This document shows, piece by piece, positions 1 to 59,624 of a stretch of DNA of 59,624 nucleotides (the first letter of the stretch is position 1; each line of letters opens with the position of its first letter). The notes beneath the pieces are model-generated. The model had not been told where the DNA came from, ran no database searches, and was given only the letters and a program-made list of their open reading frames with translations. Both the position numbers and the translations under genes were made by a program. This DNA comes from Tychonema sp. LEGE 06208 (lineage in GTDB: Bacteria; Cyanobacteriota; Cyanobacteriia; Cyanobacteriales; Microcoleaceae). The stretch is from positions 1-59,624 of the forward strand of contig NZ_JADEWT010000028.1 in NCBI RefSeq assembly GCF_015207505.1. The letters run 5' to 3'.

Positions 1-99
1 GATATTGAACACGATTTTAGTGCCTTAAAGCGAGCCAGAATGTATGCTCCTGCTGGCACATCTTTAGATGAACTTATCTGTGCCTACTGCGCTCAATAG
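1..99 (+). CDS. IS630-type transposase, C-terminal end (partial at window edge)
   Basis: Frame 1 is open from the first base to a TAG at 97-99. It encodes about 32 residues beginning DIEHDFSALKRARMY and ending in an LDELICAYCAQ-like tail. This matches the C-terminus of IS630-family DDE transposases, where the last catalytic acidic residue lies in a (I/V)ExxFxxLK context and the protein ends shortly after an LDExIxxYC motif. Only the tail is inside the window, so the upstream part, the inverted repeats and the TA target duplication cannot be seen. The neighbouring sequence is the 3' end of a decayed gene, which suggests the element inserted there. Family assignment rests on about 30 residues. 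Confidence 0.7.
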   Translation, partial: DIEHDFSALKRARMYAPAGTSLDELICAYCAQ

Positions 100-104
100 T
101 GTCT

Positions 105-638
105 CTTTTTTATTTGAAATGACTATAATTCCTTCTAACTTAAAAAAATTTCCACATACTCCCAGTTGTCAAAACTCCATAAATTGTCTGAATATCATGT
201 TCGCGACGCTGGTTAAATATTTGTGCTGCCATGCTTCCCCCTGTGCAATCTCCTCAGCCGGATGGAATGTTGTCGTTTTTGGCTTCCACAAAGGCGCTGG
301 CGATTCTATGAAAAGCTGTTCTGGCGATCGGCTAATTAGAAAATCGCAATAACCGCTCAAACCCCTAGCAGCGTCTACATTGAATTCTCGACCTGAAAAT
401 AAACTCATCCGTTGCGATAGCCTTTTTTGATTTCAACTAATATTGGCGCGACAATTAGCTCTGAGCGAGCTTTCTCGGAATTAATTTCTAGCGCTAAAGG
501 CAGATTGAATTGCAAAGTTTCTTGCAAAAAAGTGCTCGGTTCTATTTCGGGAATGTCGGCAAACAAGCCAACCGTTCTATTCAAGGTTATGCCAAAATTT
601 GTCTTAATTTGTTCGACGCTAAATTGACTGTAGGGCAT
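105..638 (-). pseudogene. Frameshifted cyanobacterial conserved hypothetical gene, 3' end next to an IS630 remnant
   Basis: Three reading-frame pieces on the minus strand form one protein. Residues starting MPYSQFSVEQIKTNFG run from 638 to about 420. After a frame change at the GAAATCAAAAAAGG tract the text resumes as [15 protein letters not shown] second change near 300 restores the segment [14 protein letters not shown], then a TGA in frame, then [19 protein letters not shown] and TTGSMWKFFKLEG. The VEAKN...QTIYG...TTGxxWKF pattern is familiar from a cyanobacterial hypothetical family of roughly 180-230 residues with a restriction-endonuclease-like core; the function is not known to me. At least two frameshifts and one stop make a functional product unlikely. 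The C-terminus is cut where the transposase tail begins. Confidence 0.7.
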
Positions 639-771
639 TTAACTCCCTCTCTCGAAAAATTAAGTGTTTTTAAGAAGATGAAATTACATCACTTGAGGCG
701 CTAAAATTTTGAAGCAGGGGTATTTATATACTTGGCTGCTTGTCCAATGCTTTCTGTCAAAGATAATTACT

Positions 772-999
772 ATGACGTTACGCGAACTTCAAGACCGAGC
801 ACTGAGGTTGTCTGCCGAGGAGCGATGGCAGTTAATTAATGCTTTGATGCGATCGCTCCAACCGAAACCCCGATCGAAGGTGAAGCCGAAGGGTTTAGCC
901 GCGAGTTTAATTGGCATTGCGAAAACGGACGCGCCACCACCTACAGATGCCGAAGTAAAGGCAATGTTAGATGAGCGGTTAGTGCAAAAGTATCTCTGA
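772..999 (+). CDS. Small antitoxin of a PIN-type toxin-antitoxin pair
   Basis: The protein is 75 residues, beginning MTLRELQDRALRLSAEERW. An N-terminal helix of this kind (LxxxAxxLSxEERxxLxxxL) is typical of short cyanobacterial antitoxins that bind a PIN ribonuclease, and the basic, proline-rich middle (PKPRSKVKPKG) would be the flexible linker. A longer reading frame from 709 exists, but the ATG at 772 gives the conserved N-terminus. The stop codon overlaps the start of the next gene as TGATG (997-1001), the usual translational coupling of toxin-antitoxin operons. The antitoxin looks intact even though its partner is broken. The precise family is not assigned. Confidence 0.6.
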   Translation: MTLRELQDRALRLSAEERWQLINALMRSLQPKPRSKVKPKGLAASLIGIAKTDAPPPTDAEVKAMLDERLVQKYL

Positions 1000-1424
1000 T
1001 GAAAGTTTTATTTGATACCAATGTTTGACTGGATGCAATGCTGGCCCGCGAACCTTTTGTAGCGGATGCTGCTTTTTTACTGAATGCAGTTGAATCGGGG
1101 CGAATTGAAGGGTTTATGTCGGCGACAACGGTTACGGATGTGCATTATTTGGTGGGACGACAAACCAAGAGTTCTGAAGCTGCGATAGCTGCTGTAACTC
1201 GACTGTTGGCATTAATGGAAATTTGTGCGGTGGATCGAGAGATTCTGGAGCAAGCGATCGGGCTGGGATTGCCTGATTTTGAAGATGCGGTGCAGATAGC
1301 GTGTGCGATCGAGTTAGAGTTAGAGGCGATCGTTACTCGGGATGTGAATGGATTCGCAGGGTCGTCGATTTCCGTTTTGTCGCCTCAAGAACTGAGAAAT
1401 CGGTTTGACCTAGCAGAGGGCTGA
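999..1424 (+). pseudogene. PIN-domain toxin (VapC-like) with an in-frame TGA at codon 10
   Basis: Starting at the ATG at 999, which overlaps the antitoxin stop, the frame reads MKVLFDTNV, then TGA at 1026-1028, then LDAMLAREPFVADAAFLLNAVE and on without interruption to 1424. The DTNVxLD motif is the conserved first acidic site of PIN ribonucleases. Later acidic residues lie in VTDVHYL and the LPDFEDAVQIACA segment, where DFEDAxQ is the usual PIN C-terminal acidic pair. The TGA replaces what would be one residue, plausibly a tryptophan (TGG). A restart at 1038 would lack the DTN aspartate and should be inactive. Read-through or a sequencing error cannot be excluded. Length with the N-terminus would be about 141 residues, normal for the family. 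Confidence 0.75.
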
Positions 1425-1440
1425 ATAAATTAGGCGATCG

Positions 1441-1479
1441 GTGTTTCATCGCCGCCTTAAAAGCGCCCAAATGAAACAC
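1441..1479. terminator. Hairpin between convergent genes
   Basis: GTGTTTCAT at 1441-1449 is the exact reverse complement of ATGAAACAC at 1471-1479, separated by a GC-rich 21-base loop. It lies between the end of the PIN gene and the end of the minus-strand HEAT gene, where a shared bidirectional terminator would sit. No clear T tract follows. Confidence 0.4.
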
Positions 1480-1503
1480 TTACAACAAAAGTATCGGTAT
1501 CTG

Positions 1504-2178
1504 TTATCCTTCTGCTTTCGACAAACGATCGAGAGAAATTGTTGCCGCTTGAGATACTTGAGAATTGCTGTCTTTTTCTAAGTATTTCAAAGCAGAGACA
1601 CTTTTAACACTCGGCAAATTCCCCAAAGCTTCCGCCAGCCTCTGCCTGATCAGCCAATCTTCCGACTGAGTAAAATTGAGGATGCGATCGATCGCGCCAA
1701 TGTCCTTAATTTCCCCCAAAGCCGAAATCGCCGCCTGCTGAATCACCACTTGCTCGCATTCGAGAGCTTTCAGCAGCACGTCGCGAGCTCGGGGATCTTT
1801 GAGATTTCCCAGAGAAACAGCAGCACTAAAGCGCACCAGCCATTCAGTATCTTCATAAAAAGCGCGCACCAAAGCCTCAAAAGCTCGGATATCTTCCAGA
1901 TAGCCTAAAGCACCCGCAGCATCAGCCCGAATGCCGTAATCAGGTTCAGTTTCTAGTAATTTGACTAGAATGGGATAGCACTCAGGAGTCGGTTTGACTC
2001 CGAGAGCAAACACAGCCATCGATCGCACTTGCAAACTTTCATCATTCAACACCTTTTTAATCAAAGGTACAGCCTCTGCTGCAGGGACGTTCCGCAAGTT
2101 AGCCAAAGCTACCATGCGATCGGCAGAATTTTCGCTTTCTAACTTGGCTGCAATTTGCTCTAAGCTTAAAGTTGTCAT
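1504..2178 (-). CDS. HEAT-repeat protein, NblB / phycobilin-lyase-like
   Basis: The 224-residue protein is made almost entirely of about six HEAT-like repeats of roughly 31 residues, seen as recurring patterns such as VRSMAVFALG, IRADAAGALG, VRFSAAVSLG, VIQQAAISALG and IRQRLAEALGNL. This is the architecture of the CpcE/NblB group: phycobilin lyase subunits and the phycobilisome degradation protein NblB, which is about 220 residues in unicellular cyanobacteria. Length and lack of other domains favour NblB or a general scaffold over CpcE. No cpc or apc gene is near, so a role in pigment turnover is an inference from family only. The start ATG follows the 357-base gap shared with the divergent sensor kinase. 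Confidence 0.6.
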   Translation of the reverse strand: MTTLSLEQIAAKLESENSADRMVALANLRNVPAAEAVPLIKKVLNDESLQVRSMAVFALGVKPTPECYPILVKLLETEPDYGIRADAAGALGYLEDIRAFEALVRAFYEDTEWLVRFSAAVSLGNLKDPRARDVLLKALECEQVVIQQAAISALGEIKDIGAIDRILNFTQSEDWLIRQRLAEALGNLPSVKSVSALKYLEKDSNSQVSQAATISLDRLSKAEG

Positions 2179-2535
2179 TATCGGTAAATCTTGTAGTAAA
2201 ACTTTACATTCTGGTTATTTTGATTATAAGTGAGTCTCCGGTTAAAAGCAGGCAGTAAAAACCGCCCCCATTTGAAATTGCAAACCGATCGCACTATCGA
2301 TCGAAAACTCGGATTAATGGAAATAATCAATTAGAAAGTCTATTATTAAAATCCCAAGCACAGGCTAGGTGTTTCTGGTGTTTCTGTCATTCCCTAACGC
2401 TTTGCCGATATTTATACCAGTTTCCCCCAAAATGCAACTCGGTAGCCTGCGCTCCAAACCCTTATACAATCAATCATTCCCCATCCACAATCGAAAATGG
2501 TATTAGCCGCCCTCTGACAACCTGCCCCATCAATT
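2179..2535. other. Divergent intergenic region
   Basis: This 357-base region separates two divergently transcribed genes, so it should hold both promoters. It is AT-rich around 2320-2350. I see no convincing -35/-10 pair, operator palindrome or RNA motif, and no coding potential. Confidence 0.4.
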
Positions 2536-4995
2536 ATGTCCTTTTACCACCCACCCTTTTACTCCTCAGCATTAGAACAGGCGATCGACCGCTACCCGCT
2601 AACCGCCCTACCAGATACTTCCTTAGCAGCGGCGATCGCCCTGATGAGTCAGTTGGAAAATAGTTGTCCCCTAACCAAAACACCTTTACCCTCAGAACCG
2701 GGGGCGATGACCGAAGTCTCAGCGCCGGAACAGGTGCGGGCCTGCTGCGTGCTCGTGGTGCAAAACCAGCAGACTATTACCACAGACAACTTATCCGACA
2801 ACCCCAGCCGCGGGCTGTTACTGGGGATATTAACTCCCGCCGACTTAGTGAGACCCATCGCTTCTGGCAAAATAGACACTCAGAAAAAAGGAGCCTCGCA
2901 CAAAATACCAATTTCCGAAATCATGTCTCCGGTGTCGGTTGTTCTCACAGCATCCGACGACCAAGACGTGTTCGGCGCTTTATCCTTATTTCGCCAGCAC
3001 AAAATTCGCTATTTGCCGATCGTCAATCAATTTCGCCACTTGGTAGGAGTGCTCACTAGGGAAAGAATTCGCCAAGTATTGCAGCCTTCAAACATTCTGA
3101 AATTGCGGCGGGTAGCAGAATTGATGACTACGCCAATTACAGCGCCCCACACCGCGTCGCTGCTGAGCATAGCCGAACTGATGTCAGAGCATCAAGTCAG
3201 TTGTGTAGTCATTACAAAAAACAAAGAATTGACAATGGAGAAACCCAAAGATGACTATACCTCCATTTTTCACTATTCCTTTCAGCAACCTCTGGGAATT
3301 ATTACCGAATACGACATCGTGCAGGCACTGTTTCTCGAAGTAAATTTCGAGCAAACCCTAGCTCAAGAAGTCATGAGAACTCCCCTGCAATTTCTGCAAC
3401 CTTCCGATTCCCTGTGGACGGCGCACAAACAAATGCAGCAGCAACAAGTGCAGCGGTTGGTGGTGTGCGGAGGGCGCGGAGAACTATTGGGAATTATTAC
3501 CCAAACCAACTTGCTCCGAGTCCTCGATCCGACAGAAATGTACCGAGTTGTCAAACAGTTGCAGCAGTCGGTTTATCAACTGCAAGCAGAAAAATTGGAA
3601 CTGCTGCAAAGCCGCAATGCCAAATTGGAACAGCAGGTGCGCGAACGGACTGCTAAACTCCACGAACAGGTGCAGCGCGATCGGCTGCTAACTCAAATTT
3701 CCTTGCGGATTCACCAATCCTTAAACCTCGAAGAAATTCTTAACGCCAGCGTCGATGAAGTCCGGCAAGTTCTGCACGCCGACAGAGTAGCCATCGTGCG
3801 TTTGGAGTCGAAGGATTTGGGCATTGTCGTGGCAGAATCCGTTGCGTCCAAGTGGTCTTCAATCTTGGGAGAAATCATGCCAGATACAATGTGGCATGAA
3901 TCTGCGTTGGCGATCGAACAGGAAATATACGCCGTCCCCGACATCGAGCAAGCTAATTTGAATGCCGAAACATCTGTACGCTTGCAGCAAGCGCAAATCA
4001 AAGCTTATTTGATTGTACCAATTTTGCAAGACAGCAATTTGTGGGGCGTGATGTGCGTCCATCAGTGTTCTAAATCGCGGCAGTGGCAACCTTCGGAAGT
4101 GGATTTGCTGCTACAACTGGCAACTCAAATCGCGATCGCCATTCAGCAAGCCCAACTCTACCAGCAAGTACAAAATCTCAACACCGACCTCGAACGCCAA
4201 GTCCAAGAACGCACCGCCCAATTGCAGCAAAAAGTGCAGGAACTCCAGCATTTAAACGTTCTCAAAGATGAATTTCTCAGCACAGTTTCTCACGAATTAC
4301 GCACGCCTTTAGCTAATATGAAAATGGCTATTCATATGCTGAAAGTTTCTCCCACACCAGACAGACGGCAGATTTATTTAGAAATTTTAGAAACAGAATG
4401 TACTAGAGAAACCGATTTGATTAATGCTTTGCTCGATTTGCAGCGCCTCGAAGCAGCAGCTTGCCCGATCGACCTCGAACCAGTAAACTTAGAAGTCTGG
4501 CTGCCTACTATTATCGAGCCATTTTACACCCGCACCCAGAACCGCCACCAGCATTTGCGATTTGAGTGCGATTCTCACCTCCCCACCATCAGTTCCAACC
4601 GCGCTAGTTTGGGACGAATTTTAGCAGAAATACTCAACAATGCCTGCAAATATACCGCCAATGACGGCGAAATCTCTCTCAGAGTTGAGTGCAAAAATGG
4701 ATACTGGGAAGAGGTCGGAAGCGGAAAAAATTCTATCCCAGCAACTGATTTAACTTCCTTCATCCAATTTAAACTCAGCAATCAATCGTCTATTTCTATA
4801 CAGGAACTGCCCCGAATTTTTGATAAATTTTATCGAGTTCCCAACGCTGACCCCTGGAAACAAGGAGGTACAGGTTTGGGTTTAGCTTTGGTGCAAAAAC
4901 TGGTCGAACAGTTGCAGGGCAAAATTGACGTAGAAAGCAGCAATGGCTGGACTAATTTTACCGTAACATTTCCTATTAACCCCGATGAAAATTAG
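2536..4995 (+). CDS. CBS-CBS-GAF sensor histidine kinase
   Basis: An 819-residue soluble sensor kinase. Residues about 10-345 hold four CBS motifs in two pairs (DADLVRPI-like ends, ISEIMSPVSVVLTASD, VAELMTTPITAP, AQEVMRTPLQFL), which usually bind adenine nucleotides. A coiled coil (about 345-390) leads to a GAF domain (about 390-540), a second coiled coil, then the transmitter: H-box SHELRTPLANMKM with the phospho-acceptor at H586, N-box EILNNACKYT, F-box IFDKFYRVP and G2-box GTGLGLAL near 778-783. The G1/D-box is degenerate: where NSGVEI or DxGxG is expected the text reads LSNQSSISI, and a poorly conserved stretch lies between the N-box and F-box. Phosphorylation competence is therefore uncertain. 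No response regulator is adjacent, so it is an orphan kinase. No membrane segment is visible. Confidence 0.9.
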   Translation: MSFYHPPFYSSALEQAIDRYPLTALPDTSLAAAIALMSQLENSCPLTKTPLPSEPGAMTEVSAPEQVRACCVLVVQNQQTITTDNLSDNPSRGLLLGILTPADLVRPIASGKIDTQKKGASHKIPISEIMSPVSVVLTASDDQDVFGALSLFRQHKIRYLPIVNQFRHLVGVLTRERIRQVLQPSNILKLRRVAELMTTPITAPHTASLLSIAELMSEHQVSCVVITKNKELTMEKPKDDYTSIFHYSFQQPLGIITEYDIVQALFLEVNFEQTLAQEVMRTPLQFLQPSDSLWTAHKQMQQQQVQRLVVCGGRGELLGIITQTNLLRVLDPTEMYRVVKQLQQSVYQLQAEKLELLQSRNAKLEQQVRERTAKLHEQVQRDRLLTQISLRIHQSLNLEEILNASVDEVRQVLHADRVAIVRLESKDLGIVVAESVASKWSSILGEIMPDTMWHESALAIEQEIYAVPDIEQANLNAETSVRLQQAQIKAYLIVPILQDSNLWGVMCVHQCSKSRQWQPSEVDLLLQLATQIAIAIQQAQLYQQVQNLNTDLERQVQERTAQLQQKVQELQHLNVLKDEFLSTVSHELRTPLANMKMAIHMLKVSPTPDRRQIYLEILETECTRETDLINALLDLQRLEAAACPIDLEPVNLEVWLPTIIEPFYTRTQNRHQHLRFECDSHLPTISSNRASLGRILAEILNNACKYTANDGEISLRVECKNGYWEEVGSGKNSIPATDLTSFIQFKLSNQSSISIQELPRIFDKFYRVPNADPWKQGGTGLGLALVQKLVEQLQGKIDVESSNGWTNFTVTFPINPDEN

Positions 4996-5261
4996 TCCGC
5001 CATCAGTCGATTTAAGCTTTGAGATTTACTTCACAAATTAATCTGGAAAATTGAACCAGAGTCTGAAAATCTGTAAACGTTCACTTTTTCGGAGTTTAGT
5101 CCTCATATCATGTCCGGTAGATTAATAACAAAAACGGTTGGTTCGCGCGTGCGGACTAATTTGAGATCGGTCAATCGACCGGAGATGATATCATCCATTT
5201 GAATACTAAACTCCAAACGCTCAAACAAATCTGATGATTGTCGTCCTTTTCCGAGATGATA
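4996..5261. repeat. Intergenic region with a dispersed repeat also found near 39.5 kb
   Basis: The region between convergent genes contains the string TCATATCATGTCCGGTAGAT near 5103 followed by ATAACAAAAACGG and CGCGTGCGGACTAA. A close relative occurs at 39462-39515 (ATATCATCTCCGGTCGATTA then AACAAAAATGG and CGCGTGCGGACTGAA). GAGATGATATCA also recurs inside the region at about 5181 and 5254. I take it as a degenerate dispersed element; no gene is visible. Confidence 0.5.
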
Positions 5262-7625
5262 TCACTCTTTTTTCGGAGCTAGTTTGCGGATGCCAGACTC
5301 TACTGGTATAAAATTTAAATATTCATTTTTATCTTCCAGAGCTAATGATTTAGATGCTTGATACTTCTTACCTTTGGTGGGATTATTGGCAACTGTACCC
5401 AAGCAGGGTATGCCAAAATTTTCTAATTGACTGAAAACTTTTTTGACTACAGAAAACTTGGTCTTGCGAAGTGCTACAACCATTAGCATTCCATCTGTGC
5501 GCGCCGCTAAATAATTCGCATCTTTACTGTCAACCAGCGGTGGCGTATCGTAGATAACTAAGTCAAATGTTGCGTGAAGTTCATCCATTAAATATTGCAT
5601 CCCCGATGAAGCAAGCCGTCTAGCAACACCAGGAATAGAAAGACCCGCAGTTAATACAAAAAGATTATCTTCTAGATGCGATCGCTGGATAATTTCATTT
5701 GGTTGGTTTTTACTGTCGTCGAGCAAGTTGCTCAATCCCTTTAGATTAGGCAGTTCCAAGAGGAAGTGCAAGCTGGGCGAATGCAAATCGGCATCTACTA
5801 ACAGCACTCGCTGGCCCGCCAGCGCTGCAACGTGAGCTAAGTTTAAAGCAACGGTAGATTTACCTTCGCCAACTGTAGCCGAACCAACTGCCAAAGATCC
5901 AATAGTTCGATTTGAAGAAAGAAAGCGAATATTAGTATAAAGAGAGTCAAAAGCTTCTATAAATTCCGAAGCAACTTTTTTATCCCCCTCTTTTTTTTCA
6001 AGATAAGTATAGGAATTAGCAATAGAAGGCGGAAATTTTTTAGCATTTTTGTCCCGAGGAACCACTCCCAATAAAGGCGCATCAAACGCATCTTTAATGT
6101 CATCAGCAGAGTAAAAAATATTGCGGAACTTTTCAATCAAGATAGCCACGGCTACACCCAACACTAGCCCCCCAATAATTGCCATAAAAAATTTGTTGGC
6201 ATTTTTCGAGGCTACGGGAATATATTTGCCAGTCTTAGGATCTTGCGGTATCCGGGGCTCAGAAATTACTTCCCAAGGTACTTGGCTTTGAGCTGCTTGG
6301 ACGCGCAGAGTTTCTCGCTGAGTTAACAGTTGATCGCGGGTGCGCGCTGCTATGTCTAATTGCTGTTGCAGTTCGTTGTAGCGACGAGCTATACTGGGAA
6401 ATTCTCTTGCTTGTCGGCTCAAATCATTTTTTGTTTGGGCGATCGCCTGACTGCGAGCTTCTAAAACTTGAACTTGGTTAGCAGTATCAACCAATTGTTT
6501 GATCAAGCCTATGCGAATCGAATTTTGAAAATTCTGAACTTTAGCATTGGCGTCAGGGCCTACTAAATTTTGCCCCAAAATTCGCTCAGTTTGCTGGTTG
6601 AGCAAAGCTACTAAATTTGCCCGCTTGCGCTCTAAAGCTTCCACTATCGGGTTCGCAGATTTAAAACGAGCTGTTTCTACAGCAATCTGACCTTCTACTT
6701 CCTTAACCTTGGTCAGCAACTCTTTATATTGAGGTTCTTCGCTTAAAGCTGAAGCGGCAATAGCTTCATTTGGTGTAAAATCTAATTGCTTTTGCAAGTT
6801 AGCGTACAGCGTTTTCTGTTCCCGCAACAGCCTTTGAGTTTCTAACTCTAAAGTTTCTACTGTGCGAACTTGCTGGATTAATTGCGCGCCTTGTTCCTTA
6901 GGATCTGTAATTTTTTGCTGCTGCTGTATCACCTGTAAATCCGACTTCAGGTCATTTACGCGCTTGCTAAGTCCCGGAAGCTGGTTTTCAATAAACTTAA
7001 CTCCTTCACCAATGCGACTCTTGCGTTCGTCAAGGCTGTACTTTAAATATTTCTTTTTAGTTTCTTGTAAAACAAACTTAATTTCTTCAGGTTCATTGCC
7101 CAGGAAACGAACTTCCAAAATTTTAGTTTTCGTCAACTCATCGTCTCCGAGGCGCAAAACGAGTAATCCTTTTTGAAGAAGTTCCTCAGTCATTTTTGGA
7201 TATTTTTTTTGGACTTGTTTCGTAATAGCCGATAGCATCTCAGGACTCTGGAGAATTTGCAGTTGAGTTGCGTAGTCCAAACTAAAAAAATCTCGACTAG
7301 GCACTCCCCCACCCTCGCTCTGATTGGCGAGGGCCGCGGGGTCAGCAATTCTTGCCTCCGTTGTCACGGGTTCCACAAGCAGACGAAAATCGCCTTGATA
7401 TGTTTTCTTGCTTTGCTTGATCTGAAAATAAATTCCACCGCCTGCTAGAGCGACAATCCCAATGATGACTAGGGCTTTGCGCCCGAGAGTCCTAAACAAC
7501 GGGTTGAGATTCAATCCTTTCTGAGGCTGCGCGCCTAACTCTTCTCCCTCGTCAACGGAAAATTGCTGCACCTGTCTGCTCTGGTTGCTAATGGGTACGA
7601 GATGAGCGTCCTGTTCTTTTTCCAT
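5262..7625 (-). CDS. Wzc-like polysaccharide co-polymerase with BY-kinase domain
   Basis: The 787-residue protein has a cytoplasmic N-terminus, a first membrane segment near residues 50-70 (ALVIIGIVALAGGGIYF), a Wzz-type periplasmic domain with long coiled coils, a second membrane segment around residue 500 (FFMAIIGGLVLGVAVAILI) and a C-terminal bacterial tyrosine kinase/CpsD ATPase. The kinase has Walker A ATVGEGKSTV (lysine near 589), Walker A' LLVDADLHSP and Walker B DLVIYDTPP. Such proteins control chain length in capsule and exopolysaccharide export. The start at 7625 is chosen because AGAGGT lies five bases upstream; an earlier ATG at 7640 has no such site. The tail has few tyrosines (near KKYQ and EYLN), fewer than the cluster in E. 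coli Wzc. No other polysaccharide gene is adjacent. Confidence 0.9.
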   Translation of the reverse strand: MEKEQDAHLVPISNQSRQVQQFSVDEGEELGAQPQKGLNLNPLFRTLGRKALVIIGIVALAGGGIYFQIKQSKKTYQGDFRLLVEPVTTEARIADPAALANQSEGGGVPSRDFFSLDYATQLQILQSPEMLSAITKQVQKKYPKMTEELLQKGLLVLRLGDDELTKTKILEVRFLGNEPEEIKFVLQETKKKYLKYSLDERKSRIGEGVKFIENQLPGLSKRVNDLKSDLQVIQQQQKITDPKEQGAQLIQQVRTVETLELETQRLLREQKTLYANLQKQLDFTPNEAIAASALSEEPQYKELLTKVKEVEGQIAVETARFKSANPIVEALERKRANLVALLNQQTERILGQNLVGPDANAKVQNFQNSIRIGLIKQLVDTANQVQVLEARSQAIAQTKNDLSRQAREFPSIARRYNELQQQLDIAARTRDQLLTQRETLRVQAAQSQVPWEVISEPRIPQDPKTGKYIPVASKNANKFFMAIIGGLVLGVAVAILIEKFRNIFYSADDIKDAFDAPLLGVVPRDKNAKKFPPSIANSYTYLEKKEGDKKVASEFIEAFDSLYTNIRFLSSNRTIGSLAVGSATVGEGKSTVALNLAHVAALAGQRVLLVDADLHSPSLHFLLELPNLKGLSNLLDDSKNQPNEIIQRSHLEDNLFVLTAGLSIPGVARRLASSGMQYLMDELHATFDLVIYDTPPLVDSKDANYLAARTDGMLMVVALRKTKFSVVKKVFSQLENFGIPCLGTVANNPTKGKKYQASKSLALEDKNEYLNFIPVESGIRKLAPKKE

Positions 7626-8733
7626 GTTGACCTCTTTCATATTTGTTGGGTAAAATCAGCTTTGTTGTGCGACCCTTCTGGTTGATACTTTCACCATTGA
7701 CTTCAGGATATCACAGGAGATTATTGGTTTGTCGGTTCTACTTCCTGCTAATAATTTTCACTACTTTCACATCATATACAAAAATAACTAAATTCCTATG
7801 TTTTGCCTGCTGCCAAAGTTTTTTTACTAATTGCTTGAGAGTTGTATCCGACTGTATTGTGGTCTGCTGTGTTGTGCTTATCTTCTGGGTTTCTGGGCGG
7901 CTGTACCCACTTTTTAGGATGTCGCTGAGATCGCCTCTAGCGCGATAACTTTACCAAAATTTTACAATTTGTCCTCACACATCAGGAGCCGATCGCGCTG
8001 CTATTGCCTTCTCCTCTATTCTGCGACTTTTCTGTCAGGCATCAACTGTAGCATCTGTTAAATTATACGCTAATTGACCGACTAAAAAGTTGGCCATTTT
8101 GCAGATAGATCTAATTAGCAGCCTTCAGCAGATTTTTTTAACTGTAACTAATCGAATCAATTTCCGAAAAAAATCTGTCTTTTATTTTAATAATAAACTT
8201 TTTGACGAGCTGGATGACTGCTTACATCGATCGAATTATTTGTCGGGATAATTATATCACATACTACTCTAAATAGTGCCGTACAGACATAAAAATTAAT
8301 AACTGGCAAGTTCAAAGTCGATGGACATCTCGAAAAGCTCAAACTTCTGGGTGTTTGTACCGGGGCAAAGCGCGATCGAGAATGTGATGTTTTTTCTTAG
8401 AAAAATTAGGTTATAGGGCAATACCGTTTACTTAAGTCAACGTAGGGTGCGTCGCCAAAAACAAATCTCGCCCTGGAGCGCCAGATTAAACGAGCGACGC
8501 ACCCTACAACTTATAACTGCTTCCCAGGCTCTGGGAAAAGAACCCATATTTAGAGTATCTACCTCCGCACAAGATTAGGGAGGCAGAGCCTGGTAACGAG
8601 TAGAAGACTCCAATTAGTCAGAGCCAAGAAAGAGTTCGTAATTGATGGGAACATAGCTATAGATATCGCCCAGATTAGCTGTTGGTAGTTGTTACTTTTT
8701 GAGTTTACTCATTCCACTTAGCTGAATCTTTGC
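7626..8733. other. Long intergenic region without a recognisable gene
   Basis: About 1.1 kb separates the Wzc-like gene from the symporter, both on the minus strand. Open frames here are short and lack conserved features or ribosome sites. The stretch 8080-8330 is AT-rich. An inverted repeat sits at 8442-8507, and 8565-8610 (GGAGGCAGAGCCTGG and GGTAACGAGTA) resembles a segment at 26090-26140. The region should contain the promoter of the Wzc-like gene near its 7626 end. Confidence 0.5.
8442..8507. repeat. Inverted repeat of the GTAGGGTGCGTCG family
   Basis: GTAGGGTGCGTCG at 8442-8454 is the perfect reverse complement of CGACGCACCCTAC at 8495-8507, with a 40-base centre. Hairpin elements with these arms are common between cyanobacterial genes. 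It could fold as RNA or be a non-autonomous mobile element. Confidence 0.7.
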
Positions 8734-10161
8734 TTAGCGATCCTGTGCTTTCTTTTCTCGAAGCTGCAACAAAATTGCTGCATGAACTTCGCGGGTAATC
8801 GGATAAAAATATGTGAGAATCATGCCGCAAATTAAAGCAATTGTGGGCAGGGGGCCGATCGCAACTCGAATCGCGAACAGCGCGGAATCCGGCTGTATGG
8901 GAGGGGCTTGTCCCTGAACTGTGGCAAGAAATCCAGCTTGTTCTAATGCTTGTCCTACAAACCACAAGCCCAATGCCAAACCAATTTTTTGCAGCAAGAC
9001 CATAAACGAATAAAACACGCCTTCGCGTCTTTCTCCTGTTTGGAGTTCGTCGAGTTCAATCACGTCCGGTATCATCGACCAAGGTATGAGATAAGCAGTG
9101 GAAACTCCCACCCCTGCCATTACTGCTAACAAATACATCTGGACTACTTGTCCCGGTTGCAGGAAAAACAGTCCGGCTTGGGCGATAATCCACAAACTCA
9201 TGCCCATAAAATAAACAGCTTTTTTGCCGTATCGCTCGCTGACTTTACTCCAAACAAATAACATGGCGAGTGCGGTGCCTTGAACGGCGATCGCAGTTTG
9301 GGTAAAAGTTGCAGCCGGTAACTTCATCCAGTTAATGACAAAATAGGGCAAAATAGAAGCAGTTAATTGCACGCCCAGCCAAGAACAGAGATAAATTCCA
9401 ATTACGTATAAAAAAGGACGATTGTTAAATGCAATCCGCAACTGTTCTTTGAGGGGCAAGGAAGTTGAATTGTCTTCTCCTAGATCGGTTGAAAATTGAG
9501 AGAATACTTGTTGGCGGGTTCCGAAAAAGCACCAGTACAAAGGTAATACTGAAATCACTGCACAGAGTGCGCCTAATATTAAGTATTTTTGGATGTCATC
9601 TTTAACTAAGGCAAAGATAATTTGCGCTATAATTAGCGACAAAATGCTGCCGCCGATGGAGAAAGAAAACCGAAAACTGTTAAGGCTAGTGCGTTCGTTG
9701 TAGTCTTTGGTTAATTCTGGAGTGAGGGCGGTGTAAGGCAGGTTAACGGCGGTGTAGGCGGTGTTAAATAAAATGCCGATCGCCACATAGTACCAAAACA
9801 ATATCGTGGGATCTTTGCTGGGAACAATCCACTGCAAAAAGAAGAAGATGCCGAAAGGAATTGCGCCGTAAACCATCCAAGGATAGCGGCGGCCCCAGCG
9901 ATGAGATGTGCGATCGCTCAAAACCCCCACAATCGGGTCATTTATGGCATCCCAAACCTTGCCGATTAACAAAATATTGCTAGCAGTACCCGCAGCCAAA
10001 CCTGCTACGTTAGTAAAGAAAAACAGCAGGAAAAATACCAGAACATTCGCCGTAATTGCGGGCCCTAGGTCGCCGGCACCGTAAGCTAATTTTGTTGAGA
10101 AACTGAGTTTTTTTGTTTCAGGGTTGTTGGCTGCTGCTTCAGGCGGGGAAGTGTTGCTCAT
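8734..10161 (-). CDS. GPH-family (MelB-like) sugar:cation symporter, MFS fold
   Basis: A 475-residue membrane protein with about twelve hydrophobic segments. The N-terminal region carries LAYGAGDLGPAI and the loop 2-3 signature GVLSDRTSHRWGRRYPWM, which is diagnostic of the glycoside-pentoside-hexuronide:cation symporter family (MelB, XylP, and YihO-type proteins). A second signature lies in the later loop with LDELQTGERREGVFYSF. Members import sugars or sugar acids with Na+ or H+; the substrate cannot be read from sequence. I place the start at 10161 (MSNTSPPEAAANN) because the conserved region begins soon after; an upstream extension to 10221 has no homology features. It stands alone with no sugar-metabolism gene next to it. 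Confidence 0.85.
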   Translation of the reverse strand: MSNTSPPEAAANNPETKKLSFSTKLAYGAGDLGPAITANVLVFFLLFFFTNVAGLAAGTASNILLIGKVWDAINDPIVGVLSDRTSHRWGRRYPWMVYGAIPFGIFFFLQWIVPSKDPTILFWYYVAIGILFNTAYTAVNLPYTALTPELTKDYNERTSLNSFRFSFSIGGSILSLIIAQIIFALVKDDIQKYLILGALCAVISVLPLYWCFFGTRQQVFSQFSTDLGEDNSTSLPLKEQLRIAFNNRPFLYVIGIYLCSWLGVQLTASILPYFVINWMKLPAATFTQTAIAVQGTALAMLFVWSKVSERYGKKAVYFMGMSLWIIAQAGLFFLQPGQVVQMYLLAVMAGVGVSTAYLIPWSMIPDVIELDELQTGERREGVFYSFMVLLQKIGLALGLWFVGQALEQAGFLATVQGQAPPIQPDSALFAIRVAIGPLPTIALICGMILTYFYPITREVHAAILLQLREKKAQDR

Positions 10162-10777
10162 AAACTTTTGTTTCGGGATTTTTGGGCAGTAGCAGTCTTT
10201 GCAGTATGGAGTATAACTCACGCTACGCCGTAATACTAAGTTTTTTTTGGGCGATCGGGATGATTCTGAATAATGCGTAATTGGTAGTCGATCGACAAAT
10301 GCTTCCCAAGTATAATCGCTGATTCGTCAATATCTTTTGCATCGAGCAAGTAAAGCATTTTTGCTATGTTGCAAATAGCGTTTATTTGTATTGGCGGTGT
10401 TGTGCCCAGTTCGCTGACACCGACACCGCACTATTGGAGGCAGATTCCGAAACGGAACAGCTACAGCATTTTTTGTGATTTTTTGTTCGATGTTTGCCGT
10501 TTTGTTGCGAAATGTTTTGGTTGTTACATCAGTTGTTAATCCGATAATATTTATGCTCTTAATACCAAATTTGGGTGACATACTCCCTTGATAATGGAAC
10601 CGCGAAGACGCAAAGAACGCGAAGAGAAGAGGAAAGAGAAGAGTCAGAAGATCGAGGGGATGGCAAACTCGGATTTGGTATTAAATCCTCAACCAGGTTT
10701 GTAGGCCGAATCATAGTTTTAGCGATCGACCTACGAAAAAACTGGGTTCGGTCAGGCAAGGGGGCTCAATTTTTGTG
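10162..10777. other. Intergenic region, no gene supported
   Basis: This 616-base stretch holds short open frames on both strands with no conserved features, and the inverted-repeat element at 10559-10684. The part next to 10162 should contain the symporter promoter. Nothing else is recognisable. Confidence 0.4.
10559..10684. repeat. Inverted-repeat element with GCGAAGACGCAAAGAACGCG core
   Basis: TTAATACCAAAT at 10559-10570 pairs perfectly with ATTTGGTATTAA at 10673-10684. The centre carries AACCGCGAAGACGCAAAG followed by AACGCGAAGAGAAGA, a motif whose reverse complement recurs twice in the 43108-43395 repeat. The size (126 bp) and terminal inverted repeats suggest a MITE-like unit. Confidence 0.6.
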
Positions 10778-11455
10778 CTACAAATTTTGTTGAATCGTGT
10801 CGCAACATTCAGCAACTGTTGCTCTTTTTTCCATTGTTTCAACTAGGGCTTTGTAAGCTGATTTATGGTTTTCGAGTAGGTTTTTTGCTCGCAGGGAAGC
10901 TAAGTTTTGTTTGAGTTGAATTTCGGAATTGGAACGGCGCAGTTGTGTGAGGATGGCGCGGATTTTTGTGCGGTCTTCTACGCCGCCTTGTGCGCTGCCA
11001 TAAACAATTTTTTCGGCTACTATTCCGGCCATCCACACTGTACAATATTGGTCTAAAATTTGGGATGAAAGAGTGCCGCTTTGGAGTTGAGATGCTAGTT
11101 GTTCGTCTTCAAATCGGACGCCGCCTTGGGCTGTTTGACCTTGTTTGAAGGCTTCAAGAGCGCTGAGGGCGTAGCTGCTTACGGGAATTCCTAACAGGTG
11201 GGCGACTAGGAAGTGCCCGGCTTCGTGGTGAAGGATGCGATCGCGCTTTTGTTTGGAACTTCCCCCAAGCAAATCGACTAAAATTGTACCGCCTTGACCT
11301 TGCCACTGGAAAGTGTCGAGGGTGGCTAGCCCTAATAGGCAAAAAGTGGCGATCGCAGGTACGGCTTCTGGTAAGTTGAATAAAGGGCCCAATATTATGG
11401 AGACGGTGATGGCGAAGATGGAAATAGCGATAATATTCAAAGAAGTGTCTTTCAT
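10778..11455 (-). CDS. Membrane-anchored M41-like zinc metalloprotease domain without AAA module
   Basis: The 225-residue protein has two hydrophobic segments at about residues 6-25 and 30-46, then HEAGH at 77-81, the zinc-binding HExxH of FtsH-type (M41) proteases, followed by SYALSALEAF and, later, GGVEDRTKI, which corresponds to the FtsH region holding the third zinc ligand. There is no Walker A/B or SRH motif, so the AAA ATPase is absent. FtsH is about 610-650 residues, so this is a stand-alone protease-like domain. Such proteins are known in cyanobacteria and plastids, where some act as FtsH-interacting or pseudo-proteases; here the HExxH glutamate is present, so activity is possible. 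Start chosen at the ATG at 11455. It is divergent from rseP. Confidence 0.75.
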   Translation of the reverse strand: MKDTSLNIIAISIFAITVSIILGPLFNLPEAVPAIATFCLLGLATLDTFQWQGQGGTILVDLLGGSSKQKRDRILHHEAGHFLVAHLLGIPVSSYALSALEAFKQGQTAQGGVRFEDEQLASQLQSGTLSSQILDQYCTVWMAGIVAEKIVYGSAQGGVEDRTKIRAILTQLRRSNSEIQLKQNLASLRAKNLLENHKSAYKALVETMEKRATVAECCDTIQQNL

Positions 11456-11494
11456 AATTGTGAATTGGTAATGGGGAATTTGTAATAGGAAATT

Positions 11495-11567
11495 GGGCAT
11501 CGGGCATCGGCCAAACAGGGCCTAAAAGCATCGGCCAAACAGGGCATCGGCCAAACAGGGCATCGGT
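11495..11567. repeat. Short tandem repeat GGCATCGGCCAAACA
   Basis: Three copies of GCATCGGCCAAACAGGGC occur in a row, partly overlapping, preceded and followed by partial GCATCGG units. The array lies between the divergent M41-like protease and rseP. A related fragment, CCTGTTTGGCC, appears at about 46558 inside another array. Confidence 0.75.
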
Positions 11568-11757
11568 TGAATTATTTTTTTCCCTTCTTTCTTCAGAAAG
11601 GTGAAAAGTTACATCAGCCCGATCGCTTACCGGCCGGGACTTCTGAAAAAAACATACCATCTTCTAGTTTGACTGAAAATTGCCGATCGTCCGCCACCTA
11701 TATTAAAAAGATATTAAAATAAATCAAAGTAAAGTAAAAGTGTTAGTGGAATCCTTC

Positions 11758-12858
11758 ATGTCAGTTTTGGCAGCGATCGCAGTTTTAGGTATCTTGATTG
11801 TCGTTCACGAACTCGGCCACTTCTTGGCGGCGAGACTTCAACACATTCACGTCAACCGCTTCTCTATCGGTTTCGGCCCCATCCTGTGGAAGTACCAAGG
11901 CCCGGAAACAGAATACGCCATCCGCGCCTTTCCCCTGGGAGGTTTCGTGGGTTTCCCAGATGACGATCCAGAAAGCAATATTCCCCCCAATGACCCGAAT
12001 TTGCTGCGAAATCGCCCCGTGCTCGATCGGGCGATCGTGATTAGCGCCGGGGTGATTGCCAACTTGATTTTTGCTTACTTCCTGCTGGTGGTGCAATTGA
12101 CCACTGTCGGCGCAGCATCCATGAACTACCTACCGGGAGTTAAAGTCCCGGAAGTCGCAGCAGAAGTAAGTTCGGCCGCCTTCCAAGCGGGAATTCGATC
12201 GGGCGACATTGTTCTGTCCGTTGACGGCAAGGAATTGGGCGCTTCCCGCGAAGCAATCAAATCTCTAGTCTCAGCAATCCAAGATCATCCCAACCAACCC
12301 CTAGCGTTAGAAATTCAGCGTGCAGAACAAAAATTTGTCGTGACAGTCACTCCCGAAAAGTCCCCCGACGGTAAAGGCCGCATTGGCGTGCAGCTAACTT
12401 CTAACGGAACTGTCGTGCGGGATCGGGCGGGAATTCTAGATGCCTTTAGCATGGCGGCTACTGAATTTGAGCGGATTGTAGTGCTGACTGTGGAAGGTTT
12501 CGGGCAGTTAGTTACCAATTTCGGTCAAACCGCAAAACAGTTGTCCGGGCCCGTGGCAATTGTGGCGGCCGGTGCAGGGATTGCGCGATCGGATGCAGCG
12601 AATTTGTTTCAGTTTGCCGTGTTAATTAGCATCAATTTGGCTGTGATTAATATCTTGCCTTTACCTGCTTTGGATGGCGGTCAGCTAGCTTTTTTGTTAA
12701 TAGAAGGACTGCGGGGCAAACCTCTGCCGAACCGCATTCAGGAAAATGTGATGCAGACTGGTTTGATGCTGTTGCTGGGTTTGGGAATTTTCTTGATTGT
12801 TCGCGATACTGCTAATTTGGCAGGCATCGATTTTATGCGAAATCTTCGACAGCAGTAG
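11758..12858 (+). CDS. rseP: RseP-family site-2 intramembrane metalloprotease
   Basis: The 366-residue protein belongs to the M50B site-2 proteases. The first transmembrane helix contains HELGHFLAAR with zinc ligands H17 and H21 and catalytic E18; a later helix contains LPLPALDGGQL, the conserved LDG motif supplying the third ligand. One PDZ domain (about residues 130-205, AGIRSGDIVLSVDG) lies between them. Such proteases cleave membrane-bound anti-sigma factors or signal-peptide remnants. I start at ATG 11758 (MSVLAAIAVLG); an in-frame GTG at 11740 adds only six residues. The stop codon TAG (12856-12858) is also the first unit of a degenerate TTAGTCA-type repeat. It is divergent from another membrane metalloprotease gene. 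Confidence 0.92.
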   Translation: MSVLAAIAVLGILIVVHELGHFLAARLQHIHVNRFSIGFGPILWKYQGPETEYAIRAFPLGGFVGFPDDDPESNIPPNDPNLLRNRPVLDRAIVISAGVIANLIFAYFLLVVQLTTVGAASMNYLPGVKVPEVAAEVSSAAFQAGIRSGDIVLSVDGKELGASREAIKSLVSAIQDHPNQPLALEIQRAEQKFVVTVTPEKSPDGKGRIGVQLTSNGTVVRDRAGILDAFSMAATEFERIVVLTVEGFGQLVTNFGQTAKQLSGPVAIVAAGAGIARSDAANLFQFAVLISINLAVINILPLPALDGGQLAFLLIEGLRGKPLPNRIQENVMQTGLMLLLGLGIFLIVRDTANLAGIDFMRNLRQQ

Positions 12859-12912
12859 TCATTGGTCGTCAGTCATCAATCATTAGTCAGCAGTCATTAG
12901 TCATCACAACGC
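12856..12912. repeat. Degenerate TTAGTCA-type heptanucleotide array starting at the rseP stop codon
   Basis: From the rseP TAG onward the sequence is built from variants of TAGTCAT, CAGTCAT, CAATCAT and CAGCAGTCATTAGTCATC. It ends near 12912 before the Uma2 gene. Confidence 0.75.
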
Positions 12913-12963
12913 TGATGACTGTTGAATATTATAAAATCACCAGTAAATTAGGGGAAAACAGCA

Positions 12964-13701
12964 ATGATTACACAACTGCAATCTCCCGACCAATCTCAGA
13001 TTATCTACCCAGATGATAACGGCGAACCAATGTCTGACAATACCGAACAGTTTAGATTGATCGTGTGGATTAAAGAAAATTTAGAACTGTTATTTGCGGG
13101 CGTGGTTGATGTTTTTGTAGCGGGAAACTTACTGTGGTATCCAGTAGAAGGAAATAACAAAATTTCTCAAGCGCCAGATGTGATGGTAGCCTTCGGAAGA
13201 CCGAAAGGTTATCGAGGCTCCTACCAGCAGTGGAACGAAGATAATATTGTCCCGCAAGTCGCCTTTGAAATTTGGTCGCCGGGAAATCGCCTGAGTCCGA
13301 TGCTGCAAAAACTGAGATTTTACGAACAATACGGCGTAGAAGAATATTATTTGTACGATCCAGCAAATCTGGATTTAACTATATGGGAGCGTCGAGAGGA
13401 ACGATTAGAACCAATCGAAGAAGTGAACGGCTGGGTAAGTCCCAGAATGGGAGTGCGGTTTCAGCTATCAGAAACTGAACTACAAATATTCAGGCCTGAT
13501 GGCACACCGTTTGTGAGTTTTGTGGAACTCGCTCAACTTCGAGATCAAGCAGAATCAAGGGCCGAACAAGAACGGCAAAGGGCCGAACAAGAACGGCAAA
13601 GGGCCGAACAAGCAGAAACTATGCTGGAACAAGAACGATCGCGCTCGCAAGCTTTAGAAGCAAGACTCCGAGACATGGGAATCGACCTCAGCCAGTTGTA
13701 A
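12964..13701 (+). CDS. Uma2-family (DUF820) PD-(D/E)XK endonuclease-like protein
   Basis: The 245-residue protein has the Uma2 fold of cyanobacteria: QAPDVMVAFGRP with D72, PQVAFEIWSP with E102, and the downstream YGVEEYYLYDP segment. These are the PD-(D/E)XK acidic positions. The C-terminus is an added coiled coil with a near-perfect nine-residue repeat AEQERQRAE encoded by repeated DNA at 13561-13610, so its length may vary between strains. Uma2 proteins are expanded in filamentous cyanobacteria, and a nuclease role is predicted but unproven in this lineage. It is paralogous to the protein at 16350-16988 (shared SQAPD, RPKG and EDNI..P motifs). Confidence 0.85.
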   Translation: MITQLQSPDQSQIIYPDDNGEPMSDNTEQFRLIVWIKENLELLFAGVVDVFVAGNLLWYPVEGNNKISQAPDVMVAFGRPKGYRGSYQQWNEDNIVPQVAFEIWSPGNRLSPMLQKLRFYEQYGVEEYYLYDPANLDLTIWERREERLEPIEEVNGWVSPRMGVRFQLSETELQIFRPDGTPFVSFVELAQLRDQAESRAEQERQRAEQERQRAEQAETMLEQERSRSQALEARLRDMGIDLSQL

Positions 13702-13793
13702 ATGACTAATATTAACTTCGATCCATTGACCGCAATCAGTAAGATTCGTAGTGCGTCCTAGTGTCCGCACTACAAACAGTTTTGATATAACAA

Positions 13794-13894
13794 CAACTAA
13801 CAACTAACAACTAACAACTAACAACTAACAACTAACAACTAACAACTAACAACTAACAACTAACAACTAACAAATAACAAATAACAAATAACAA
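13794..13894. repeat. Heptanucleotide array (CAACTAA)11 (CAAATAA)3 abutting the nth start codon
   Basis: Counting from 13794, eleven perfect CAACTAA units are followed by three CAAATAA units (13871-13891) and then CAA, directly joined to ATG at 13895. The array therefore fills the whole region where the nth ribosome-binding site should be. No purine-rich Shine-Dalgarno sequence is present. Confidence 0.95.
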
Positions 13895-14539
13895 ATGACT
13901 AAAAAGTTAAGTTTAAAACAACGATCGCTCGAAATTCTGATTCGCCTCAAACGCCTGTATCCAGAAGCTCCTTGCACTCTCAACTACGAAACTCCGGTGC
14001 AGTTGTTGGTGGCGACGATTCTCTCGGCTCAGTGTACGGATGAGCGAGTAAACCTGGTAACGCCCGCCTTGTTTGAGCGTTTCCCCGATGCGGAGGCTTT
14101 GGGAAATGCTGATTTAGATGAATTGGAGCGTCTGGTGCGATCGACTGGTTTTTACCGCAACAAGTCTAAAAATATTAAAGCTGCTTGTTGGGCGATCGTC
14201 AACAAATTCAACAATCAAGTGCCGCAGCAAATGGAACTGCTGCTAGAATTGCCCGGAGTTGCCCGCAAAACAGCTAATGTCGTTCTCGCTCACGCTTTTG
14301 GTATTCATAGGGGCGTGACAGTAGACACCCACGTCAAGCGTTTGAGTCAACGATTGGGATTGACCGAACATACCGATCCGACTCGGATCGAGCGGGATTT
14401 GATGCTATTGTTGCCGCAGCCGGATTGGGAAAATTGGTCGATTCGGTTAGTTTATCACGGTCGGGCAGTTTGTAATGCAAGAAAGCCGATTTGCAATATT
14501 TGCGAACTTGCAGATTTGTGCCCTTCTGCTAATAGTTAG
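13895..14539 (+). CDS. nth: Endonuclease III (base-excision DNA glycosylase/AP lyase)
   Basis: The 214-residue protein has all Nth signatures: the helix-hairpin-helix LPGVARKTANVVL with catalytic lysine K125, the catalytic aspartate D144 in TVDTHVKRL, and the C-terminal [4Fe-4S] ligands C-x6-C-x2-C-x5-C (CNARKPICNICELADLC). It removes oxidised pyrimidines and nicks the abasic site. Length matches the E. coli enzyme (211 residues). The start ATG directly follows a heptanucleotide array with no Shine-Dalgarno sequence, so translation initiation may depend on repeat number or an unstructured leader. It lies upstream of rpsN with a 146-base gap. Confidence 0.96.
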   Translation: MTKKLSLKQRSLEILIRLKRLYPEAPCTLNYETPVQLLVATILSAQCTDERVNLVTPALFERFPDAEALGNADLDELERLVRSTGFYRNKSKNIKAACWAIVNKFNNQVPQQMELLLELPGVARKTANVVLAHAFGIHRGVTVDTHVKRLSQRLGLTEHTDPTRIERDLMLLLPQPDWENWSIRLVYHGRAVCNARKPICNICELADLCPSANS

Positions 14540-14685
14540 ATGTTGCACTATTTTCAGGAACAAGCAAGATGCCTGTGGTTAAAAATATTGTCAACAAAAA
14601 AAGTAATTTAAATAAAAGCGATCCGAAATGACCAAAATATAGTAAAATAGTTGATCGTGATTTATCTAAGGATATAAACTGAGTT

Positions 14686-14988
14686 ATGGCTAAAAAGAGC
14701 ATGATCGAGCGCGAAAGAAAGCGCCAAGCACTCGTAGACAAGTACGCTGACAAGCGGGAAGACCTGAAAGAGCAGTTTGACCAAGCTGCGAATCAGATGG
14801 ACAAAATGGCGATTCACCGTCAACTGCAACAGCTACCCCGTGGCAGTTCGCGGACTCGCTTGCGGAACCGCTGCTGGGCAACAGGACGGCCCAGAGGTTA
14901 CTATCGCGACTTCGGACTGTCTCGCAACGTGATGCGAGAAATGGCTCACGAAGGTCTTTTGCCCGGTGTTGTGAAGTCTAGCTGGTAG
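14686..14988 (+). CDS. rpsN: 30S ribosomal protein S14
   Basis: The 100-residue protein begins [20 protein letters not shown] and contains [20 protein letters not shown], the hallmark of S14. It lacks the CxxC pairs of the zinc-binding short form, so it is the long C-minus type usual in cyanobacteria and plastids. A purine-rich AAGGATATAAA lies upstream of the ATG. As in most cyanobacteria, the gene is outside the main ribosomal protein operon. Confidence 0.97.
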
Positions 14989-14994
14989 CATAAA

Positions 14995-15276
14995 GAAGGA
15001 AGTTCGGCAACGGATTTCGTATTTCGTAACGGATTTAATGGATAGAAGAAAGAAGGGTTTAGTTATCGTCGCGAGAGAGGGAAGAAATAAGAAGGAATGA
15101 AGAAAAACTTATGAATAATCGGTAAGATTATATTTAGGGTTAATTTTTGTTTCAGACTTTCTTCCTTCTTCCTTCTTCCTTCTTCCTTCTTCCTTCTTCC
15201 TTCTTCCTTTTTCCTTCTTCTTTCTGACTGACATCCGTTACATCCGTTACAAAATCCGTTGCCGAACCTTCTTCCT
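14995..15276. repeat. Composite repeat: GTTCGGCAACGGAT arms, ACATCCGTT units and a CTTCCTT array
   Basis: GAAGTTCGGCAACGGATTT near 15000 faces AAATCCGTTGCCGAAC at about 15250-15266, forming an inverted pair. Between them are ATCCGTTAC repeats (15233-15255) and a (CTTCCTT)n heptanucleotide array at 15160-15221. The same modules, GTTCGGCAGCGGATT, GTAACGGAT and GGAAGA, recur at 36294-36440 and 46104-46440, so this is one dispersed family. Confidence 0.75.
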
Positions 15277-15606
15277 TCACTGGCCGCAGCATTTATCGAT
15301 GCCGAGACTTTCGAGTAACAAGTCGCTGACGGCATTGGCGATCGCAAATTCGCCGTAAAAGCTTTTAGAAAAATCATAGGCCTGCATTTCGGTGACGATC
15401 GCAATTACGAGGCTGCCCACGTCGTTTTCGCCTTCCATACGCTGGCGGACATAGATTTGGGCAGCTCTTTTAGCTATTTGCTGGTTGGCAGCTTCTGGGA
15501 TAAACTCGGAGTCTAGCCATGCGAGCAGCGTTTGTTGGAGCCATTGACCTTCTTGCTCGGGGTTTTGGGCGGGCGGTAAGGTAATAGGTTCGATGGTTTC
15601 AGACAT
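15277..15606 (-). CDS. Conserved cyanobacterial hypothetical protein
   Basis: The 109-residue soluble acidic protein starts MSETIEPITLPPAQNPEQEG and contains WLQQTLLAWLDSEFIPE and RAAQIYVRQRMEGENDVGSLV, followed by IANAVSDLLLESLG. It ends CCGQ. I do not recognise a characterised domain. The composition and length suggest a mostly helical protein found widely in cyanobacteria. It is divergent from aat with 64 bases between starts, so the two may share a control region. Coding potential is supported by a proper ATG, normal codon use and good amino acid composition. Confidence 0.6.
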   Translation of the reverse strand: MSETIEPITLPPAQNPEQEGQWLQQTLLAWLDSEFIPEAANQQIAKRAAQIYVRQRMEGENDVGSLVIAIVTEMQAYDFSKSFYGEFAIANAVSDLLLESLGIDKCCGQ

Positions 15607-15670
15607 AATTATTCCTAATTGCTAATGTTGACTTTGAAAAGTTAGCGGACAAATGACAACTGATAAATAT

Positions 15671-16249
15671 ATGCAATATGATATACCGTCAATTATACAG
15701 GGATACGCGCAAGGCTACTTCTTGATGGCAAATGACGGCGAGGAGAGTTTGGGGTGGTATTCGAGCCGTCAGCGGGCGCTGATACCGCTAGATGAAAGAT
15801 TTACCTATCCGCGATCGCTGGGCCGCGCTATAAATCAAAATCGGTTTTCAGTGGCTGTAAATCGCGATTTTGGGGCGGTGGTTGAGGGTTGTGCCGATCG
15901 CGAAACGACCTGGATTTCTAAGGAACTCAAGCAGATTTACTGGGCTTTGCATAAAGCCGGTTGGGCTTACAGCTTCGAGACTTGGTGCGGCGACGAATTG
16001 GCGGGTGGTATTCTGGGATTGTCGATCGGCGGTGCATTTATTGGCGAATCGATGTTTTACCGAATTTCCGAGGGTTCTAAGGTGGCGATGGTAAAGTTGG
16101 TGGAGAGATTGCGCGATCGATCTTATCTACTTTTTGACGCTCAAATGAACAATCCCCACTTGGAAAGATTCGGAGCATATACTGTCAACCAAAAACAGTA
16201 CAACACTCTTTTGCAAGCCGCTTTAAAACGCCGCTGTTCGCTCTTGTAA
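15671..16249 (+). CDS. aat: Leucyl/phenylalanyl-tRNA--protein transferase
   Basis: The 192-residue protein matches Aat throughout: [12 protein letters not shown] near the start, [45 protein letters not shown] in the core and [17 protein letters not shown] near the end. The enzyme adds Leu or Phe to N-terminal Arg or Lys, marking proteins for ClpS/ClpAP in the N-degron pathway. An ATG at 15653 would add six residues, but that segment (ATGACAACTGATAAAT) looks like repeat-derived DNA and homologues begin close to MQYDIPSII, so I prefer 15671. The protein is a little shorter than the E. coli form (234), as in other cyanobacteria. Confidence 0.93.
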
Positions 16250-16349
16250 ATATTCTTGTCAGGCAAATAGCACTGCCGCATTCTAACCCGATATACCTAC
16301 TTTAAAAAATAGTACAATCAAACATAGATACTTCTTGGAGGCAACCATA

Positions 16350-16988
16350 ATGCAAGTCACAACAGAAGAAATCATTTATCCATCCAGCGACGGTCAACCA
16401 ATGGCAGAAAGTACAATTCAATACAAATTAATTGTCACCATCAAAGAAGGTTGCGAGTCGCTGTTTCAAGACGACCCCAACGTGTTTGTCGCAGCAGATT
16501 TACTCTGGTATCCGGTTGAGAGAAGAAATGACATTTCTCAAGCACCAGATACAATGGTAATATTTGGTAGACCAAAAGGCGATCGCCGTTCCTACCTACA
16601 ATTTGGAGAAGATAATATCCCTCCCCAAGTCGTCTTTGAGATTCGCTCCCACAACGACAGCAATACAAAAATGCACAAAAAACTTTCATTTTACAATCGC
16701 TATGGAGTTGAGGAATATTACCTTTACGACCCCGAAATCAATGAGTTGGAAGGTTGGCAAAGAATTGAAGGAAGCTTAGAACCAATTGAACCGATGGAAG
16801 GATGGATAAGTCCGAGATTGGGAGTGCGGTTTGAGTTGCCAGAATCAGGGTTAGAAATTTATAAACCTGATGGAGAAAAGTTTCTTTCCCCTGCTGAAAT
16901 GAATGCAGAGCGACTACTAGAGCGAGAGCGTGCCGAACGTTTAGCCGCCAAACTCCGCGAATTGAACATCGACCCAGATAGCATCTAA
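16350..16988 (+). CDS. Uma2-family (DUF820) PD-(D/E)XK endonuclease-like protein
   Basis: The 212-residue protein contains QAPDTMVIFGRPKG with D67, PPQVVFEIRSH with E97 and YGVEEYYLYDPE, the conserved Uma2 core. It lacks the long repeated coiled-coil tail of its paralogue at 12964-13701, ending instead in a short RLLERERAERLAAKLRE helix. The start at 16350 is supported by GGAGG at 16337-16341; a TTG at 16335 would overlap this site and is rejected. Function is predicted nuclease, unproven. The two paralogues lie 3 kb apart with nth, rpsN and aat between. Confidence 0.85.
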   Translation: MQVTTEEIIYPSSDGQPMAESTIQYKLIVTIKEGCESLFQDDPNVFVAADLLWYPVERRNDISQAPDTMVIFGRPKGDRRSYLQFGEDNIPPQVVFEIRSHNDSNTKMHKKLSFYNRYGVEEYYLYDPEINELEGWQRIEGSLEPIEPMEGWISPRLGVRFELPESGLEIYKPDGEKFLSPAEMNAERLLERERAERLAAKLRELNIDPDSI

Positions 16989-17351
16989 GCCCAAACAACG
17001 AGTAGAAACCCGGTTTTTCAAACAAATCGGGTTGCTGCGGATTGCAGTTATTTATTCTTTTAGGATTTACGCATCAAGACCAAAGAAACCGGGTTTTTTG
17101 CGGTTTTGCTGACTGTAACAAAGTATTATCGTAAAAACCCGGTTTCTGACCGCCCGTGCGTAAGTCTTATTCTTTTAACGGCGAATCGGAAATTTGGTCG
17201 ATCGCCCCCAGCTCAAATTACATATACTACAATATATAATACAGAGATTGGAGCCAAAATGCTTGGAGCTCAAAAGAATCCTAATCGCGGCCCCATGAAT
17301 GTGCAAAAATACTGAAGCAAACATTACTAAACTCTGCACGGAGCAATTGCT
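16989..17351. other. Intergenic region upstream of leuS with AAACCCGG elements
   Basis: Within 363 bases there are a partial AGAAACCCGGTTTTT motif at about 17004, the full element at 17084-17147, and then the presumed leuS promoter. TATACTACAATATATAATAC near 17223 is AT-rich and could hold a -10 box. No RNA leader or T-box is recognisable. Confidence 0.45.
17084..17147. repeat. 64-bp inverted-repeat element (AGAAACCGGGTTTTT family)
   Basis: AGAAACCGGGTTTTT at 17084-17098 is the perfect reverse complement of AAAAACCCGGTTTCT at 17133-17147. A second copy with the same arms and exactly the same 64-bp length lies at 50719-50782; related copies are at 19916-19948, 41495-41562 and 51043-51103. Confidence 0.85.
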
Positions 17352-19910
17352 GTGGACTCCAGATACAACCCCCAATCCATAGAAGAAAAATGGCAGCAGA
17401 TATGGGCTGAGCAAAACTTAGACCAAATGCCAGAAGATACCGAAAAGCCTAAATTTTATGCCTTATCCATGTTCCCCTACCCGTCGGGAAACCTGCACAT
17501 GGGCCACGTCCGCAACTACACAATCATCGATGTAATTGCCAGACTCAAGCGAATGCAAGGCTATCGCGTACTCAATCCGATGGGATGGGACGCTTTTGGT
17601 TTGCCGGCAGAAAATGCAGCCATCGAACGCGGAATTCCCCCCGCAAAATGGACGTATGAAAATATTGCCCAAATGAAAGGCTTATTTCAGCGGCTGGGCA
17701 TTTCCTTTGATTGGACAAAAGAAGTTACAACCTGTTCTCCCGATTATTATCGGTGGACTCAGTGGCTGTTCTTGCAATTTTTAGAAGCAGGATTAGCTTA
17801 TCAAAAAGAAGCAGCAGTTAATTGGGATCCCATCGACCAAACAGTCTTAGCCAACGAACAAGTAGACAACGAAGGTCGTTCTTGGCGTTCCGGCGCGAAA
17901 GTCGAGCGCAAATTATTGCGGCAGTGGTTCCTCAAAATTACCGATTACGCCGAACAGTTATTAAACGACTTAGACAAATTGCCAAATTGGCCCGAAAGAG
18001 TCAAATTAATGCAAGCCAATTGGATTGGCAAATCAGTCGGTGCTTACTTGGAATTTCCGATTGTGGGAATGGATGAAAAAATCGCCGTTTTTACCACTCG
18101 CCCCGATACAGTTTATGGCGTTAGTTACCTTGTTTTAGCGCCAGAACATCCGTTAACCGCGCGCGTGACCACCGAAGACCAAAAAGCTGCTGCAGACACC
18201 TTCATCAAAGAAGTTGCACTGCAAAGCGAGATCGATCGCACCGCCGAAGACAAACCAAAGCGCGGCATCCCCACAGGCGGCAAAGCAATCAACCCTTTCA
18301 GCGGCGAAGAAATCCCGATTTGGATTGCCGATTACGTACTGTACGAATACGGCACCGGCGCAGTGATGGGAGTACCAGCCCACGACACGCGAGATTTCAA
18401 ATTTGCCACTGAATATCAACTGCCAATTAAAATAGTAATTGTGGATGATGATGAAACTCCGCTGACCGAAGCTTACACCGAACCAGGAATTATGATTAAT
18501 TCCGAAAGCTTCAACGGCATGGATTCAATTAAAGGTAAATCCGCAATTATTGAAGCTGCCGAAAGTTCTGGTTGTGGCAAAGCGCGAGTGCAATATCGCT
18601 TGAGAGATTGGCTAATTTCTCGACAGCGTTATTGGGGTGCTCCGATTCCAGTAATTCACTGTCCCAACTGCGGAACAGTCCCCGTCCCCCAATCGGATTT
18701 ACCCGTATTGTTGCCGGAAAATGTAGAATTTACTGGCAAAGGTTCGCCCTTGGCAAAAATGGCAGAATGGGTAAACGTTGCGTGTCCGAGTTGCGGTACT
18801 CCAGCGCAGCGCGAAACGGATACGATGGATACTTTTATGGATTCATCATGGTATTTTTTGCGCTATCCTGATGCTCAAAATCAAGAGCAAGTCTTTGATT
18901 CGGCGAAAACGAACGATTGGATGCCGATAGATCAATATGTCGGCGGTATCGAACACGCAATCCTGCATTTGCTGTATTCCCGGTTTTTTACAAAGGTTTT
19001 GCGCGATCGGGGTTTAATCAATTGTGACGAACCATTTAAACGCCTGTTAACTCAAGGCATGGTGCAAGCAAAAGCCTACAAAAATCCTGTGACTGGCAAA
19101 TACGTTGCCGCATCAGATGTAGACCCAGAAAATCCTAAAGATCCGCAAACGGGCGCAGTTTTGGAAGTCTTCTATGAAAAGATGTCCAAATCTAAATACA
19201 ACGGTGTTGACCCCTTGGAAGTTATGGGGAAATACGGGGTAGATACGGCGCGAATGTTTATTTTATTCAAAGCGCCGCCAGAGAAGGATTTGGAGTGGGA
19301 CGACGCAGATGTGGAAGGGCAATTCCGCTTTTTAAATCGCGTTTGGCGCTTGGTGACAGAGTTTGCCTCACTCCCCCCAGCCCCCCCTACTCAAGAGGGA
19401 GAAAAAGAGGTGTTGAGCAAAGCTGAGAAAGATTTGCGGCGGGCGATTCACACTGCAATTAAGGAAGTTCGAGAAGATTTGGAGGGCGAGTATCAGTTTA
19501 ATACTGCTGTTTCCGAAATGATGAAGTTGAACAATGCGCTGGCTGATGCTAAATGTAAGGATTCGCCTGTTTATGCAGAGGGAATTAACACTTTAATTTT
19601 GCTGTTAGCGCCTTTTTCACCGCATATCGCTGATGAACTGTGGCATTTGATTGGTAACAGCGAATCCGTGCATACGCAGAGTTGGCCGGTTGCCGATCCA
19701 TCTGCTTTAATTACCGATGAAATTACGCTGGTAATTCAAGTTATGGGGAAAACTCGCGGCACAATTCAAGTGCCTTCTGGTGCTGATAAAGCTGCTTTGG
19801 AAAAGTTTGCTCGCGAGTCGGAATTGGCTAAGCGTCACCTGGAAGGTAAGGAGATTAAAAAGGTAATTGTGGTTCCTGGAAAGTTGGTAAATTTCGTGGT
19901 AGCTGGATAA
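17352..19910 (+). CDS. leuS: Leucyl-tRNA synthetase
   Basis: The 852-residue class I synthetase has HMGH at 49-52 (HIGH motif), the CP1 editing domain ([19 protein letters not shown]), a zinc-binding CPNC/CPSC pair, and KMSKS at 610-614. It charges tRNA-Leu. The start is GTG, with GGAG eight bases upstream, and [14 protein letters not shown] matches homologues. Between the catalytic and anticodon-binding domains (residues about 671-686) lies a proline-rich stretch [13 protein letters not shown] encoded by CCCCCCAGCCCCCCC-type DNA resembling intergenic repeats near 48.8 kb, probably a repeat that entered the reading frame at a tolerant linker. A hairpin follows the stop. Confidence 0.97.
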
Positions 19911-19915
19911 AGATG

Positions 19916-19948
19916 AGAAACCCGGCTTATCCAAAAAACCGGGTTTCT
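19916..19948 (+). terminator. Hairpin after leuS (AAACCCGG-type)
   Basis: AGAAACCCGG at 19916-19925 pairs perfectly with CCGGGTTTCT at 19939-19948, six bases after the leuS stop. It belongs to the dispersed AAACCCGG family and is well placed to act as a terminator, though no T tract follows. Confidence 0.55.
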
Positions 19949-19981
19949 GAGACTTGCAGTTCAGAAATAGCGAACAAAACA

Positions 19982-20866
19982 ATGAGCCAGCTAAAAATTA
20001 GAAAACGGCGCTTTTTGAGATGGCTATTGTCTTTAGTAAAATTTTGGGCGATCGCCTACACAGCTTTCTGTATACTCTTGTTTATTCTGCAAACTCGTTT
20101 GATCTTTCGGCCAACACCTGAAATCGCCAAAACACCGGATGCTTTTAACATCGCTTACCAAGAAGTTTGGTTGCCAGTTAAAGCTCGACCCAAAATTGAA
20201 AAACTTCACGGTTGGTGGCTGCCAGCCGCAAATCAACAATCATTAGGAACCCTATTGTACCTGCACGGCAAGGGTTTTAACATCGGCACGAATATCAATC
20301 AATCTTACCGCTTTCGGGAATTGGGTTTTTCTGTATTGCTGATTGATTACCGGGGTTACGGCCGCAGTCAAGGCAGTTTTCCCAGCGAAGCGCGGATCTA
20401 TGAAGATGCGGAAACAGCTTATAATTATTTAGTCAAACAGCGGCAATTGTCGCCTAGCGAAATCTTTTTGTACGGTCATTCACTAGGAGGTGCTGTTGCT
20501 GTAGAATTAGCAGTCAGACATCCAGAAGCAGCGGGATTAATCGTTCAAAGTTCGTTCACTTCCATGCTGAATATGGTAGAACGCTACAGTATAATGCGAC
20601 TATTTCCATCGAGGCTGTTGCTGACACAAAAATTTGATTCTTTGAATAAAGTTAAATTGCTGAAAATTCCGGTTTTGTTCGCCCACGGAACCGCTGACCC
20701 TCTGATTCCGGCGGCGATGAGTGAAAAGTTATATGCTGCTGCTGGTGAACCCAAGCAAATTTTGCTGGTTCCTAATGCTAAGCATAATAATGGAGATGCT
20801 TTTTTTAACAGCAGCGAATACCGCCAAACTCTTGTTGATTTTGCAAAAAAATCTAGAATTAGATGA
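19982..20866 (+). CDS. Membrane-anchored alpha/beta hydrolase
   Basis: The 294-residue protein begins with a basic stretch and one hydrophobic segment (about residues 16-36, FWAIAYTAFCILLFIL), followed by an alpha/beta hydrolase domain. The nucleophile elbow is GHSLGG, the oxyanion region LLYLHGKGFN, the acid is in HGTADPLIP and the histidine in NAKHNNGD, so the Ser-Asp-His triad is complete. It resembles BEM46/YqkD-type proteins of unknown substrate. An open frame extends upstream to 19913 but runs through the post-leuS hairpin, so the ATG at 19982 is the likely start. Confidence 0.88.
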   Translation: MSQLKIRKRRFLRWLLSLVKFWAIAYTAFCILLFILQTRLIFRPTPEIAKTPDAFNIAYQEVWLPVKARPKIEKLHGWWLPAANQQSLGTLLYLHGKGFNIGTNINQSYRFRELGFSVLLIDYRGYGRSQGSFPSEARIYEDAETAYNYLVKQRQLSPSEIFLYGHSLGGAVAVELAVRHPEAAGLIVQSSFTSMLNMVERYSIMRLFPSRLLLTQKFDSLNKVKLLKIPVLFAHGTADPLIPAAMSEKLYAAAGEPKQILLVPNAKHNNGDAFFNSSEYRQTLVDFAKKSRIR

Positions 20867-20985
20867 ATAAACCTCTTGATAAAGTAGAAAAAATATTGTA
20901 ATGATCTGCGTTTGTCTGTGTTGATCTGCCTTAGATCTGCGGTTTTCGTATTTATCAAAAACTTAGGCAATAACTATCATCAAGA

Positions 20986-21816
20986 TTACACGCAATCTCT
21001 GTAAATTATTTCTATTTTATCTCCAACTTCTAGCTGCAAAACGGATTCAGCGCTGCCGCCATTAACGGCAATTTCTAGCCAACCGTCAGAACCAGTTATG
21101 GCAATTAAATCCCCTGGCTTGCTGTCGCTGTAAGTTTTACCGCTGGGGATGCGAATTGGATCGCAACTATTGCTAATTATCACTGACCAATTGTTAGATA
21201 CAATGCAATTATTCGGGATATTAGTAATTAAATTGCCGAAGCGATCGACATATTGAACGCAACCTACCGCACCGGTGGCTGTAACGGCGCAATTTGGTAT
21301 CTGTAGCTGTACTAAATTCGCAGGGTCGATAGCATCCCCCAACTCTTCCAGCGGCACCCCATTCGCCAAATGAGCGCCCGCTGTGGCGAAAATATCGCGA
21401 CCGTGAAAGGTGCTGCTGGGTTCGGGTGTACGCCAATATTGCGAATTCGTCAACTCCACAGCGGCGATCCTCTTCGAGGGCTTCGCTAACGCACTTTCCC
21501 GACTCAACACCCCGCTAAACAACCCGTTATCGGGCCCCACCAGCCAGCAATTAGCACATTTAACCGCAACCCCGCGTCTCTTGCTTCCCACACCCGGATC
21601 GACGACAGCAATATGTACGGTTTCCGGCGGAAAATAAGCAAAAGCAGTCATCAAACAAAACCTCCCCGCTGCAATATTTTGAGATGGTATTTGGTGCGTA
21701 ATGTCAATGACTTTTAACTGCGGGTTAATTTGGGCGATCGCACCTTTCATCACTCCCACATAAACATCACTCAACCCAAAATCCGTCAGCAGAGTTATAA
21801 TTCTATTTTTAGACAT
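20986..21816 (-). CDS. DUF62 SAM hydrolase (adenosyl-forming), fluorinase/chlorinase fold
   Basis: The 276-residue protein starts MSKNRIITLLTDFGLSDVYVG, with the conserved TDFG aspartate at residue 12. It contains VVDPGVGSKRRG, the GPDNGLF loop and FHGRDIF, all hallmarks of the DUF62 family. Members hydrolyse S-adenosylmethionine to adenosine and methionine; a few are halogenases. The FHGRDIF motif is that of hydrolases. I choose the start at 21816 over 21864. The gene is divergent from the DUF3598 gene with only 18 bases between the two starts, so each promoter must lie inside the other gene. Confidence 0.9.
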   Translation of the reverse strand: MSKNRIITLLTDFGLSDVYVGVMKGAIAQINPQLKVIDITHQIPSQNIAAGRFCLMTAFAYFPPETVHIAVVDPGVGSKRRGVAVKCANCWLVGPDNGLFSGVLSRESALAKPSKRIAAVELTNSQYWRTPEPSSTFHGRDIFATAGAHLANGVPLEELGDAIDPANLVQLQIPNCAVTATGAVGCVQYVDRFGNLITNIPNNCIVSNNWSVIISNSCDPIRIPSGKTYSDSKPGDLIAITGSDGWLEIAVNGGSAESVLQLEVGDKIEIIYRDCV

Positions 21817-21834
21817 AGATCCAAAGGTAAGAAT

Positions 21835-22683
21835 ATGGTAGCGCAGTGGGAAAACTTTCTGCAAAACTTAGGAGAATGGCACGGTTCCTTCACTCAGCTA
21901 TCAACGCGGGGAGAGGTAATTAAAGATACTCCCAGCATTATTTCTCTCGAAGGACTCAACGACAACAAAACTGTGCGCTTGAAACTGCGGCGTTTCTCCC
22001 CAAATCCTAGCGGTGTCGGCGAACCAGAAGTCAGCGAACTTGTTCGAGAATATCAGAGTTTGGGACGAGATATCTTATTTTTTGAAAATGGAAATTTTTG
22101 TCAGGGTACTATTCAATTAGCGCCTTATTCTGAGTCTGGGGCCGAGTTTGGTTTTATCTACAACTATCGCAGGTTGCGCTTCGTTCAACTCTACAATATT
22201 GACGGCAATTTATCCAAACTTACCTTAATTCGCGAAAAACAGCAAGATAAAAATATCCCCGAACGTCCGCCTTTAACTGTTGATGCTTTGCTGGGAGAAT
22301 GGCAGGGCGAGGCCGTGACAATGTATCCAGATTATCGTCATCCTGATTCCTATTCTACCAATTTACAATTGCATTTGCAAAATGGCGATCGGCTAGTACA
22401 GAAAATCACTTTTGGCAATAATGCTAATGTTATCAGTTCTAGCGGCAGCATTGACGGTTCTGCGATTAATTTTAACGAAGGTTCAACGCCCGTGCAAGTT
22501 TTGCTGCTTCCCGATGGCGGTTCTTGCACTTGTCCGGTGAAAGTTGAATTCAGAAAACCTATCTTTTTTGAGGCCGGTTGGTTGGTAGAACCTGACTTGC
22601 GATTTCGGATGATTCGCAGTTACAATGACAAAGGTGAATGGGTAAGTTTGACTTTAGTTACTGAACGGAAAATTAGTCATTAG
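21835..22683 (+). CDS. DUF3598 family protein
   Basis: The 282-residue protein has the two-part layout of DUF3598: an N-terminal MVAQWENFLQNLGEWHGSF and a second similar module beginning TVDALLGEWQGEAVTMYPD, each with the L(G)EWxG motif of lipocalin-like (calycin) beta barrels. The family is found in cyanobacteria and plants and has no firm biochemical role. AAAGG lies 8 bases before the ATG at 21835. The last residues (KISH) and the TAG stop are encoded by TTAGTCA repeat units, so the original C-terminus may have been replaced or trimmed by the array. Confidence 0.8.
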   Translation: MVAQWENFLQNLGEWHGSFTQLSTRGEVIKDTPSIISLEGLNDNKTVRLKLRRFSPNPSGVGEPEVSELVREYQSLGRDILFFENGNFCQGTIQLAPYSESGAEFGFIYNYRRLRFVQLYNIDGNLSKLTLIREKQQDKNIPERPPLTVDALLGEWQGEAVTMYPDYRHPDSYSTNLQLHLQNGDRLVQKITFGNNANVISSSGSIDGSAINFNEGSTPVQVLLLPDGGSCTCPVKVEFRKPIFFEAGWLVEPDLRFRMIRSYNDKGEWVSLTLVTERKISH

Positions 22684-22777
22684 TCATTAGTCATTAGTCA
22701 TTAGTCATTAGTCATTAGTCATTAGTCATTAGTCATTAGTCATTAGTCATTAGTCATTAGTCAGTAGTCATTAGTTA
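22673..22777. repeat. TTAGTCA heptanucleotide array
   Basis: About thirteen near-perfect TTAGTCA units begin inside the last codons of the DUF3598 gene, which supplies its stop codon from the array. Shorter arrays of the same unit follow at about 22811-22840 and 23092-23161 and flank the duplicated block described next. Confidence 0.95.
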
Positions 22778-22828
22778 GTAGGGGCGGTGGATGGTGCGGG
22801 CCCGCCCTCTTAGTAGTCATTAGTCATT

Positions 22829-23093
22829 AGTCATTAGTTAGTAGGGGCGGGTTAATCGCGTAATCCTCGCATCCGGCACGCAATCTCCGAACAAAACCCG
22901 CCCCGCTTTACGACAAACGAAAGTTGATATAGCAGCGAATTTTATTCGCCGGACTTTGTTTCCTGGGTTTGCGATTGAATCACCGCACTCCAATCATCAT
23001 TGTTAACTGCAGCTTCCAGATGTTCGTGTCGTTCGCCGTCAATTTTGGCTGCTGTTTCTAACTCTTTGGTAAGAGTAGAATCTGCCATTGCTT
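22829..23093. repeat. Direct repeat, copy 1 (of 23150-23414)
   Basis: The sequence at 22829-23093 appears identical to 23150-23414, an offset of 321 bases. Copy 2 is the genuine 3' end of the GIY-YIG gene and its downstream region; copy 1 breaks off at GCCATTGCTT and runs into TTAGTCA units. The near-perfect identity implies a recent duplication. Confidence 0.93.
22942..23093 (-). pseudogene. Duplicated 3' fragment of the GIY-YIG gene
   Basis: This is the last 50 or so codons of the gene at 23263-23940, on the same strand and in identical sequence, lacking the start and catalytic domain. Upstream of it lie TTAGTCA units that contain stops in all frames, so it should not be translated. Confidence 0.9.
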
Positions 23094-23149
23094 AGTCATT
23101 AGTCATTAGTCATTAGTCATTAGTCATTAGTCAGTAGTTAGTAGTCAGT

Positions 23150-23414
23150 AGTCATTAGTTAGTAGGGGCGGGTTAATCGCGTAATCCTCGCATCCGGCAC
23201 GCAATCTCCGAACAAAACCCGCCCCGCTTTACGACAAACGAAAGTTGATATAGCAGCGAATTTTATTCGCCGGACTTTGTTTCCTGGGTTTGCGATTGAA
23301 TCACCGCACTCCAATCATCATTGTTAACTGCAGCTTCCAGATGTTCGTGTCGTTCGCCGTCAATTTTGGCTGCTGTTTCTAACTCTTTGGTAAGAGTAGA
23401 ATCTGCCATTGCTT
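23150..23414. repeat. Direct repeat, copy 2 (of 22829-23093)
   Basis: Matches copy 1 at a 321-base offset. It includes the last codons of the GIY-YIG gene and about 100 bases beyond its stop. Confidence 0.93.
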
Positions 23415-23940
23415 TGCGTAATTTTAGCTTCTTTTCCTCATAAGCTGTTTGTTCCTCAGCAGACATAGCAGCGCGCGCTGCTTGACCTACCGTACTCGCC
23501 CACATTTCGCTCTCTGCGCCGTTTCCCGGCGGAATAGTGCCTAGTTCTGCGATCCAAGCATCCCGCAAACTTTCCATTTCTTCCCGTTTGGGGAATTTGA
23601 AAGTTTGGACGCGCACAAAAGCACAATTTTCTGCGCCGTTTTGCGCGATGTGACCGTTGATTGAAAGCAGGATATTTCGCGAATAACCGATATACTGAGT
23701 GTTGCGCGCACTGTCCGTGACAGCGTAAACTCCGGCGACTTTTGCGTTAGTTGCTAGACTTCGCCAGGTATCGATCGACATTACTTGCGTGCCGTCATTT
23801 TCTACTTCAGAAACAGCGGCCGCTGCGCTGTGTTCTGAGTCGGAACTGTATAAAAAGTTGTGCAGTCCTTCATGGGCGACAGGTACGTTTTGATGTTCAA
23901 TTGCTACGTCTCGATCGGCATTCACTTGATTAGATTCCAT
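23263..23940 (-). CDS. GIY-YIG superfamily protein
   Basis: The 225-residue protein has GVYAVTDSARNTQYIGYSRN in the middle (about residues 70-90), giving the GIY...YIG strands and the following arginine-type region of the GIY-YIG nuclease fold, then a helical, acidic C-terminus. Members of this kind in cyanobacteria and plant plastids are uncharacterised. The start is the ATG at 23940, with GAGGAA upstream; an in-frame TTG at 23967 lacks such a site. The 3' end, with its flank, is duplicated immediately downstream. Nuclease activity is not certain: the usual downstream glutamate is hard to place. Confidence 0.75.
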   Translation of the reverse strand: MESNQVNADRDVAIEHQNVPVAHEGLHNFLYSSDSEHSAAAAVSEVENDGTQVMSIDTWRSLATNAKVAGVYAVTDSARNTQYIGYSRNILLSINGHIAQNGAENCAFVRVQTFKFPKREEMESLRDAWIAELGTIPPGNGAESEMWASTVGQAARAAMSAEEQTAYEEKKLKLRKAMADSTLTKELETAAKIDGERHEHLEAAVNNDDWSAVIQSQTQETKSGE

Positions 23941-24102
23941 AAAACGCAATTCCTCAAAAAGTGGCAATTTTACTAATTAAATCTCTGGATTTATAAGCTG
24001 TTGCGACATTTAAATATAATTTAACAAAAATCAAAAAATATTCTGGGTGGGCTTGTAGCAGCGTCCAGAATATGCAATTTAAATGCCCAACAGCTTACTT
24101 AT

Positions 24103-24966
24103 TTAACTTACTGCAATTTGTTGCAATTCTTCGTCAGTTAATTTAACTTCGATCGCCTTTACGGAGTCCTCAATGCTCGATAATTTTGTCGCAGCGGGAA
24201 TCGGAACGACGCAGGGCGATTGTGCCATCAACCAAGCTAATACTATACAGTACACTGAAACGTTTTTTTCGGCTGCTAAGGAGGCGATCGCGGGCATATC
24301 TTGCAAGCTGGTGACGCGGCGGCTTCCACCCAAAGGACTCCAGGGGAAAAATGTCAAGTTTTCGGCTTCGCAATATTCCAGTACGCCGTCAGATTCCGGC
24401 TGTCTGTGCCACGGATTGTACTGATTCTGCACCGAGACAATTTCTACTACATCCCGGGCGCGTTTGATCTGCTCTACAGAAAAGTTGGAAACTCCGATAA
24501 ATCGAATCATTCCTGCTTCTACTGCTTCCTTTGCGGGTGCTAGGGCTGCTTCGATTGTATAGGCTGGATCGGGCGAGTGATACTGCCAAAGGTCGATCGG
24601 GTGATTGCCGCCCAAAGCTTCAAAACTTTCGCGAATTGTCTTGCGTAAATGGTGGGGATTCCCGTTGCGCGTCCAGGCACCTTGAGGCCTCATCAAGCCA
24701 CCTTTCGTGGCCACAGTAACCGGCCGAATATCTCCGGTGTACTCTTGCAAAGCTTTGGCAATCAGGTGCTCGTTGTGGTGTTTGTCCGATTGATCTTCGC
24801 AATAGGAATCTGCGGTGTCAATCAGGGTGATACCCAAATCGAGGGCGCGGTGAATTACCGCAATTGCTTGCGATTCTGGCGGCTTGCCACTTAACGACAA
24901 CGGCATACCTCCCAGACCGATCGCGCTGATGTTAAAATTACTGTTGCCCAGTTTTTTTCTTTTCAT
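24103..24966 (-). CDS. Aldo/keto reductase
   Basis: The 287-residue TIM-barrel oxidoreductase has the catalytic tetrad in recognisable positions: D in LIDTADSY, the tyrosine of the same motif, K in VATKGG and H in LWQYHSPDP. NADPH-binding elements GVSNFS and PIPAATKLSSIEDS are present. It reduces carbonyls; the physiological substrate is unknown. GAGGG lies upstream of the ATG at 24966, so I prefer this over the ATG at 25011. It is the last minus-strand gene before the GIY-YIG gene and shows no functional link to it. Confidence 0.92.
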   Translation of the reverse strand: MKRKKLGNSNFNISAIGLGGMPLSLSGKPPESQAIAVIHRALDLGITLIDTADSYCEDQSDKHHNEHLIAKALQEYTGDIRPVTVATKGGLMRPQGAWTRNGNPHHLRKTIRESFEALGGNHPIDLWQYHSPDPAYTIEAALAPAKEAVEAGMIRFIGVSNFSVEQIKRARDVVEIVSVQNQYNPWHRQPESDGVLEYCEAENLTFFPWSPLGGSRRVTSLQDMPAIASLAAEKNVSVYCIVLAWLMAQSPCVVPIPAATKLSSIEDSVKAIEVKLTDEELQQIAVS

Positions 24967-25193
24967 TTGTTGGCCCTCGTTTGCGTGGTTGATTGAGAGT
25001 TGAGATTTCAAGGATATTTTGAAATTTTACTGTTTTTTTTAGAATATAAGTAGATAGGACACAAATATTTTCTCCGTCGGCTGTACTGTCTTCAAACTGT
25101 ATATTTTTATGAACTATTGCCGAATGGTCAAACCTTCTTTCGTTTTTTCCCCCTCAAACATAACAGAAAATTTCTTGTCACGCCGCAGCTTAC

Positions 25194-25988
25194 CTAACTC
25201 GAAGCGCTGGTGTAAAAGCGGAGTGCAAATTGCCAGAAGTAGCGCGAAAACAACAACAGCCCGATCGCCAAAATTCCCGCCCCTGCGATCCAAACAATTT
25301 CACCTCTGCCCAGCATGGTTTCTGCCGGCACAGTCGTCAAGAAAGCAACCGGAACTATAAAAGTGAAGAAAAATCGATAAGCTGCGGGATAAGCCGCCAT
25401 TGGAAATCTACCCGCTTCTAACAATCCTTTGAGCACTGAGGTAACGTTGTAAATTTTGACAAACCAAATGCTAGTTGCACCTAACATAAACCAGATACTG
25501 TAAAGACTAATAGCTCCGAATAACAGCGGTATTGCTGTTAAAAAATAGTTGCCGATTGCTACTTCCAATTTGTTAGTAGCATAGAGCAATAATAGCGCGC
25601 CGAAGATTAAATCGGGGACTCCCCAAGGGGAGACTGTGTTTGCAGACAGCCAAAATTGCGAATTGATGGGTTTGAGGAGTACGAAATCGAGAGTACCTTG
25701 CTGCACTCGATCGACAATACGGTTGAGGTTAGGGGCGAGAAAGGTTGACGAAAACCCTTCCAAAACCGTAAAAATCCCGAGTACAACCAAAGCTTCTTCC
25801 CATGAATAGCCCGAAAAACTGTAGCCAGTACGGTAGAACAAAAACAGTCCGAACCAACTGCCAGCAAGGTTTCCGAGGCTGCTAAGGGCTGCCAGGACAA
25901 AGTTGATCCGGTATTCGAGCTCCGCGGAGATCGCCGCCGCCCAGAACAATTTGAGTACCTGCAAATATCGTCCCATGTTTGTCGCCAT
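25194..25988 (-). CDS. ABC-2 family permease (DUF990 type)
   Basis: The 264-residue membrane protein has about six hydrophobic segments and the family features LEYRINFVLAALSSLGN, VQQGTLDFVLLKPINSQF and LLEAGRFPMAAYPAAYRFFFTFIVPVAFLTTVPA. In this family two such permeases usually pair with one ATPase. Neither partner is adjacent here, so the complex must be assembled from genes elsewhere or the gene is orphaned. Substrate unknown. The N-terminus MATNMGRYLQVLKLFW looks intact. Confidence 0.85.
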   Translation of the reverse strand: MATNMGRYLQVLKLFWAAAISAELEYRINFVLAALSSLGNLAGSWFGLFLFYRTGYSFSGYSWEEALVVLGIFTVLEGFSSTFLAPNLNRIVDRVQQGTLDFVLLKPINSQFWLSANTVSPWGVPDLIFGALLLLYATNKLEVAIGNYFLTAIPLLFGAISLYSIWFMLGATSIWFVKIYNVTSVLKGLLEAGRFPMAAYPAAYRFFFTFIVPVAFLTTVPAETMLGRGEIVWIAGAGILAIGLLLFSRYFWQFALRFYTSASS

Positions 25989-26449
25989 TTTTTGTCCTTC
26001 AAATACTTAAATTCTCTCCTATAGCAATCCTAAATGATTTTCTGTAGGGAGACGGCAGTGCCGTGTTCCTACTCAAAACAAGATGGAGGCAGAGCCGACT
26101 GATCTGCGTTACTTTCGCTCTTCCTGGTAACGAGTAAATCCTGCATCAAAGCACTCAAAACAAGATGCAAAACAAGATGGAGGCTGGTGATGAGCGTGCC
26201 GATTCGTCGGAAAGTGCAATTGATTGTACAAATAGACGATCGCGACGTTCAGCGCAGTTGTTATTTTGATATATTTAGACATCTCCCCTCGCTTTGCAAC
26301 AGGCTTTTCCAGCTTGTTCTTCCGTTTCTTTGTTTAGTCTGTCTAATCTGTCTTTAGAGTGTTGACAAATTTTATAAAATGTGTATTGCAGATTAAAATT
26401 TCTATCAAACTAACTATTTACCCGATCGCCCTTGAGTCAGCTATAGTTG
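25989..26449. other. Divergent intergenic region with dispersed hairpin fragments
   Basis: Between the ABC-2 permease and padR. GTAGGGAGACGGCAGTGCC at 26042 and on is a variant of the palindrome arms found at 58132-58196. AAACAAGATGGAGGC occurs at about 26078 and again at 26167. No gene is visible. The padR end holds TATAAT at 26450. Confidence 0.5.
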
Positions 26450-26455
26450 TATAAT
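26450..26455 (+). promoter_or_regulatory. Probable -10 box of padR
   Basis: A perfect TATAAT lies 28 bases before the padR ATG. Transcription would start near 26462, just before the operator-like palindrome at 26466-26480. No good -35 is seen at 17 bases, which fits a regulated or weak promoter. Confidence 0.5.
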
Positions 26456-26465
26456 CCAAAATATA

Positions 26466-26480
26466 ATATCAACTTGATAT
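26466..26480 (+). promoter_or_regulatory. Perfect palindrome ATATCAACTTGATAT, candidate PadR operator
   Basis: The two 7-base arms ATATCAA and TTGATAT are perfect reverse complements with one central base. The site ends two bases before the padR ATG and follows a TATAAT, so a bound regulator would block transcription or initiation. PadR proteins commonly bind palindromes of this kind in their own promoter. That this is the autoregulatory site is an inference. Confidence 0.65.
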
Positions 26481-26482
26481 AA

Positions 26483-27094
26483 ATGCTTGAATTATCAGCC
26501 CTTGGTCTGCTACAGCGGGAACCGTTGCACGGCTATCGGCTAAAGCAAAAACTAGAGCTGTTCATGAGCAGTTGCATCAGCGTTAACTACGGAGCGATTT
26601 ACCCGCTGCTCAAGCGTTTGGAACAGCGAGGCCAGATTGCGACAATTGCCGAAGAAGCCGGAGATGCGGGCTGTCCGCGCAAAATTTACGCCATTACAGA
26701 CAAAGGGCGCGAACTCTGGCGAAAAAAAATGGTCGATCACCCTCAAGAAAGTTGGGTAAACAGTGGTTCCCGTTTCCAAATCAAATTTTTCTTTTTTGGC
26801 GACTTAGAACCTGCAGAACGCCTGAAATTGTTGGAACACCGCTTGCGAGTCTGTTACATCCGACAAGACTACATCGAAAGTCTCAAAAGCGAATATCCGC
26901 TAACCGACGAGTATCAACTCGCCTCTGGCGATCGCTGCAACTCAGTGCTGTCCTTAGAAATACAGTGGTTAACCGAGCAACTAGCTAAGGAGAAAAGCGA
27001 TCGCGCGACTCTCCAACCCCATCAAAAAAACACTTGGGAGATTCCATCTCGCTTGAGAGGGACGCTAGAGAGCAAAGATTCCGCCAAAGTCTAA
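26483..27094 (+). CDS. PadR-family transcriptional regulator
   Basis: The 203-residue protein begins MLELSALGLLQREPLHGYRLKQKLE, the typical PadR winged helix, with the wing segment GAIYPLLKRLEQRGQI followed by KIYAITDKGRELW. The long C-terminal half (residues about 95-203) is a helical dimerisation domain of the Vir/PadR-s2 class. PadR regulators often repress efflux pump genes next to them and release on ligand binding. The gene precedes an adaptor and an RND pump on the same strand, 38 bases before the adaptor start, so it is the probable local regulator. A perfect palindrome sits just before its start codon. Confidence 0.9.
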   Translation: MLELSALGLLQREPLHGYRLKQKLELFMSSCISVNYGAIYPLLKRLEQRGQIATIAEEAGDAGCPRKIYAITDKGRELWRKKMVDHPQESWVNSGSRFQIKFFFFGDLEPAERLKLLEHRLRVCYIRQDYIESLKSEYPLTDEYQLASGDRCNSVLSLEIQWLTEQLAKEKSDRATLQPHQKNTWEIPSRLRGTLESKDSAKV

Positions 27095-27132
27095 GTAAGT
27101 CAAATGTTAAAAAAAAATCTAAGTGGTGCTCC

Positions 27133-28932
27133 ATGAGTTATTCTAAATCCCCAGAATCCGTCGTTGAATCTAAATCTCTAGAATCCGCCGTTGAAGTTGA
27201 AAACCCAAAAACTGGTACACCGGAACTTCATCTAACCGATGCAGACAACTATCAACCCGAAGAATTTCCCGCCGTTGCCGATCGCCCGCGCCCAGCGAAA
27301 CCGCGATCGCGCTGGCTGCTAATCGCCGCCATCGCGATCGTCACAGGAGGCGGCGGCTGGTACCTGTGGCAGTCGAGTCACAGTCGCCCGCCGCAACAAG
27401 CAGCAGCAGGTAAACCCAAAGGCATACCAGTCAAAATCGCAGCCCTTGAAACCAGCTCGATCCAAGATACCTCCGAATTTGTCAGCAGCCTAGAGGCAAA
27501 ACGCTCAGTACAAATCAAACCCCAAACCGAAGGGCTAGTCACGGAGATTTTTGTCAAATCTGGAGACTCGATCGAAAAAGGACAAGCCATCGCCCGGATC
27601 AAAAGCGACAGCGCCCAAGCTCAGTTAAGACAATCCCAAGCCAATCTCAGCGCCGCCGAATCTAATTTAGCCGAACTCCAAGCAGGTGCCAGGCCAGAAG
27701 AAATCGCCCAAGCCCAAGCCCAAGTCGCCCAAGCTCAAGCCAACCTAGCCCAACTGCGATCGGGCAGTCGGCCCGAAGAAATTGGTCAAGCCCAAGCCCT
27801 CGTCTCCCAAGCCGAAGCCAACCTGGCCGATGCCCAAACAGGTAGCCTCCTAGAAGACATCGCCCAAGCAAAAGCCCAAGTAGAAGCAAGCACAGCCGAA
27901 GCTAAGCTGGCGGCCCAGCAACTTGTCAGGTATCAAGCATTAGCCAAAGAAGGCGCAACATCCGCCAACACCCTCCAGGAATACATTCAAAAAGAAAGCA
28001 CCGCCAAAGCCAATCTCCGAGAAGCTCAAAGGCGGTTGCAGCAGCGGCAAAAAAACCGAGAAGCCGAAATCGATCGGCGCACAGCAGCCTTACAACAGCA
28101 GCGGGAAGCTTTGCGGCAATCGCAAAACGGTGCGCGCCCCGAAGAAATAGCCAAAGCCGAAGCAGAAGTTGCCCAAGCCAAAGCCAAATTAGCTCAGTTA
28201 GCCAACGGCACCCGCCAAGAACAGGTCGATCGAGCCGAAGCGCAAGTGGCCCAAGCCGCCGCTCAAGTGCGCGGTTTTGAAGTACAACTCCAAGAAACTG
28301 CTGTCATCGCGCCCTTCGCCGGAGTCATCGGCGACATACCAGTCAAAGTCGGCGACTACTTAAAAACAGGTGATGCGATCGCCATCTTAACAGAGAACCA
28401 ACTGCTAGACTTGCGGTTATCAATTCCTTTAGAACGGATGCCACAATTACGCCTCGGGTTGCCAGTAGAAATGCTCGACACTCAAGGAAAGGCGATCGCC
28501 AAAGGTCAAATCAGTTTTATCTCCCCCAACGTCAGCGCCAACTCCCAAACAATCTTAGCTAAAGCCACCTTTCCCAACCCCACAGGCGAACTACTAAACC
28601 TCCAATTTGTCAAAGCCAGAGTCATCTGGGATCAGAAGCCAGGAATTTTAGTTCCAGTCACAGCAGTCACTCGCTTGGGCGGGGAAACTTTTGTCTTCAC
28701 AGCTCAAAAGCCAGAACAGTCAAAACCTGGAATGCCACCTTTAGTAGCGCGACAAAAACCCGTGAAACTGGGAACCATCGAAGGCAATAATTATCAAGTT
28801 ATCGAAGGCTTGCAAGCCGGAGAAAAAGTTATTGTCGCAGGCATTCTCAACTTGACAGACGGCGCTCCCATCGTCATTCAAGAACCAGCAGAAGCGGAAG
28901 GAAAAAAACCACCAGTAGGAGGAAAAAATTAA
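27133..28932 (+). CDS. RND efflux periplasmic adaptor (membrane fusion protein)
   Basis: The 599-residue protein has a 55-residue cytoplasmic N-terminus, one membrane anchor (about residues 60-80, LLIAAIAIVTGGGGWYLW), then a barrel-sandwich half (VTEIFVKSGDSIEKGQAIARI), a very long alpha hairpin and the second half (IGDIPVKVGDYLKTGDAI). The hairpin (about residues 160-385) is built from internal repeats with recurring GARPEEIAQ, GSRPEEIGQ and GARPEEIAK motifs about 35 residues apart, rich in AQAQAQ, making the protein much longer than AcrA (about 400). A longer hairpin may span a thicker periplasm or reach the outer-membrane channel alone. A start at 27034 would overlap padR; ATG 27133 is preferred. 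Confidence 0.9.
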   Translation: MSYSKSPESVVESKSLESAVEVENPKTGTPELHLTDADNYQPEEFPAVADRPRPAKPRSRWLLIAAIAIVTGGGGWYLWQSSHSRPPQQAAAGKPKGIPVKIAALETSSIQDTSEFVSSLEAKRSVQIKPQTEGLVTEIFVKSGDSIEKGQAIARIKSDSAQAQLRQSQANLSAAESNLAELQAGARPEEIAQAQAQVAQAQANLAQLRSGSRPEEIGQAQALVSQAEANLADAQTGSLLEDIAQAKAQVEASTAEAKLAAQQLVRYQALAKEGATSANTLQEYIQKESTAKANLREAQRRLQQRQKNREAEIDRRTAALQQQREALRQSQNGARPEEIAKAEAEVAQAKAKLAQLANGTRQEQVDRAEAQVAQAAAQVRGFEVQLQETAVIAPFAGVIGDIPVKVGDYLKTGDAIAILTENQLLDLRLSIPLERMPQLRLGLPVEMLDTQGKAIAKGQISFISPNVSANSQTILAKATFPNPTGELLNLQFVKARVIWDQKPGILVPVTAVTRLGGETFVFTAQKPEQSKPGMPPLVARQKPVKLGTIEGNNYQVIEGLQAGEKVIVAGILNLTDGAPIVIQEPAEAEGKKPPVGGKN

Positions 28933-29341
28933 TCGCGGTTCGTAGTGCAGGCGCTGACTGACGCAACATCTAATCAGACTTACAGCAGATTCCAGGTAAG
29001 TGAGTTACAAAAAAATTGTTATCTGTAGGGGCGATGCCCCCGTGCTCGCCCTCCGGCTCCCGCTCCGGCTTTTTTGTACTTCATAAACCTGAAATCTTCT
29101 GTAAGTCCGCACTACCAACTAATTAAATATATTCGCAGCTTATACAAAAAATCAGGAAATAAACCAAACTTTTTTGGGAGAGCAATAATTTTGATAAATA
29201 GTATCAAATCTGAATCAAGATTTAGAGTATTTTCCCAATTAACAGGATTGAATAGAGGATGAATAAAATTAATCAACTTCATCCTTAAATATCTAAATTC
29301 CAATTGCAATTACCAATTACCGATTACCCATTACAAAAATA
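28933..29341. other. Gap between adaptor and RND pump genes
   Basis: 409 bases with no gene. GGGGCGATGCCCCC at 29029-29042 is a short hairpin (GGGGC/GCCCC) that could attenuate or process the transcript. 29290-29340 has ATTACCAATTACCGATTACC-type short repeats just before the ATG, and no Shine-Dalgarno sequence is evident for the pump gene. Confidence 0.45.
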
Positions 29342-32300
29342 ATGTTTGCAGATTTCTTTATTAAACGACCCGTCTTTGCCAGTGTCTGCGCCTTAGTGAT
29401 CATTCTAGTAGGCGCAATTAGCATTCCCACGCTGCCGATCGAACGCTTCCCCGACATCAGCCCCACCCAAATCACCGTCACAGCCAACTATAGCGGGGCT
29501 AGTGCCGAAATTGTCGAAAATGCAGTTACAAACATCCTAGAGAGGCAGATAAACGGCGTTGAAGGACTAAAATATCTAACTTCTAGCAGCAGTAACGACG
29601 GCACCAGTAGCATCACAGCCACCTTTGACTCCTCGCGCAACAAAGATATTGCCGCAGTCGATGTTCAAAATCGAGTTGCAGTCGCCCAACCCCAACTACC
29701 AGATGCCGTACAGCGCACGGGAGTGAGAGTTACAAAACAATCTAGCAGTCTCTTGCTGGCGATCGGCTTATTTACAGAAAATAAAGAATACGACACCATA
29801 TTTTTAAGCAATTACGCCGACTTGTATTTAGCAGACGCGCTAAAGCGAGTAAAAGGCGTTGGCGACGTGCGAATTTTTGGAGAACGCCGCTATGCAATGC
29901 GCCTGTGGATAGACCCCAATAAATTAGCCGCCCGCAGTTTGACAATGCAAGATGTCACCAGGGCACTTAACGAACAAAACATACAAGTTGGCGCCGGGAG
30001 AGTTGGCCAAGAACCAGCTCCAGAGGGGCAAATGTATCAAATTGATTTACGGGCAAAAAGCCGCCTCCAAGAACCCGCAGAATTTGAAAACATTGTCTTG
30101 AAAACAGAGGCCAATGGCACGGTTATTAAATTAAAAGACGTTGGTCGAGCCGAATTAGGAGCCGAAAATTACAACTCTTTCCTGCGATTTAGAGGCAAGG
30201 ATGCGGTAGGCTTGGGAATTTATCAATTGCCCGGAAGCAATGCTTTGAATGTTGCTAATGCCGTCAAAGCAGAAATGGAAACACTAGCTAAAGGTTTCCC
30301 TCCGGGCTTGATACATAGAGTAGCGCTAGATACGACTTTGTTTGTCCAAGAGTCGATGTCAGAAGTTGTGAAGACACTATTTGAAGCTGTCTTGCTAGTG
30401 GTAATAGTAATTTTTGTTTTCTTGCAAGACTGGCGGACTACTATTATTCCCACTATCACAATTCCGATTTCTTTGATTGGGACTTTTGCCTTTATCAAAG
30501 TTTTCGGATTTACCATTAACAGTTTATCTCTATTTGGTCTAACATTAGCGACAGGGTTGGTGGTTGATGACGCTATTATTGTAGTAGAAAATATCGATCG
30601 TTTGATTCGCCAAGGCATGAATGCCCGCCAAGCAGCTTTCGAGTCAATGCGGGAGCTTTTTAGCGCTGTAATTGCGACTTCCTTAGTGTTGATGGCAGTG
30701 TTTATACCAGTGGCATTTTTTCCCGGAACTACGGGAGCACTCTACAAACAATTTGCTCTGACAATTGCTTTTTCTATTGCTCTTTCTACCTTCATGGCTA
30801 TTACCCTTACCCCTGCACTGGCAGCTATATTACTGCGGCGAGGGCCGAAGTTTGGGGGGCCAATTGGTTGGGTGTTCGATCGCGTTAATGGATTTCTCGA
30901 TTGGACGCAGCGGCAATACCGGCGATCTTTGATATTTCTCACTCGAATTAAAACAATCGTCACCCTCCTATTCATCGCTTCTCTGGGATTCACAGCTTGG
31001 CTTTATCTATCAGTACCGACAGCATTTATCCCAGAGGAAGACCAGGGATATTTTCTAACAATTATTCAAGGCCCCCAAGGAGTTTCGCTGCAATACACTC
31101 GCCAAGTGATGGATGAAGTTGAGAAAGAAATTCTTAAACTTCCTGAAGTTGTAGGTACTTTTTCAGTAGGAGGCTTTGGTTTTAGTGGTAGCACATCTAA
31201 CCAAGGTATTATTTTTACTACGCTTAAACCCTGGAGCGAACGTCACGGAGAAAGTCAAACTGTACAAGCGATTATTGGCAGCTTGCAGGGTAAGCTTATG
31301 GCGATTCCCGAAGCTAGAATTTTCCCGGTGAATCCGCCGGCAATTCAAGGTTTAGGTCAATTTGGAGGCTTCCAATTTCAATTGCAAGACCGCAAAGGTA
31401 ACAGCGGTTTAGATGCGATGGTTGAGACGATGGGTGGAATTTTGAAGCAGGCAAATCAGACACCGGGATTGCAGGCGGTATTTAGTACGTTTGCTGCGAA
31501 TACGCCTCAGTTAATTGTGGAGGTTGACCGCAATCGAGCTAAGGCTTTGGATATTTCTCTCAATGATATTTTCAGTACGCTACAAACGGCTCTGGGTTCG
31601 CAGTACGTGAACGATTTTAATCTGGAGCAGCGCAATTATCGGGTGTACGTTCAGGCGGATCAACAGTTTCGCGATAATCCTGAAGATATTGGTAAATTGT
31701 ACGTCCGCTCTGGAAAGAATGAAATGATTTCTTTGAGCAATTTGGTGAAGCTAACTCCGGTGGTGGGAGCACAAACTGTTAATCACTACAATTTATATAG
31801 GTCAATTGAAATTACGGGTTCTCCGGCTCCGGGAGCGAGTTCGGGACAGGCGATTAAATCGATGGAAAAGGTCGCGGCTCAAGTTTTACCAGCAGGTTTT
31901 GCCTACGAATGGTCTGGCACTTCTTTAGAAGAAATTGAGTCGGGGGGTCAAGCTCCAATTATTTTTGGTTTGGGGCTGATTTTTGTGTTCTTGGTTTTGG
32001 CGGCTCAGTATGAGAATTATGTCGATCCTTTCATTATTTTGCTGTCGGTGCCTCTGGCGATTTTAGGTGCGCTTTTGGCTCAGTCGTTGCGGGGTTTGGC
32101 GAATGATGTTTATTGCCAGATTGGTTTGGTGATGTTGATTGGATTGGCTAGTAAAAATGCGATTTTAATCGTGGAGTTTGCTAATCAATTGCGGGAGCGG
32201 GGATATCCAATTGCTAAGGCAGCAGTTGAGGCGGCCGCAGAGCGTTTGCGACCGATTTTGATGACTTCTCTGTCTTTTATTTTGGGTATTACTCCTCTGA

Positions 32301-32545
32301 TTAACCCGGAAGGTGCGGGGGCGGCGAGTCGCCGATCGCTAGGGAATGCGATCGCGGGGGGGATGGTTGTTTCTACTTTCTTGAGTTTGTTTATCGTGCC
32401 GGTGCTGTATGTGGTGATTGCTTCGGCTAGCGATCGCTTTAGGAAGCCCTCTCGCCCGGAAAATCCCCTCGACGATGACATAAATGTGGATGGAAAAACG
32501 ACTGTCCACGATGAGGTGGAACGCGATCGGGTATCGCCATTGTAG
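29342..32545 (+). CDS. RND multidrug efflux pump, HAE1 (AcrB-like) inner membrane subunit
   Basis: The 1067-residue protein has the full AcrB architecture: first helix after MFADFFIKRPVFASVCALVI, porter domain repeats, and helix 4 with TGLVVDDAIIVVENIDR carrying the two proton-relay aspartates. A second half repeats the fold (SKNAILIVEFANQLRERG). The length matches HAE1 pumps (about 1040 residues). It expels hydrophobic compounds using the proton gradient together with the upstream adaptor. No TolC-type outer membrane channel lies in the window. The C-terminal tail is hydrophilic. PadR probably controls the pair. Confidence 0.95.
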   Translation: MFADFFIKRPVFASVCALVIILVGAISIPTLPIERFPDISPTQITVTANYSGASAEIVENAVTNILERQINGVEGLKYLTSSSSNDGTSSITATFDSSRNKDIAAVDVQNRVAVAQPQLPDAVQRTGVRVTKQSSSLLLAIGLFTENKEYDTIFLSNYADLYLADALKRVKGVGDVRIFGERRYAMRLWIDPNKLAARSLTMQDVTRALNEQNIQVGAGRVGQEPAPEGQMYQIDLRAKSRLQEPAEFENIVLKTEANGTVIKLKDVGRAELGAENYNSFLRFRGKDAVGLGIYQLPGSNALNVANAVKAEMETLAKGFPPGLIHRVALDTTLFVQESMSEVVKTLFEAVLLVVIVIFVFLQDWRTTIIPTITIPISLIGTFAFIKVFGFTINSLSLFGLTLATGLVVDDAIIVVENIDRLIRQGMNARQAAFESMRELFSAVIATSLVLMAVFIPVAFFPGTTGALYKQFALTIAFSIALSTFMAITLTPALAAILLRRGPKFGGPIGWVFDRVNGFLDWTQRQYRRSLIFLTRIKTIVTLLFIASLGFTAWLYLSVPTAFIPEEDQGYFLTIIQGPQGVSLQYTRQVMDEVEKEILKLPEVVGTFSVGGFGFSGSTSNQGIIFTTLKPWSERHGESQTVQAIIGSLQGKLMAIPEARIFPVNPPAIQGLGQFGGFQFQLQDRKGNSGLDAMVETMGGILKQANQTPGLQAVFSTFAANTPQLIVEVDRNRAKALDISLNDIFSTLQTALGSQYVNDFNLEQRNYRVYVQADQQFRDNPEDIGKLYVRSGKNEMISLSNLVKLTPVVGAQTVNHYNLYRSIEITGSPAPGASSGQAIKSMEKVAAQVLPAGFAYEWSGTSLEEIESGGQAPIIFGLGLIFVFLVLAAQYENYVDPFIILLSVPLAILGALLAQSLRGLANDVYCQIGLVMLIGLASKNAILIVEFANQLRERGYPIAKAAVEAAAERLRPILMTSLSFILGITPLINPEGAGAASRRSLGNAIAGGMVVSTFLSLFIVPVLYVVIASASDRFRKPSRPENPLDDDINVDGKTTVHDEVERDRVSPL

Positions 32546-32917
32546 TTTTAGAGGGATGGGTTTTTACTCATCCTGATTCTGAAAGTGAGTAATTCCTTGG
32601 TCGATCAAACCCTGGGTTACTCTTATCTTTTGGGAGATTTCAGAGTTTTTGTGCAAGCCCTAATTATAGAATGTCATCGCGAGCGTAACGGATTGAGATT
32701 GGTTCGCGCGGACGATCGCAATGACCGTTAGGTAATTAGTCATTGCAGGTATCTTTTCGCCGATCGCCCTCCACCGTGCAATAATAAAATGACTTGCACC
32801 CAAACTCTATCACAAGGGTAAACACTGACAAATTTACCGCTACATATAGCGTCTAAACTGTCAAGCTATGCAAGTTTCAAAATCAAACCGGCTGTTGCAC
32901 TACACAAATTTTTCCTA
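32546..32917. other. Intergenic region with a GTCATCGCGAGCG / GCAATGAC dispersed element
   Basis: ATGTCATCGCGAGCGTAACG near 32670 and CGATCGCAATGACCG near 32714 form an imperfect inverted pair typical of dispersed cyanobacterial repeats. The region otherwise shows no gene. The end next to 32918 should hold the promoter of the next gene. Confidence 0.45.
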
Positions 32918-33946
32918 ATGGCTGAAGTCCCCCAAACACCCTCAGAACTTGCCGAAGCCCTCAACGGCTTTACCGATATCAACTTTCAATTGCCAGATCC
33001 CGAAGACGAACAAATACCCGACTTCGACTTTGAGAATCAGGTTGACACAGCATGGAAAGTGTGCGATCGCTTCGACTTGCAAACCGACATCTGGCGCGGA
33101 CAAATTCTCCGAACAGTGAGAGACAGAGAAAAAAAAGGCGGCGAAGGACGTGGCACTGGCTTTTTGAACTGGCTCAAAGAACGAGAAATTGGCAAAAGTC
33201 AAGCCTATTCTTTGATAGAACTAGCTAATAGCGCCGATACTCTGATCCAGCAAGGAGATTTAGACCCAAATTCGATTAGAAACTTCAGCAAAAGAGCCTT
33301 TATAGAAACCGCCAAAGCATCTCCCGAAGTGCAGCAAATGGTAACAGATGCAGCCGCAAGCGGCGATCGCATTACCCGTCGCGAAGTCAAACAACTGTCC
33401 GACGAATGGATGGCCATGAACTCAGAATTATTGCCAGAAGAAGTCAAAGAAAAAGCATCTAGCGGTTCCCTTCCTTCCCGCTATCTCGCACCCTTAGTCA
33501 AAGAAATGGAGAAACTATCTCCATCTCACCAAAGCGAAATTCAAAAAGAAATAACAGAAAATCCCGACGTAGATACAGTAAAACAGCTAACTTCCGACGC
33601 CAAGAATTTATCAAAATATCTCGACGCAGCCGCCCAAGTACAAGCTCTCAACCAGTCTCATTTAGATATGGAAATGGCTTTAGAAGAATCTTTGCGAGTC
33701 GGTTGTTTGGGAACCACCGCCGACGTTGTAAAACAAGCAGCACAGCTAGAACAAACAGTAGTCAAGCTCTATACAATTTGGAAGCGTTTAGGCAGTTTAG
33801 CAGATAGATTGTATGTAGACACAGGAGCCAGCACACCCAATTTGCGCTTACTGTTGGGATGCTTGGACAGTCTTTCGGGAGAAAAGATTGAAGTTGATTT
33901 CGGAGACGGAGAACGCTCTATTCGCTTACAAATTTTCAGCGAATAG
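32918..33946 (+). CDS. Cyanobacterial hypothetical protein with DUF3102/ParB-like N-terminal region
   Basis: The 342-residue acidic, helical, soluble protein contains DIWRGQILRTVRDREKKGGEG and FLNWLKEREIGKSQAYSLIELANSA near residues 55-110, a pattern like the DNA-binding-associated DUF3102 region where a Gln/Ser-rich helix-turn-helix follows an F..WL motif. The rest is helical with long charged segments (DRITRREVKQLSDEWMAMN, SPSHQSEIQKEI). Homologues seem restricted to cyanobacteria; function unknown to me. A chromosome-segregation or nucleoid role would be speculative. No operon partner is adjacent. Confidence 0.65.
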   Translation: MAEVPQTPSELAEALNGFTDINFQLPDPEDEQIPDFDFENQVDTAWKVCDRFDLQTDIWRGQILRTVRDREKKGGEGRGTGFLNWLKEREIGKSQAYSLIELANSADTLIQQGDLDPNSIRNFSKRAFIETAKASPEVQQMVTDAAASGDRITRREVKQLSDEWMAMNSELLPEEVKEKASSGSLPSRYLAPLVKEMEKLSPSHQSEIQKEITENPDVDTVKQLTSDAKNLSKYLDAAAQVQALNQSHLDMEMALEESLRVGCLGTTADVVKQAAQLEQTVVKLYTIWKRLGSLADRLYVDTGASTPNLRLLLGCLDSLSGEKIEVDFGDGERSIRLQIFSE

Positions 33947-34028
33947 CTAAACGTTGAAATAGGTTTGTAGTCAGGAATTTAGTTTTTCCTTATTGATGCG
34001 GAATAAAGTCCTGACTGCGAACCAAATC

Positions 34029-34124
34029 GGGAGCATCTCAGTTTTGCAAACAGCATTTTTTTTATTGTAGTACCACTCGCGAGCGGGGATGCTCGCACTA
34101 TCAATGAAAAACTGAGATACTCCC
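34029..34124. repeat. MITE-like element with GGGAGCATCTCA terminal arms, copy 1
   Basis: GGGAGCATCTCAGTTTTGC at 34029-34047 faces GAAAAACTGAGATACTCCC at 34106-34124. The centre has GCGAGCGGGGATGCTCGC, itself a hairpin. A second element with matching arms lies at 59477-59607. Confidence 0.7.
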
Positions 34125-34147
34125 ACCAAATCTGCGTTAATTTATGC

Positions 34148-34396
34148 TTATTTCCGCTTGAAATTTCTGATTTTTTTCCAAAGATAGCGCGGACTCAAAT
34201 AACGCCGATATTTAGTAACTACTTCTTTCCCCAAAATTACCACGCTCAGCCAAAAGCAAACTTCTGCCCCAACAGCTAGAATGATATTAATTGTAGTTTT
34301 TTCGGCGAGGCTCAGTGGCATAAACGGCACAATAAACAAGATTGCCACCCAGGGCACGAAAGATGCAATAAATAAAAACCAGCCCAGCTTTTGCAT
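34148..34396 (-). CDS. Small two-helix membrane protein (cyanobacterial 'transporter suppressor' type)
   Basis: The 82-residue protein has two hydrophobic segments (about residues 5-27 and 36-58) and a very basic C-terminus (KYRRYLSPRYLWKKIRNFKRK). The N-terminus MQKLGWFLFIASFVPW is typical of a widespread cyanobacterial small membrane protein that annotation pipelines call a transporter suppressor; no experiment I know of fixes its function. It lies alone between a repeat element and the ABC permease. The positive tail should face the cytoplasm. Confidence 0.65.
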   Translation of the reverse strand: MQKLGWFLFIASFVPWVAILFIVPFMPLSLAEKTTINIILAVGAEVCFWLSVVILGKEVVTKYRRYLSPRYLWKKIRNFKRK

Positions 34397-34519
34397 AGAT
34401 TCACTTTGTCCGCAATGACATATTTTTTGGTAGCAAGCACTTCAATCATTGTTGAGTTTGAATCACAACAGAGGACTTATGTTCTCACTAATAACTTATA
34501 TTTTGCTCCAAACCCAAAA

Positions 34520-35338
34520 TCAATTCTTAATTCCCGTCGCCGCAATCCCGCGAATAAACTGCCGCTGACCGGTCAAAAATAGCAACACCACCGGCACAGT
34601 CCCAATTACTACCGCCGCCATCAACAACTGCCAACTGCTAGTAAACTGTTCCTGAAACTCCGCCAAAACCAACTGCACAGTCCGCAATTCCGGCCGCGTC
34701 GTAAACACCAACGGCTTAAACAAATCGTTCCACTCCCCGATAAACGTAAACAAAAACAGCGTCACCAAAGCAGGGCGGGCCAAAGGTAACATCACCCGCC
34801 ACAACACCTGCCAGCGGTTAGCCCCATCCAGCATTGCCGCTTCTTCCAATTCCACCGGAATTGTCATAAAATACTGGCGCAGCAGAAAAATCCCGAAACC
34901 GTTAGCCGCCGTCGGCAAAATCAGCGCTCCGTAAGTATTCAGCAGGTGGCCCCACTTCAAAACCATGAAAATGGGAATTACCAAAAGCTGAAACGGAATC
35001 ACCAGTGTTGCCAAAACTACTAAAACTAGAGCCTGCCGCCCCCGAAACTTCAGCCGGGCCAAAGCATAACCCGCCAAAGCAGAAGTCACAACCTGAAAAC
35101 CCGTCACTGCGATCGCCACTAGAGTAGAATTAACAAATGCCAACAAAAAATTCCCCCTGCGCCAAGCCTCCTGATAGTTTGCCAAAGTCAAGCCTGTGGC
35201 CTTGACACCGACACCAGATGGTGACAGCGAAACCAAAAAAACAGCAGCCAGCGGCAGGAGCACCAGCGCAGCCCCCGCCAACAAAAAAATAAAGCTCAGC
35301 ACTTTCAGCGCTTGAGACCAGCCCAACGATTTACCCAT
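34520..35338 (-). CDS. Carbohydrate ABC transporter permease (MalG-type)
   Basis: The 272-residue protein has six membrane segments and the MalG-type EAA loop EEAAMLDGANRWQVLWRVMLPLARP that contacts the ATPase. Family features IFLLRQYFMTIP and LFLFTFIGEWNDLFKPLVF are present. The substrate class is sugars or glycerol phosphates. The solute-binding protein, MalF partner and ATPase are not in the window. The ATG at 35338 (MGKSLGWSQ) is preferred over 35410. It is divergent from ado across about 180 bases. Confidence 0.9.
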   Translation of the reverse strand: MGKSLGWSQALKVLSFIFLLAGAALVLLPLAAVFLVSLSPSGVGVKATGLTLANYQEAWRRGNFLLAFVNSTLVAIAVTGFQVVTSALAGYALARLKFRGRQALVLVVLATLVIPFQLLVIPIFMVLKWGHLLNTYGALILPTAANGFGIFLLRQYFMTIPVELEEAAMLDGANRWQVLWRVMLPLARPALVTLFLFTFIGEWNDLFKPLVFTTRPELRTVQLVLAEFQEQFTSSWQLLMAAVVIGTVPVVLLFLTGQRQFIRGIAATGIKN

Positions 35339-35517
35339 AAACTTGCGAATTAACCTAAAATAATAAGCTTGTGAGGCTCTCAAACCAGATCGCCTCCCAG
35401 ATTCCCACACAATCGTAAATTTTTAGTCGAAAATAGGTAAAGTGTAGTGCACGCGACCCCAAAATTTTAAGGGGTTTCCAAACATCCTACAAGGTTATAT
35501 AAGGAGAAAACGTATCC

Positions 35518-36210
35518 ATGCCACAGCTTGAGGCCAGCCCAACAATAGACTTTCAAACCGAAACTTACAAAGACGCTTACAGCCGTATCAACGCCATTGT
35601 GATTGAAGGCGAACAAGAAGCTCACGACAATTACCTGACACTGGCCGAACTGTTGGCTGACAAAAAAAGCGAATTAATTGGCTTGTCCAAGATGGAAAAC
35701 CGCCACATGAAAGGCTTCCAAGCTTGCGGTCGCAATCTCAAGGTCACGCCCGATATGGCATTTGCCAAGCAATTCTTTTCGGATTTGCACAGAAACTTCC
35801 AAACAGCCGCGGCTGAGGGTCAGATTGTAACTTGCTTGCTGATTCAATCGCTAATTATCGAGTGTTTTGCGATCGCAGCCTACAACATATACATCCCCGT
35901 CGCCGATGACTTTGCACGCAAAATCACCGAAGGAGTCGTCAAAGAAGAATACAGCCACCTCAACTTTGGGGAAGTCTGGCTGCAAGCTCACTTCGAGGAA
36001 TCCAAAGCCGAACTCGAAGCCGCCAACCGTCAAAACCTGCCCATCATCTGGAAGCTGCTAAACGCTGTCGCAGACGATGCCCGCGTCTTGGGAATGGAAA
36101 AAGACGCTTTAATCGAAGACTTTATGATTGCCTACGGCGAAGCCCTAGGCAACATTGGTTTTAACAACCGCGACATCATGCGGATGTCAGCACAAGGCCT
36201 CGCAGCCTAG
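35518..36210 (+). CDS. ado: Aldehyde-deformylating oxygenase (alkane synthase)
   Basis: The 230-residue ferritin-like diiron protein retains all known metal ligands at family positions: E32 ([10 protein letters not shown]), E60 and H63 ([10 protein letters not shown]), E115 ([10 protein letters not shown]), E144 and H147 ([10 protein letters not shown]). ADO converts fatty aldehydes to odd-chain alkanes plus formate using O2 and reductant. It is the second step of the cyanobacterial alkane pathway, acting after the reductase encoded next. Length is typical (about 231). AAGGAG lies about 11 bases upstream of the ATG. A hairpin and a repeat-rich gap of 249 bases separate it from aar. Confidence 0.97.
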
Positions 36211-36246
36211 TTAATTGGGAAATAAGGAATGGGAAAAAACTTGAAA

Positions 36247-36274
36247 ATTAAAAATGATATCCCTCATTTTTAAT
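36247..36274 (+). terminator. AT-rich hairpin after ado
   Basis: ATTAAAAATGA at 36247-36257 pairs perfectly with TCATTTTTAAT at 36264-36274 across a 6-base loop. It is weak for a terminator because no T-run follows, but it could protect the ado mRNA end or partially attenuate read-through into aar. Confidence 0.5.
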
Positions 36275-36293
36275 GGAAAAATTGATATTTTTC

Positions 36294-36440
36294 TTCTTTC
36301 TTCTTCCTTCTTCCTTCTTCCTAATGACGGCAGAACTGATGGGTAATCGGTAATCAATGATGGGTAATCGGGAATTCTATCCGTTACATCCGTTAAATCC
36401 GCTACACAATCGGCTGCCGAACTTCCTTCTTCTTCAATCT
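36294..36440. repeat. CTTCCTT array with ATCCGTTACATCCG and CTGCCGAACTTCC modules
   Basis: A CTTCCTT heptamer array at about 36297-36322, GGTAATCGGTAATC-type units and TCCGTTACATCCGTTAAATC at 36380, then GCTGCCGAACTTCCTTCTTC. This is the same module set as 14995-15276 and 46104-46440, here lying inside the alkane operon between ado and aar. Confidence 0.75.
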
Positions 36441-36459
36441 TCCTTCATTTGACAACTTA

Positions 36460-37482
36460 ATGTTTGGTCTAATCGGTCACTTAACCAGCTTAGAACACGC
36501 CCAATCAGTAGCTAACGAGCTGGGCTATCCAGAATATGCCGATCAAGGTCTCGATTTTTGGTGCAGCGCACCGCCCCAAATAGTTGACAATATCACTGTC
36601 ACTAGCATTACCGGGCAAAAAATAGAAGGCCGCTATGTGGAGTCCTGTTTTCTGCCGGAAATGCTAGCCACGCGCCGGATTAAAGCAGCCACTCGCAAAA
36701 TTCTTAATGCGATGGCACACGCTCAAAAAAACGGGATTAATATCACTGCATTAGGCGGATTTTCTTCGATAATTTTTGAGACTTTCAACTTGCAGCAAAT
36801 TAAGCAAATTCGCAATCTCAAGTTGGAATTCGAGCGCTTCACCACTGGTAACACCCACACGGCTTACATCCTGTGCCGCCAAGTAGAAGAAGCTGCCCCA
36901 AAATTGGGGATTGAACTTTCAAAAGCTACTGTAGCGGTTTGTGGGGCTACAGGTGATATTGGCAGTGCGGTGTGTCGCTGGCTCAATGTTAAAACAAATG
37001 TAGCAGAATTGTTGCTAATTGCCCGCGACAAAGAACGCTTGCAAGATTTGCAATCGGAATTGGGGCGAGGCAAAATCATGAAGTTGGAAGAAGCCCTGCC
37101 GCAAGCGGATATTGTAGTGTGGGTCGCCAGTATGCCAAAGGGAGTAGAAATTGACCCGAAAACTTTGAAGCAACCCTGTTTATTGATTGACGGTGGCTAT
37201 CCGAAAAATTTGGCAACTCAGGTTCAGCATCCCGAAGTTTTTGTGCTCAATGGCGGGATTGTGGAGCATTCCCTCGATATTGAGTGGAAAATCATGAAGA
37301 TTGTCAATATGGATGTGCCGGGCCGACAGTTGTTTGCCTGTTTTGCCGAATCCATGCTGCTGGAATTTGAAAAATTGTATACCAATTTTTCTTGGGGACG
37401 GAATCAAATTACAGTGGAAAAGATGGAGCAAATTGGCGAGATGTCCGTTAAACACGGTTTCCGACCTTTGATGTCATTCTGA
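36460..37482 (+). CDS. aar: Long-chain acyl-ACP reductase (aldehyde-forming)
   Basis: The 340-residue protein begins [18 protein letters not shown], characteristic of AAR, has the Rossmann NADPH motif [16 protein letters not shown], and places a cysteine at residue 294 ([10 protein letters not shown]), the position of the catalytic cysteine that forms the acyl-enzyme intermediate. It reduces acyl-ACP to fatty aldehyde, which ADO then deformylates. Together with ado this makes the cell an alkane producer. The next genes accA, SDR and folE follow in the conserved cyanobacterial order, but a dead TerB-like gene intervenes. Confidence 0.97.
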
Positions 37483-37641
37483 TGTGATTTGTTGCGGTTA
37501 TTGGTTATTGAGGAAAGTTTTTCTGAGAATAACCAGTAACTTTTTTTGATGCAGCTAACAGTTCATTAACAACGGATATATAGCAGTTAGAGCGAAAGAT
37601 GAGGTGTTGACCGATCGATCTCTCATCGAGAGTGAGAACTG
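37483..37641. other. Gap after aar
   Basis: The gap contains a 72-bp inverted-repeat element at 37576-37647 (see next entry) and otherwise no recognisable feature. Together with the terB-like pseudogene it makes an 862-base stretch without an intact gene. Confidence 0.4.
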
Positions 37642-37647
37642 CTATAT
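37576..37647. repeat. Inverted-repeat hairpin element TATAGCAGTT
   Basis: ATATAGCAGTT at 37578-37588 pairs with AACTGCTATAT at 37637-37647; GATGAG and CTCATC form an inner stem. It overlaps the 3' end of the TerB-like pseudogene, whose stop lies in the right arm, so it may have inserted there. Confidence 0.65.
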
Positions 37648-38110
37648 GTCACCTCGGAAGTTCTCCCCGCAGTTTTTGAGAGTCATGACTGCGATCGTGT
37701 TTTTGCTAAGTTCATCAGGAATGTCCAAAGCTTCGGACAGTTGACGCAAAAAATCCTGTTCTTGAGCGGTGAAAATTCCATCTACCAAAACCAAATCTGT
37801 AGCGCAAAAGCTGTTTCTCGAAGCTGAGGATTTAAGGCATTTTTAGCAGCAGCAAATACCTCAGCCAGACTGTACTGGCTGCTCAATTTCAGGACTTTCT
37901 TAAAAAGTTTTTGGAAGTGTTGGCTAGACTAATATCTAAACAAGCGAATGTGATTGGCGGCGAGAGTTTGTCTTTCTGCTTCAGATATTTTACCGTCGGC
38001 GGCAACAGCTAATACAGACAGAGCTGTTAAAGCTTCCGAAGCGGTGAGTTCGATCGCACTGGTATCGCTTTTTGCACTTTGCAACCATTCAACAGAATTT
38101 AGTTTTTTGT
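37642..38110 (-). pseudogene. TerB-family (tellurite resistance-like) pseudogene
   Basis: On the minus strand one frame reads KLNSVEWLQSAKSDT, then TASEALTALSVLAVAADGKIS and RQTLAANHIRLFRY, hits a TAG near 37930, and continues in the same frame as QHFQKLFKKVLKLSSQYS and KNALNPQLRETAFA. After a frame change near 37800 it resumes as ATDLVLVDGIFTAQEQDFLR, LSEALDIPDELSK and AVMTLKNCGE. AVAADGxxSEAE and ATDLVxVDGxxTxxEQxFL are the paired metal-binding-like motifs of TerB proteins (about 150 residues). One nonsense codon, one frameshift and no in-frame start near the 5' end indicate a dead gene. No tellurite genes are near. Confidence 0.8.
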
Positions 38111-38344
38111 TGCTGTGGGGGGCATAGGAGCGTGGGGAGTGGCGCCGGTAAACTCAGGTATCTAACAAAAACAGTGTAGCAAAAAACCAGGCTGGAGCCT
38201 CTGGCTTTTAACTCTTGTCAACGAGCCAAACATAATTAAAAATTAAAAACTTCCCAAGAACACTCTTTTTCAGCAACGCCTGACAGGGTAGGATCGGGAA
38301 ACAGTCGATCGACTAAACCTTAAAACCCTATAGAAATTATCAGC

Positions 38345-39325
38345 GTGCCAAACTCAGACCGCAAACCACTACTCCTAGATTTTGAAAAGCCGCTGGCCGA
38401 ACTCGAAGCCCGAATTCACCAGATTCGGCAACTCGCCGAAGAAAACAGCGTCGATGTCACCGACGAAATTCGCAAACTCGAAGCTCGTTCCACCCAACTG
38501 CGGCAAGAAATTTTCAGCAGCTTGTCCCCCATGCAGCGGCTGCAACTGGCCCGTCACCCGCGCCGCCCCAGTACCCTCGATTACATTCAGGCAATTAGCG
38601 ACGAGTGGATCGAGCTGCACGGCGATCGGCGCGGCGGAGACGACCCGGCCCTAGTCGGCGGAATTGCCCGTATAGACGGGTGTCCTACAGTCATCATCGG
38701 CCATCAAAAAGGGCGCGACACCAAAGACAATATCGCCCGCAACTTCGGCATGGCGGCGCCGGGGGGCTACCGCAAAGCCTTGCGGTTGATGGAACACGCC
38801 GATCGCTTCTCCATGCCAATTTTCACCTTTATCGACACTCCCGGAGCTTGGGCGGGCTTAGAAGCTGAACAGCTAGGACAGGGAGAGGCGATCGCCTGCA
38901 ACCTCCGAGAAATGTTTCGCCTCGACGTTCCGATTATATGTACCGTCATCGGCGAAGGAGGTTCCGGCGGTGCATTAGGTATCGGTGTTGGCGAGCGGCT
39001 GTTGATGATGGAACATTCTGTTTATACCGTCGCCACCCCGGAAGCTTGCGCCGCCATCCTCTGGAAAGACTCTGGCAAAGCCAACTTAGCAGCAGAAGCC
39101 CTAAAAATCACTTCCTGGGACTTAAAAAACCTCGGCGTTCTCGATCAGATAGTACCCGAACCGATTGGTGGCGCTCACTCGAATCCGCTAAAAGCTGCGT
39201 CAGCCCTCAAACAAGCTTTGTTGGAAAACTTAGCAGAACTGACACAGCTTACTGGCAAGCAGCGGCGGGATCTCAGGTATCAAAAGTTTCGTGATATCGG
39301 TGTATTCAATGAAATTGCTGCTTGA
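38345..39325 (+). CDS. accA: Acetyl-CoA carboxylase carboxyltransferase subunit alpha
   Basis: The 326-residue protein matches Acc[21 protein letters not shown] at the start, [24 protein letters not shown], the oxyanion regions [14 protein letters not shown] and [18 protein letters not shown], and [16 protein letters not shown]. With AccD it transfers the carboxyl from biotin to acetyl-CoA, making malonyl-CoA for fatty acid synthesis, the source of acyl-ACP for aar. The start is GTG; no in-frame ATG precedes it before a stop. Its place after ado-aar is conserved in cyanobacteria. A strong hairpin follows its stop. Confidence 0.96.
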
Positions 39326-39369
39326 GTCGATCGATTCAGATTTATCAGACACAAACAATAATTCTTGTG

Positions 39370-39395
39370 GAGCAGGCTCTTTGAGCCTGCTCTTT
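39370..39395 (+). terminator. Strong hairpin after accA
   Basis: GAGCAGGCTC at 39370-39379 pairs perfectly with GAGCCTGCTC at 39383-39392 around a TTT loop, 45 bases after the accA stop and followed by TTTACAGGCTTTT. Stem strength and position fit an intrinsic terminator, or a dispersed hairpin recruited as one. Confidence 0.7.
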
Positions 39396-39459
39396 ACAGG
39401 CTTTTAGAAGATTCGTCTATTAGTGATGAGTTGAAAATTTCTTAACTTCCAGCGAGTAA

Positions 39460-39523
39460 TATCATCTCCGGTCGATTATCACCATAACAAAAATGGATGG
39501 CGCGTGCGGACTGAAGTCCGCAC
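39460..39523. repeat. Dispersed element with GTGCGGACT/AGTCCGCAC hairpin
   Basis: GTGCGGACT at 39504-39512 and AGTCCGCAC at 39515-39523 form a 9-bp stem with a 2-base loop. The preceding ATCATCTCCGGTCGAT segment is related to 5100-5160. The element lies between accA and the SDR gene; 39524-39741 shows no further feature. Confidence 0.7.
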
Positions 39524-39741
39524 TACGAACGGGAGTGCTCTGGATCTATCCACCGGACACGACATCAAAACTCACTACGATCTGCAAATCTGTCAGCAGT
39601 GTTATAATTTTTCAGGTGACACCGGCTTAACAGTTCTTAATGTCGATCTCATAATTAACTGTTATCACCCGCAGTCGAATTTGCCGAAGAAGGCTGTAAC
39701 GCTCGAAAGAGAGTTGCCGAGGGAAAGTATCAGGAAATTTA

Positions 39742-40467
39742 ATGAACGATCGAACAACAAAGCAGGCTCTGATTACCGGAGCCAGCAGCGGTATTGGCAA
39801 AGCGACGGCCCTGGCGTTCGCCGCCGAGGGCATCAATCTGGCCTTAGTTAGCCGAGAGTCAGAAAAATTAGAAGCCGTTGCCGCAGCGGCCAGAGAAGTC
39901 GGAGTGAAAGCAGAAGCTTATCCCTTAGACTTGGCAAAAATTGAACAAGTGCAAAGCGGCATCAGCGCGATCGCATCTCAATTCGGGCCCGTAGATATCC
40001 TGGTCAACAGCGCTGGCATGGGCTACACCGGCTCCTTGACGGAAACCTCCCTAGCCCAGTGGCAGCAAGTTTTAGACCTCAATCTGACTAGCGTTTGGCA
40101 GTGCATTGTCGGAGTTTTGCCGTCCATGCGCGATCGCGGTTCGGGAATCATCATCAACGTTTCCTCGATCGCCGGCAGCCAAACTTTTCCCAACTGGGGG
40201 CCCTACTGCGTCAGCAAATTCGGTCTCATGGCTTTGTCCAAGACTTTAGCCGCCGAAGAACGGGATCGGGGAATTCGCGTCACAGTCGTATGTCCGGGTT
40301 CTGTCAACACTCCCATGTGGGACACGCAGAGCGTGCAAGCCAACTTCGATCGCACTGCCATGCTAACCCCTGAAATCGTCGCGCAATCAATTCTGCACGC
40401 AGTTCAGTTGCCGGCAAGTGCAGTAATTGAAGAAATCACGATCATGTCCAACGCAGGAGTTTTGTGA
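39742..40467 (+). CDS. Short-chain dehydrogenase/reductase of the alkane locus
   Basis: The 241-residue SDR has the cofactor motif TGASSGIG, the NSAG motif after VDILVN, the catalytic serine in INVSSIAGS and YCVSK with the Tyr-Lys pair. The basic residue after ALVSR points to NADP(H). It lies in the conserved ado-aar-accA-SDR-folE order. A role in lipid or aldehyde metabolism is suggested by context only. The name FabG is not used because the family is broad. The ATG follows a GAGGGAAAGTATCAGG stretch that may carry the ribosome site. Confidence 0.92.
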   Translation: MNDRTTKQALITGASSGIGKATALAFAAEGINLALVSRESEKLEAVAAAAREVGVKAEAYPLDLAKIEQVQSGISAIASQFGPVDILVNSAGMGYTGSLTETSLAQWQQVLDLNLTSVWQCIVGVLPSMRDRGSGIIINVSSIAGSQTFPNWGPYCVSKFGLMALSKTLAAEERDRGIRVTVVCPGSVNTPMWDTQSVQANFDRTAMLTPEIVAQSILHAVQLPASAVIEEITIMSNAGVL

Positions 40468-40534
40468 ACTTGAGATTTTAGACTGCTGAATTGCGATCGA
40501 ATTCAACAATCTTTGAATCCATAGCTCGATCCCA

Positions 40535-40646
40535 ATCCAAAATCGATAGCTCGATCGCAATCGACAATCAAAAATCGAAAATCGATAGCTTTATCACAAT
40601 TGAAAATCGATAGCTCGATCGCAATCGACAATCAAAAATCGAAAAT
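40535..40646. repeat. Tandem repeat, period about 64, unit ATAGCTCGATCGCAATCGAC
   Basis: The segment around 40545-40582 recurs at about 40609-40646, offset 64 bases, each copy ATAGCTCGATCGCAATCGAC then AATCAAAAATCGAAAAT. A third, partial copy begins near 40521. It fills the region between the SDR gene and the folE ATG; a longer folE frame from 40600 runs through it and is rejected. Confidence 0.85.
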
Positions 40647-40671
40647 AGCTCGTTCCTCACACGAAATTATT

Positions 40672-41406
40672 ATGACAATTGCATCGAACAACGGCTCAAA
40701 TAACTCGAACTCTATCTCAACAGACAGCATGAAACCTTCAGAAACCGCAGACTACAACGCCCCGCGCATCACGACTAGACCCGATCGCAATTCTTCCAAC
40801 GGTCAAGAGTCTAACATACCCGTATCCTCAGAAGTAGGTATGGATGAAATGATGGAGTCCGTCCGGACGATGCTGCTGGGAATAGGAGAAAACCCCGAAC
40901 GGGAAGGATTGCTCAAAACCCCCAAACGGGTAGCAGAAGCAATGCAGTTTCTCACCAGCGGCTACAGCCAATCCCTCGAAGAACTCCTCAACGGCGCTAT
41001 CTTTGACGAAGGGCATAACGAAATGGTACTGGTGCGAGACATCAGCGTATTCAGTATGTGCGAACACCATATGCTGCCATTTATGGGCCGAGTTCACATC
41101 GCTTACATTCCCAACCAAAAAGTAGTGGGACTGAGCAAATTAGCCAGAATTGCCGAGATGTACAGCCGTCGCTTGCAGGTGCAGGAACGTTTGACGCGCC
41201 AAATTGCCGAAGCAGTTCAGACAATATTGGAACCGCAGGGAGTCGCTGTAGTAATGGAAGCCAGCCATATGTGCATGACAATGCGGGGCGTACAAAAACC
41301 CGGTGCTTGGACGGTTACGAGTGCCATGTTGGGCGTGTTTCAAGATGAACAAAAAACTCGCGAAGAATTCTTGAATTTGATCCGCCACCAACCGGCATTC
41401 TTTTAG
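40672..41406 (+). CDS. folE: GTP cyclohydrolase I
   Basis: The 244-residue enzyme has a variable Ser/Asn-rich N-terminus (about 60 residues) and the conserved core: [20 protein letters not shown], the zinc site CEHHMLPF with Cys and His ligands, [20 protein letters not shown], and [10 protein letters not shown] with the third zinc ligand Cys. It converts GTP to dihydroneopterin triphosphate, first step of folate and pterin synthesis. The stop TAG (41404-41406) is itself the first unit of a TTAGTCA array. Its linkage to alkane genes is conserved in many cyanobacteria without a clear functional link. I choose ATG 40672 because the upstream frame is repeat DNA. Confidence 0.95.
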
Positions 41407-41452
41407 TCATTAGTCATCATCAGTCATTAGTCATCAGTCATTAGTCATTAGC
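41404..41452. repeat. TTAGTCA/ATCAGTC heptanucleotide array starting at the folE stop codon
   Basis: TTTTAGTCATTAGTCATCAT and following units of TCAGTCAT and TTAGTCA. The first TAG is the folE stop. Confidence 0.9.
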
Positions 41453-41494
41453 CAATCACTTTTTTCCTGGTGGCTGTAATCAAACATGGGGTCC

Positions 41495-41562
41495 AGAAAT
41501 CGGTTTTTTTTACGATATACTTCGTTACGCACCGCAAATTGGGTAAAAAAAAACCCGGTTTC
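41495..41562. repeat. AAACCCGG-family inverted-repeat element
   Basis: AGAAATCGGTTTTTTT at 41495-41510 opposes AAAAACCCGGTTTCT at 41548-41562. It is a diverged member of the family at 17084 and 50719. Confidence 0.65.
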
Positions 41563-41662
41563 TTTGTCGGAGTGCGTCCAAGACCGATCTAAAATCTCAA
41601 ATCAGATGACGATCGCCCGTTCTGCCAATAAAATAGATTGGTGACTCATGGCTTTTGACTAA

Positions 41663-43087
41663 ATGAATCCTATTAAATTCGGAACCGATGGCTGGCGCGG
41701 CATTATAGCCGACGATTTTACCTTCGATCGCGTAGCATTAGTAGCTCCCCTAGCAGCACAAGTTCTCGCACAAACCAGTGGCAATAATGCCAGCAGCGGT
41801 ACCGTAATTGTCGGTTACGACCGCCGTTTTTTGGCGGAAGATTTTGCCAAAACAGCGGCTGAGGCAGTCCAAAACGCCGGATTTGACGTGCTGCTGAGCG
41901 AATCCTACGCCCCCACTCCGGCTTTCAGTTTAGCAGCCAAACAATTAAATGCTTTAGGTGCGATCGTCCTGACAGCCAGCCACAATCCCGGATCATATTT
42001 AGGGTTAAAAGTCAAGGGGGGATTTGGAGGTTCAGTTTCGCCCGAAGTGACGCAACAGATAGAAGCAAAACTCGAAAATCCGGCCGCACTTTCAGCAACC
42101 CCCGGAAAATTGGAGAATTTCAATCCTTGGCCGGCTTACTGCAAAACCTTGCGGGAAATGGTGGATATTGAGGCGATTAAAGATGCGATCGCATCCGGCA
42201 AAATTACAGTATTTGTAGATGCAATGCACGGCGCTGCAGCAGGAGGATTATCTCAAATATTAGAAGAAACAGTGCAAGAAATCAACAGCGATCGCGATCC
42301 GCTGTTTGGCGGTGGCGCACCAGAACCATTACCGCGCTACCTGTCGAAGTTGTTCCGCATGATGCGTACCCACCAGCGCCAAAATTTCGGTTTGTCAATC
42401 GGATTTGTATTTGATGGAGATAGCGATCGAATTGCAGCCGTTGACTCTAGCGGCAACTTTCTCAGTTCGCAAATCCTAGTTCCCATATTAATCGAACACC
42501 TAGCTTCACGGCGCGGGTTAACCGGAGAAGTCATCAAAACCGTCAGCGGTTCCGACATCATTCCCAAAATTGCCCAACTTTACGGCTTACCATTATTTGA
42601 AACGCCGATCGGTTACAAGTATATAGCCGATCGAATGTTAACCACCAAAGTCCTAGTAGGCGGCGAAGAATCTGGAGGAATCGGCTACGGAACCCACATA
42701 CCCGAAAGAGACGCCTTGCTATCAGCCCTGTACTTATTAGAAGCAGTCGTCAAATCCGGGGAAGACCTAAGCCAAATTTACAGCAGACTGCAAACAGAAA
42801 CAGAGTTTACCTCAGCTTATGACAGAATCGACCTGCACCTAGCAAACATGGAAGAAAGATCGCGCTTGCTGGATTTGCTGCAAAACCAACCATTAACAGA
42901 AATCGCCAGCAAAACAGTAGTAGACTGCAACAAAGTAGACGGATACAAATTCCGTTTAACCGACGGAAGCTGGCTGTTAATTCGGTTTAGCGGCACAGAA
43001 CCGGTGTTGAGGCTTTATTCCGAAGCAGCCACATTGAAAGAAGTGATGCAAAACTTAAATTGGGCGAAAGCTTGGGCGCAGAATTAA
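41663..43087 (+). CDS. Phosphoglucomutase/phosphomannomutase family protein
   Basis: The 474-residue alpha-D-phosphohexomutase begins MNPIKFGTDGWRGIIADDF. The phosphoserine loop is TASHNPG with S106; the metal loop is DGDSDR; the sugar loop is GGEESGGIGYG; the phosphate-binding loop is RFSGTEPVLRLYSE. All four active-site parts are complete. Which sugar phosphate it isomerises (glucose, mannose or glucosamine) cannot be fixed, though the sequence resembles the cyanobacterial archaeal-type phosphoglucomutase/phosphomannomutase. It may supply sugar nucleotides for glycogen or polysaccharides. Confidence 0.93.
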   Translation: MNPIKFGTDGWRGIIADDFTFDRVALVAPLAAQVLAQTSGNNASSGTVIVGYDRRFLAEDFAKTAAEAVQNAGFDVLLSESYAPTPAFSLAAKQLNALGAIVLTASHNPGSYLGLKVKGGFGGSVSPEVTQQIEAKLENPAALSATPGKLENFNPWPAYCKTLREMVDIEAIKDAIASGKITVFVDAMHGAAAGGLSQILEETVQEINSDRDPLFGGGAPEPLPRYLSKLFRMMRTHQRQNFGLSIGFVFDGDSDRIAAVDSSGNFLSSQILVPILIEHLASRRGLTGEVIKTVSGSDIIPKIAQLYGLPLFETPIGYKYIADRMLTTKVLVGGEESGGIGYGTHIPERDALLSALYLLEAVVKSGEDLSQIYSRLQTETEFTSAYDRIDLHLANMEERSRLLDLLQNQPLTEIASKTVVDCNKVDGYKFRLTDGSWLLIRFSGTEPVLRLYSEAATLKEVMQNLNWAKAWAQN

Positions 43088-43107
43088 TCGGATGAAAACA
43101 ACCGCAG

Positions 43108-43395
43108 ATGAACGCAAATGAAAGCGGATAGATTGATATGAAACCTCTCCTTCTCTGCGTTCTCTGCGGCCTCTGCGGTAAAAAAAAATCCCCAAAATTG
43201 GGAACTCTCTCTTCCTTCGCATCTTCGCGGTTCGTAAAAAATCCATGATGAACGCAAATGAAAGCGGATAGATTGATATGAAACCTCTCCTTCTCTGCGT
43301 TCTCTGCGGTCTCTGCGGTAAAAAAAATCACAAAATTGGGAACTTTCTCTTCTTCTCTCTTCCTTCGCATCTTCGCGGTTCGTGAAAAATCCATC
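43108..43395. repeat. 140-bp tandem duplication
   Basis: ATGAACGCAAATGAAAGCGG at 43108 recurs at 43248; the two copies of about 140 bp run side by side, each with CTTCTCTGCGTTCTCTGCGG and CTTCGCATCTTCGCGGTTCG. The copies differ by small insertions. The core is the reverse complement of the GCGAAGACGC motif at 10605. It fills the gap before rdgB; 43396-43415 is left for the ribosome site. Confidence 0.9.
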
Positions 43396-43415
43396 CGTAA
43401 ATTTTAACAGAAATA

Positions 43416-44006
43416 ATGACTAATAATAAATTGCTAGTTGTGGCTACGGGCAATCCGGGTAAACTTAAGGAAATGCAGCTTTACCTTCAGGATTTGGGGT
43501 GGGAATTGCGCCTGAAACCGGAAGAATTGGAAATTGAGGAAACTGGGGAAACATTTATTGCTAATGCTTGTTTGAAAGCTTCTGAAATAGCCAAAGCTAC
43601 AGGCGAATGGTCGATCGCCGATGATTCTGGTTTAATGGTAGATGCACTCGACGGTAAACCTGGGATTTATTCGGCGCGCTACGGTTCAAGCGATGCTGAC
43701 AGGATATCTCGGCTGCTGAAAGAATTGGGAAACGAAGCAAACCGGGAAGCACAATTTGTTTGCGCGATCGCGATCGCCCGTCCCGACGGTACAATTGCCC
43801 TGCAAGTAGAAGGAATTTGCCCAGGTGAAATCCTGCACAGTCCTCGCGGTACCGGAGGTTTCGGATATGACCCGATTTTCTACGTACCCGCACAGCAGCA
43901 GACTTTTGCCGAAATGACAACGGATATCAAGCGATCGCACTCCCACCGCGGCAAAGCATTCGAGGCCCTAATACCACAAATGGAGTCATTAGTCATTAGT
44001 CATTAG
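43416..44006 (+). CDS. rdgB: dITP/XTP pyrophosphatase (non-canonical purine NTP hydrolase)
   Basis: The 196-residue protein has the Ham1/RdgB signatures: LLVVATGNPGKLKEM at the N-terminus, ETFIANACLKA, SIADDSGLMVDALDG, GIYSARYG and GTGGFGYDPIFY. It removes dITP and XTP from the nucleotide pool. After RGKAFEALIPQM the frame runs into TTAGTCA repeats, encoding ESLVISH and a TAG supplied by the array, so the C-terminus differs from relatives only in the last residues. Function should be intact. Confidence 0.95.
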   Translation: MTNNKLLVVATGNPGKLKEMQLYLQDLGWELRLKPEELEIEETGETFIANACLKASEIAKATGEWSIADDSGLMVDALDGKPGIYSARYGSSDADRISRLLKELGNEANREAQFVCAIAIARPDGTIALQVEGICPGEILHSPRGTGGFGYDPIFYVPAQQQTFAEMTTDIKRSHSHRGKAFEALIPQMESLVISH

Positions 44007-44104
44007 TTATTAGTCATTAGTTATTGGTTATTTGTGATTAGTACCAATTATCCAATGCCCAATGCTATAATGCCCAATGCCCAATGCCCAATGCCCCATT
44101 CCCC
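43983..44104. repeat. Two heptanucleotide arrays: TTAGTCA/TTAGTTA then CCCAATG
   Basis: TTAGTCATTAGTCATTAGTT units (43986-44020) overlap the end of rdgB, then TGCCCAA units (44055-44103). The arrays fill the gap between convergent rdgB and glnB. Confidence 0.9.
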
Positions 44105-44110
44105 AGTATC

Positions 44111-44467
<357 letters not shown>

Positions 44468-44538
44468 TTAGTACCTTCGTTATATTACTTAACTGGCGTG
44501 ACATCTTTTAATATCACTGATAAGATTAAGTATTTTGT

Positions 44539-44552
44539 AAAATATACTACCG
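44539..44552 (-). promoter_or_regulatory. Candidate NtcA site (GTA-N8-TAC) of glnB
   Basis: GTAGTATATTTTAC on the minus strand fits the NtcA consensus GTAN8TAC exactly. About 23 bases downstream is TATTAA, a possible -10 box, giving the spacing of an NtcA-activated promoter. NtcA control of glnB is established in cyanobacteria; binding here is inferred from sequence. Confidence 0.75.
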
Positions 44553-44797
44553 TATGTTGTACTCGCGATGAAATGCAGGCCAATATTTAATCACATTGTC
44601 TGAATTTTCCGGCGCGGGTAATGGCTGTGGTCGATCGCGCTAGAGAAAAAAAGAACGCAGCCTTCCCCCGCCGATCTGCTAAAACAGAAAAAGAACCCAG
44701 GAGACAGGAGTTTTCGCTCGTTTCGAGTTTGTTGTGTCAGATTTGCAGGTATTGCTGAAAATTATCATTGCTACAAGCGGTCAGTTAAACTATTCCT
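44553..44797. other. Divergent region between glnB and the MFS gene
   Basis: No gene or repeat is evident. Upstream sequence for the MFS gene lies near 44740-44797; TAAACTATTCCT precedes the ATG with no strong ribosome site. Confidence 0.35.
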
Positions 44798-46096
44798 ATG
44801 CACCCAGCCAGCCCTCCCCCTGACCGCAGCGGGCTTGATGCCCTACTGAGAAATCGCCCCTTCCTCGCCTTGTGGACGGGCCAGTTGTTGGCCCAAGTGG
44901 CGGATAAAATCTTTTACGTATTGCTGATTATTCTGCTGAAAACCGGCGACTACCAACCCTGGCCGGTTTCTGCGGAGTATTCGGGAAATTCAATGCTGTC
45001 AGCGGTGATGATCGCCTACACGCTGCCGGCGATCTTCTTTGGTTCGGCGGCCGGTATTGTGGTAGACCGCTTTTCCAAAAAGCAAATGCTGATAGGCTGT
45101 AACGCGATCCGAGCCATGTTGATTGTAGCTTTGCCGTTTTTGCCCAAAACTTTTGTCGTGTTGTTGGCGATTACGTTTTTGGTCTCTACTGTAACGCAAT
45201 TTTTTGCTCCAGCAGAGGCCGCGGCAATCCCCCTGGCCGTGGGGCGAGAGGGACTGATGTCGGCAAATGCTCTGTTCGCCTCGTCCACAATGGGCGGAAT
45301 TATTGTCGGGATGACGATCGGCGAACCGCTGTTTAGTTGGGTCAAACACAGCTTCGGGCCAGCTTATCAAGAGTTTTTGTTGGGTGGGTTGTACCTGATA
45401 TCTGCGGGTTTGATCTATGCCATGCACATTAAAGAAAATCATCCCGGTAGCGGTGCCAAAAATGTCCATCCTTGGCAAGACCTTAAGGAAGGTTTGCGCT
45501 ATTTGAAGCACAACCACCTGGTTAGCAACGCGATGGTGCAGTTGACGATTTTGTATTCGGTGTTTGCGGCGCTGCAAGTTCTGGCGATCGCACTTTCGGG
45601 CAAAATTGGTCTTAAAGAAACTCAATTTGGCTTTTTGCTGGCGGCGGCTGGTGTCGGAATGGTCTTCGGGGCGGCTTTTTTGGGTCACTGGGGCGATCGA
45701 ATGCAGCAGAAACCTTTACCGTTACTTGGTTTCTTGATGATGGGTTTTGTATTGGCAATGTTTGCCTTTACCAGACAGTTGTGGCTGGGATTTAGTTTGA
45801 GTGCTCTGTTCGGTTTTGGTGCTTCTTTAATTAACGGCCCGATGCAAGCTTTGATTCAAGAGAAAACTCCAGAATCTATGCGGGGAAAAGTCTTTGGCTT
45901 GGAAAACAATGCGATTAACATTGCCCTCAGCTTGCCTTTAGCAGTAACAGGCCCGCTGACGGATGCTGTGAGCAAAGTAGTGGGATCGGATGACTTGGGT
46001 TTGCGGATCGTGCTGCTGAGTTTGGGCTTTTTGGTCTCGGTGATGGGTATGGCAGCTTGGCACCATACTCGCAAAGTCTTAAAGGATGCTCTGTAA
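44798..46096 (+). CDS. MFS transporter (EntS/DUF894-like exporter)
   Basis: The 432-residue protein has about twelve membrane segments. The N-terminal LLRNRPFLALWTGQLLAQVADKIFYVLLIILL, the loop AGIVVDRFSKKQMLIGCN and TPESMRGKVFGLENN are typical of the MFS subgroup including EntS and cyanobacterial exporters. It is probably an efflux permease of unknown substrate. The aspartate-arginine motif VVDRFSKK is the MFS loop 2-3 signature. No ligand-specific features are seen and no operon neighbour is close. Confidence 0.88.
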   Translation: MHPASPPPDRSGLDALLRNRPFLALWTGQLLAQVADKIFYVLLIILLKTGDYQPWPVSAEYSGNSMLSAVMIAYTLPAIFFGSAAGIVVDRFSKKQMLIGCNAIRAMLIVALPFLPKTFVVLLAITFLVSTVTQFFAPAEAAAIPLAVGREGLMSANALFASSTMGGIIVGMTIGEPLFSWVKHSFGPAYQEFLLGGLYLISAGLIYAMHIKENHPGSGAKNVHPWQDLKEGLRYLKHNHLVSNAMVQLTILYSVFAALQVLAIALSGKIGLKETQFGFLLAAAGVGMVFGAAFLGHWGDRMQQKPLPLLGFLMMGFVLAMFAFTRQLWLGFSLSALFGFGASLINGPMQALIQEKTPESMRGKVFGLENNAINIALSLPLAVTGPLTDAVSKVVGSDDLGLRIVLLSLGFLVSVMGMAAWHHTRKVLKDAL

Positions 46097-46103
46097 ACTT
46101 TGG

Positions 46104-46440
46104 CAACAAGGAAGAGGGGAGTTCGGCAGCGGATTATGTAACGGATGTAACGGATGTAACGGATGTAAGTCCGTCGGAAGAGGGAAGAGGGAAGTTCGGC
46201 AGCGGATTATGTAACGGATGTAACGGATGTAAGTCCGTCGGAAGAGGTCCGAGGGAAGAAGGAAGAGGGGAGAAGGAAGTTCGGCAGCGGATTATGTACG
46301 GGATGTAACGGATGTAACGGATGTAAGTCCGTCGGAAGAGGGAAGTTCGGCAGCGGATTATGTAACGGATGTAACGGATGTAACGGATGTAAGTCCGTCG
46401 GAAGAAGGAAGATGGAAGAGGGGAGAAGGAAGAAGGAAGA
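46104..46440. repeat. Tandem array of GTTCGGCAGCGGATTATG / GTAACGGAT / GTCCGTCGGAAGAGG modules
   Basis: Four consecutive modules, each AGTTCGGCAGCGGATTATGT, one to three ACGGATGTA units, then AAGTCCGTCGGAAGA, followed by GGAAGAGGGA or GGAAGAA spacers. The number of ACGGATGTA units differs between modules, implying slippage. It belongs to the same family as 14995-15276 and 36294-36440. Confidence 0.92.
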
Positions 46441-46497
46441 TGGCTTTCTTTTGGCGATCGATCTCTAACATATAGCGGTTCGATCGCGTGGTGAGGT

Positions 46498-46600
46498 ATG
46501 CCCTATGCCCTATGCCCTATGCCCAATGCCCTATGCTCAATGCCCAATGCCCAATGCCCTGTTTGGCCAATGCCCAATGCCCAATGCCCTATGCCCTATA
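46498..46600. repeat. Heptanucleotide array ATGCCCT/ATGCCCA
   Basis: About fourteen units of ATGCCCT, ATGCCCA and ATGCTCA in a row, interrupted by GTTTGGCCA. Same 7-base period as 44055-44103. Confidence 0.92.
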
Positions 46601-46821
46601 GCGTCATATCGCGGTAAATCGGCATAGAAACCGCGATTTCCTCTATTTCTTTTCTTCCTCTGCTGTTCCACAATTTTGCCCGAAAGTCCGATCGCACACC
46701 GCCCCAGCGCGAAACTTTTTGTAAAATATCCGCCGGTGAACTACCAGAGTTCGATCGTAGAGATTAAAGTAGTATCAAAGCTTTCATTAAAATTCATAAT
46801 TAGTTGGAGGTAAAAAAATCA
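46601..46821. promoter_or_regulatory. Upstream region of acetolactate synthase; GGAGG ribosome site
   Basis: GGAGG at 46806-46810 lies 11 bases before the GTG at 46822 and sets the start. No leader peptide rich in branched-chain amino acids and no clear attenuator is visible between 46601 and 46805. TAAAGTAGTATCAAAG near 46766 is AT-rich. Confidence 0.4.
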
Positions 46822-48657
46822 GTGCAATTAAAAACTAAAGTAGCCGTCAGGCGTGCAACGGGTGGATTTGCTTTAATCGATAGCTTGATCCGCCACGGTG
46901 TCAAGCATATTTTCGGTTATCCCGGCGGCGCAATTTTGCCGCTTTACGACGAACTATACCGGGCTGAAGAAACAGGGGCGATCGATCACATTCTAGTGCG
47001 GCACGAGCAAGGTGCTGCCCACGCCGCCGACGGTTACGCCCGCGCTACCGGAAAAGTTGGGGTTTGTTTCGCGACTTCCGGGCCCGGCGCAACTAATTTG
47101 GTGACGGGGATTGCGACGGCCCACATGGATTCTATCCCGATGGTAATTATTACCGGTCAGGTTCCTCGTCCGGCGATCGGCACTGATGCGTTTCAGGAAA
47201 CTGATATTTACGGCATTACTCTGCCCATTGTCAAGCATTCCTATGTAGTGCGCGACCCCAGAGACATGGCCCGAATTGTGGCTGAAGCTTTCCACATCGC
47301 GAGTACGGGGCGGCCGGGGCCGGTGTTGATTGACGTGCCCAAGGATGTCGGTTTAGAAGAGTTTGAGTATCTGCCGGTGGAACCGGGATCGGTGAGAATT
47401 CCTGGCTATCGGCCGACAGTGAAGGGAAATCCCCGCCAGATTAATCAAGCTATCCATTTGCTGAAGGAAGCGAAGCGTCCTTTGCTTTATGTGGGCGGCG
47501 GGGCGATCGCAGCCGGGGCCCACGAGGAAATTAAGGAACTCGCCGAGATGTTCCAATTACCTGTCACGACAACGCTGATGGGCAAAGGCGCTTTTGACGA
47601 AAAACATCCTTTGTCTGTGAAAATGCTGGGGATGCACGGCACTGCTTACGCTAATTTTGCCGTTACCGAGTGCGATTTGCTGATTGCTGTCGGAGCTCGG
47701 TTTGACGATCGCGTGACGGGCAAATTAGACGAGTTTGCCGCCCGCGCGAAGGTGATTCACATCGATATCGATCCGGCGGAAGTAGGTAAAAATCGCGGCC
47801 CGGAGGTGCCGATTGTCGGAGATGTCCGGCAAGTTTTGATGGATTTGCTGCGCCGCTGTCGGGAAACAGGTGTTTCGGGTACTCCCGGACAAACTGCGGA
47901 ATGGCTGCACAGGATCGATCGCTGGAAACAGGACTATCCGTTAGTTGTACCCCACTACCCGGACATTTTGTCTCCGCAAGAGGTGATTTGGGAATTGGCT
48001 ACTCAAGCGCCGGATGCTTACTACACGACGGATGTCGGCCAACATCAAATGTGGTCGGCTCAATTCTTAAACAACGGGCCGCGTCGCTGGATTTCCAGCG
48101 CTGGGTTGGGAACGATGGGTTTTGGGCTGCCGGCGGCGATGGGCGCGAAAATGGCGCTACCCAACGAGCAAGTGATTTGTATTGCTGGCGACGCTAGCAT
48201 CCAAATGAATATTCAAGAGTTGGGAACCTTAGCACAATACGGCATTAATGTCAAGACTGTGATTGTAAATAATGGCTGGCAGGGCATGGTGCGGCAGTGG
48301 CAGCAGGCGTTCTACGGCGAGCGTTATTCGTCGTCGAATATGACTGTGGGGATGCCGGATTTTGTGATGCTGGCCCAGGCCTACGGCGTGAAGGGGATGC
48401 TGGTTTCAGGGCCGGATGAGTTGTCAGGTGCGATCGCCCAAATGCTCGCTCACGACGGCCCTGTGCTGATGAACGTGAAGGTGACGAGGGACGAAAACTG
48501 CTATCCGATGGTAGTTCCGGGCAAAAGTAACGCTCAAATGGTTGGTTTACCGGAACGCAGCACGTTGCCATCTGCAGAGTTGATTTATTGTCCGAGTTGC
48601 GGCGCGAAGAATGTTTCGATCAATAAGTTTTGTCCTGAGTGCGGGACAAAAGTTTAA
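46822..48657 (+). CDS. ilvB: Acetolactate synthase large subunit, biosynthetic type, with C-terminal zinc ribbon
   Basis: The 611-residue ThDP enzyme has [18 protein letters not shown], the catalytic glutamate in [19 protein letters not shown], the FAD-region segments, and the ThDP motif [19 protein letters not shown]. It makes 2-acetolactate or 2-aceto-2-hydroxybutyrate for valine, leucine and isoleucine. The enzyme part should end near residue 575; after it come [12 protein letters not shown] and FCPECGTKV, a CxxC-x10-CxxC zinc ribbon (C590, C593, C604, C607) not found in E. coli IlvB. The ribosome site GGAGG precedes the GTG at 46822. The regulatory subunit ilvN is not in the window. Whether the ribbon binds ilvN, nucleic acid or another protein is unknown. 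Confidence 0.94.
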
Positions 48658-49120
48658 GGAGTTTTGAGCGGGGACTTAGGCTGTGCCTATTAGTCTCAAC
48701 TTAAGGTCAAACGTAGTCATAGACTGCTGTTTATCGTCTAGGCCAGATCCCCCCTTAGCTTGCCCCCTACTCCCCCTTAAGAAGGGGCGAACCGGAGCGA
48801 TCTCAAAGTCAACCCCTACTCCCCTTTTTAAGGGGGATTTAGGGGGATCTGGCCTGGGATAACAGCGAGAGATACAAGGTTTTTGGGATTAAGTTGACGA
48901 GGAAAAGAGTCCGATCGAAGTCAACCCCTACTCCCCTTTTTAAGGGGGATTTAGGGGGATCTGGCCTCGGATAAAAGCGAGAGATACAAAGGTTTTGGGG
49001 TTAAGTTGACACGAGCAAAGGCAATGCCGTGTCCTTACCGGTATCTGCTGTTCCACATTTAAAACCATCTGGGCTGGCATCCCATCGAAAGCTTTAATCT
49101 ATAATTTATAAGCATATTTT
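48658..49120. other. Intergenic region with CCCCTACTCCCC repeats
   Basis: The 463-base gap before the kinase contains the two-copy repeat at 48806-49011 and a related partial hairpin at about 48748-48790 (CCCCCTTAG and CCCCTACTCCCCCTTAAG). GCAATGCCGTGTCCTTACC near 49020 is a fragment of the 58.1-kb palindrome family. No gene is seen. Confidence 0.5.
48806..49011. repeat. Direct repeat of about 94 bp, two copies 112 bases apart
   Basis: AAGTCAACCCCTACTCCCCT begins at 48806 and at 48918. Each copy contains CCCCTTTTTAAGGGGGATTT (a hairpin), ATCTGGCCT and AGCGAGAGATACAA, and ends with TTAAGTTGAC. The copies differ at a few bases. Confidence 0.92.
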
Positions 49121-50542
49121 ATGAGCCAGTGTCTAAACCCTGATTGCCTATTCCAAAACCCGTCTGGCTCTACAAACTTCTGTCACGAATGTGGGAATAA
49201 ACTGCTATTGGGCGATCGCTACCGATCGCAAAAAATCATTGGACAAGGAGGCTTTGGGCGCACTTTTCTAGCTGTTGACGAGTATAAACCCTCAAAACCT
49301 CCCTGCGTTATTAAACAATTTTACCCCCAATTTCAAGGCGCTTCTAGTATCCAGAAAGCTGCTGAGTTATTTGAGCTTGAAGCAGTCCGCCTTGAACAGT
49401 TGGGTAAACACTCTCAAATTCCCGAATTATTAGCATATTTTAGTCAAGATGAACGGCAGTATTTAGTCCAAGAATTCATCGACGGTGAAAATTTAGCCCA
49501 AACACTAAAATCTCAGGGATATTTTAGCGAAACGCAGATTCGCAATTTGCTTAATAATTTACTGCCAGTATTCGAGTTCATTCATTCCCGCCAAGTTATT
49601 CACCGAGATATCAAGCCAGAAAATATTATTCTTCAGCAAGATGGGCAACTGGTTTTAGTTGACTTTGGAGCGGCTAAATATGCGACACAAACGGCTTTAG
49701 CGGTAACGGGAACGAGAATCGGGACGGCTGGATATACGGCACCGGAACAAGCCAACGGTAAACCGATTCATGCGAGTGATATTTATAGTCTGGGTGTGAC
49801 TTGTCTGTGTCTGTTAACTCAGGTTGAACCGATTGATTTATTCGATGATAGCGAGTTTGAGTGGGTGTGGCGAGAACACTTAAAAACATCTGTCAGCTCG
49901 GAACTGGGTCAGATTTTAGATAAAATGATCCAACCTGCTATTAAAAAACGTTATCAATCTGCTACTGAAGTTTTGCAGGCTCTTGGTACTCAATCACCTC
50001 AATTATCAGCTCAAACACCTCCTCCGCCACCAGACTCGCTGAAATCAGCGCGGGGTGTTGACTATACTCATCTGCGGGATTTATTGGCGGCGGGGAAGTG
50101 GGAAGAGGCCGATGGGGAAACATTCAAGGTGATGTTAAAAGCTGCTAGTCGGGAGAAGGAAGGTTGGTTCGATAGGAACTCGATCGAGAATTTTCCTGGC
50201 GATGATTTGCGGACGATCGACAAATTGTGGGTAAAATACAGTCAGGGTCACTTTGGCTTTAGCGTCCAGAAAAAAATCTGGTTAGAAATAGGCGGTAAAG
50301 TTGATTATGACACTGAATGCAAGTTAGGCGATCGTGTGGGTTGGAGAAAGAGGAAAAAGGGAAGGAAAGTTTGGTTGGAGTACGATGATTTAGCCTTTAA
50401 TCTGGAAGCACCACGGGGGCACCTCCCGTCGTGTGCGCGTGTGTTTGCGTGGGGGGGAGAAGGATTGGGTTGGGTTGTTGGAGTGTTGGGGTGGTTAGGG
50501 TTGGTTGTATGGTTCTCTCTTCTCTCGCATCAAGAGCTGTAA
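49121..50542 (+). CDS. 4-Cys Ser/Thr protein kinase with GUN4 domain; C-terminal tail frameshifted
   Basis: The first 30 residues hold a C4-x4-C9...C21-x2-C24 zinc-ribbon-like motif, then a kinase domain with glycine loop GQGGFGRTF, lysine in VIKQF, catalytic HRDIKPENI (H161, D163) and DFG at D181. After a proline-rich linker a GUN4 domain (about 313-440) reads DYTHLRDLLAAGKWEEAD, FPGDDLRTIDKLWVKYSQG and CKLGDRVGWR. GUN4 binds porphyrins and stimulates Mg-chelatase; kinase-GUN4 fusions may sense tetrapyrroles. The tail runs through GT-rich DNA to ...SLLSHQEL, while the +1 frame ends GSLFSRIKSCKL at 50547-50549, the kind of ending seen in GUN4 proteins, so a frameshift probably occurred between about 50440 and 50515. 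Confidence 0.93.
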   Translation: MSQCLNPDCLFQNPSGSTNFCHECGNKLLLGDRYRSQKIIGQGGFGRTFLAVDEYKPSKPPCVIKQFYPQFQGASSIQKAAELFELEAVRLEQLGKHSQIPELLAYFSQDERQYLVQEFIDGENLAQTLKSQGYFSETQIRNLLNNLLPVFEFIHSRQVIHRDIKPENIILQQDGQLVLVDFGAAKYATQTALAVTGTRIGTAGYTAPEQANGKPIHASDIYSLGVTCLCLLTQVEPIDLFDDSEFEWVWREHLKTSVSSELGQILDKMIQPAIKKRYQSATEVLQALGTQSPQLSAQTPPPPPDSLKSARGVDYTHLRDLLAAGKWEEADGETFKVMLKAASREKEGWFDRNSIENFPGDDLRTIDKLWVKYSQGHFGFSVQKKIWLEIGGKVDYDTECKLGDRVGWRKRKKGRKVWLEYDDLAFNLEAPRGHLPSCARVFAWGGEGLGWVVGVLGWLGLVVWFSLLSHQEL

Positions 50543-50718
50543 GCTGTAATTTATAGCGATTTCAGCCCTTTGTTAAGTCTTTTTTTGAGAATCTTTTTAT
50601 ACGAAGTTATCGGCTTTTCGTCATTTCATTACCTGTTACGTTTTGATATCACTCTTCAAACAACCGACTTGCGAAATTCGGATCATAGCAATTGGCTAAC
50701 ACAAACTGTTTAGGGTTC

Positions 50719-50782
50719 AGAAACCGGGTTTTTTACTAAATATTTGGTTGTAGTCAGCAGATTCGATAAAAACCCGGTTTCT
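50719..50782. repeat. 64-bp AAACCCGG inverted-repeat element, copy 2
   Basis: AGAAACCGGGTTTTT at 50719-50733 pairs perfectly with AAAAACCCGGTTTCT at 50768-50782. Arms and total length equal those at 17084-17147; the centres differ. Confidence 0.85.
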
Positions 50783-50829
50783 TTGGTCAGTACGTAAATC
50801 CTAATCTACTCTAAATTCGAGATCAACTA

Positions 50830-51039
50830 ATGCGTTATGCCATTGTCATTGAAAAAACACCCAATAACTATTCAGCATATCCACCAGATTTACCCGGATG
50901 TGCAGCCACAGGCGCTACCCTTGCGGAAGTACAGCAGCAAATTAAAGAAGCGATCGAATTTCACTTAGAAGGATTGCGAGAAGAAGGTTTACCCATTCCC
51001 CAACCAACTACGCTTTGTGAATATGTAGAAGCACGATAA
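50830..51039 (+). CDS. HicB-family antitoxin, orphan
   Basis: The 69-residue protein MRYAIVIEKTPNNYSAYPPD has the HicB partial RNase H-like fold: a strand (YAIVIEK), the SAYPPDLPGCAATG loop and EVQQQIKEAIEFHLEGLREEG. HicB usually neutralises an adjacent HicA RNA-binding toxin; none of about 60 residues is found within several hundred bases on either side. It is therefore an orphan, or uses a partner elsewhere. It could act as a DNA-binding regulator. Confidence in the family is high because of the LPGCxxxG motif. Confidence 0.8.
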   Translation: MRYAIVIEKTPNNYSAYPPDLPGCAATGATLAEVQQQIKEAIEFHLEGLREEGLPIPQPTTLCEYVEAR

Positions 51040-51042
51040 TCT

Positions 51043-51103
51043 GGTGAAACCCGGTTTCTTGCTATATTTCTCGTCACTCAACGCAAAACTCGTAGAAACC
51101 GGG
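51043..51103. repeat. AAACCCGG-family element, third arm type
   Basis: GAAACCCGGTTTC at about 51047-51059 and GAAACCGGGTTTC at about 51088-51100 are each nearly self-palindromic and face each other. The element lies between the HicB gene and the DUF433 gene. Confidence 0.7.
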
Positions 51104-51188
51104 TTTCTAACCCCCATGCGTAAACCCTGAAATGATAATAAACCTATGCTATAATTAAGTTGACATTTTTAACCTCAGATTCAAATAT

Positions 51189-51476
51189 ATGCCAACTTTA
51201 ACTGATATTGGCACTCTGATAATTTCCACACCAGAAACCTGTGGAAATCGCCCCCGCATCGCAGGAACTAGAATCACCGTTCAGCGAATCGCCGTTTGGT
51301 ACAAGATGGGGATGAATCCAGAAGAAATTATTGCTGAAATTTCTCACTTAAATTTAGCCCAAGTTCATGGAGCACTCGCTTACTACTACGCAAATCAAGA
51401 GCAGATAAATGCTGATATTGCGGCGGAAGAATCTGAGTACGATCGCTTAGCTAGTGAATGCAAAGGGGAGAGTTAA
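51189..51476 (+). CDS. DUF433 antitoxin-like protein
   Basis: The 95-residue protein contains CGNRPRIAGTRITVQRIAVWYKMGMNPEEIIAEI and LNLAQVHGALAYYYANQEQI, the DUF433 core: a winged helix-turn-helix DNA-binding fold with the GxPxIxGTRI motif. Members are usually antitoxins partnered with DUF5615 PIN-like toxins, as here. Its stop (51474-51476) is 2 bases before the toxin TTG start, so translation is coupled. Family assignment is firm; activity is inferred. Confidence 0.9.
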   Translation: MPTLTDIGTLIISTPETCGNRPRIAGTRITVQRIAVWYKMGMNPEEIIAEISHLNLAQVHGALAYYYANQEQINADIAAEESEYDRLASECKGES

Positions 51477-51478
51477 TT

Positions 51479-51841
51479 TTGAGCCAAATTCGTTTATATT
51501 TAGATGAGGATATTCTCGAACGCTCCTTGATCAAAGCGCTCCGAAATGCAGGAATTGATGTATCTACTGCGGAATCGAATAATCTCAGTTGCACCGATGA
51601 AGAGCAATTAATCTGGGCAACAGCACAAGGACGAGTTATCTATACTTTTAACGTGGGAGACTTCTGTTATTTGCATAAAATTTATATGGAAGAAGGAAGG
51701 AATCATTCAGGAATTGTGATGGGAAAACAAAGTTATTCGATAGGCGAACAATTACGAGGTTTTTTGAAGTTAATTTCTCTCAAAACAGCAGAAGAGATGA
51801 TCTGTCAACAGCAGTTTTTGGTAAATTATCTAGACAAATGA
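51479..51841 (+). CDS. DUF5615 PIN-like toxin
   Basis: The 120-residue protein (TTG start at 51479, with GGGGAG upstream) has the PIN-like DUF5615 motifs: IRLYLDEDILERSLIKAL with the first acidic pair, STAESNNLSCTDEEQLIWATAQGRVIYTFNVGDF with the further acidic positions, and GIVMGKQ. With the upstream DUF433 antitoxin it forms a toxin-antitoxin pair, probably a ribonuclease. The gene's TGA (51839-51841) overlaps the ATG of the sugar kinase by four bases, an unusual arrangement for a toxin. Confidence 0.85.
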   Translation: MSQIRLYLDEDILERSLIKALRNAGIDVSTAESNNLSCTDEEQLIWATAQGRVIYTFNVGDFCYLHKIYMEEGRNHSGIVMGKQSYSIGEQLRGFLKLISLKTAEEMICQQQFLVNYLDK

Positions 51842-53118
51842 ATCTTTATTTGGGAATAGATTTCGGTACTACGGGCGCGCGATCGACAATTATCGACTCC
51901 CAGGGTACAATCCATTGCGAGACAGAATACACTTTTGCCGACGCACAACAGTCGGAATTACCCTCGGTGTGGCAAAATGCACTCTCGGCTGTAATTGAGC
52001 AAATCTCCCCAACAATCCGCAATCGGGTAAGGGCGATCGCCCTTGACGGCACATCCTCCACAGTCATGCTGTGCGATACTGACGGTATACCCGTATGCGA
52101 ACCCATTTTATACAACGATGCGCGCGGTGCAGCCGTGACAGAGACGTTGCGGGCGATCGCGCCGGATAACCACACAGTATTGAGCGCTACATCGAGTCTG
52201 GCAAAACTCCTGTGGTTGCAAGACTTTCGAGAGGAAACCACCCCTACAGTTTTCCTGCATCAAGCTGACTGGCTGGCATTTCTGCTGCACGGAAAATTGG
52301 GAATTAGCGACTATCACAATGCTTTGAAACTCGGTTTCGATGTTGATACTTTGTGCTATCCGAATTGGCTGACACAGGGAATTGCGGGCGCTGCAACTCC
52401 TGAATTGCCGCAAGTTGTCGCACCGGGCACGCCTGTGGGGGAAGTCAGAACTCAAGTGGGCGATCGCTTCGGTTTTCCCCGCGATTGTATGATTTGTGCT
52501 GGTACAACCGATAGCATCGCAGCATTTTTAGCAAGCGGTGTCAATTTACCGGGGGAAGCAGTAACTTCTCTCGGTTCTACACTAGCAGTCAAACTGTTAA
52601 GTCATACCCGCGTAGATGATTCTCGATACGGGATTTACAGCCATAAATTAGGCGATTTGTGGTTGGTTGGAGGCGCTTCTAATACCGGAGGTGCGGTGCT
52701 GCGACACTTTTTTACAGATATTGAATTAGCTAATTATAGCACACAAATTAATCCTGAACAAGAGAGTTTGCTGGATTATTATCCATTGTTAAAAAAGGGC
52801 GATCGCTTTCCGATTAACGACCCGAATTTGCCGCCCAGACTCGAACCGCGTCCCGCTGATTCTGTGGAATTTCTGCACGGTTTGCTAGAAAGTATCGCGC
52901 GGATTGAAGCGCGGGGATATCAATTATTGCAGGACTTGGGTGCAACACCTTTGACAAAGGTTTATACTGCTGGCGGCGGAGCGAAAAATGCGGTTTGGAG
53001 TGCGATTAGAAAGCGTTATTTAAAAGTGCCGGTGGAAACTCCTGTTCAGACTGCGGCTGCTTATGGAACGGCGTTATTGGCGATGCGAAGTGCGATCGAT
53101 TTGAGATTGGAGGATTGA
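51838..53118 (+). CDS. FGGY-family sugar kinase, D-ribulose kinase-like
   Basis: The 426-residue FGGY kinase starts MNLYLGIDFGTTGARSTIID and has the second ATP motif in VTSLGSTLAVKLL and the catalytic aspartate in CAGTTDSIAAF. It resembles the short cyanobacterial and plant XK-1/SePSK proteins, shown to phosphorylate D-ribulose rather than xylulose; the length (about 420-430) supports that group over true xylulokinase (about 480-500). It may recycle free ribulose into ribulose 5-phosphate. The start overlaps the toxin stop as ATGA, so it may be co-translated with the toxin-antitoxin pair. Confidence 0.88.
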   Translation: MNLYLGIDFGTTGARSTIIDSQGTIHCETEYTFADAQQSELPSVWQNALSAVIEQISPTIRNRVRAIALDGTSSTVMLCDTDGIPVCEPILYNDARGAAVTETLRAIAPDNHTVLSATSSLAKLLWLQDFREETTPTVFLHQADWLAFLLHGKLGISDYHNALKLGFDVDTLCYPNWLTQGIAGAATPELPQVVAPGTPVGEVRTQVGDRFGFPRDCMICAGTTDSIAAFLASGVNLPGEAVTSLGSTLAVKLLSHTRVDDSRYGIYSHKLGDLWLVGGASNTGGAVLRHFFTDIELANYSTQINPEQESLLDYYPLLKKGDRFPINDPNLPPRLEPRPADSVEFLHGLLESIARIEARGYQLLQDLGATPLTKVYTAGGGAKNAVWSAIRKRYLKVPVETPVQTAAAYGTALLAMRSAIDLRLED

Positions 53119-53284
53119 AGAAAGCGACCTCACGGATCGATATGGATGCTGGTAATCTGGATGCTTTTAGTTAGGCTTAAATGTGGTAATTGGGATTGCG
53201 ATCGCTATCGATTCAAACTAAAATAGAAGGAAGCAAACATTCTGATATATTGTGTTAAGTTGTTATCCCTAAACATCAAGGACA

Positions 53285-53629
53285 ATGGCAAAGCTACCTG
53301 ATGACATCCTGAACACAATTTTCACATTGCAGCGGCGGCTAGTGGAAATCCTCAACGAAACAACCGCCACAGAATATATTTTAATGCAGCAGTTTGGCGA
53401 GACAGAAGCGACACTCCCCGAACTAGAATCCCTAGATAATGTTAAGGAAAGGTTGAGAAACCCTTACAATCGTTTGTACAGGCTTTTGCAGCAGGTAGCA
53501 GAATCTCAACCCGCTGCGACTGCGGATACGTTAAACTTTCTGTATAGAACGATAGAACAAACAGAGGCGGCTGTCGATGCCTCAGAAGCAACTATCCGAG
53601 AAATCAAAATAGATTGGAATTTGCCATGA
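53285..53629 (+). CDS. Small helical hypothetical protein
   Basis: The 114-residue acidic protein beginning MAKLPDDILNTIFTLQRRLVEILNE is entirely helical, rich in Leu, Glu and Thr, with DNVKERLRNPYNRLYRLLQQV in the middle. I recognise no domain. Its stop overlaps the next ATG as ATGA (53626-53629), so it forms a two-gene operon with the next small gene. Conservation is unknown from the sequence alone. Confidence 0.6.
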   Translation: MAKLPDDILNTIFTLQRRLVEILNETTATEYILMQQFGETEATLPELESLDNVKERLRNPYNRLYRLLQQVAESQPAATADTLNFLYRTIEQTEAAVDASEATIREIKIDWNLP

Positions 53630-53826
53630 ATCAACAACCTAGAATCCCCGACGCTGAAACCAGAAAGCGACACGTTGAAAAGATGCGTGAAGTCTGCCAA
53701 CAGTTGGACGCTTTAACTCTAAACCTGGATGAATTAATCGCTATATTTGAAGCTGACAACCGCCGCCAGCGTCGAGAACGTTTGGCGGGTAAATACAGGC
53801 GTGTGGAATCTCAGGTAATCGAATAA
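53626..53826 (+). CDS. Small helical hypothetical protein, overlapping partner
   Basis: The 66-residue protein starts MNQQPRIPDAETRKRHVEKM and is one long helical region with basic (RRQRRERLAGKYRRVE) end. A frame from 53614 could add four residues, but the ATG at 53626 overlapping the stop of the previous gene is the normal coupled start. Two tiny linked genes, helical acidic then basic, could be an interacting pair such as an antitoxin-toxin or regulator pair, but no family is evident and nothing more is claimed. Confidence 0.55.
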   Translation: MNQQPRIPDAETRKRHVEKMREVCQQLDALTLNLDELIAIFEADNRRQRRERLAGKYRRVESQVIE

Positions 53827-53830
53827 TAGA

Positions 53831-53993
53831 AGAAAATCCGGCGGTTGAAACCGCCAGAAATTCAAACAATGTCCGCCTCTGCGGAATGAAGAAAACAATG
53901 TAATTTTTACCGCCATTTTTACCGCCCATTCTTCAACCCGCGCACCATCCGGGTTTTGCCTGTACAGACGCGGTTTCAACCGCCGGGTTTTCT
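53831..53993. mobile_element. MITE-like element copy A (163 bp), downstream of pcrA
   Basis: A 23-base terminal inverted repeat (53831-53853 against 53971-53993) pairs with one mismatch; the core arm is GGCGGTTGAAACCG. The centre has TCCGCCTCTGCGGA and two ACCGCC units. No coding capacity. A relative with the same ends and order of internal motifs lies at 56566-56722. The right end is 14 bases from the pcrA stop. Confidence 0.8.
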
Positions 53994-54007
53994 GGGAGTT
54001 TTTTCTA

Positions 54008-56353
54008 TTACACTCGCTGCAACTTTGCCGTCCTCGGATCGATGATTTTGCGGCCCAAACCTTTAAATTTAATTGCCAGATTAGTTTTATCGCCCACTCC
54101 CAAAACGTGGGTAATTTCTCCAACTCCAAAAGCATGATGAAAAACCCGTTCCCCCGTTTTCCATTCTGATGGAGAACTCCCAGAATGGGCGGCTGAATTA
54201 TTAGTTTTTCCCTGGGATGCAGCAGTTTTCATAGTCTTAGTTTTCTTCGCACTTCCAGCCAACAAATGTGTCGGTAATTCGCCCAAGAATAGCGAAGGCG
54301 TGCAGTGTTCGCGGTATCCTCCCCAGAGGCGGCGTTCGCGAGTGTGGGTGAGAAATAGCAATTCCTGGGCGCGAGTGATGCCGACATAGCACAAACGGCG
54401 TTCTTCTTCAACTGCTTTCGGGTCATCTAAACTGCGGAAATTGGGAAATAAACCCTGTTCCATTCCGACTAAAAATACTACGGGAAATTCTAACCCTTTG
54501 GCTGAGTGCAGCGTCATCAGCGACACGCGGGAATCGTCTTCTTTCAAATCATCTAAATCGGAGGCTAAGGATGCTTTTGCTAAAAATGATGTTAGCGTCG
54601 GTTCTTCGTTTTGTTCTTCAAATTGCAGCACTGCGTTGTACAATTCTCGAACGTTTTCGATGCGATTTTCGGCTTCTTCGGTTCCTTGATTTTTTAAATC
54701 GTCAATGTAACCAGAATCTTCGATAATTCCTTGGACAATTTGCGACGCGGGCGTAGTTTCAAGTTTTTGTTGCCAATTACCAATCATGGCGGCAAATTTA
54801 ATTATAGCTTTTGCCGATCGCCCTGCGAGAGTATTTACAGAAGATTCATCGCTGAGAATTTCCCACAGCGGAATGCCCAATTGAGTTGCAGCGTCTTCGA
54901 TTTTACCAAATGTCGTGTCGCCAATGCCGCGGCGGGGAGTGTTGATGATGCGTTTGAGGCTGACGCTATCGTCGGGATTGGCGATCGTCCGCAGGTATGC
55001 TAGGATATCTTTGATTTCTTTGCGATCGTAAAACTTCAGGCCGCCGACAATATTGTAGGGAATATCCAAGTACATTAACGCTTCTTCAAAGGAGCGAGAT
55101 TGGGCGTTGGTGCGGTAGAGAATCGCAAAGTTGCTGCCGTGTTCGTATTCGGAATTTTGGCGCTTCAGGGACTGAATTTGCCCCGCTACAAATTGCGCTT
55201 CATCTATTTCGTTGTCGGCGCGCCATACCACAATCGGAGCTCCGGGTTCGCGAGTCGGGCGCAGAACTTTCTCGATGCGTTCGGTATTGTGTTCGATCAA
55301 GTGGTTGGCGGCTTGCAGGATGTTTTCGCGCGATCGATAATTTTCCTCTAATTTGACCATCGTCTGAGTTTTTTCGTCCGACAAGCCATCGCCGAAATCC
55401 TCTTGAAATTCCAGCAAAATGGTATAATCAGCCATCCGAAAACTGTAAATAGATTGATCCACATCGCCCACCACAAAAATCGAGCGATTTTGCCATTTAT
55501 CAAACTCTTTCGGGTCGCTGTTATTTGTCACCAACATCCGAATCAAATCGTATTGAGTGCGGTTGGTATCCTGATATTCGTCAACTAAAATATGTCGGAA
55601 TTTGTGATGCCAATAACTTAAAACTTGCTCGTTTTGGCGTAAAAGTTTAACCGGAACTAGAATTAAATCGTCAAAATCTAAGCCATTGTTGGCGGCTAAA
55701 GCATCTTGATAACGGCTGTAAACATCCGCAATTACCCGCCCTCGGTAATCCGGTTCTGCTGCGAGGAATTCTTGAGGCGACCAACCTTGATTTTTAGCGT
55801 TGCTGATGGCATATCGGACTTTGCGCGGGTCAAATTTCTTATCGTCTAAATTGAGGACTTTGGTAACAATTTGTTTGACGAGACTTTGAGCATCTGACTC
55901 GTCAAAAATTGAAAAATTCTTCTTCCACTGGCGGCCTTTTTCGTCTTGATACTTCTCAATGTCGTAGCGGAGAATTCGGCCGCACAGAGAGTGAAAGGTT
56001 CCCATCCAAATCTGTTTGGTAATTCTCTGGTAAATTTGCGATCGCAATCTGGTTTGCACATCCGGCGCTAAATCTGCCAAAGGTTTCCCATATTCCGCTT
56101 CAGCTTGCTGAGTAGCCAGCAATTTCTCAATTCTTTCTTTCATCTCCCTGGCGGCTTTATTTGTAAATGTCACCGCCAGAATATTTTCTGGATCAACTCT
56201 ATGGGTGCGAACTAAGTTAGCAACTCGGTAAGTTAGAGCTCGCGTTTTGCCGGAACCAGCGCCCGCTACTACTAACAGCGGCCCGTTATAATGGGCGACT
56301 GCTTGGCGCTGAGATGGGTTGAGGTGGCTGAGGAAATCAGTGGTTTGAGTCAT
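54008..56353 (-). CDS. pcrA: UvrD/PcrA-type superfamily I DNA helicase
   Basis: The 781-residue helicase has motif I GAGSGKTRALTYR, motif Ia TFTNKAAREMKER, motif II ILVDEYQDTNRTQY, motif III VGDVDQSIYSFRMADY and later GLEFPVVFLVGMEQGLFP and EEERRLCYVGITRAQ. After a Ser-rich linker the C-terminus GERVFHHAFGVGEITHVLG resembles the Tudor-like RNA polymerase-binding region of PcrA. It unwinds DNA in repair and removes proteins from DNA. In cyanobacteria one such helicase serves as PcrA/UvrD. It lies between two copies of a MITE-like element, and the coding sequence is intact. Confidence 0.95.
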   Translation of the reverse strand: MTQTTDFLSHLNPSQRQAVAHYNGPLLVVAGAGSGKTRALTYRVANLVRTHRVDPENILAVTFTNKAAREMKERIEKLLATQQAEAEYGKPLADLAPDVQTRLRSQIYQRITKQIWMGTFHSLCGRILRYDIEKYQDEKGRQWKKNFSIFDESDAQSLVKQIVTKVLNLDDKKFDPRKVRYAISNAKNQGWSPQEFLAAEPDYRGRVIADVYSRYQDALAANNGLDFDDLILVPVKLLRQNEQVLSYWHHKFRHILVDEYQDTNRTQYDLIRMLVTNNSDPKEFDKWQNRSIFVVGDVDQSIYSFRMADYTILLEFQEDFGDGLSDEKTQTMVKLEENYRSRENILQAANHLIEHNTERIEKVLRPTREPGAPIVVWRADNEIDEAQFVAGQIQSLKRQNSEYEHGSNFAILYRTNAQSRSFEEALMYLDIPYNIVGGLKFYDRKEIKDILAYLRTIANPDDSVSLKRIINTPRRGIGDTTFGKIEDAATQLGIPLWEILSDESSVNTLAGRSAKAIIKFAAMIGNWQQKLETTPASQIVQGIIEDSGYIDDLKNQGTEEAENRIENVRELYNAVLQFEEQNEEPTLTSFLAKASLASDLDDLKEDDSRVSLMTLHSAKGLEFPVVFLVGMEQGLFPNFRSLDDPKAVEEERRLCYVGITRAQELLFLTHTRERRLWGGYREHCTPSLFLGELPTHLLAGSAKKTKTMKTAASQGKTNNSAAHSGSSPSEWKTGERVFHHAFGVGEITHVLGVGDKTNLAIKFKGLGRKIIDPRTAKLQRV

Positions 56354-56409
56354 AGCTAGATAGTTAGTTGTTGGATTTTTTTAAGAGATAAATAATACTT
56401 AGTATGTGA

Positions 56410-56452
56410 TAAGCAGAAGGAAGAGGGAAGAAGGAAGAAGGAAGAAGGAAGA
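56410..56452. repeat. Heptanucleotide array GGAAGAA/GGAAGAG
   Basis: About six units of GAAGGAA and related GAAGAGG in a row, upstream of pcrA. Same unit class as 15160-15221 and 46240-46440 on the opposite strand. Confidence 0.85.
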
Positions 56453-56565
56453 AGAGATACACAGCAAGCCTTTGAGGGTTTCGTATTTTACGTTTGATGA
56501 AAGGAATTCATTTACTCCGAGTTTGTTTAAGGTAATGAGCGATCGCCCTACAATATAATATCATG

Positions 56566-56722
56566 AAGATCCGACGGCGGTTGAAACCCCCAGAAAGTCA
56601 AACGATATCCGCCTCCGCGGACGAAGAGAGAATAAGGTAAAACATAATTTTCACCGCCTATTATTCAACCTGCGGAGGCGGGTTTTGTCTCTATAGCCGC
56701 GGTTTCAACGGTCCGGATTTCT
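56566..56722. mobile_element. MITE-like element copy B, upstream of pcrA
   Basis: AGATCCGACGGCGGTTGAAA at the left and GCGGTTTCAACGGTCCGGAT near the right end (56698-56717) are imperfect arms related to copy A, and TCCGCCTCCGCGGA, TTTCACCGCC and ATTCAACC recur in the same order. The right end reaches the stop codon of the DUF1232 gene (56721-56723), so it inserted at the gene's 3' boundary. Confidence 0.78.
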
Positions 56723-57104
56723 AACGTTTCAATATTTGTTTGAGCAAAACTGCTGCTAATATTCCCAAGCCAATCCAAATAACAATAATTATAGCAGCCG
56801 CAGCCAGATTTATCGGTTTTTCTCGCTCTATTTCAGCAGCGGCTTTTTCCCGACACTCGGCTAAAACCTGTGGGGGAATCATCTTCAGTACCAGCCAAAT
56901 TCCCAAAGGTACAATTATCAAATCGTCCAAGTAGCCGAGAATTGGTATGAAATCGGGTATTAAGTCGATCGGGCTAAAAGCATAGGCCACCGTAAGGCCA
57001 GCTAAAATTCTGGCGTACCCAGGTACTCTCTGGTCTGTACTGGCTAAATAAACGGCGTAAGTCTCTTTTTTAAGTCGGCGGGCAGCTTGTTTTAAGGATT
57101 GCAT
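56721..57104 (-). CDS. DUF1232 (YkvA-like) membrane protein
   Basis: The 127-residue protein contains ARILAGLTVAYAFSPIDLIPDFIPILGYLDDLIIVPLGIWLV, the DUF1232 signature, with hydrophobic segments, and a final hydrophobic helix (about residues 100-120). The function is unknown; members are short integral membrane proteins of bacteria and plastids. The start MQSLKQAARRLKKE is normal. Its stop lies at the edge of a MITE-like element, and a TTAGTCA-family array lies directly upstream of its start. Confidence 0.85.
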   Translation of the reverse strand: MQSLKQAARRLKKETYAVYLASTDQRVPGYARILAGLTVAYAFSPIDLIPDFIPILGYLDDLIIVPLGIWLVLKMIPPQVLAECREKAAAEIEREKPINLAAAAIIIVIWIGLGILAAVLLKQILKR

Positions 57105-57105
57105 A

Positions 57106-57168
57106 TAGTAATAACTAATGAGTAATAACTAATGAGTAATGACTAATGACTAATGACCAATGACTAAT
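57106..57168. repeat. TGACTAA heptanucleotide array upstream of the DUF1232 start
   Basis: TAATAACTAATGAGTAATAA, then AATGAGTAATGACTAATGAC and further TGACTAA/TGACCAA units, immediately upstream of the ATG of the minus-strand gene. It is the reverse strand of TTAGTCA, so TAG/TGA/TAA stops are present in all frames. Confidence 0.9.
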
Positions 57169-57267
57169 ATTTTTTTTAGTTGCCAAAAATGTAACAAGCC
57201 GGATATTTAGGAATTTCAGTGGCAAAGTAAAATATAGCATCTGTTGTATGTGAGGATAATCAAAGTT

Positions 57268-58005
57268 ATGAATTCAAATTTGCGGCGCGGTACTAGAAAT
57301 AATTTCCGCAGTCTGTTAACAGCGTTGTGTTTAACGTTAACTTTCGTGAGTTTTGTGAGGTTAGATCCGGCGGTTGCTCAAGAACAGCGGCTCAGAACGT
57401 TGACTGTTACCGGGCGGGGTGTGGAAGCGATTCCTACAACTAAAACCCAAGTGCGGCTGGGTGTTGAGGTGCAGGGGAAAACGGCGACTGCGGTGCAGCA
57501 GGAAGCGGCCAGGCGATCGTCCGCTGTGGTAGAGTTGCTGCGATCGCGCCAAGTCGAAAAACTCGAAACTGCCGGCATTACCCTCAGCCCGAATTACAGC
57601 TACGAAAACAACCAGCAGCGGCTGACAGGGTATACTGCTACGAATACCGTCAGTTTTCAGATTAATACTGAATCTGCAGGCACTTTGCTCGACGATGCGG
57701 TGACAGCCGGAGCAACGCGCATTCAAGGTGTGAGTTTTGTGGCCGCCGAAAGCGCGATCGAACAAGCTCAAAAACAAGCACTCAAAAAAGCCACTCAAGA
57801 CGCTCAATCGCAAGCGGATGCAGTCTTGAGCGCGCTCAACCTCAAGCGCGGCGAGATTCAGGGAATTCAAGTCAACGGTGCGATCGCGCCAGCTCCCGTG
57901 TACCGCCAATTTGCTGCTGCTAGGGCTGATGCTAATGCTGCAACGCCTGTGGTGGGAGGGGAACAGCAGATTGAAGCTTCTGTGACTTTGCAAATTGGAT
58001 ATTGA
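57268..58005 (+). CDS. SIMPL-domain (DUF541) secreted protein
   Basis: The 245-residue protein has an N-terminal signal peptide (SLLTALCLTLTFVSFV, cleavage near AVAQEQ) and one SIMPL domain: LTVTGRGVEAIPTTKTQVRLGVEVQGKTA, the GITLSPNYSYENNQQRLTGYTATNT segment and VTLQIGY at the end. Homologues include E. coli YggE and oxidative-stress or OMP-related proteins; the role is not established. It should be periplasmic or in the outer membrane. GAGGAT lies about 10 bases before the ATG at 57268; an earlier TTG at 57244 is less likely. Confidence 0.85.
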   Translation: MNSNLRRGTRNNFRSLLTALCLTLTFVSFVRLDPAVAQEQRLRTLTVTGRGVEAIPTTKTQVRLGVEVQGKTATAVQQEAARRSSAVVELLRSRQVEKLETAGITLSPNYSYENNQQRLTGYTATNTVSFQINTESAGTLLDDAVTAGATRIQGVSFVAAESAIEQAQKQALKKATQDAQSQADAVLSALNLKRGEIQGIQVNGAIAPAPVYRQFAAARADANAATPVVGGEQQIEASVTLQIGY

Positions 58006-58096
58006 TTCCGGCCTGCATTTTCAAGGAACGTAAAATGCGATATCTGGGTGTTTGAGTTTTTTATGCTTGTCTACTTATTGTCAGATAAAACATCTT

Positions 58097-58227
58097 ATAT
58101 CAATTCCGTTAGCATCGGAATGATATAAACGGAGGACACGGCAGTGCCGTGTCCCTACAATTGATCGTGGTAGGGACACGGCACTGCCGTGTCCTCTATA
58201 TCATTCCGGTGCAGCCGGAATTGATAT
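58097..58227. repeat. 131-bp nested palindrome (GACACGGCAGTGCCGTGTC core)
   Basis: ATATCAATTCCG (58097-58108) pairs with CGGAATTGATAT (58216-58227); CGGAATGATATA (58116-58127) with TATATCATTCCG (58197-58208); and a 27-base perfect arm at 58132-58158 with 58170-58196 around an 11-base loop. Each long arm is also self-palindromic, giving a cruciform-prone structure. Fragments of the arms occur at 26042 and 49020. Confidence 0.92.
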
Positions 58228-58284
58228 TAAATATCTGACAGCAACATTATAAAATTAAATCATAAAATATGAAAGCAAATTTTT

Positions 58285-59373
58285 ATGACGCGATTTATTC
58301 ACGATCGCTTTGCCAAAGACTTGTTGACAGAACTGCTGTCTCCCATCGGAACGGTGAATATCGGGCATGATGTTACTGCCGAAGTCCGAGAAATCGATGT
58401 TTATTTCATTCCCAGCACTGTAATTCCCGAATACTCAGCAACTTTAGGATTGTTGGGAAAAATGGCTGATACGGCGGCAATTTTTGAACCGTTTTGCAAT
58501 CCAGTAACTGTCGGCGAAGTCATTAGCTGTATGAGTAAGTTATGGGATTTGCGGGGTGAATTGGAGCGGCAAGCCCGAAGAGAAAATACTCGCTACGACG
58601 ATGCTAAGCTGCCCTTATTGTGGATTTTGACACCTACAGCGTCGAAAGCACTGCTGGAGGGTTTTGGTGCGGTACCCAAGCCGGATGATTGGCTCGATGG
58701 CATTTATTTTTTGCCGAGGCATTTGAAATCGGCAATGGTGGTGATTCACCAATTGCCCGAAACTCCCGAAACGTTGTGGTTGAGGATTTTAGGCAAAGGA
58801 AAAGTGCAGCCAAGGGCGATCGCCGAACTGAGCTATTTAGCAACCGACGATCCGTTACGGATTATCGCGCTAGAATTGCTGTATCAGTTACAGTCAAACT
58901 TAGTAACCGATACCGAACAAGAGTTACAGCCAGAAGAGCGGGAGTTAATTATGGCGATCCCATCACTTTTTAGAGAACAGTTAGAAGCCGCACAACAACA
59001 AGGAATTGAACAAGGATTAGAACAAGGCAGGCAAACACAACAGCGCTTAATATTAGAGAATTTTCTGCAAGTGCGATTTGGAGAAGTTAACTCAAAAATG
59101 ACAGCTTTTTTATCTCCAATATCAAAGTTGCCCGCTGCGGAATTTACAGTGCTGTTGCTGGCAATATCCATGCTGACAGTGGATGAAGCAGGAAGACAAC
59201 AAGCGGTTAAATTATTAGCAGAAAATGTCTTGAGAATGCGCCAAAATGAATTGGAGGATATTCTGCCTGCTGCCCTTACCAATTTATTAGCAATGCCGGT
59301 GGAACAATTGACACTGTTTGTAGAACAATTACCTCAGTTGTCGGCTGATGAAGTAAGAGCAAGGTTGGAATAA
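58285..59373 (+). CDS. Cyanobacterial PD-(D/E)XK-like hypothetical protein ('flagellar assembly H'-annotated group)
   Basis: The 362-residue soluble protein starts MTRFIHDRFAKDLLTELLSP and has VTAEVREIDVYFIPS, a segment that in this large cyanobacterial family carries the first acidic residue of a predicted PD-(D/E)XK fold. LPLLWILTPTASKALLEGFG and LPETPETLWLRILGKGKVQPRAI follow. A Gln-rich coiled coil (EAAQQQGIEQGLEQGRQTQQ) precedes a helical C-terminus. Automated pipelines often call these flagellar assembly protein H, which is not supported since cyanobacteria have no flagella. Relationship to Rpn/transposase-like nucleases is an inference. Confidence 0.6.
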   Translation: MTRFIHDRFAKDLLTELLSPIGTVNIGHDVTAEVREIDVYFIPSTVIPEYSATLGLLGKMADTAAIFEPFCNPVTVGEVISCMSKLWDLRGELERQARRENTRYDDAKLPLLWILTPTASKALLEGFGAVPKPDDWLDGIYFLPRHLKSAMVVIHQLPETPETLWLRILGKGKVQPRAIAELSYLATDDPLRIIALELLYQLQSNLVTDTEQELQPEERELIMAIPSLFREQLEAAQQQGIEQGLEQGRQTQQRLILENFLQVRFGEVNSKMTAFLSPISKLPAAEFTVLLLAISMLTVDEAGRQQAVKLLAENVLRMRQNELEDILPAALTNLLAMPVEQLTLFVEQLPQLSADEVRARLE

Positions 59374-59476
59374 AAACCGCGATAATATTTGTTCGGGCAG
59401 TCATAAAGTCTACCCGAATTTCCCGCCATCCCGTGCAAGTCATCCGAAAAATCTATTTCGATCGCGCCCATCCCAC

Positions 59477-59607
<131 letters not shown>

Positions 59608-59624
59608 CATCCCACTCCCAACCC

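Follow-up and report, generated by a model that had tools for sequence, protein, structure and literature searches.

Arrays of the heptanucleotide TTAGTCA begin at or just inside the stop codons of genes in Tychonema sp. LEGE 06208. This anchoring is real, and it extends beyond the stretch in which it was first seen (the window, 59,624 nt). A sample of 1.52 Mb was taken from the 6.55-Mb genome, which belongs to the Microcoleus/Tychonema group. In this sample, 39 of the 113 TTAGTCA arrays with genes on both sides lie at a stop codon, while 6.0 are expected (maximum 17) upon random placement in their own spacer (5000 draws). The remaining 12 of the 125 arrays, which lack a gene on at least one side, were left out of this null. 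To judge from sequence comparisons, the arrays probably grow at gene ends and were not inserted there as boundary signals.

Arrays and gene boundaries in the window

According to an earlier note, the stop codons of rseP, DUF3598, folE and rdgB are each the TAG of the first unit of a TTAGTCA array (Table 1). All four stops are indeed TAG and lie within TTAGTCA-type sequence, but the details differ by gene. The description fits folE. The arrays at DUF3598 and rdgB start upstream of the stop, and at rseP the unit reads G-TAGTCA in a degenerate array (69% match in TRF) that the strict array caller leaves uncounted. The translation of units ahead of the stop is confirmed, with one unit at DUF3598 (22673-22679) and two full units at rdgB, where the stop lies within the TTAGTTA variant at 44003-44009.

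Table 1. Genes and heptanucleotide arrays of the window discussed in the text.
Feature	Position	Strand	Remarks
rseP-like M50 protease gene	11758-12858	+	Peptidase_M50 and PDZ; stop TAG 12856-12858
Degenerate TTAGTCA-type array	12856-12906	+	begins at rseP stop, G-TAGTCA first
AACAACT array	13792-13894	- (G+T-rich strand is minus)	ends at start codon of 13895 gene
HhH-GPD (endonuclease III-like) gene	13895-14539	+	starts ATG ACT AAA
DUF3598/BFA1-like gene	21835-22683	+	ends K-I-S-H-TAG; stop 22681-22683
TTAGTCA array	22672-22777	+	about 15 units in total; overlaps DUF3598 stop
TTAGTCA array	22814-22840	+	spacer behind DUF3598; within 321-bp direct repeat
TTAGTCA array	23092-23161	+	spacer behind DUF3598; second copy of 321-bp repeat
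folE (GTP cyclohydrolase I)	40729-41406	+	stop TAG 41404-41406
TTAGTCA array	41403-41454	+	folE stop is TAG of first unit 41403-41409
rdgB (Ham1 family)	43416-44006	+	ends E-S-L-V-I-S-H-TAG; stop 44004-44006
TTAGTCA/TTAGTTA array	43984-44042	+	overlaps rdgB stop and last 20 coding nt
CCAATGC array	44052-44103	-	behind rdgB array
TTAGTCA array	57109-57168	-	divergent spacer, near minus-strand DUF1232 gene

TTAGTCA occurs 42 times in the window (6.1 expected). The strict caller reports six arrays, and those at 22672, 41403 and 43984 are stop-anchored, while the other three are not. One of the latter (23092-23161) is 3 nt away from the start of a minus-strand ORF of 48 codons (22942-23088), which was called but is perhaps no gene. 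Another (57109-57168) has its 3' edge 4 nt from the start of the DUF1232 gene (57104) and points towards this gene, against the outward polarity described below. The G+T-rich (minus) strand of the CCAATGC array runs away from the stop of a minus-strand gene (44111-44449). Arrays abut start codons as well as stops. The gene at 13895 has a mirror-image anchor at its start codon (ATGACTAAA), and the spot before it holds TGACTAA-sense arrays in relatives and an AACAACT array in the window.

Anchoring and polarity in the genome sample

The sample is not random, as 14 of its 80 stretches come from 11 contigs already listed as repeat-bearing. Genes were called by our own dicodon caller and not taken from curated annotation. 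The 42 anchored genes include 41 with at least 100 codons and 37 with a score of at least 20 in this caller.

None of the 125 TTAGTCA arrays found by the strict caller lies inside a gene. A same-strand gene is on the 5' side of 78 arrays; 42 of these begin at -23 to +3 nt of its stop, and 10 start 0-3 nt behind it. A 5' edge within -21 to +20 was found at same-strand stops for 51 of 78 arrays and at opposite-strand starts for 14 of 43. When the window is excluded, 37 of 107 both-flanked arrays lie at -21 to +3 of a stop. Random placement within each array's own spacer gives a mean of 5.4 with randomized orientation and 5.7 with the orientation preserved (maximum 15 in both cases), and placement in any spacer gives 4.5 (maximum 13). 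TGACTAA-sense arrays adjoining a stop are absent from the 1.52-Mb sample (0/113, with 6 expected). The proposal that array starts coincide with stops beyond chance has thus held up on the sampled part of the genome, and G046, a genome from a different family, repeats the pattern: 13 of 16 arrays are stop-anchored there, and one of eight TGACTAA-sense arrays lies 9 nt from a stop.

At genes of relatives other than the four focal ones, whose 17 arrays were left out, same-strand arrays are few and too orthologous for an independent test (1/2 at a stop, null mean 3.3). Five of the 21 TGACTAA-sense arrays there are at -1 of a stop. This set is likewise small and orthologous; 17 of the 21, situated against a start at -7 or -8, appear to represent a single orthologous spacer. 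A search for an array-edge pattern in G046, G010 and G001 misses arrays that start at TAG, and its loci were left unused.

The overlap of an array with a gene end does not exceed 23 nt, stop included. Among the 29 arrays overlapping by 3-23 nt, the stop is the first TAG of the array in 18, while 4.1 are expected if the entry frame is random. The earlier note had pointed to the stops that repeated TTAGTCA has in all three frames. This was the right clue to the overlap, but it leaves the nearness of arrays to stops unexplained, as units devoid of stop codons also cluster there (35/77 at -21 to +20 or overlapping; stop-bearing units, 74/140).

Heptamers dominate the tandem repeats of this genome (period 7, 435 TRF rows; period 14 follows with 93), and the whole genome has 3137 21-mer matches. 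Heptamer-periodic DNA accounts for 7.3% of spacer bases (spacers of 60 to 1500 nt) versus 0.13% of coding bases; of the 429 heptamer arrays, whatever their unit, 11 are inside genes. Arrays are scarce in divergent spacers, those between two starts (22/168), compared with tandem (140/512) and convergent ones (48/147). In a pool of 68 units, the G+T-rich strand runs away from the gene at 168 of 175 near edges. This polarity is weakly echoed in array-free spacer DNA, but ordinary base skew is not its source, since 52.5% T+G would give only about 55% G+T-rich 7-mers. For TTAGTCA, the 5' edge is the one nearer to the neighbouring ORF in 97 of 113 arrays, in either ORF orientation.

Growth at gene ends and its alternatives

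The coding end of DUF3598, AATTAGTCATTAG, is proposed as the seed of the array. The translated KISH end, already about 1.5 units, is also present in relatives without a long array. Among 24 readable relatives (masked L222 was left out), 10 encode TTAGTCAT directly before the stop, with a longest run of about three units (L201, L207). For rdgB, some relatives end with LVK-stop and the window gene with LVISH-stop; the end reads TCATTAGTCAAG-TAA in G007, while G016 has two units and an array is present in G021 and the window. Relatives were compared without a tree, so that a shrunken array would look the same as a seed. Insertion exactly at gene ends, as previously suggested, finds no support at these two genes, where history can be read: their first translated units look like the gene ends of relatives that lack a long array.

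At folE, the stop is constant and the unit behind it varies among relatives. Reading by eye, the stop is TAG in 25 and TAG-TCA in 19 of 27 relatives (G027 gave only a paralog); 10 of the 19 continue with TTAGTCA-type and eight with TTGACAG-type units. Of 80 named folE loci, 78 could be surveyed (two were too short). In the 80 nt next to the stop, period 7 is present in 16 of the 20 loci with at least 88% identity and in 14 of the remaining 58; this cut, taken to delimit the genus, is our own and leaves one Microcoleus vaginatus record among the 58. Periods 4-6, 8 and 10-12 occur in no locus, and period 9 in one. TAG-TCA was found at 7 of 200 array-free stops (3.6 expected). A general excess of this sequence was hence rejected as the source of seeds, and with an enrichment of only about twofold, seeding alone may not give the anchoring excess.

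We consider it probable (about 0.6) that the arrays are slippage-grown heptanucleotide repeats of the cyanobacterial STRR/long-SSR kind, which remain in the spacers that follow genes and which purifying selection keeps flush with coding boundaries. The starting point would be a seed of about 1 to 1.5 units, present by chance at the last codons and the stop, that expands by 7-bp steps. Inside the gene, each step would be a frameshift and would be lost. Growth at the gene end would be tolerated because the unit brings its own stop: with TAG in the unit, an extra copy at the stop would leave the protein unchanged, and an array beginning a few codons upstream would supply a new stop within 21 nt. 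The array front would thus halt at the stop codon or a few codons inside. In the other direction, the unit carries ATG (TAATGAC) and could sit against start codons. Later, units may turn over (TTAGTCA, TTGACAG, TTGGTTA, GGAAGAA) while the anchor stays. We infer growth and not shrinkage, replication slippage as its mode, a front set by selection and not by targeting, and arrays that go unrecognized. The unit's own stop explains exact coincidence but not nearness, given the stop-free units near stops, and the growth account also leaves the outward G+T-rich strand unexplained. The absence of TGACTAA-sense arrays from stops counts against it, since such units, with their TGA and TAA, ought to be just as tolerable there, and so do the 11 heptamer arrays found inside genes.

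A role of the arrays as functional 3' (and 5') elements in RNA or DNA, selected at the gene edge as G+U-rich sense trailers and A+C-rich leaders that are bound by protein or shape mRNA decay, is unlikely. Such a role would fit the one-way polarity over many units, with its weak mirror in array-free spacer, and the period-7 DNA that follows folE in distant cyanobacteria despite different units; a regulator was also proposed for TAACTGA repeats (MacGregor 2015, PMC4679880). However, the four window genes share no function, and the units differ in sequence and length between relatives. Start-side heptamer DNA is nearly gone in divergent spacers, where a leader role predicts otherwise, and a leader-specific role of start-side arrays is weakened accordingly. 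In the first 180 nt behind stops, the RNA of 102 array-bearing regions is not more structured than that of 100 of 665 controls (median dG/nt -0.312 versus -0.318, compared without shuffles; longest perfect stem 7 versus 8), which speaks against hairpin or terminator arms. The idea of a universal 3' boundary finds no support: heptamer-periodic DNA is present at the stop of 116 out of 1030 gene ends, start codons have abutting arrays too, and those first 180 nt showed no added RNA structure.

We give somewhat less credit to a purely mechanical origin, in which anchoring is automatic because any ORF entering a TTAGTCA array meets a stop within 21 nt. This holds for arrays overlapping a gene end, as stated for TAACTGA in MacGregor 2015 (PMC4679880). 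It predicts neither the arrays starting 0-3 nt behind a stop (10/78) nor the first-TAG excess (18/29 versus 4.1), the orientation bias and the clustering of stop-free units. Moreover, the four window genes end about two codons or less from the ends of their orthologs in readable relatives.

Arrays as ends or cargo of mobile elements, inserting at gene ends in one orientation, are improbable. The 321-bp repeat of the window carries TTAGTCA units, two spacers (L041 and L065) have a common longer core between arrays, and spacers with G+T-type arrays tend to hold C+A-type arrays as well (Mantel-Haenszel odds ratio over length classes, 7.7). Against this, the outermost units on the two spacer sides match in 8 of 76 cases versus 6.2 when shuffled (P 0.26), so that a common terminal inverted repeat, and with it a common inverted-repeat element, finds no support. 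Relatives without long arrays have partial units, and Rehm 2015 (PMC4692102) generally saw no link of its repeats to mobile elements. Directional synthesis, a telomere-like addition of G+T-rich 7-mers to the 3' strand where a spacer is broken or gapped, which would yield the outward polarity, is highly improbable; if true, array position and direction would record repair events bounded by coding edges, and the 7-nt step would be set by the enzyme, not the seed.

Known heptanucleotide repeats and implications

STRR, or long simple sequence repeats, is the name of a class of cyanobacterial repeats. The TTAGTCA arrays resemble it as short tandem heptanucleotides that are abundant and intergenic. 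Long simple sequence repeats were the subject of Mrazek 2007, as cited in PMC4679880. The earlier note was unaware of any description of the stop anchoring. In the literature searched, with older STRR papers outside the matches, only Rehm 2015 and MacGregor 2015 describe it.

MacGregor 2015 (PMC4679880) deals with TAACTGA repeats in Beggiatoaceae, some cyanobacteria and Bacteroidetes. There, 13 sets overlap the stop of the upstream gene, explained by three-frame stops; the point on three-frame stops had thus been made before, for TAACTGA. Three-frame stops likewise limit the gene-end overlap of TTAGTCA. TTAGTCA is, however, no rotation of TAACTGA or its reverse complement TCAGTTA, and its near-gene arrays are mostly at stops, while most TAACTGA sets are reported just upstream of start codons.

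Rehm 2015 (PMC4692102) reports G-rich heptamers (GGGAATC, GGGGA(T/C)T) in spacers of Xanthomonas and Nostoc, closer to the 5' neighbouring ORF in any orientation. They are on the coding strand behind stops (overlaps included) and on the non-coding strand before starts. TTAGTCA arrays share the spacer location and the 5' edge nearer to the ORF. The unit lacks G runs for a quadruplex; with its single G, a quadruplex of the Rehm type is not expected. Relative to that paper, what is added here is polarity over the 68-unit pool, a test of stop anchoring against a null, and its comparison among relatives. With G-rich polarity (Rehm 2015) and TAACTGA stop overlap (MacGregor 2015) on record, the TTAGTCA case is a strong variant of something already described.

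Heptanucleotide repeats are abundant in several bacterial groups, and neither Rehm 2015 nor MacGregor 2015 settles their mechanism. The strand-polarity rule given in 2015 for G-rich repeats now extends to 68 units in one genome. The growth account makes the exact ending at stops testable, as a repeat with its own stop would be invisible to the protein. The outward G+T-rich strand, in any gene orientation, sharply constrains models of repeat origin. Period 7 behind the folE stop of distant cyanobacteria, where the units differ, suggests that the place outlives the unit.

Array starts and stop codons

The window corresponds to contig C153 in a 6.55-Mb draft genome of 232 contigs; within the window, TTAGTCA was counted 42 times versus 6.1 expected. 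Anchoring was analyzed in the window plus 80 further stretches of this genome (1,522,540 bases in total; 14 of the 80 were taken from contigs already known as repeat carriers), for which 1071 genes were called with a dicodon model. None of the 125 TTAGTCA arrays in this sample lies inside a gene. In 78 cases, the gene 5' of the array is on the same strand. Its end is overlapped by 1-21 nt in 31 of these and by 23 nt in one, while 10 arrays start 0-3 nt past it.

The earlier note had proposed that arrays are anchored on stop codons, and array starts are indeed closer to stops than chance predicts. When each array was re-placed randomly within its own spacer in random orientation (5000 rounds), 6.0 arrays were expected at -21 to +3 of a stop (maximum 17), versus 39 of 113 observed in the TTAGTCA sense. 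In the TGACTAA sense, the count was 0 (113 arrays; null also 6.0). With the window left out, 37 of 107 arrays were at a stop versus 5.4 (maximum 15); this null is 5.7 if orientation is kept and 4.5 if arrays are placed in any spacer. The stop is the first TAG of the array in 18 of the 29 arrays overlapping it by 3-23 nt (4.1 predicted for a random entry frame). In G046, a genome of another family, 400 kb contained 16 arrays with a gene of the same strand on the 5' side, and 13 of them lie at -23 to +3 of its stop (null mean 2.8, maximum 9); one of eight TGACTAA-sense arrays is 9 nt from a stop.

The mirror case is found at start codons. TGACTAA-sense arrays of relatives run into ATGACTAAA at the HhH-GPD gene, where the window has AACAACT. 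In five relatives, such an array spans the entire spacer, so that TGACTAA-sense arrays are able to touch stops, which argues against a strict rule. The common beginning of this gene and the one at 43416 contains the reverse complement of the unit; at the HhH-GPD gene, arrays of relatives run into this same start.

Stop anchoring had been considered undescribed, which is only partly right. According to Rehm 2015 (PMC4692102), G-rich heptamer repeats are closer to the ORF on their 5' side, whichever way it is oriented, stop codon overlaps included. For TAACTGA, MacGregor 2015 (PMC4679880) lists 13 overlaps and attributes gene-end overlap to three-frame stops. In a literature search thin on subscription journals, we found no published null test for TTAGTCA and no report of partial units at the same gene ends in relatives, of unit turnover at a fixed stop or of polarity across a pool of many units.

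Features of the window and of two further stretches of its genome
Feature	Position	Pfam match or content
rseP, stop	12856	Peptidase M50 with PDZ
HhH-GPD gene, start	13895	begins ATGACTAA
DUF3598 gene, stop	22681	DUF3598/BFA1
321-bp tandem duplication (98%)	22812-23414	TTAGTCA units and GGGGCGGG...CCCGCCCC palindrome; adjoins longest TTAGTCA array of the window
Nine-base repeat	36379-36406	ATCCGTTAC
folE, stop	41404	GTP cyclohydrolase I
Gene, start	43416	begins ATGACTAA
rdgB, stop	44004	Ham1
Nine-base repeat	46136-46411	ATGTAACGG, amid purine-rich heptamer blocks
TTAGTCA array, divergent spacer	57109-57168	3' edge 4 nt from start codon
Spacer with core, stretch L041	~7905-8100	GGTAATTAGAACGAACAACTAATAATTAACAAATAACCACT
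Spacer with core, stretch L065	~6171-6400	GGTAATTAGAACGAACAACTAATAATTAACAAATAACCACT

Orthologous gene ends and spread of the repeat

The Pfam matches back the names of the four focal genes. All four stops are, as noted earlier, a TAG in TTAGTCA-type sequence, but the units at rseP and rdgB are variants. The rseP array is degenerate (first unit G-TAGTCA), and the rdgB stop sits in a TTAGTTA variant with two full units upstream. The folE stop is the first TAG of its array. Translation of one unit ahead of the stop holds for DUF3598; at rdgB, about 2.5 units are translated.

For DUF3598, TTAGTCAT is encoded right before the stop in 10 of 24 readable relatives, with a longest run of about three units; it thus seems that the KISH coding end is older and acted as seed. 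In rdgB, relatives usually end in LVK- or IVK-TAA or in forms of NP(N)-stop. One relative (G007) ends TCATTAGTCAAG-TAA, another (G016) has two units (LVISS), and the array (LVISH) is present in G021 and the window. The folE stop is TAG in 25 of 27 relatives and is followed by TCA in 19; of these 19 relatives, 10 continue with TTAGTCA-type and 8 with TTGACAG-type units. TAG-TCA ends rseP in 13 of 26 relatives, with several different units behind. From these gene ends, we infer that arrays probably grew rather than shrank.

Among 78 of 80 named folE records (one gene, picked because the window pointed there), a period of 7 was seen no farther than 80 nt from the stop in 16/20 loci with at least 88% identity and in 14/58 loci of other cyanobacteria; for all remaining periods between 4 and 12, there was a single occurrence in total. 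The closest named folE records are from Tychonema sp. LEGE 07203 (96%) and Microcoleus sp. LEGE 07076 (94%). The repeat is present in all 28 same-genus genomes surveyed; of the 31 genera covered, 12 show one or more matches. In a same-family genome (G030), TTAGTCA has only 2 matches, whereas its backwards control has 146; the dominant heptamer of this genome may thus be another one.

Outward polarity and probable array growth

All 429 period-7 arrays, built from 68 units and including 11 arrays within genes, were pooled and oriented by their G+T-rich strand. Their 5' edge falls within -21 to +20 nt of a stop codon in 107/217 cases; for start codons, the count is 61/191. For the 3' edge, the corresponding counts are 1/148 for starts and 6/238 for stops, and ACTGATG is the unit in three of the latter six. 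About ten units dominate, so that this polarity holds for the pool and is not established unit by unit. An exception is the window array in the divergent spacer, the one TTAGTCA array with its 3' edge at a start codon. Of the 28 arrays in G046, 19 have a stop on the 5' side, and 14 of these lie close to it; among 15 3' edges, one is close to a stop.

Neighbouring arrays along spacers are ordered G+T then C+A in 75 pairs and reversed in 5, and the two types co-occur (odds ratio 7.7). Units common to the two sides of a spacer show no excess (8 of 76 versus 6.2 by chance). Start-start spacers are poor in arrays (22/168; tandem 140/512, convergent 48/147). A longer core between G+T-type and C+A-type arrays is common to two spacers (in L041 and L065), a hint that entire spacers may have been copied.

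Units with and without stops both lie near stop codons (74/140 and 35/77), and stop-free units overlap them less (9/77 versus 37/140). The unit's own stop thus accounts for overlap, not for nearness. Nor do stops in the unit explain polarity, since TGACTAA carries them as well. Ordinary base skew of spacers is far too weak a cause, and no raised RNA structure that might produce it was found in the first 180 nt behind array-bearing stops.

We favour slippage growth in 7-bp steps from partial units at gene edges, which leaves the outward polarity unexplained. Selection acting on the coding sequence would hold the array front in place. With a TAG-bearing unit, copies could join at the stop while the protein stays unchanged; alternatively, the unit would provide a new stop within 21 nt.
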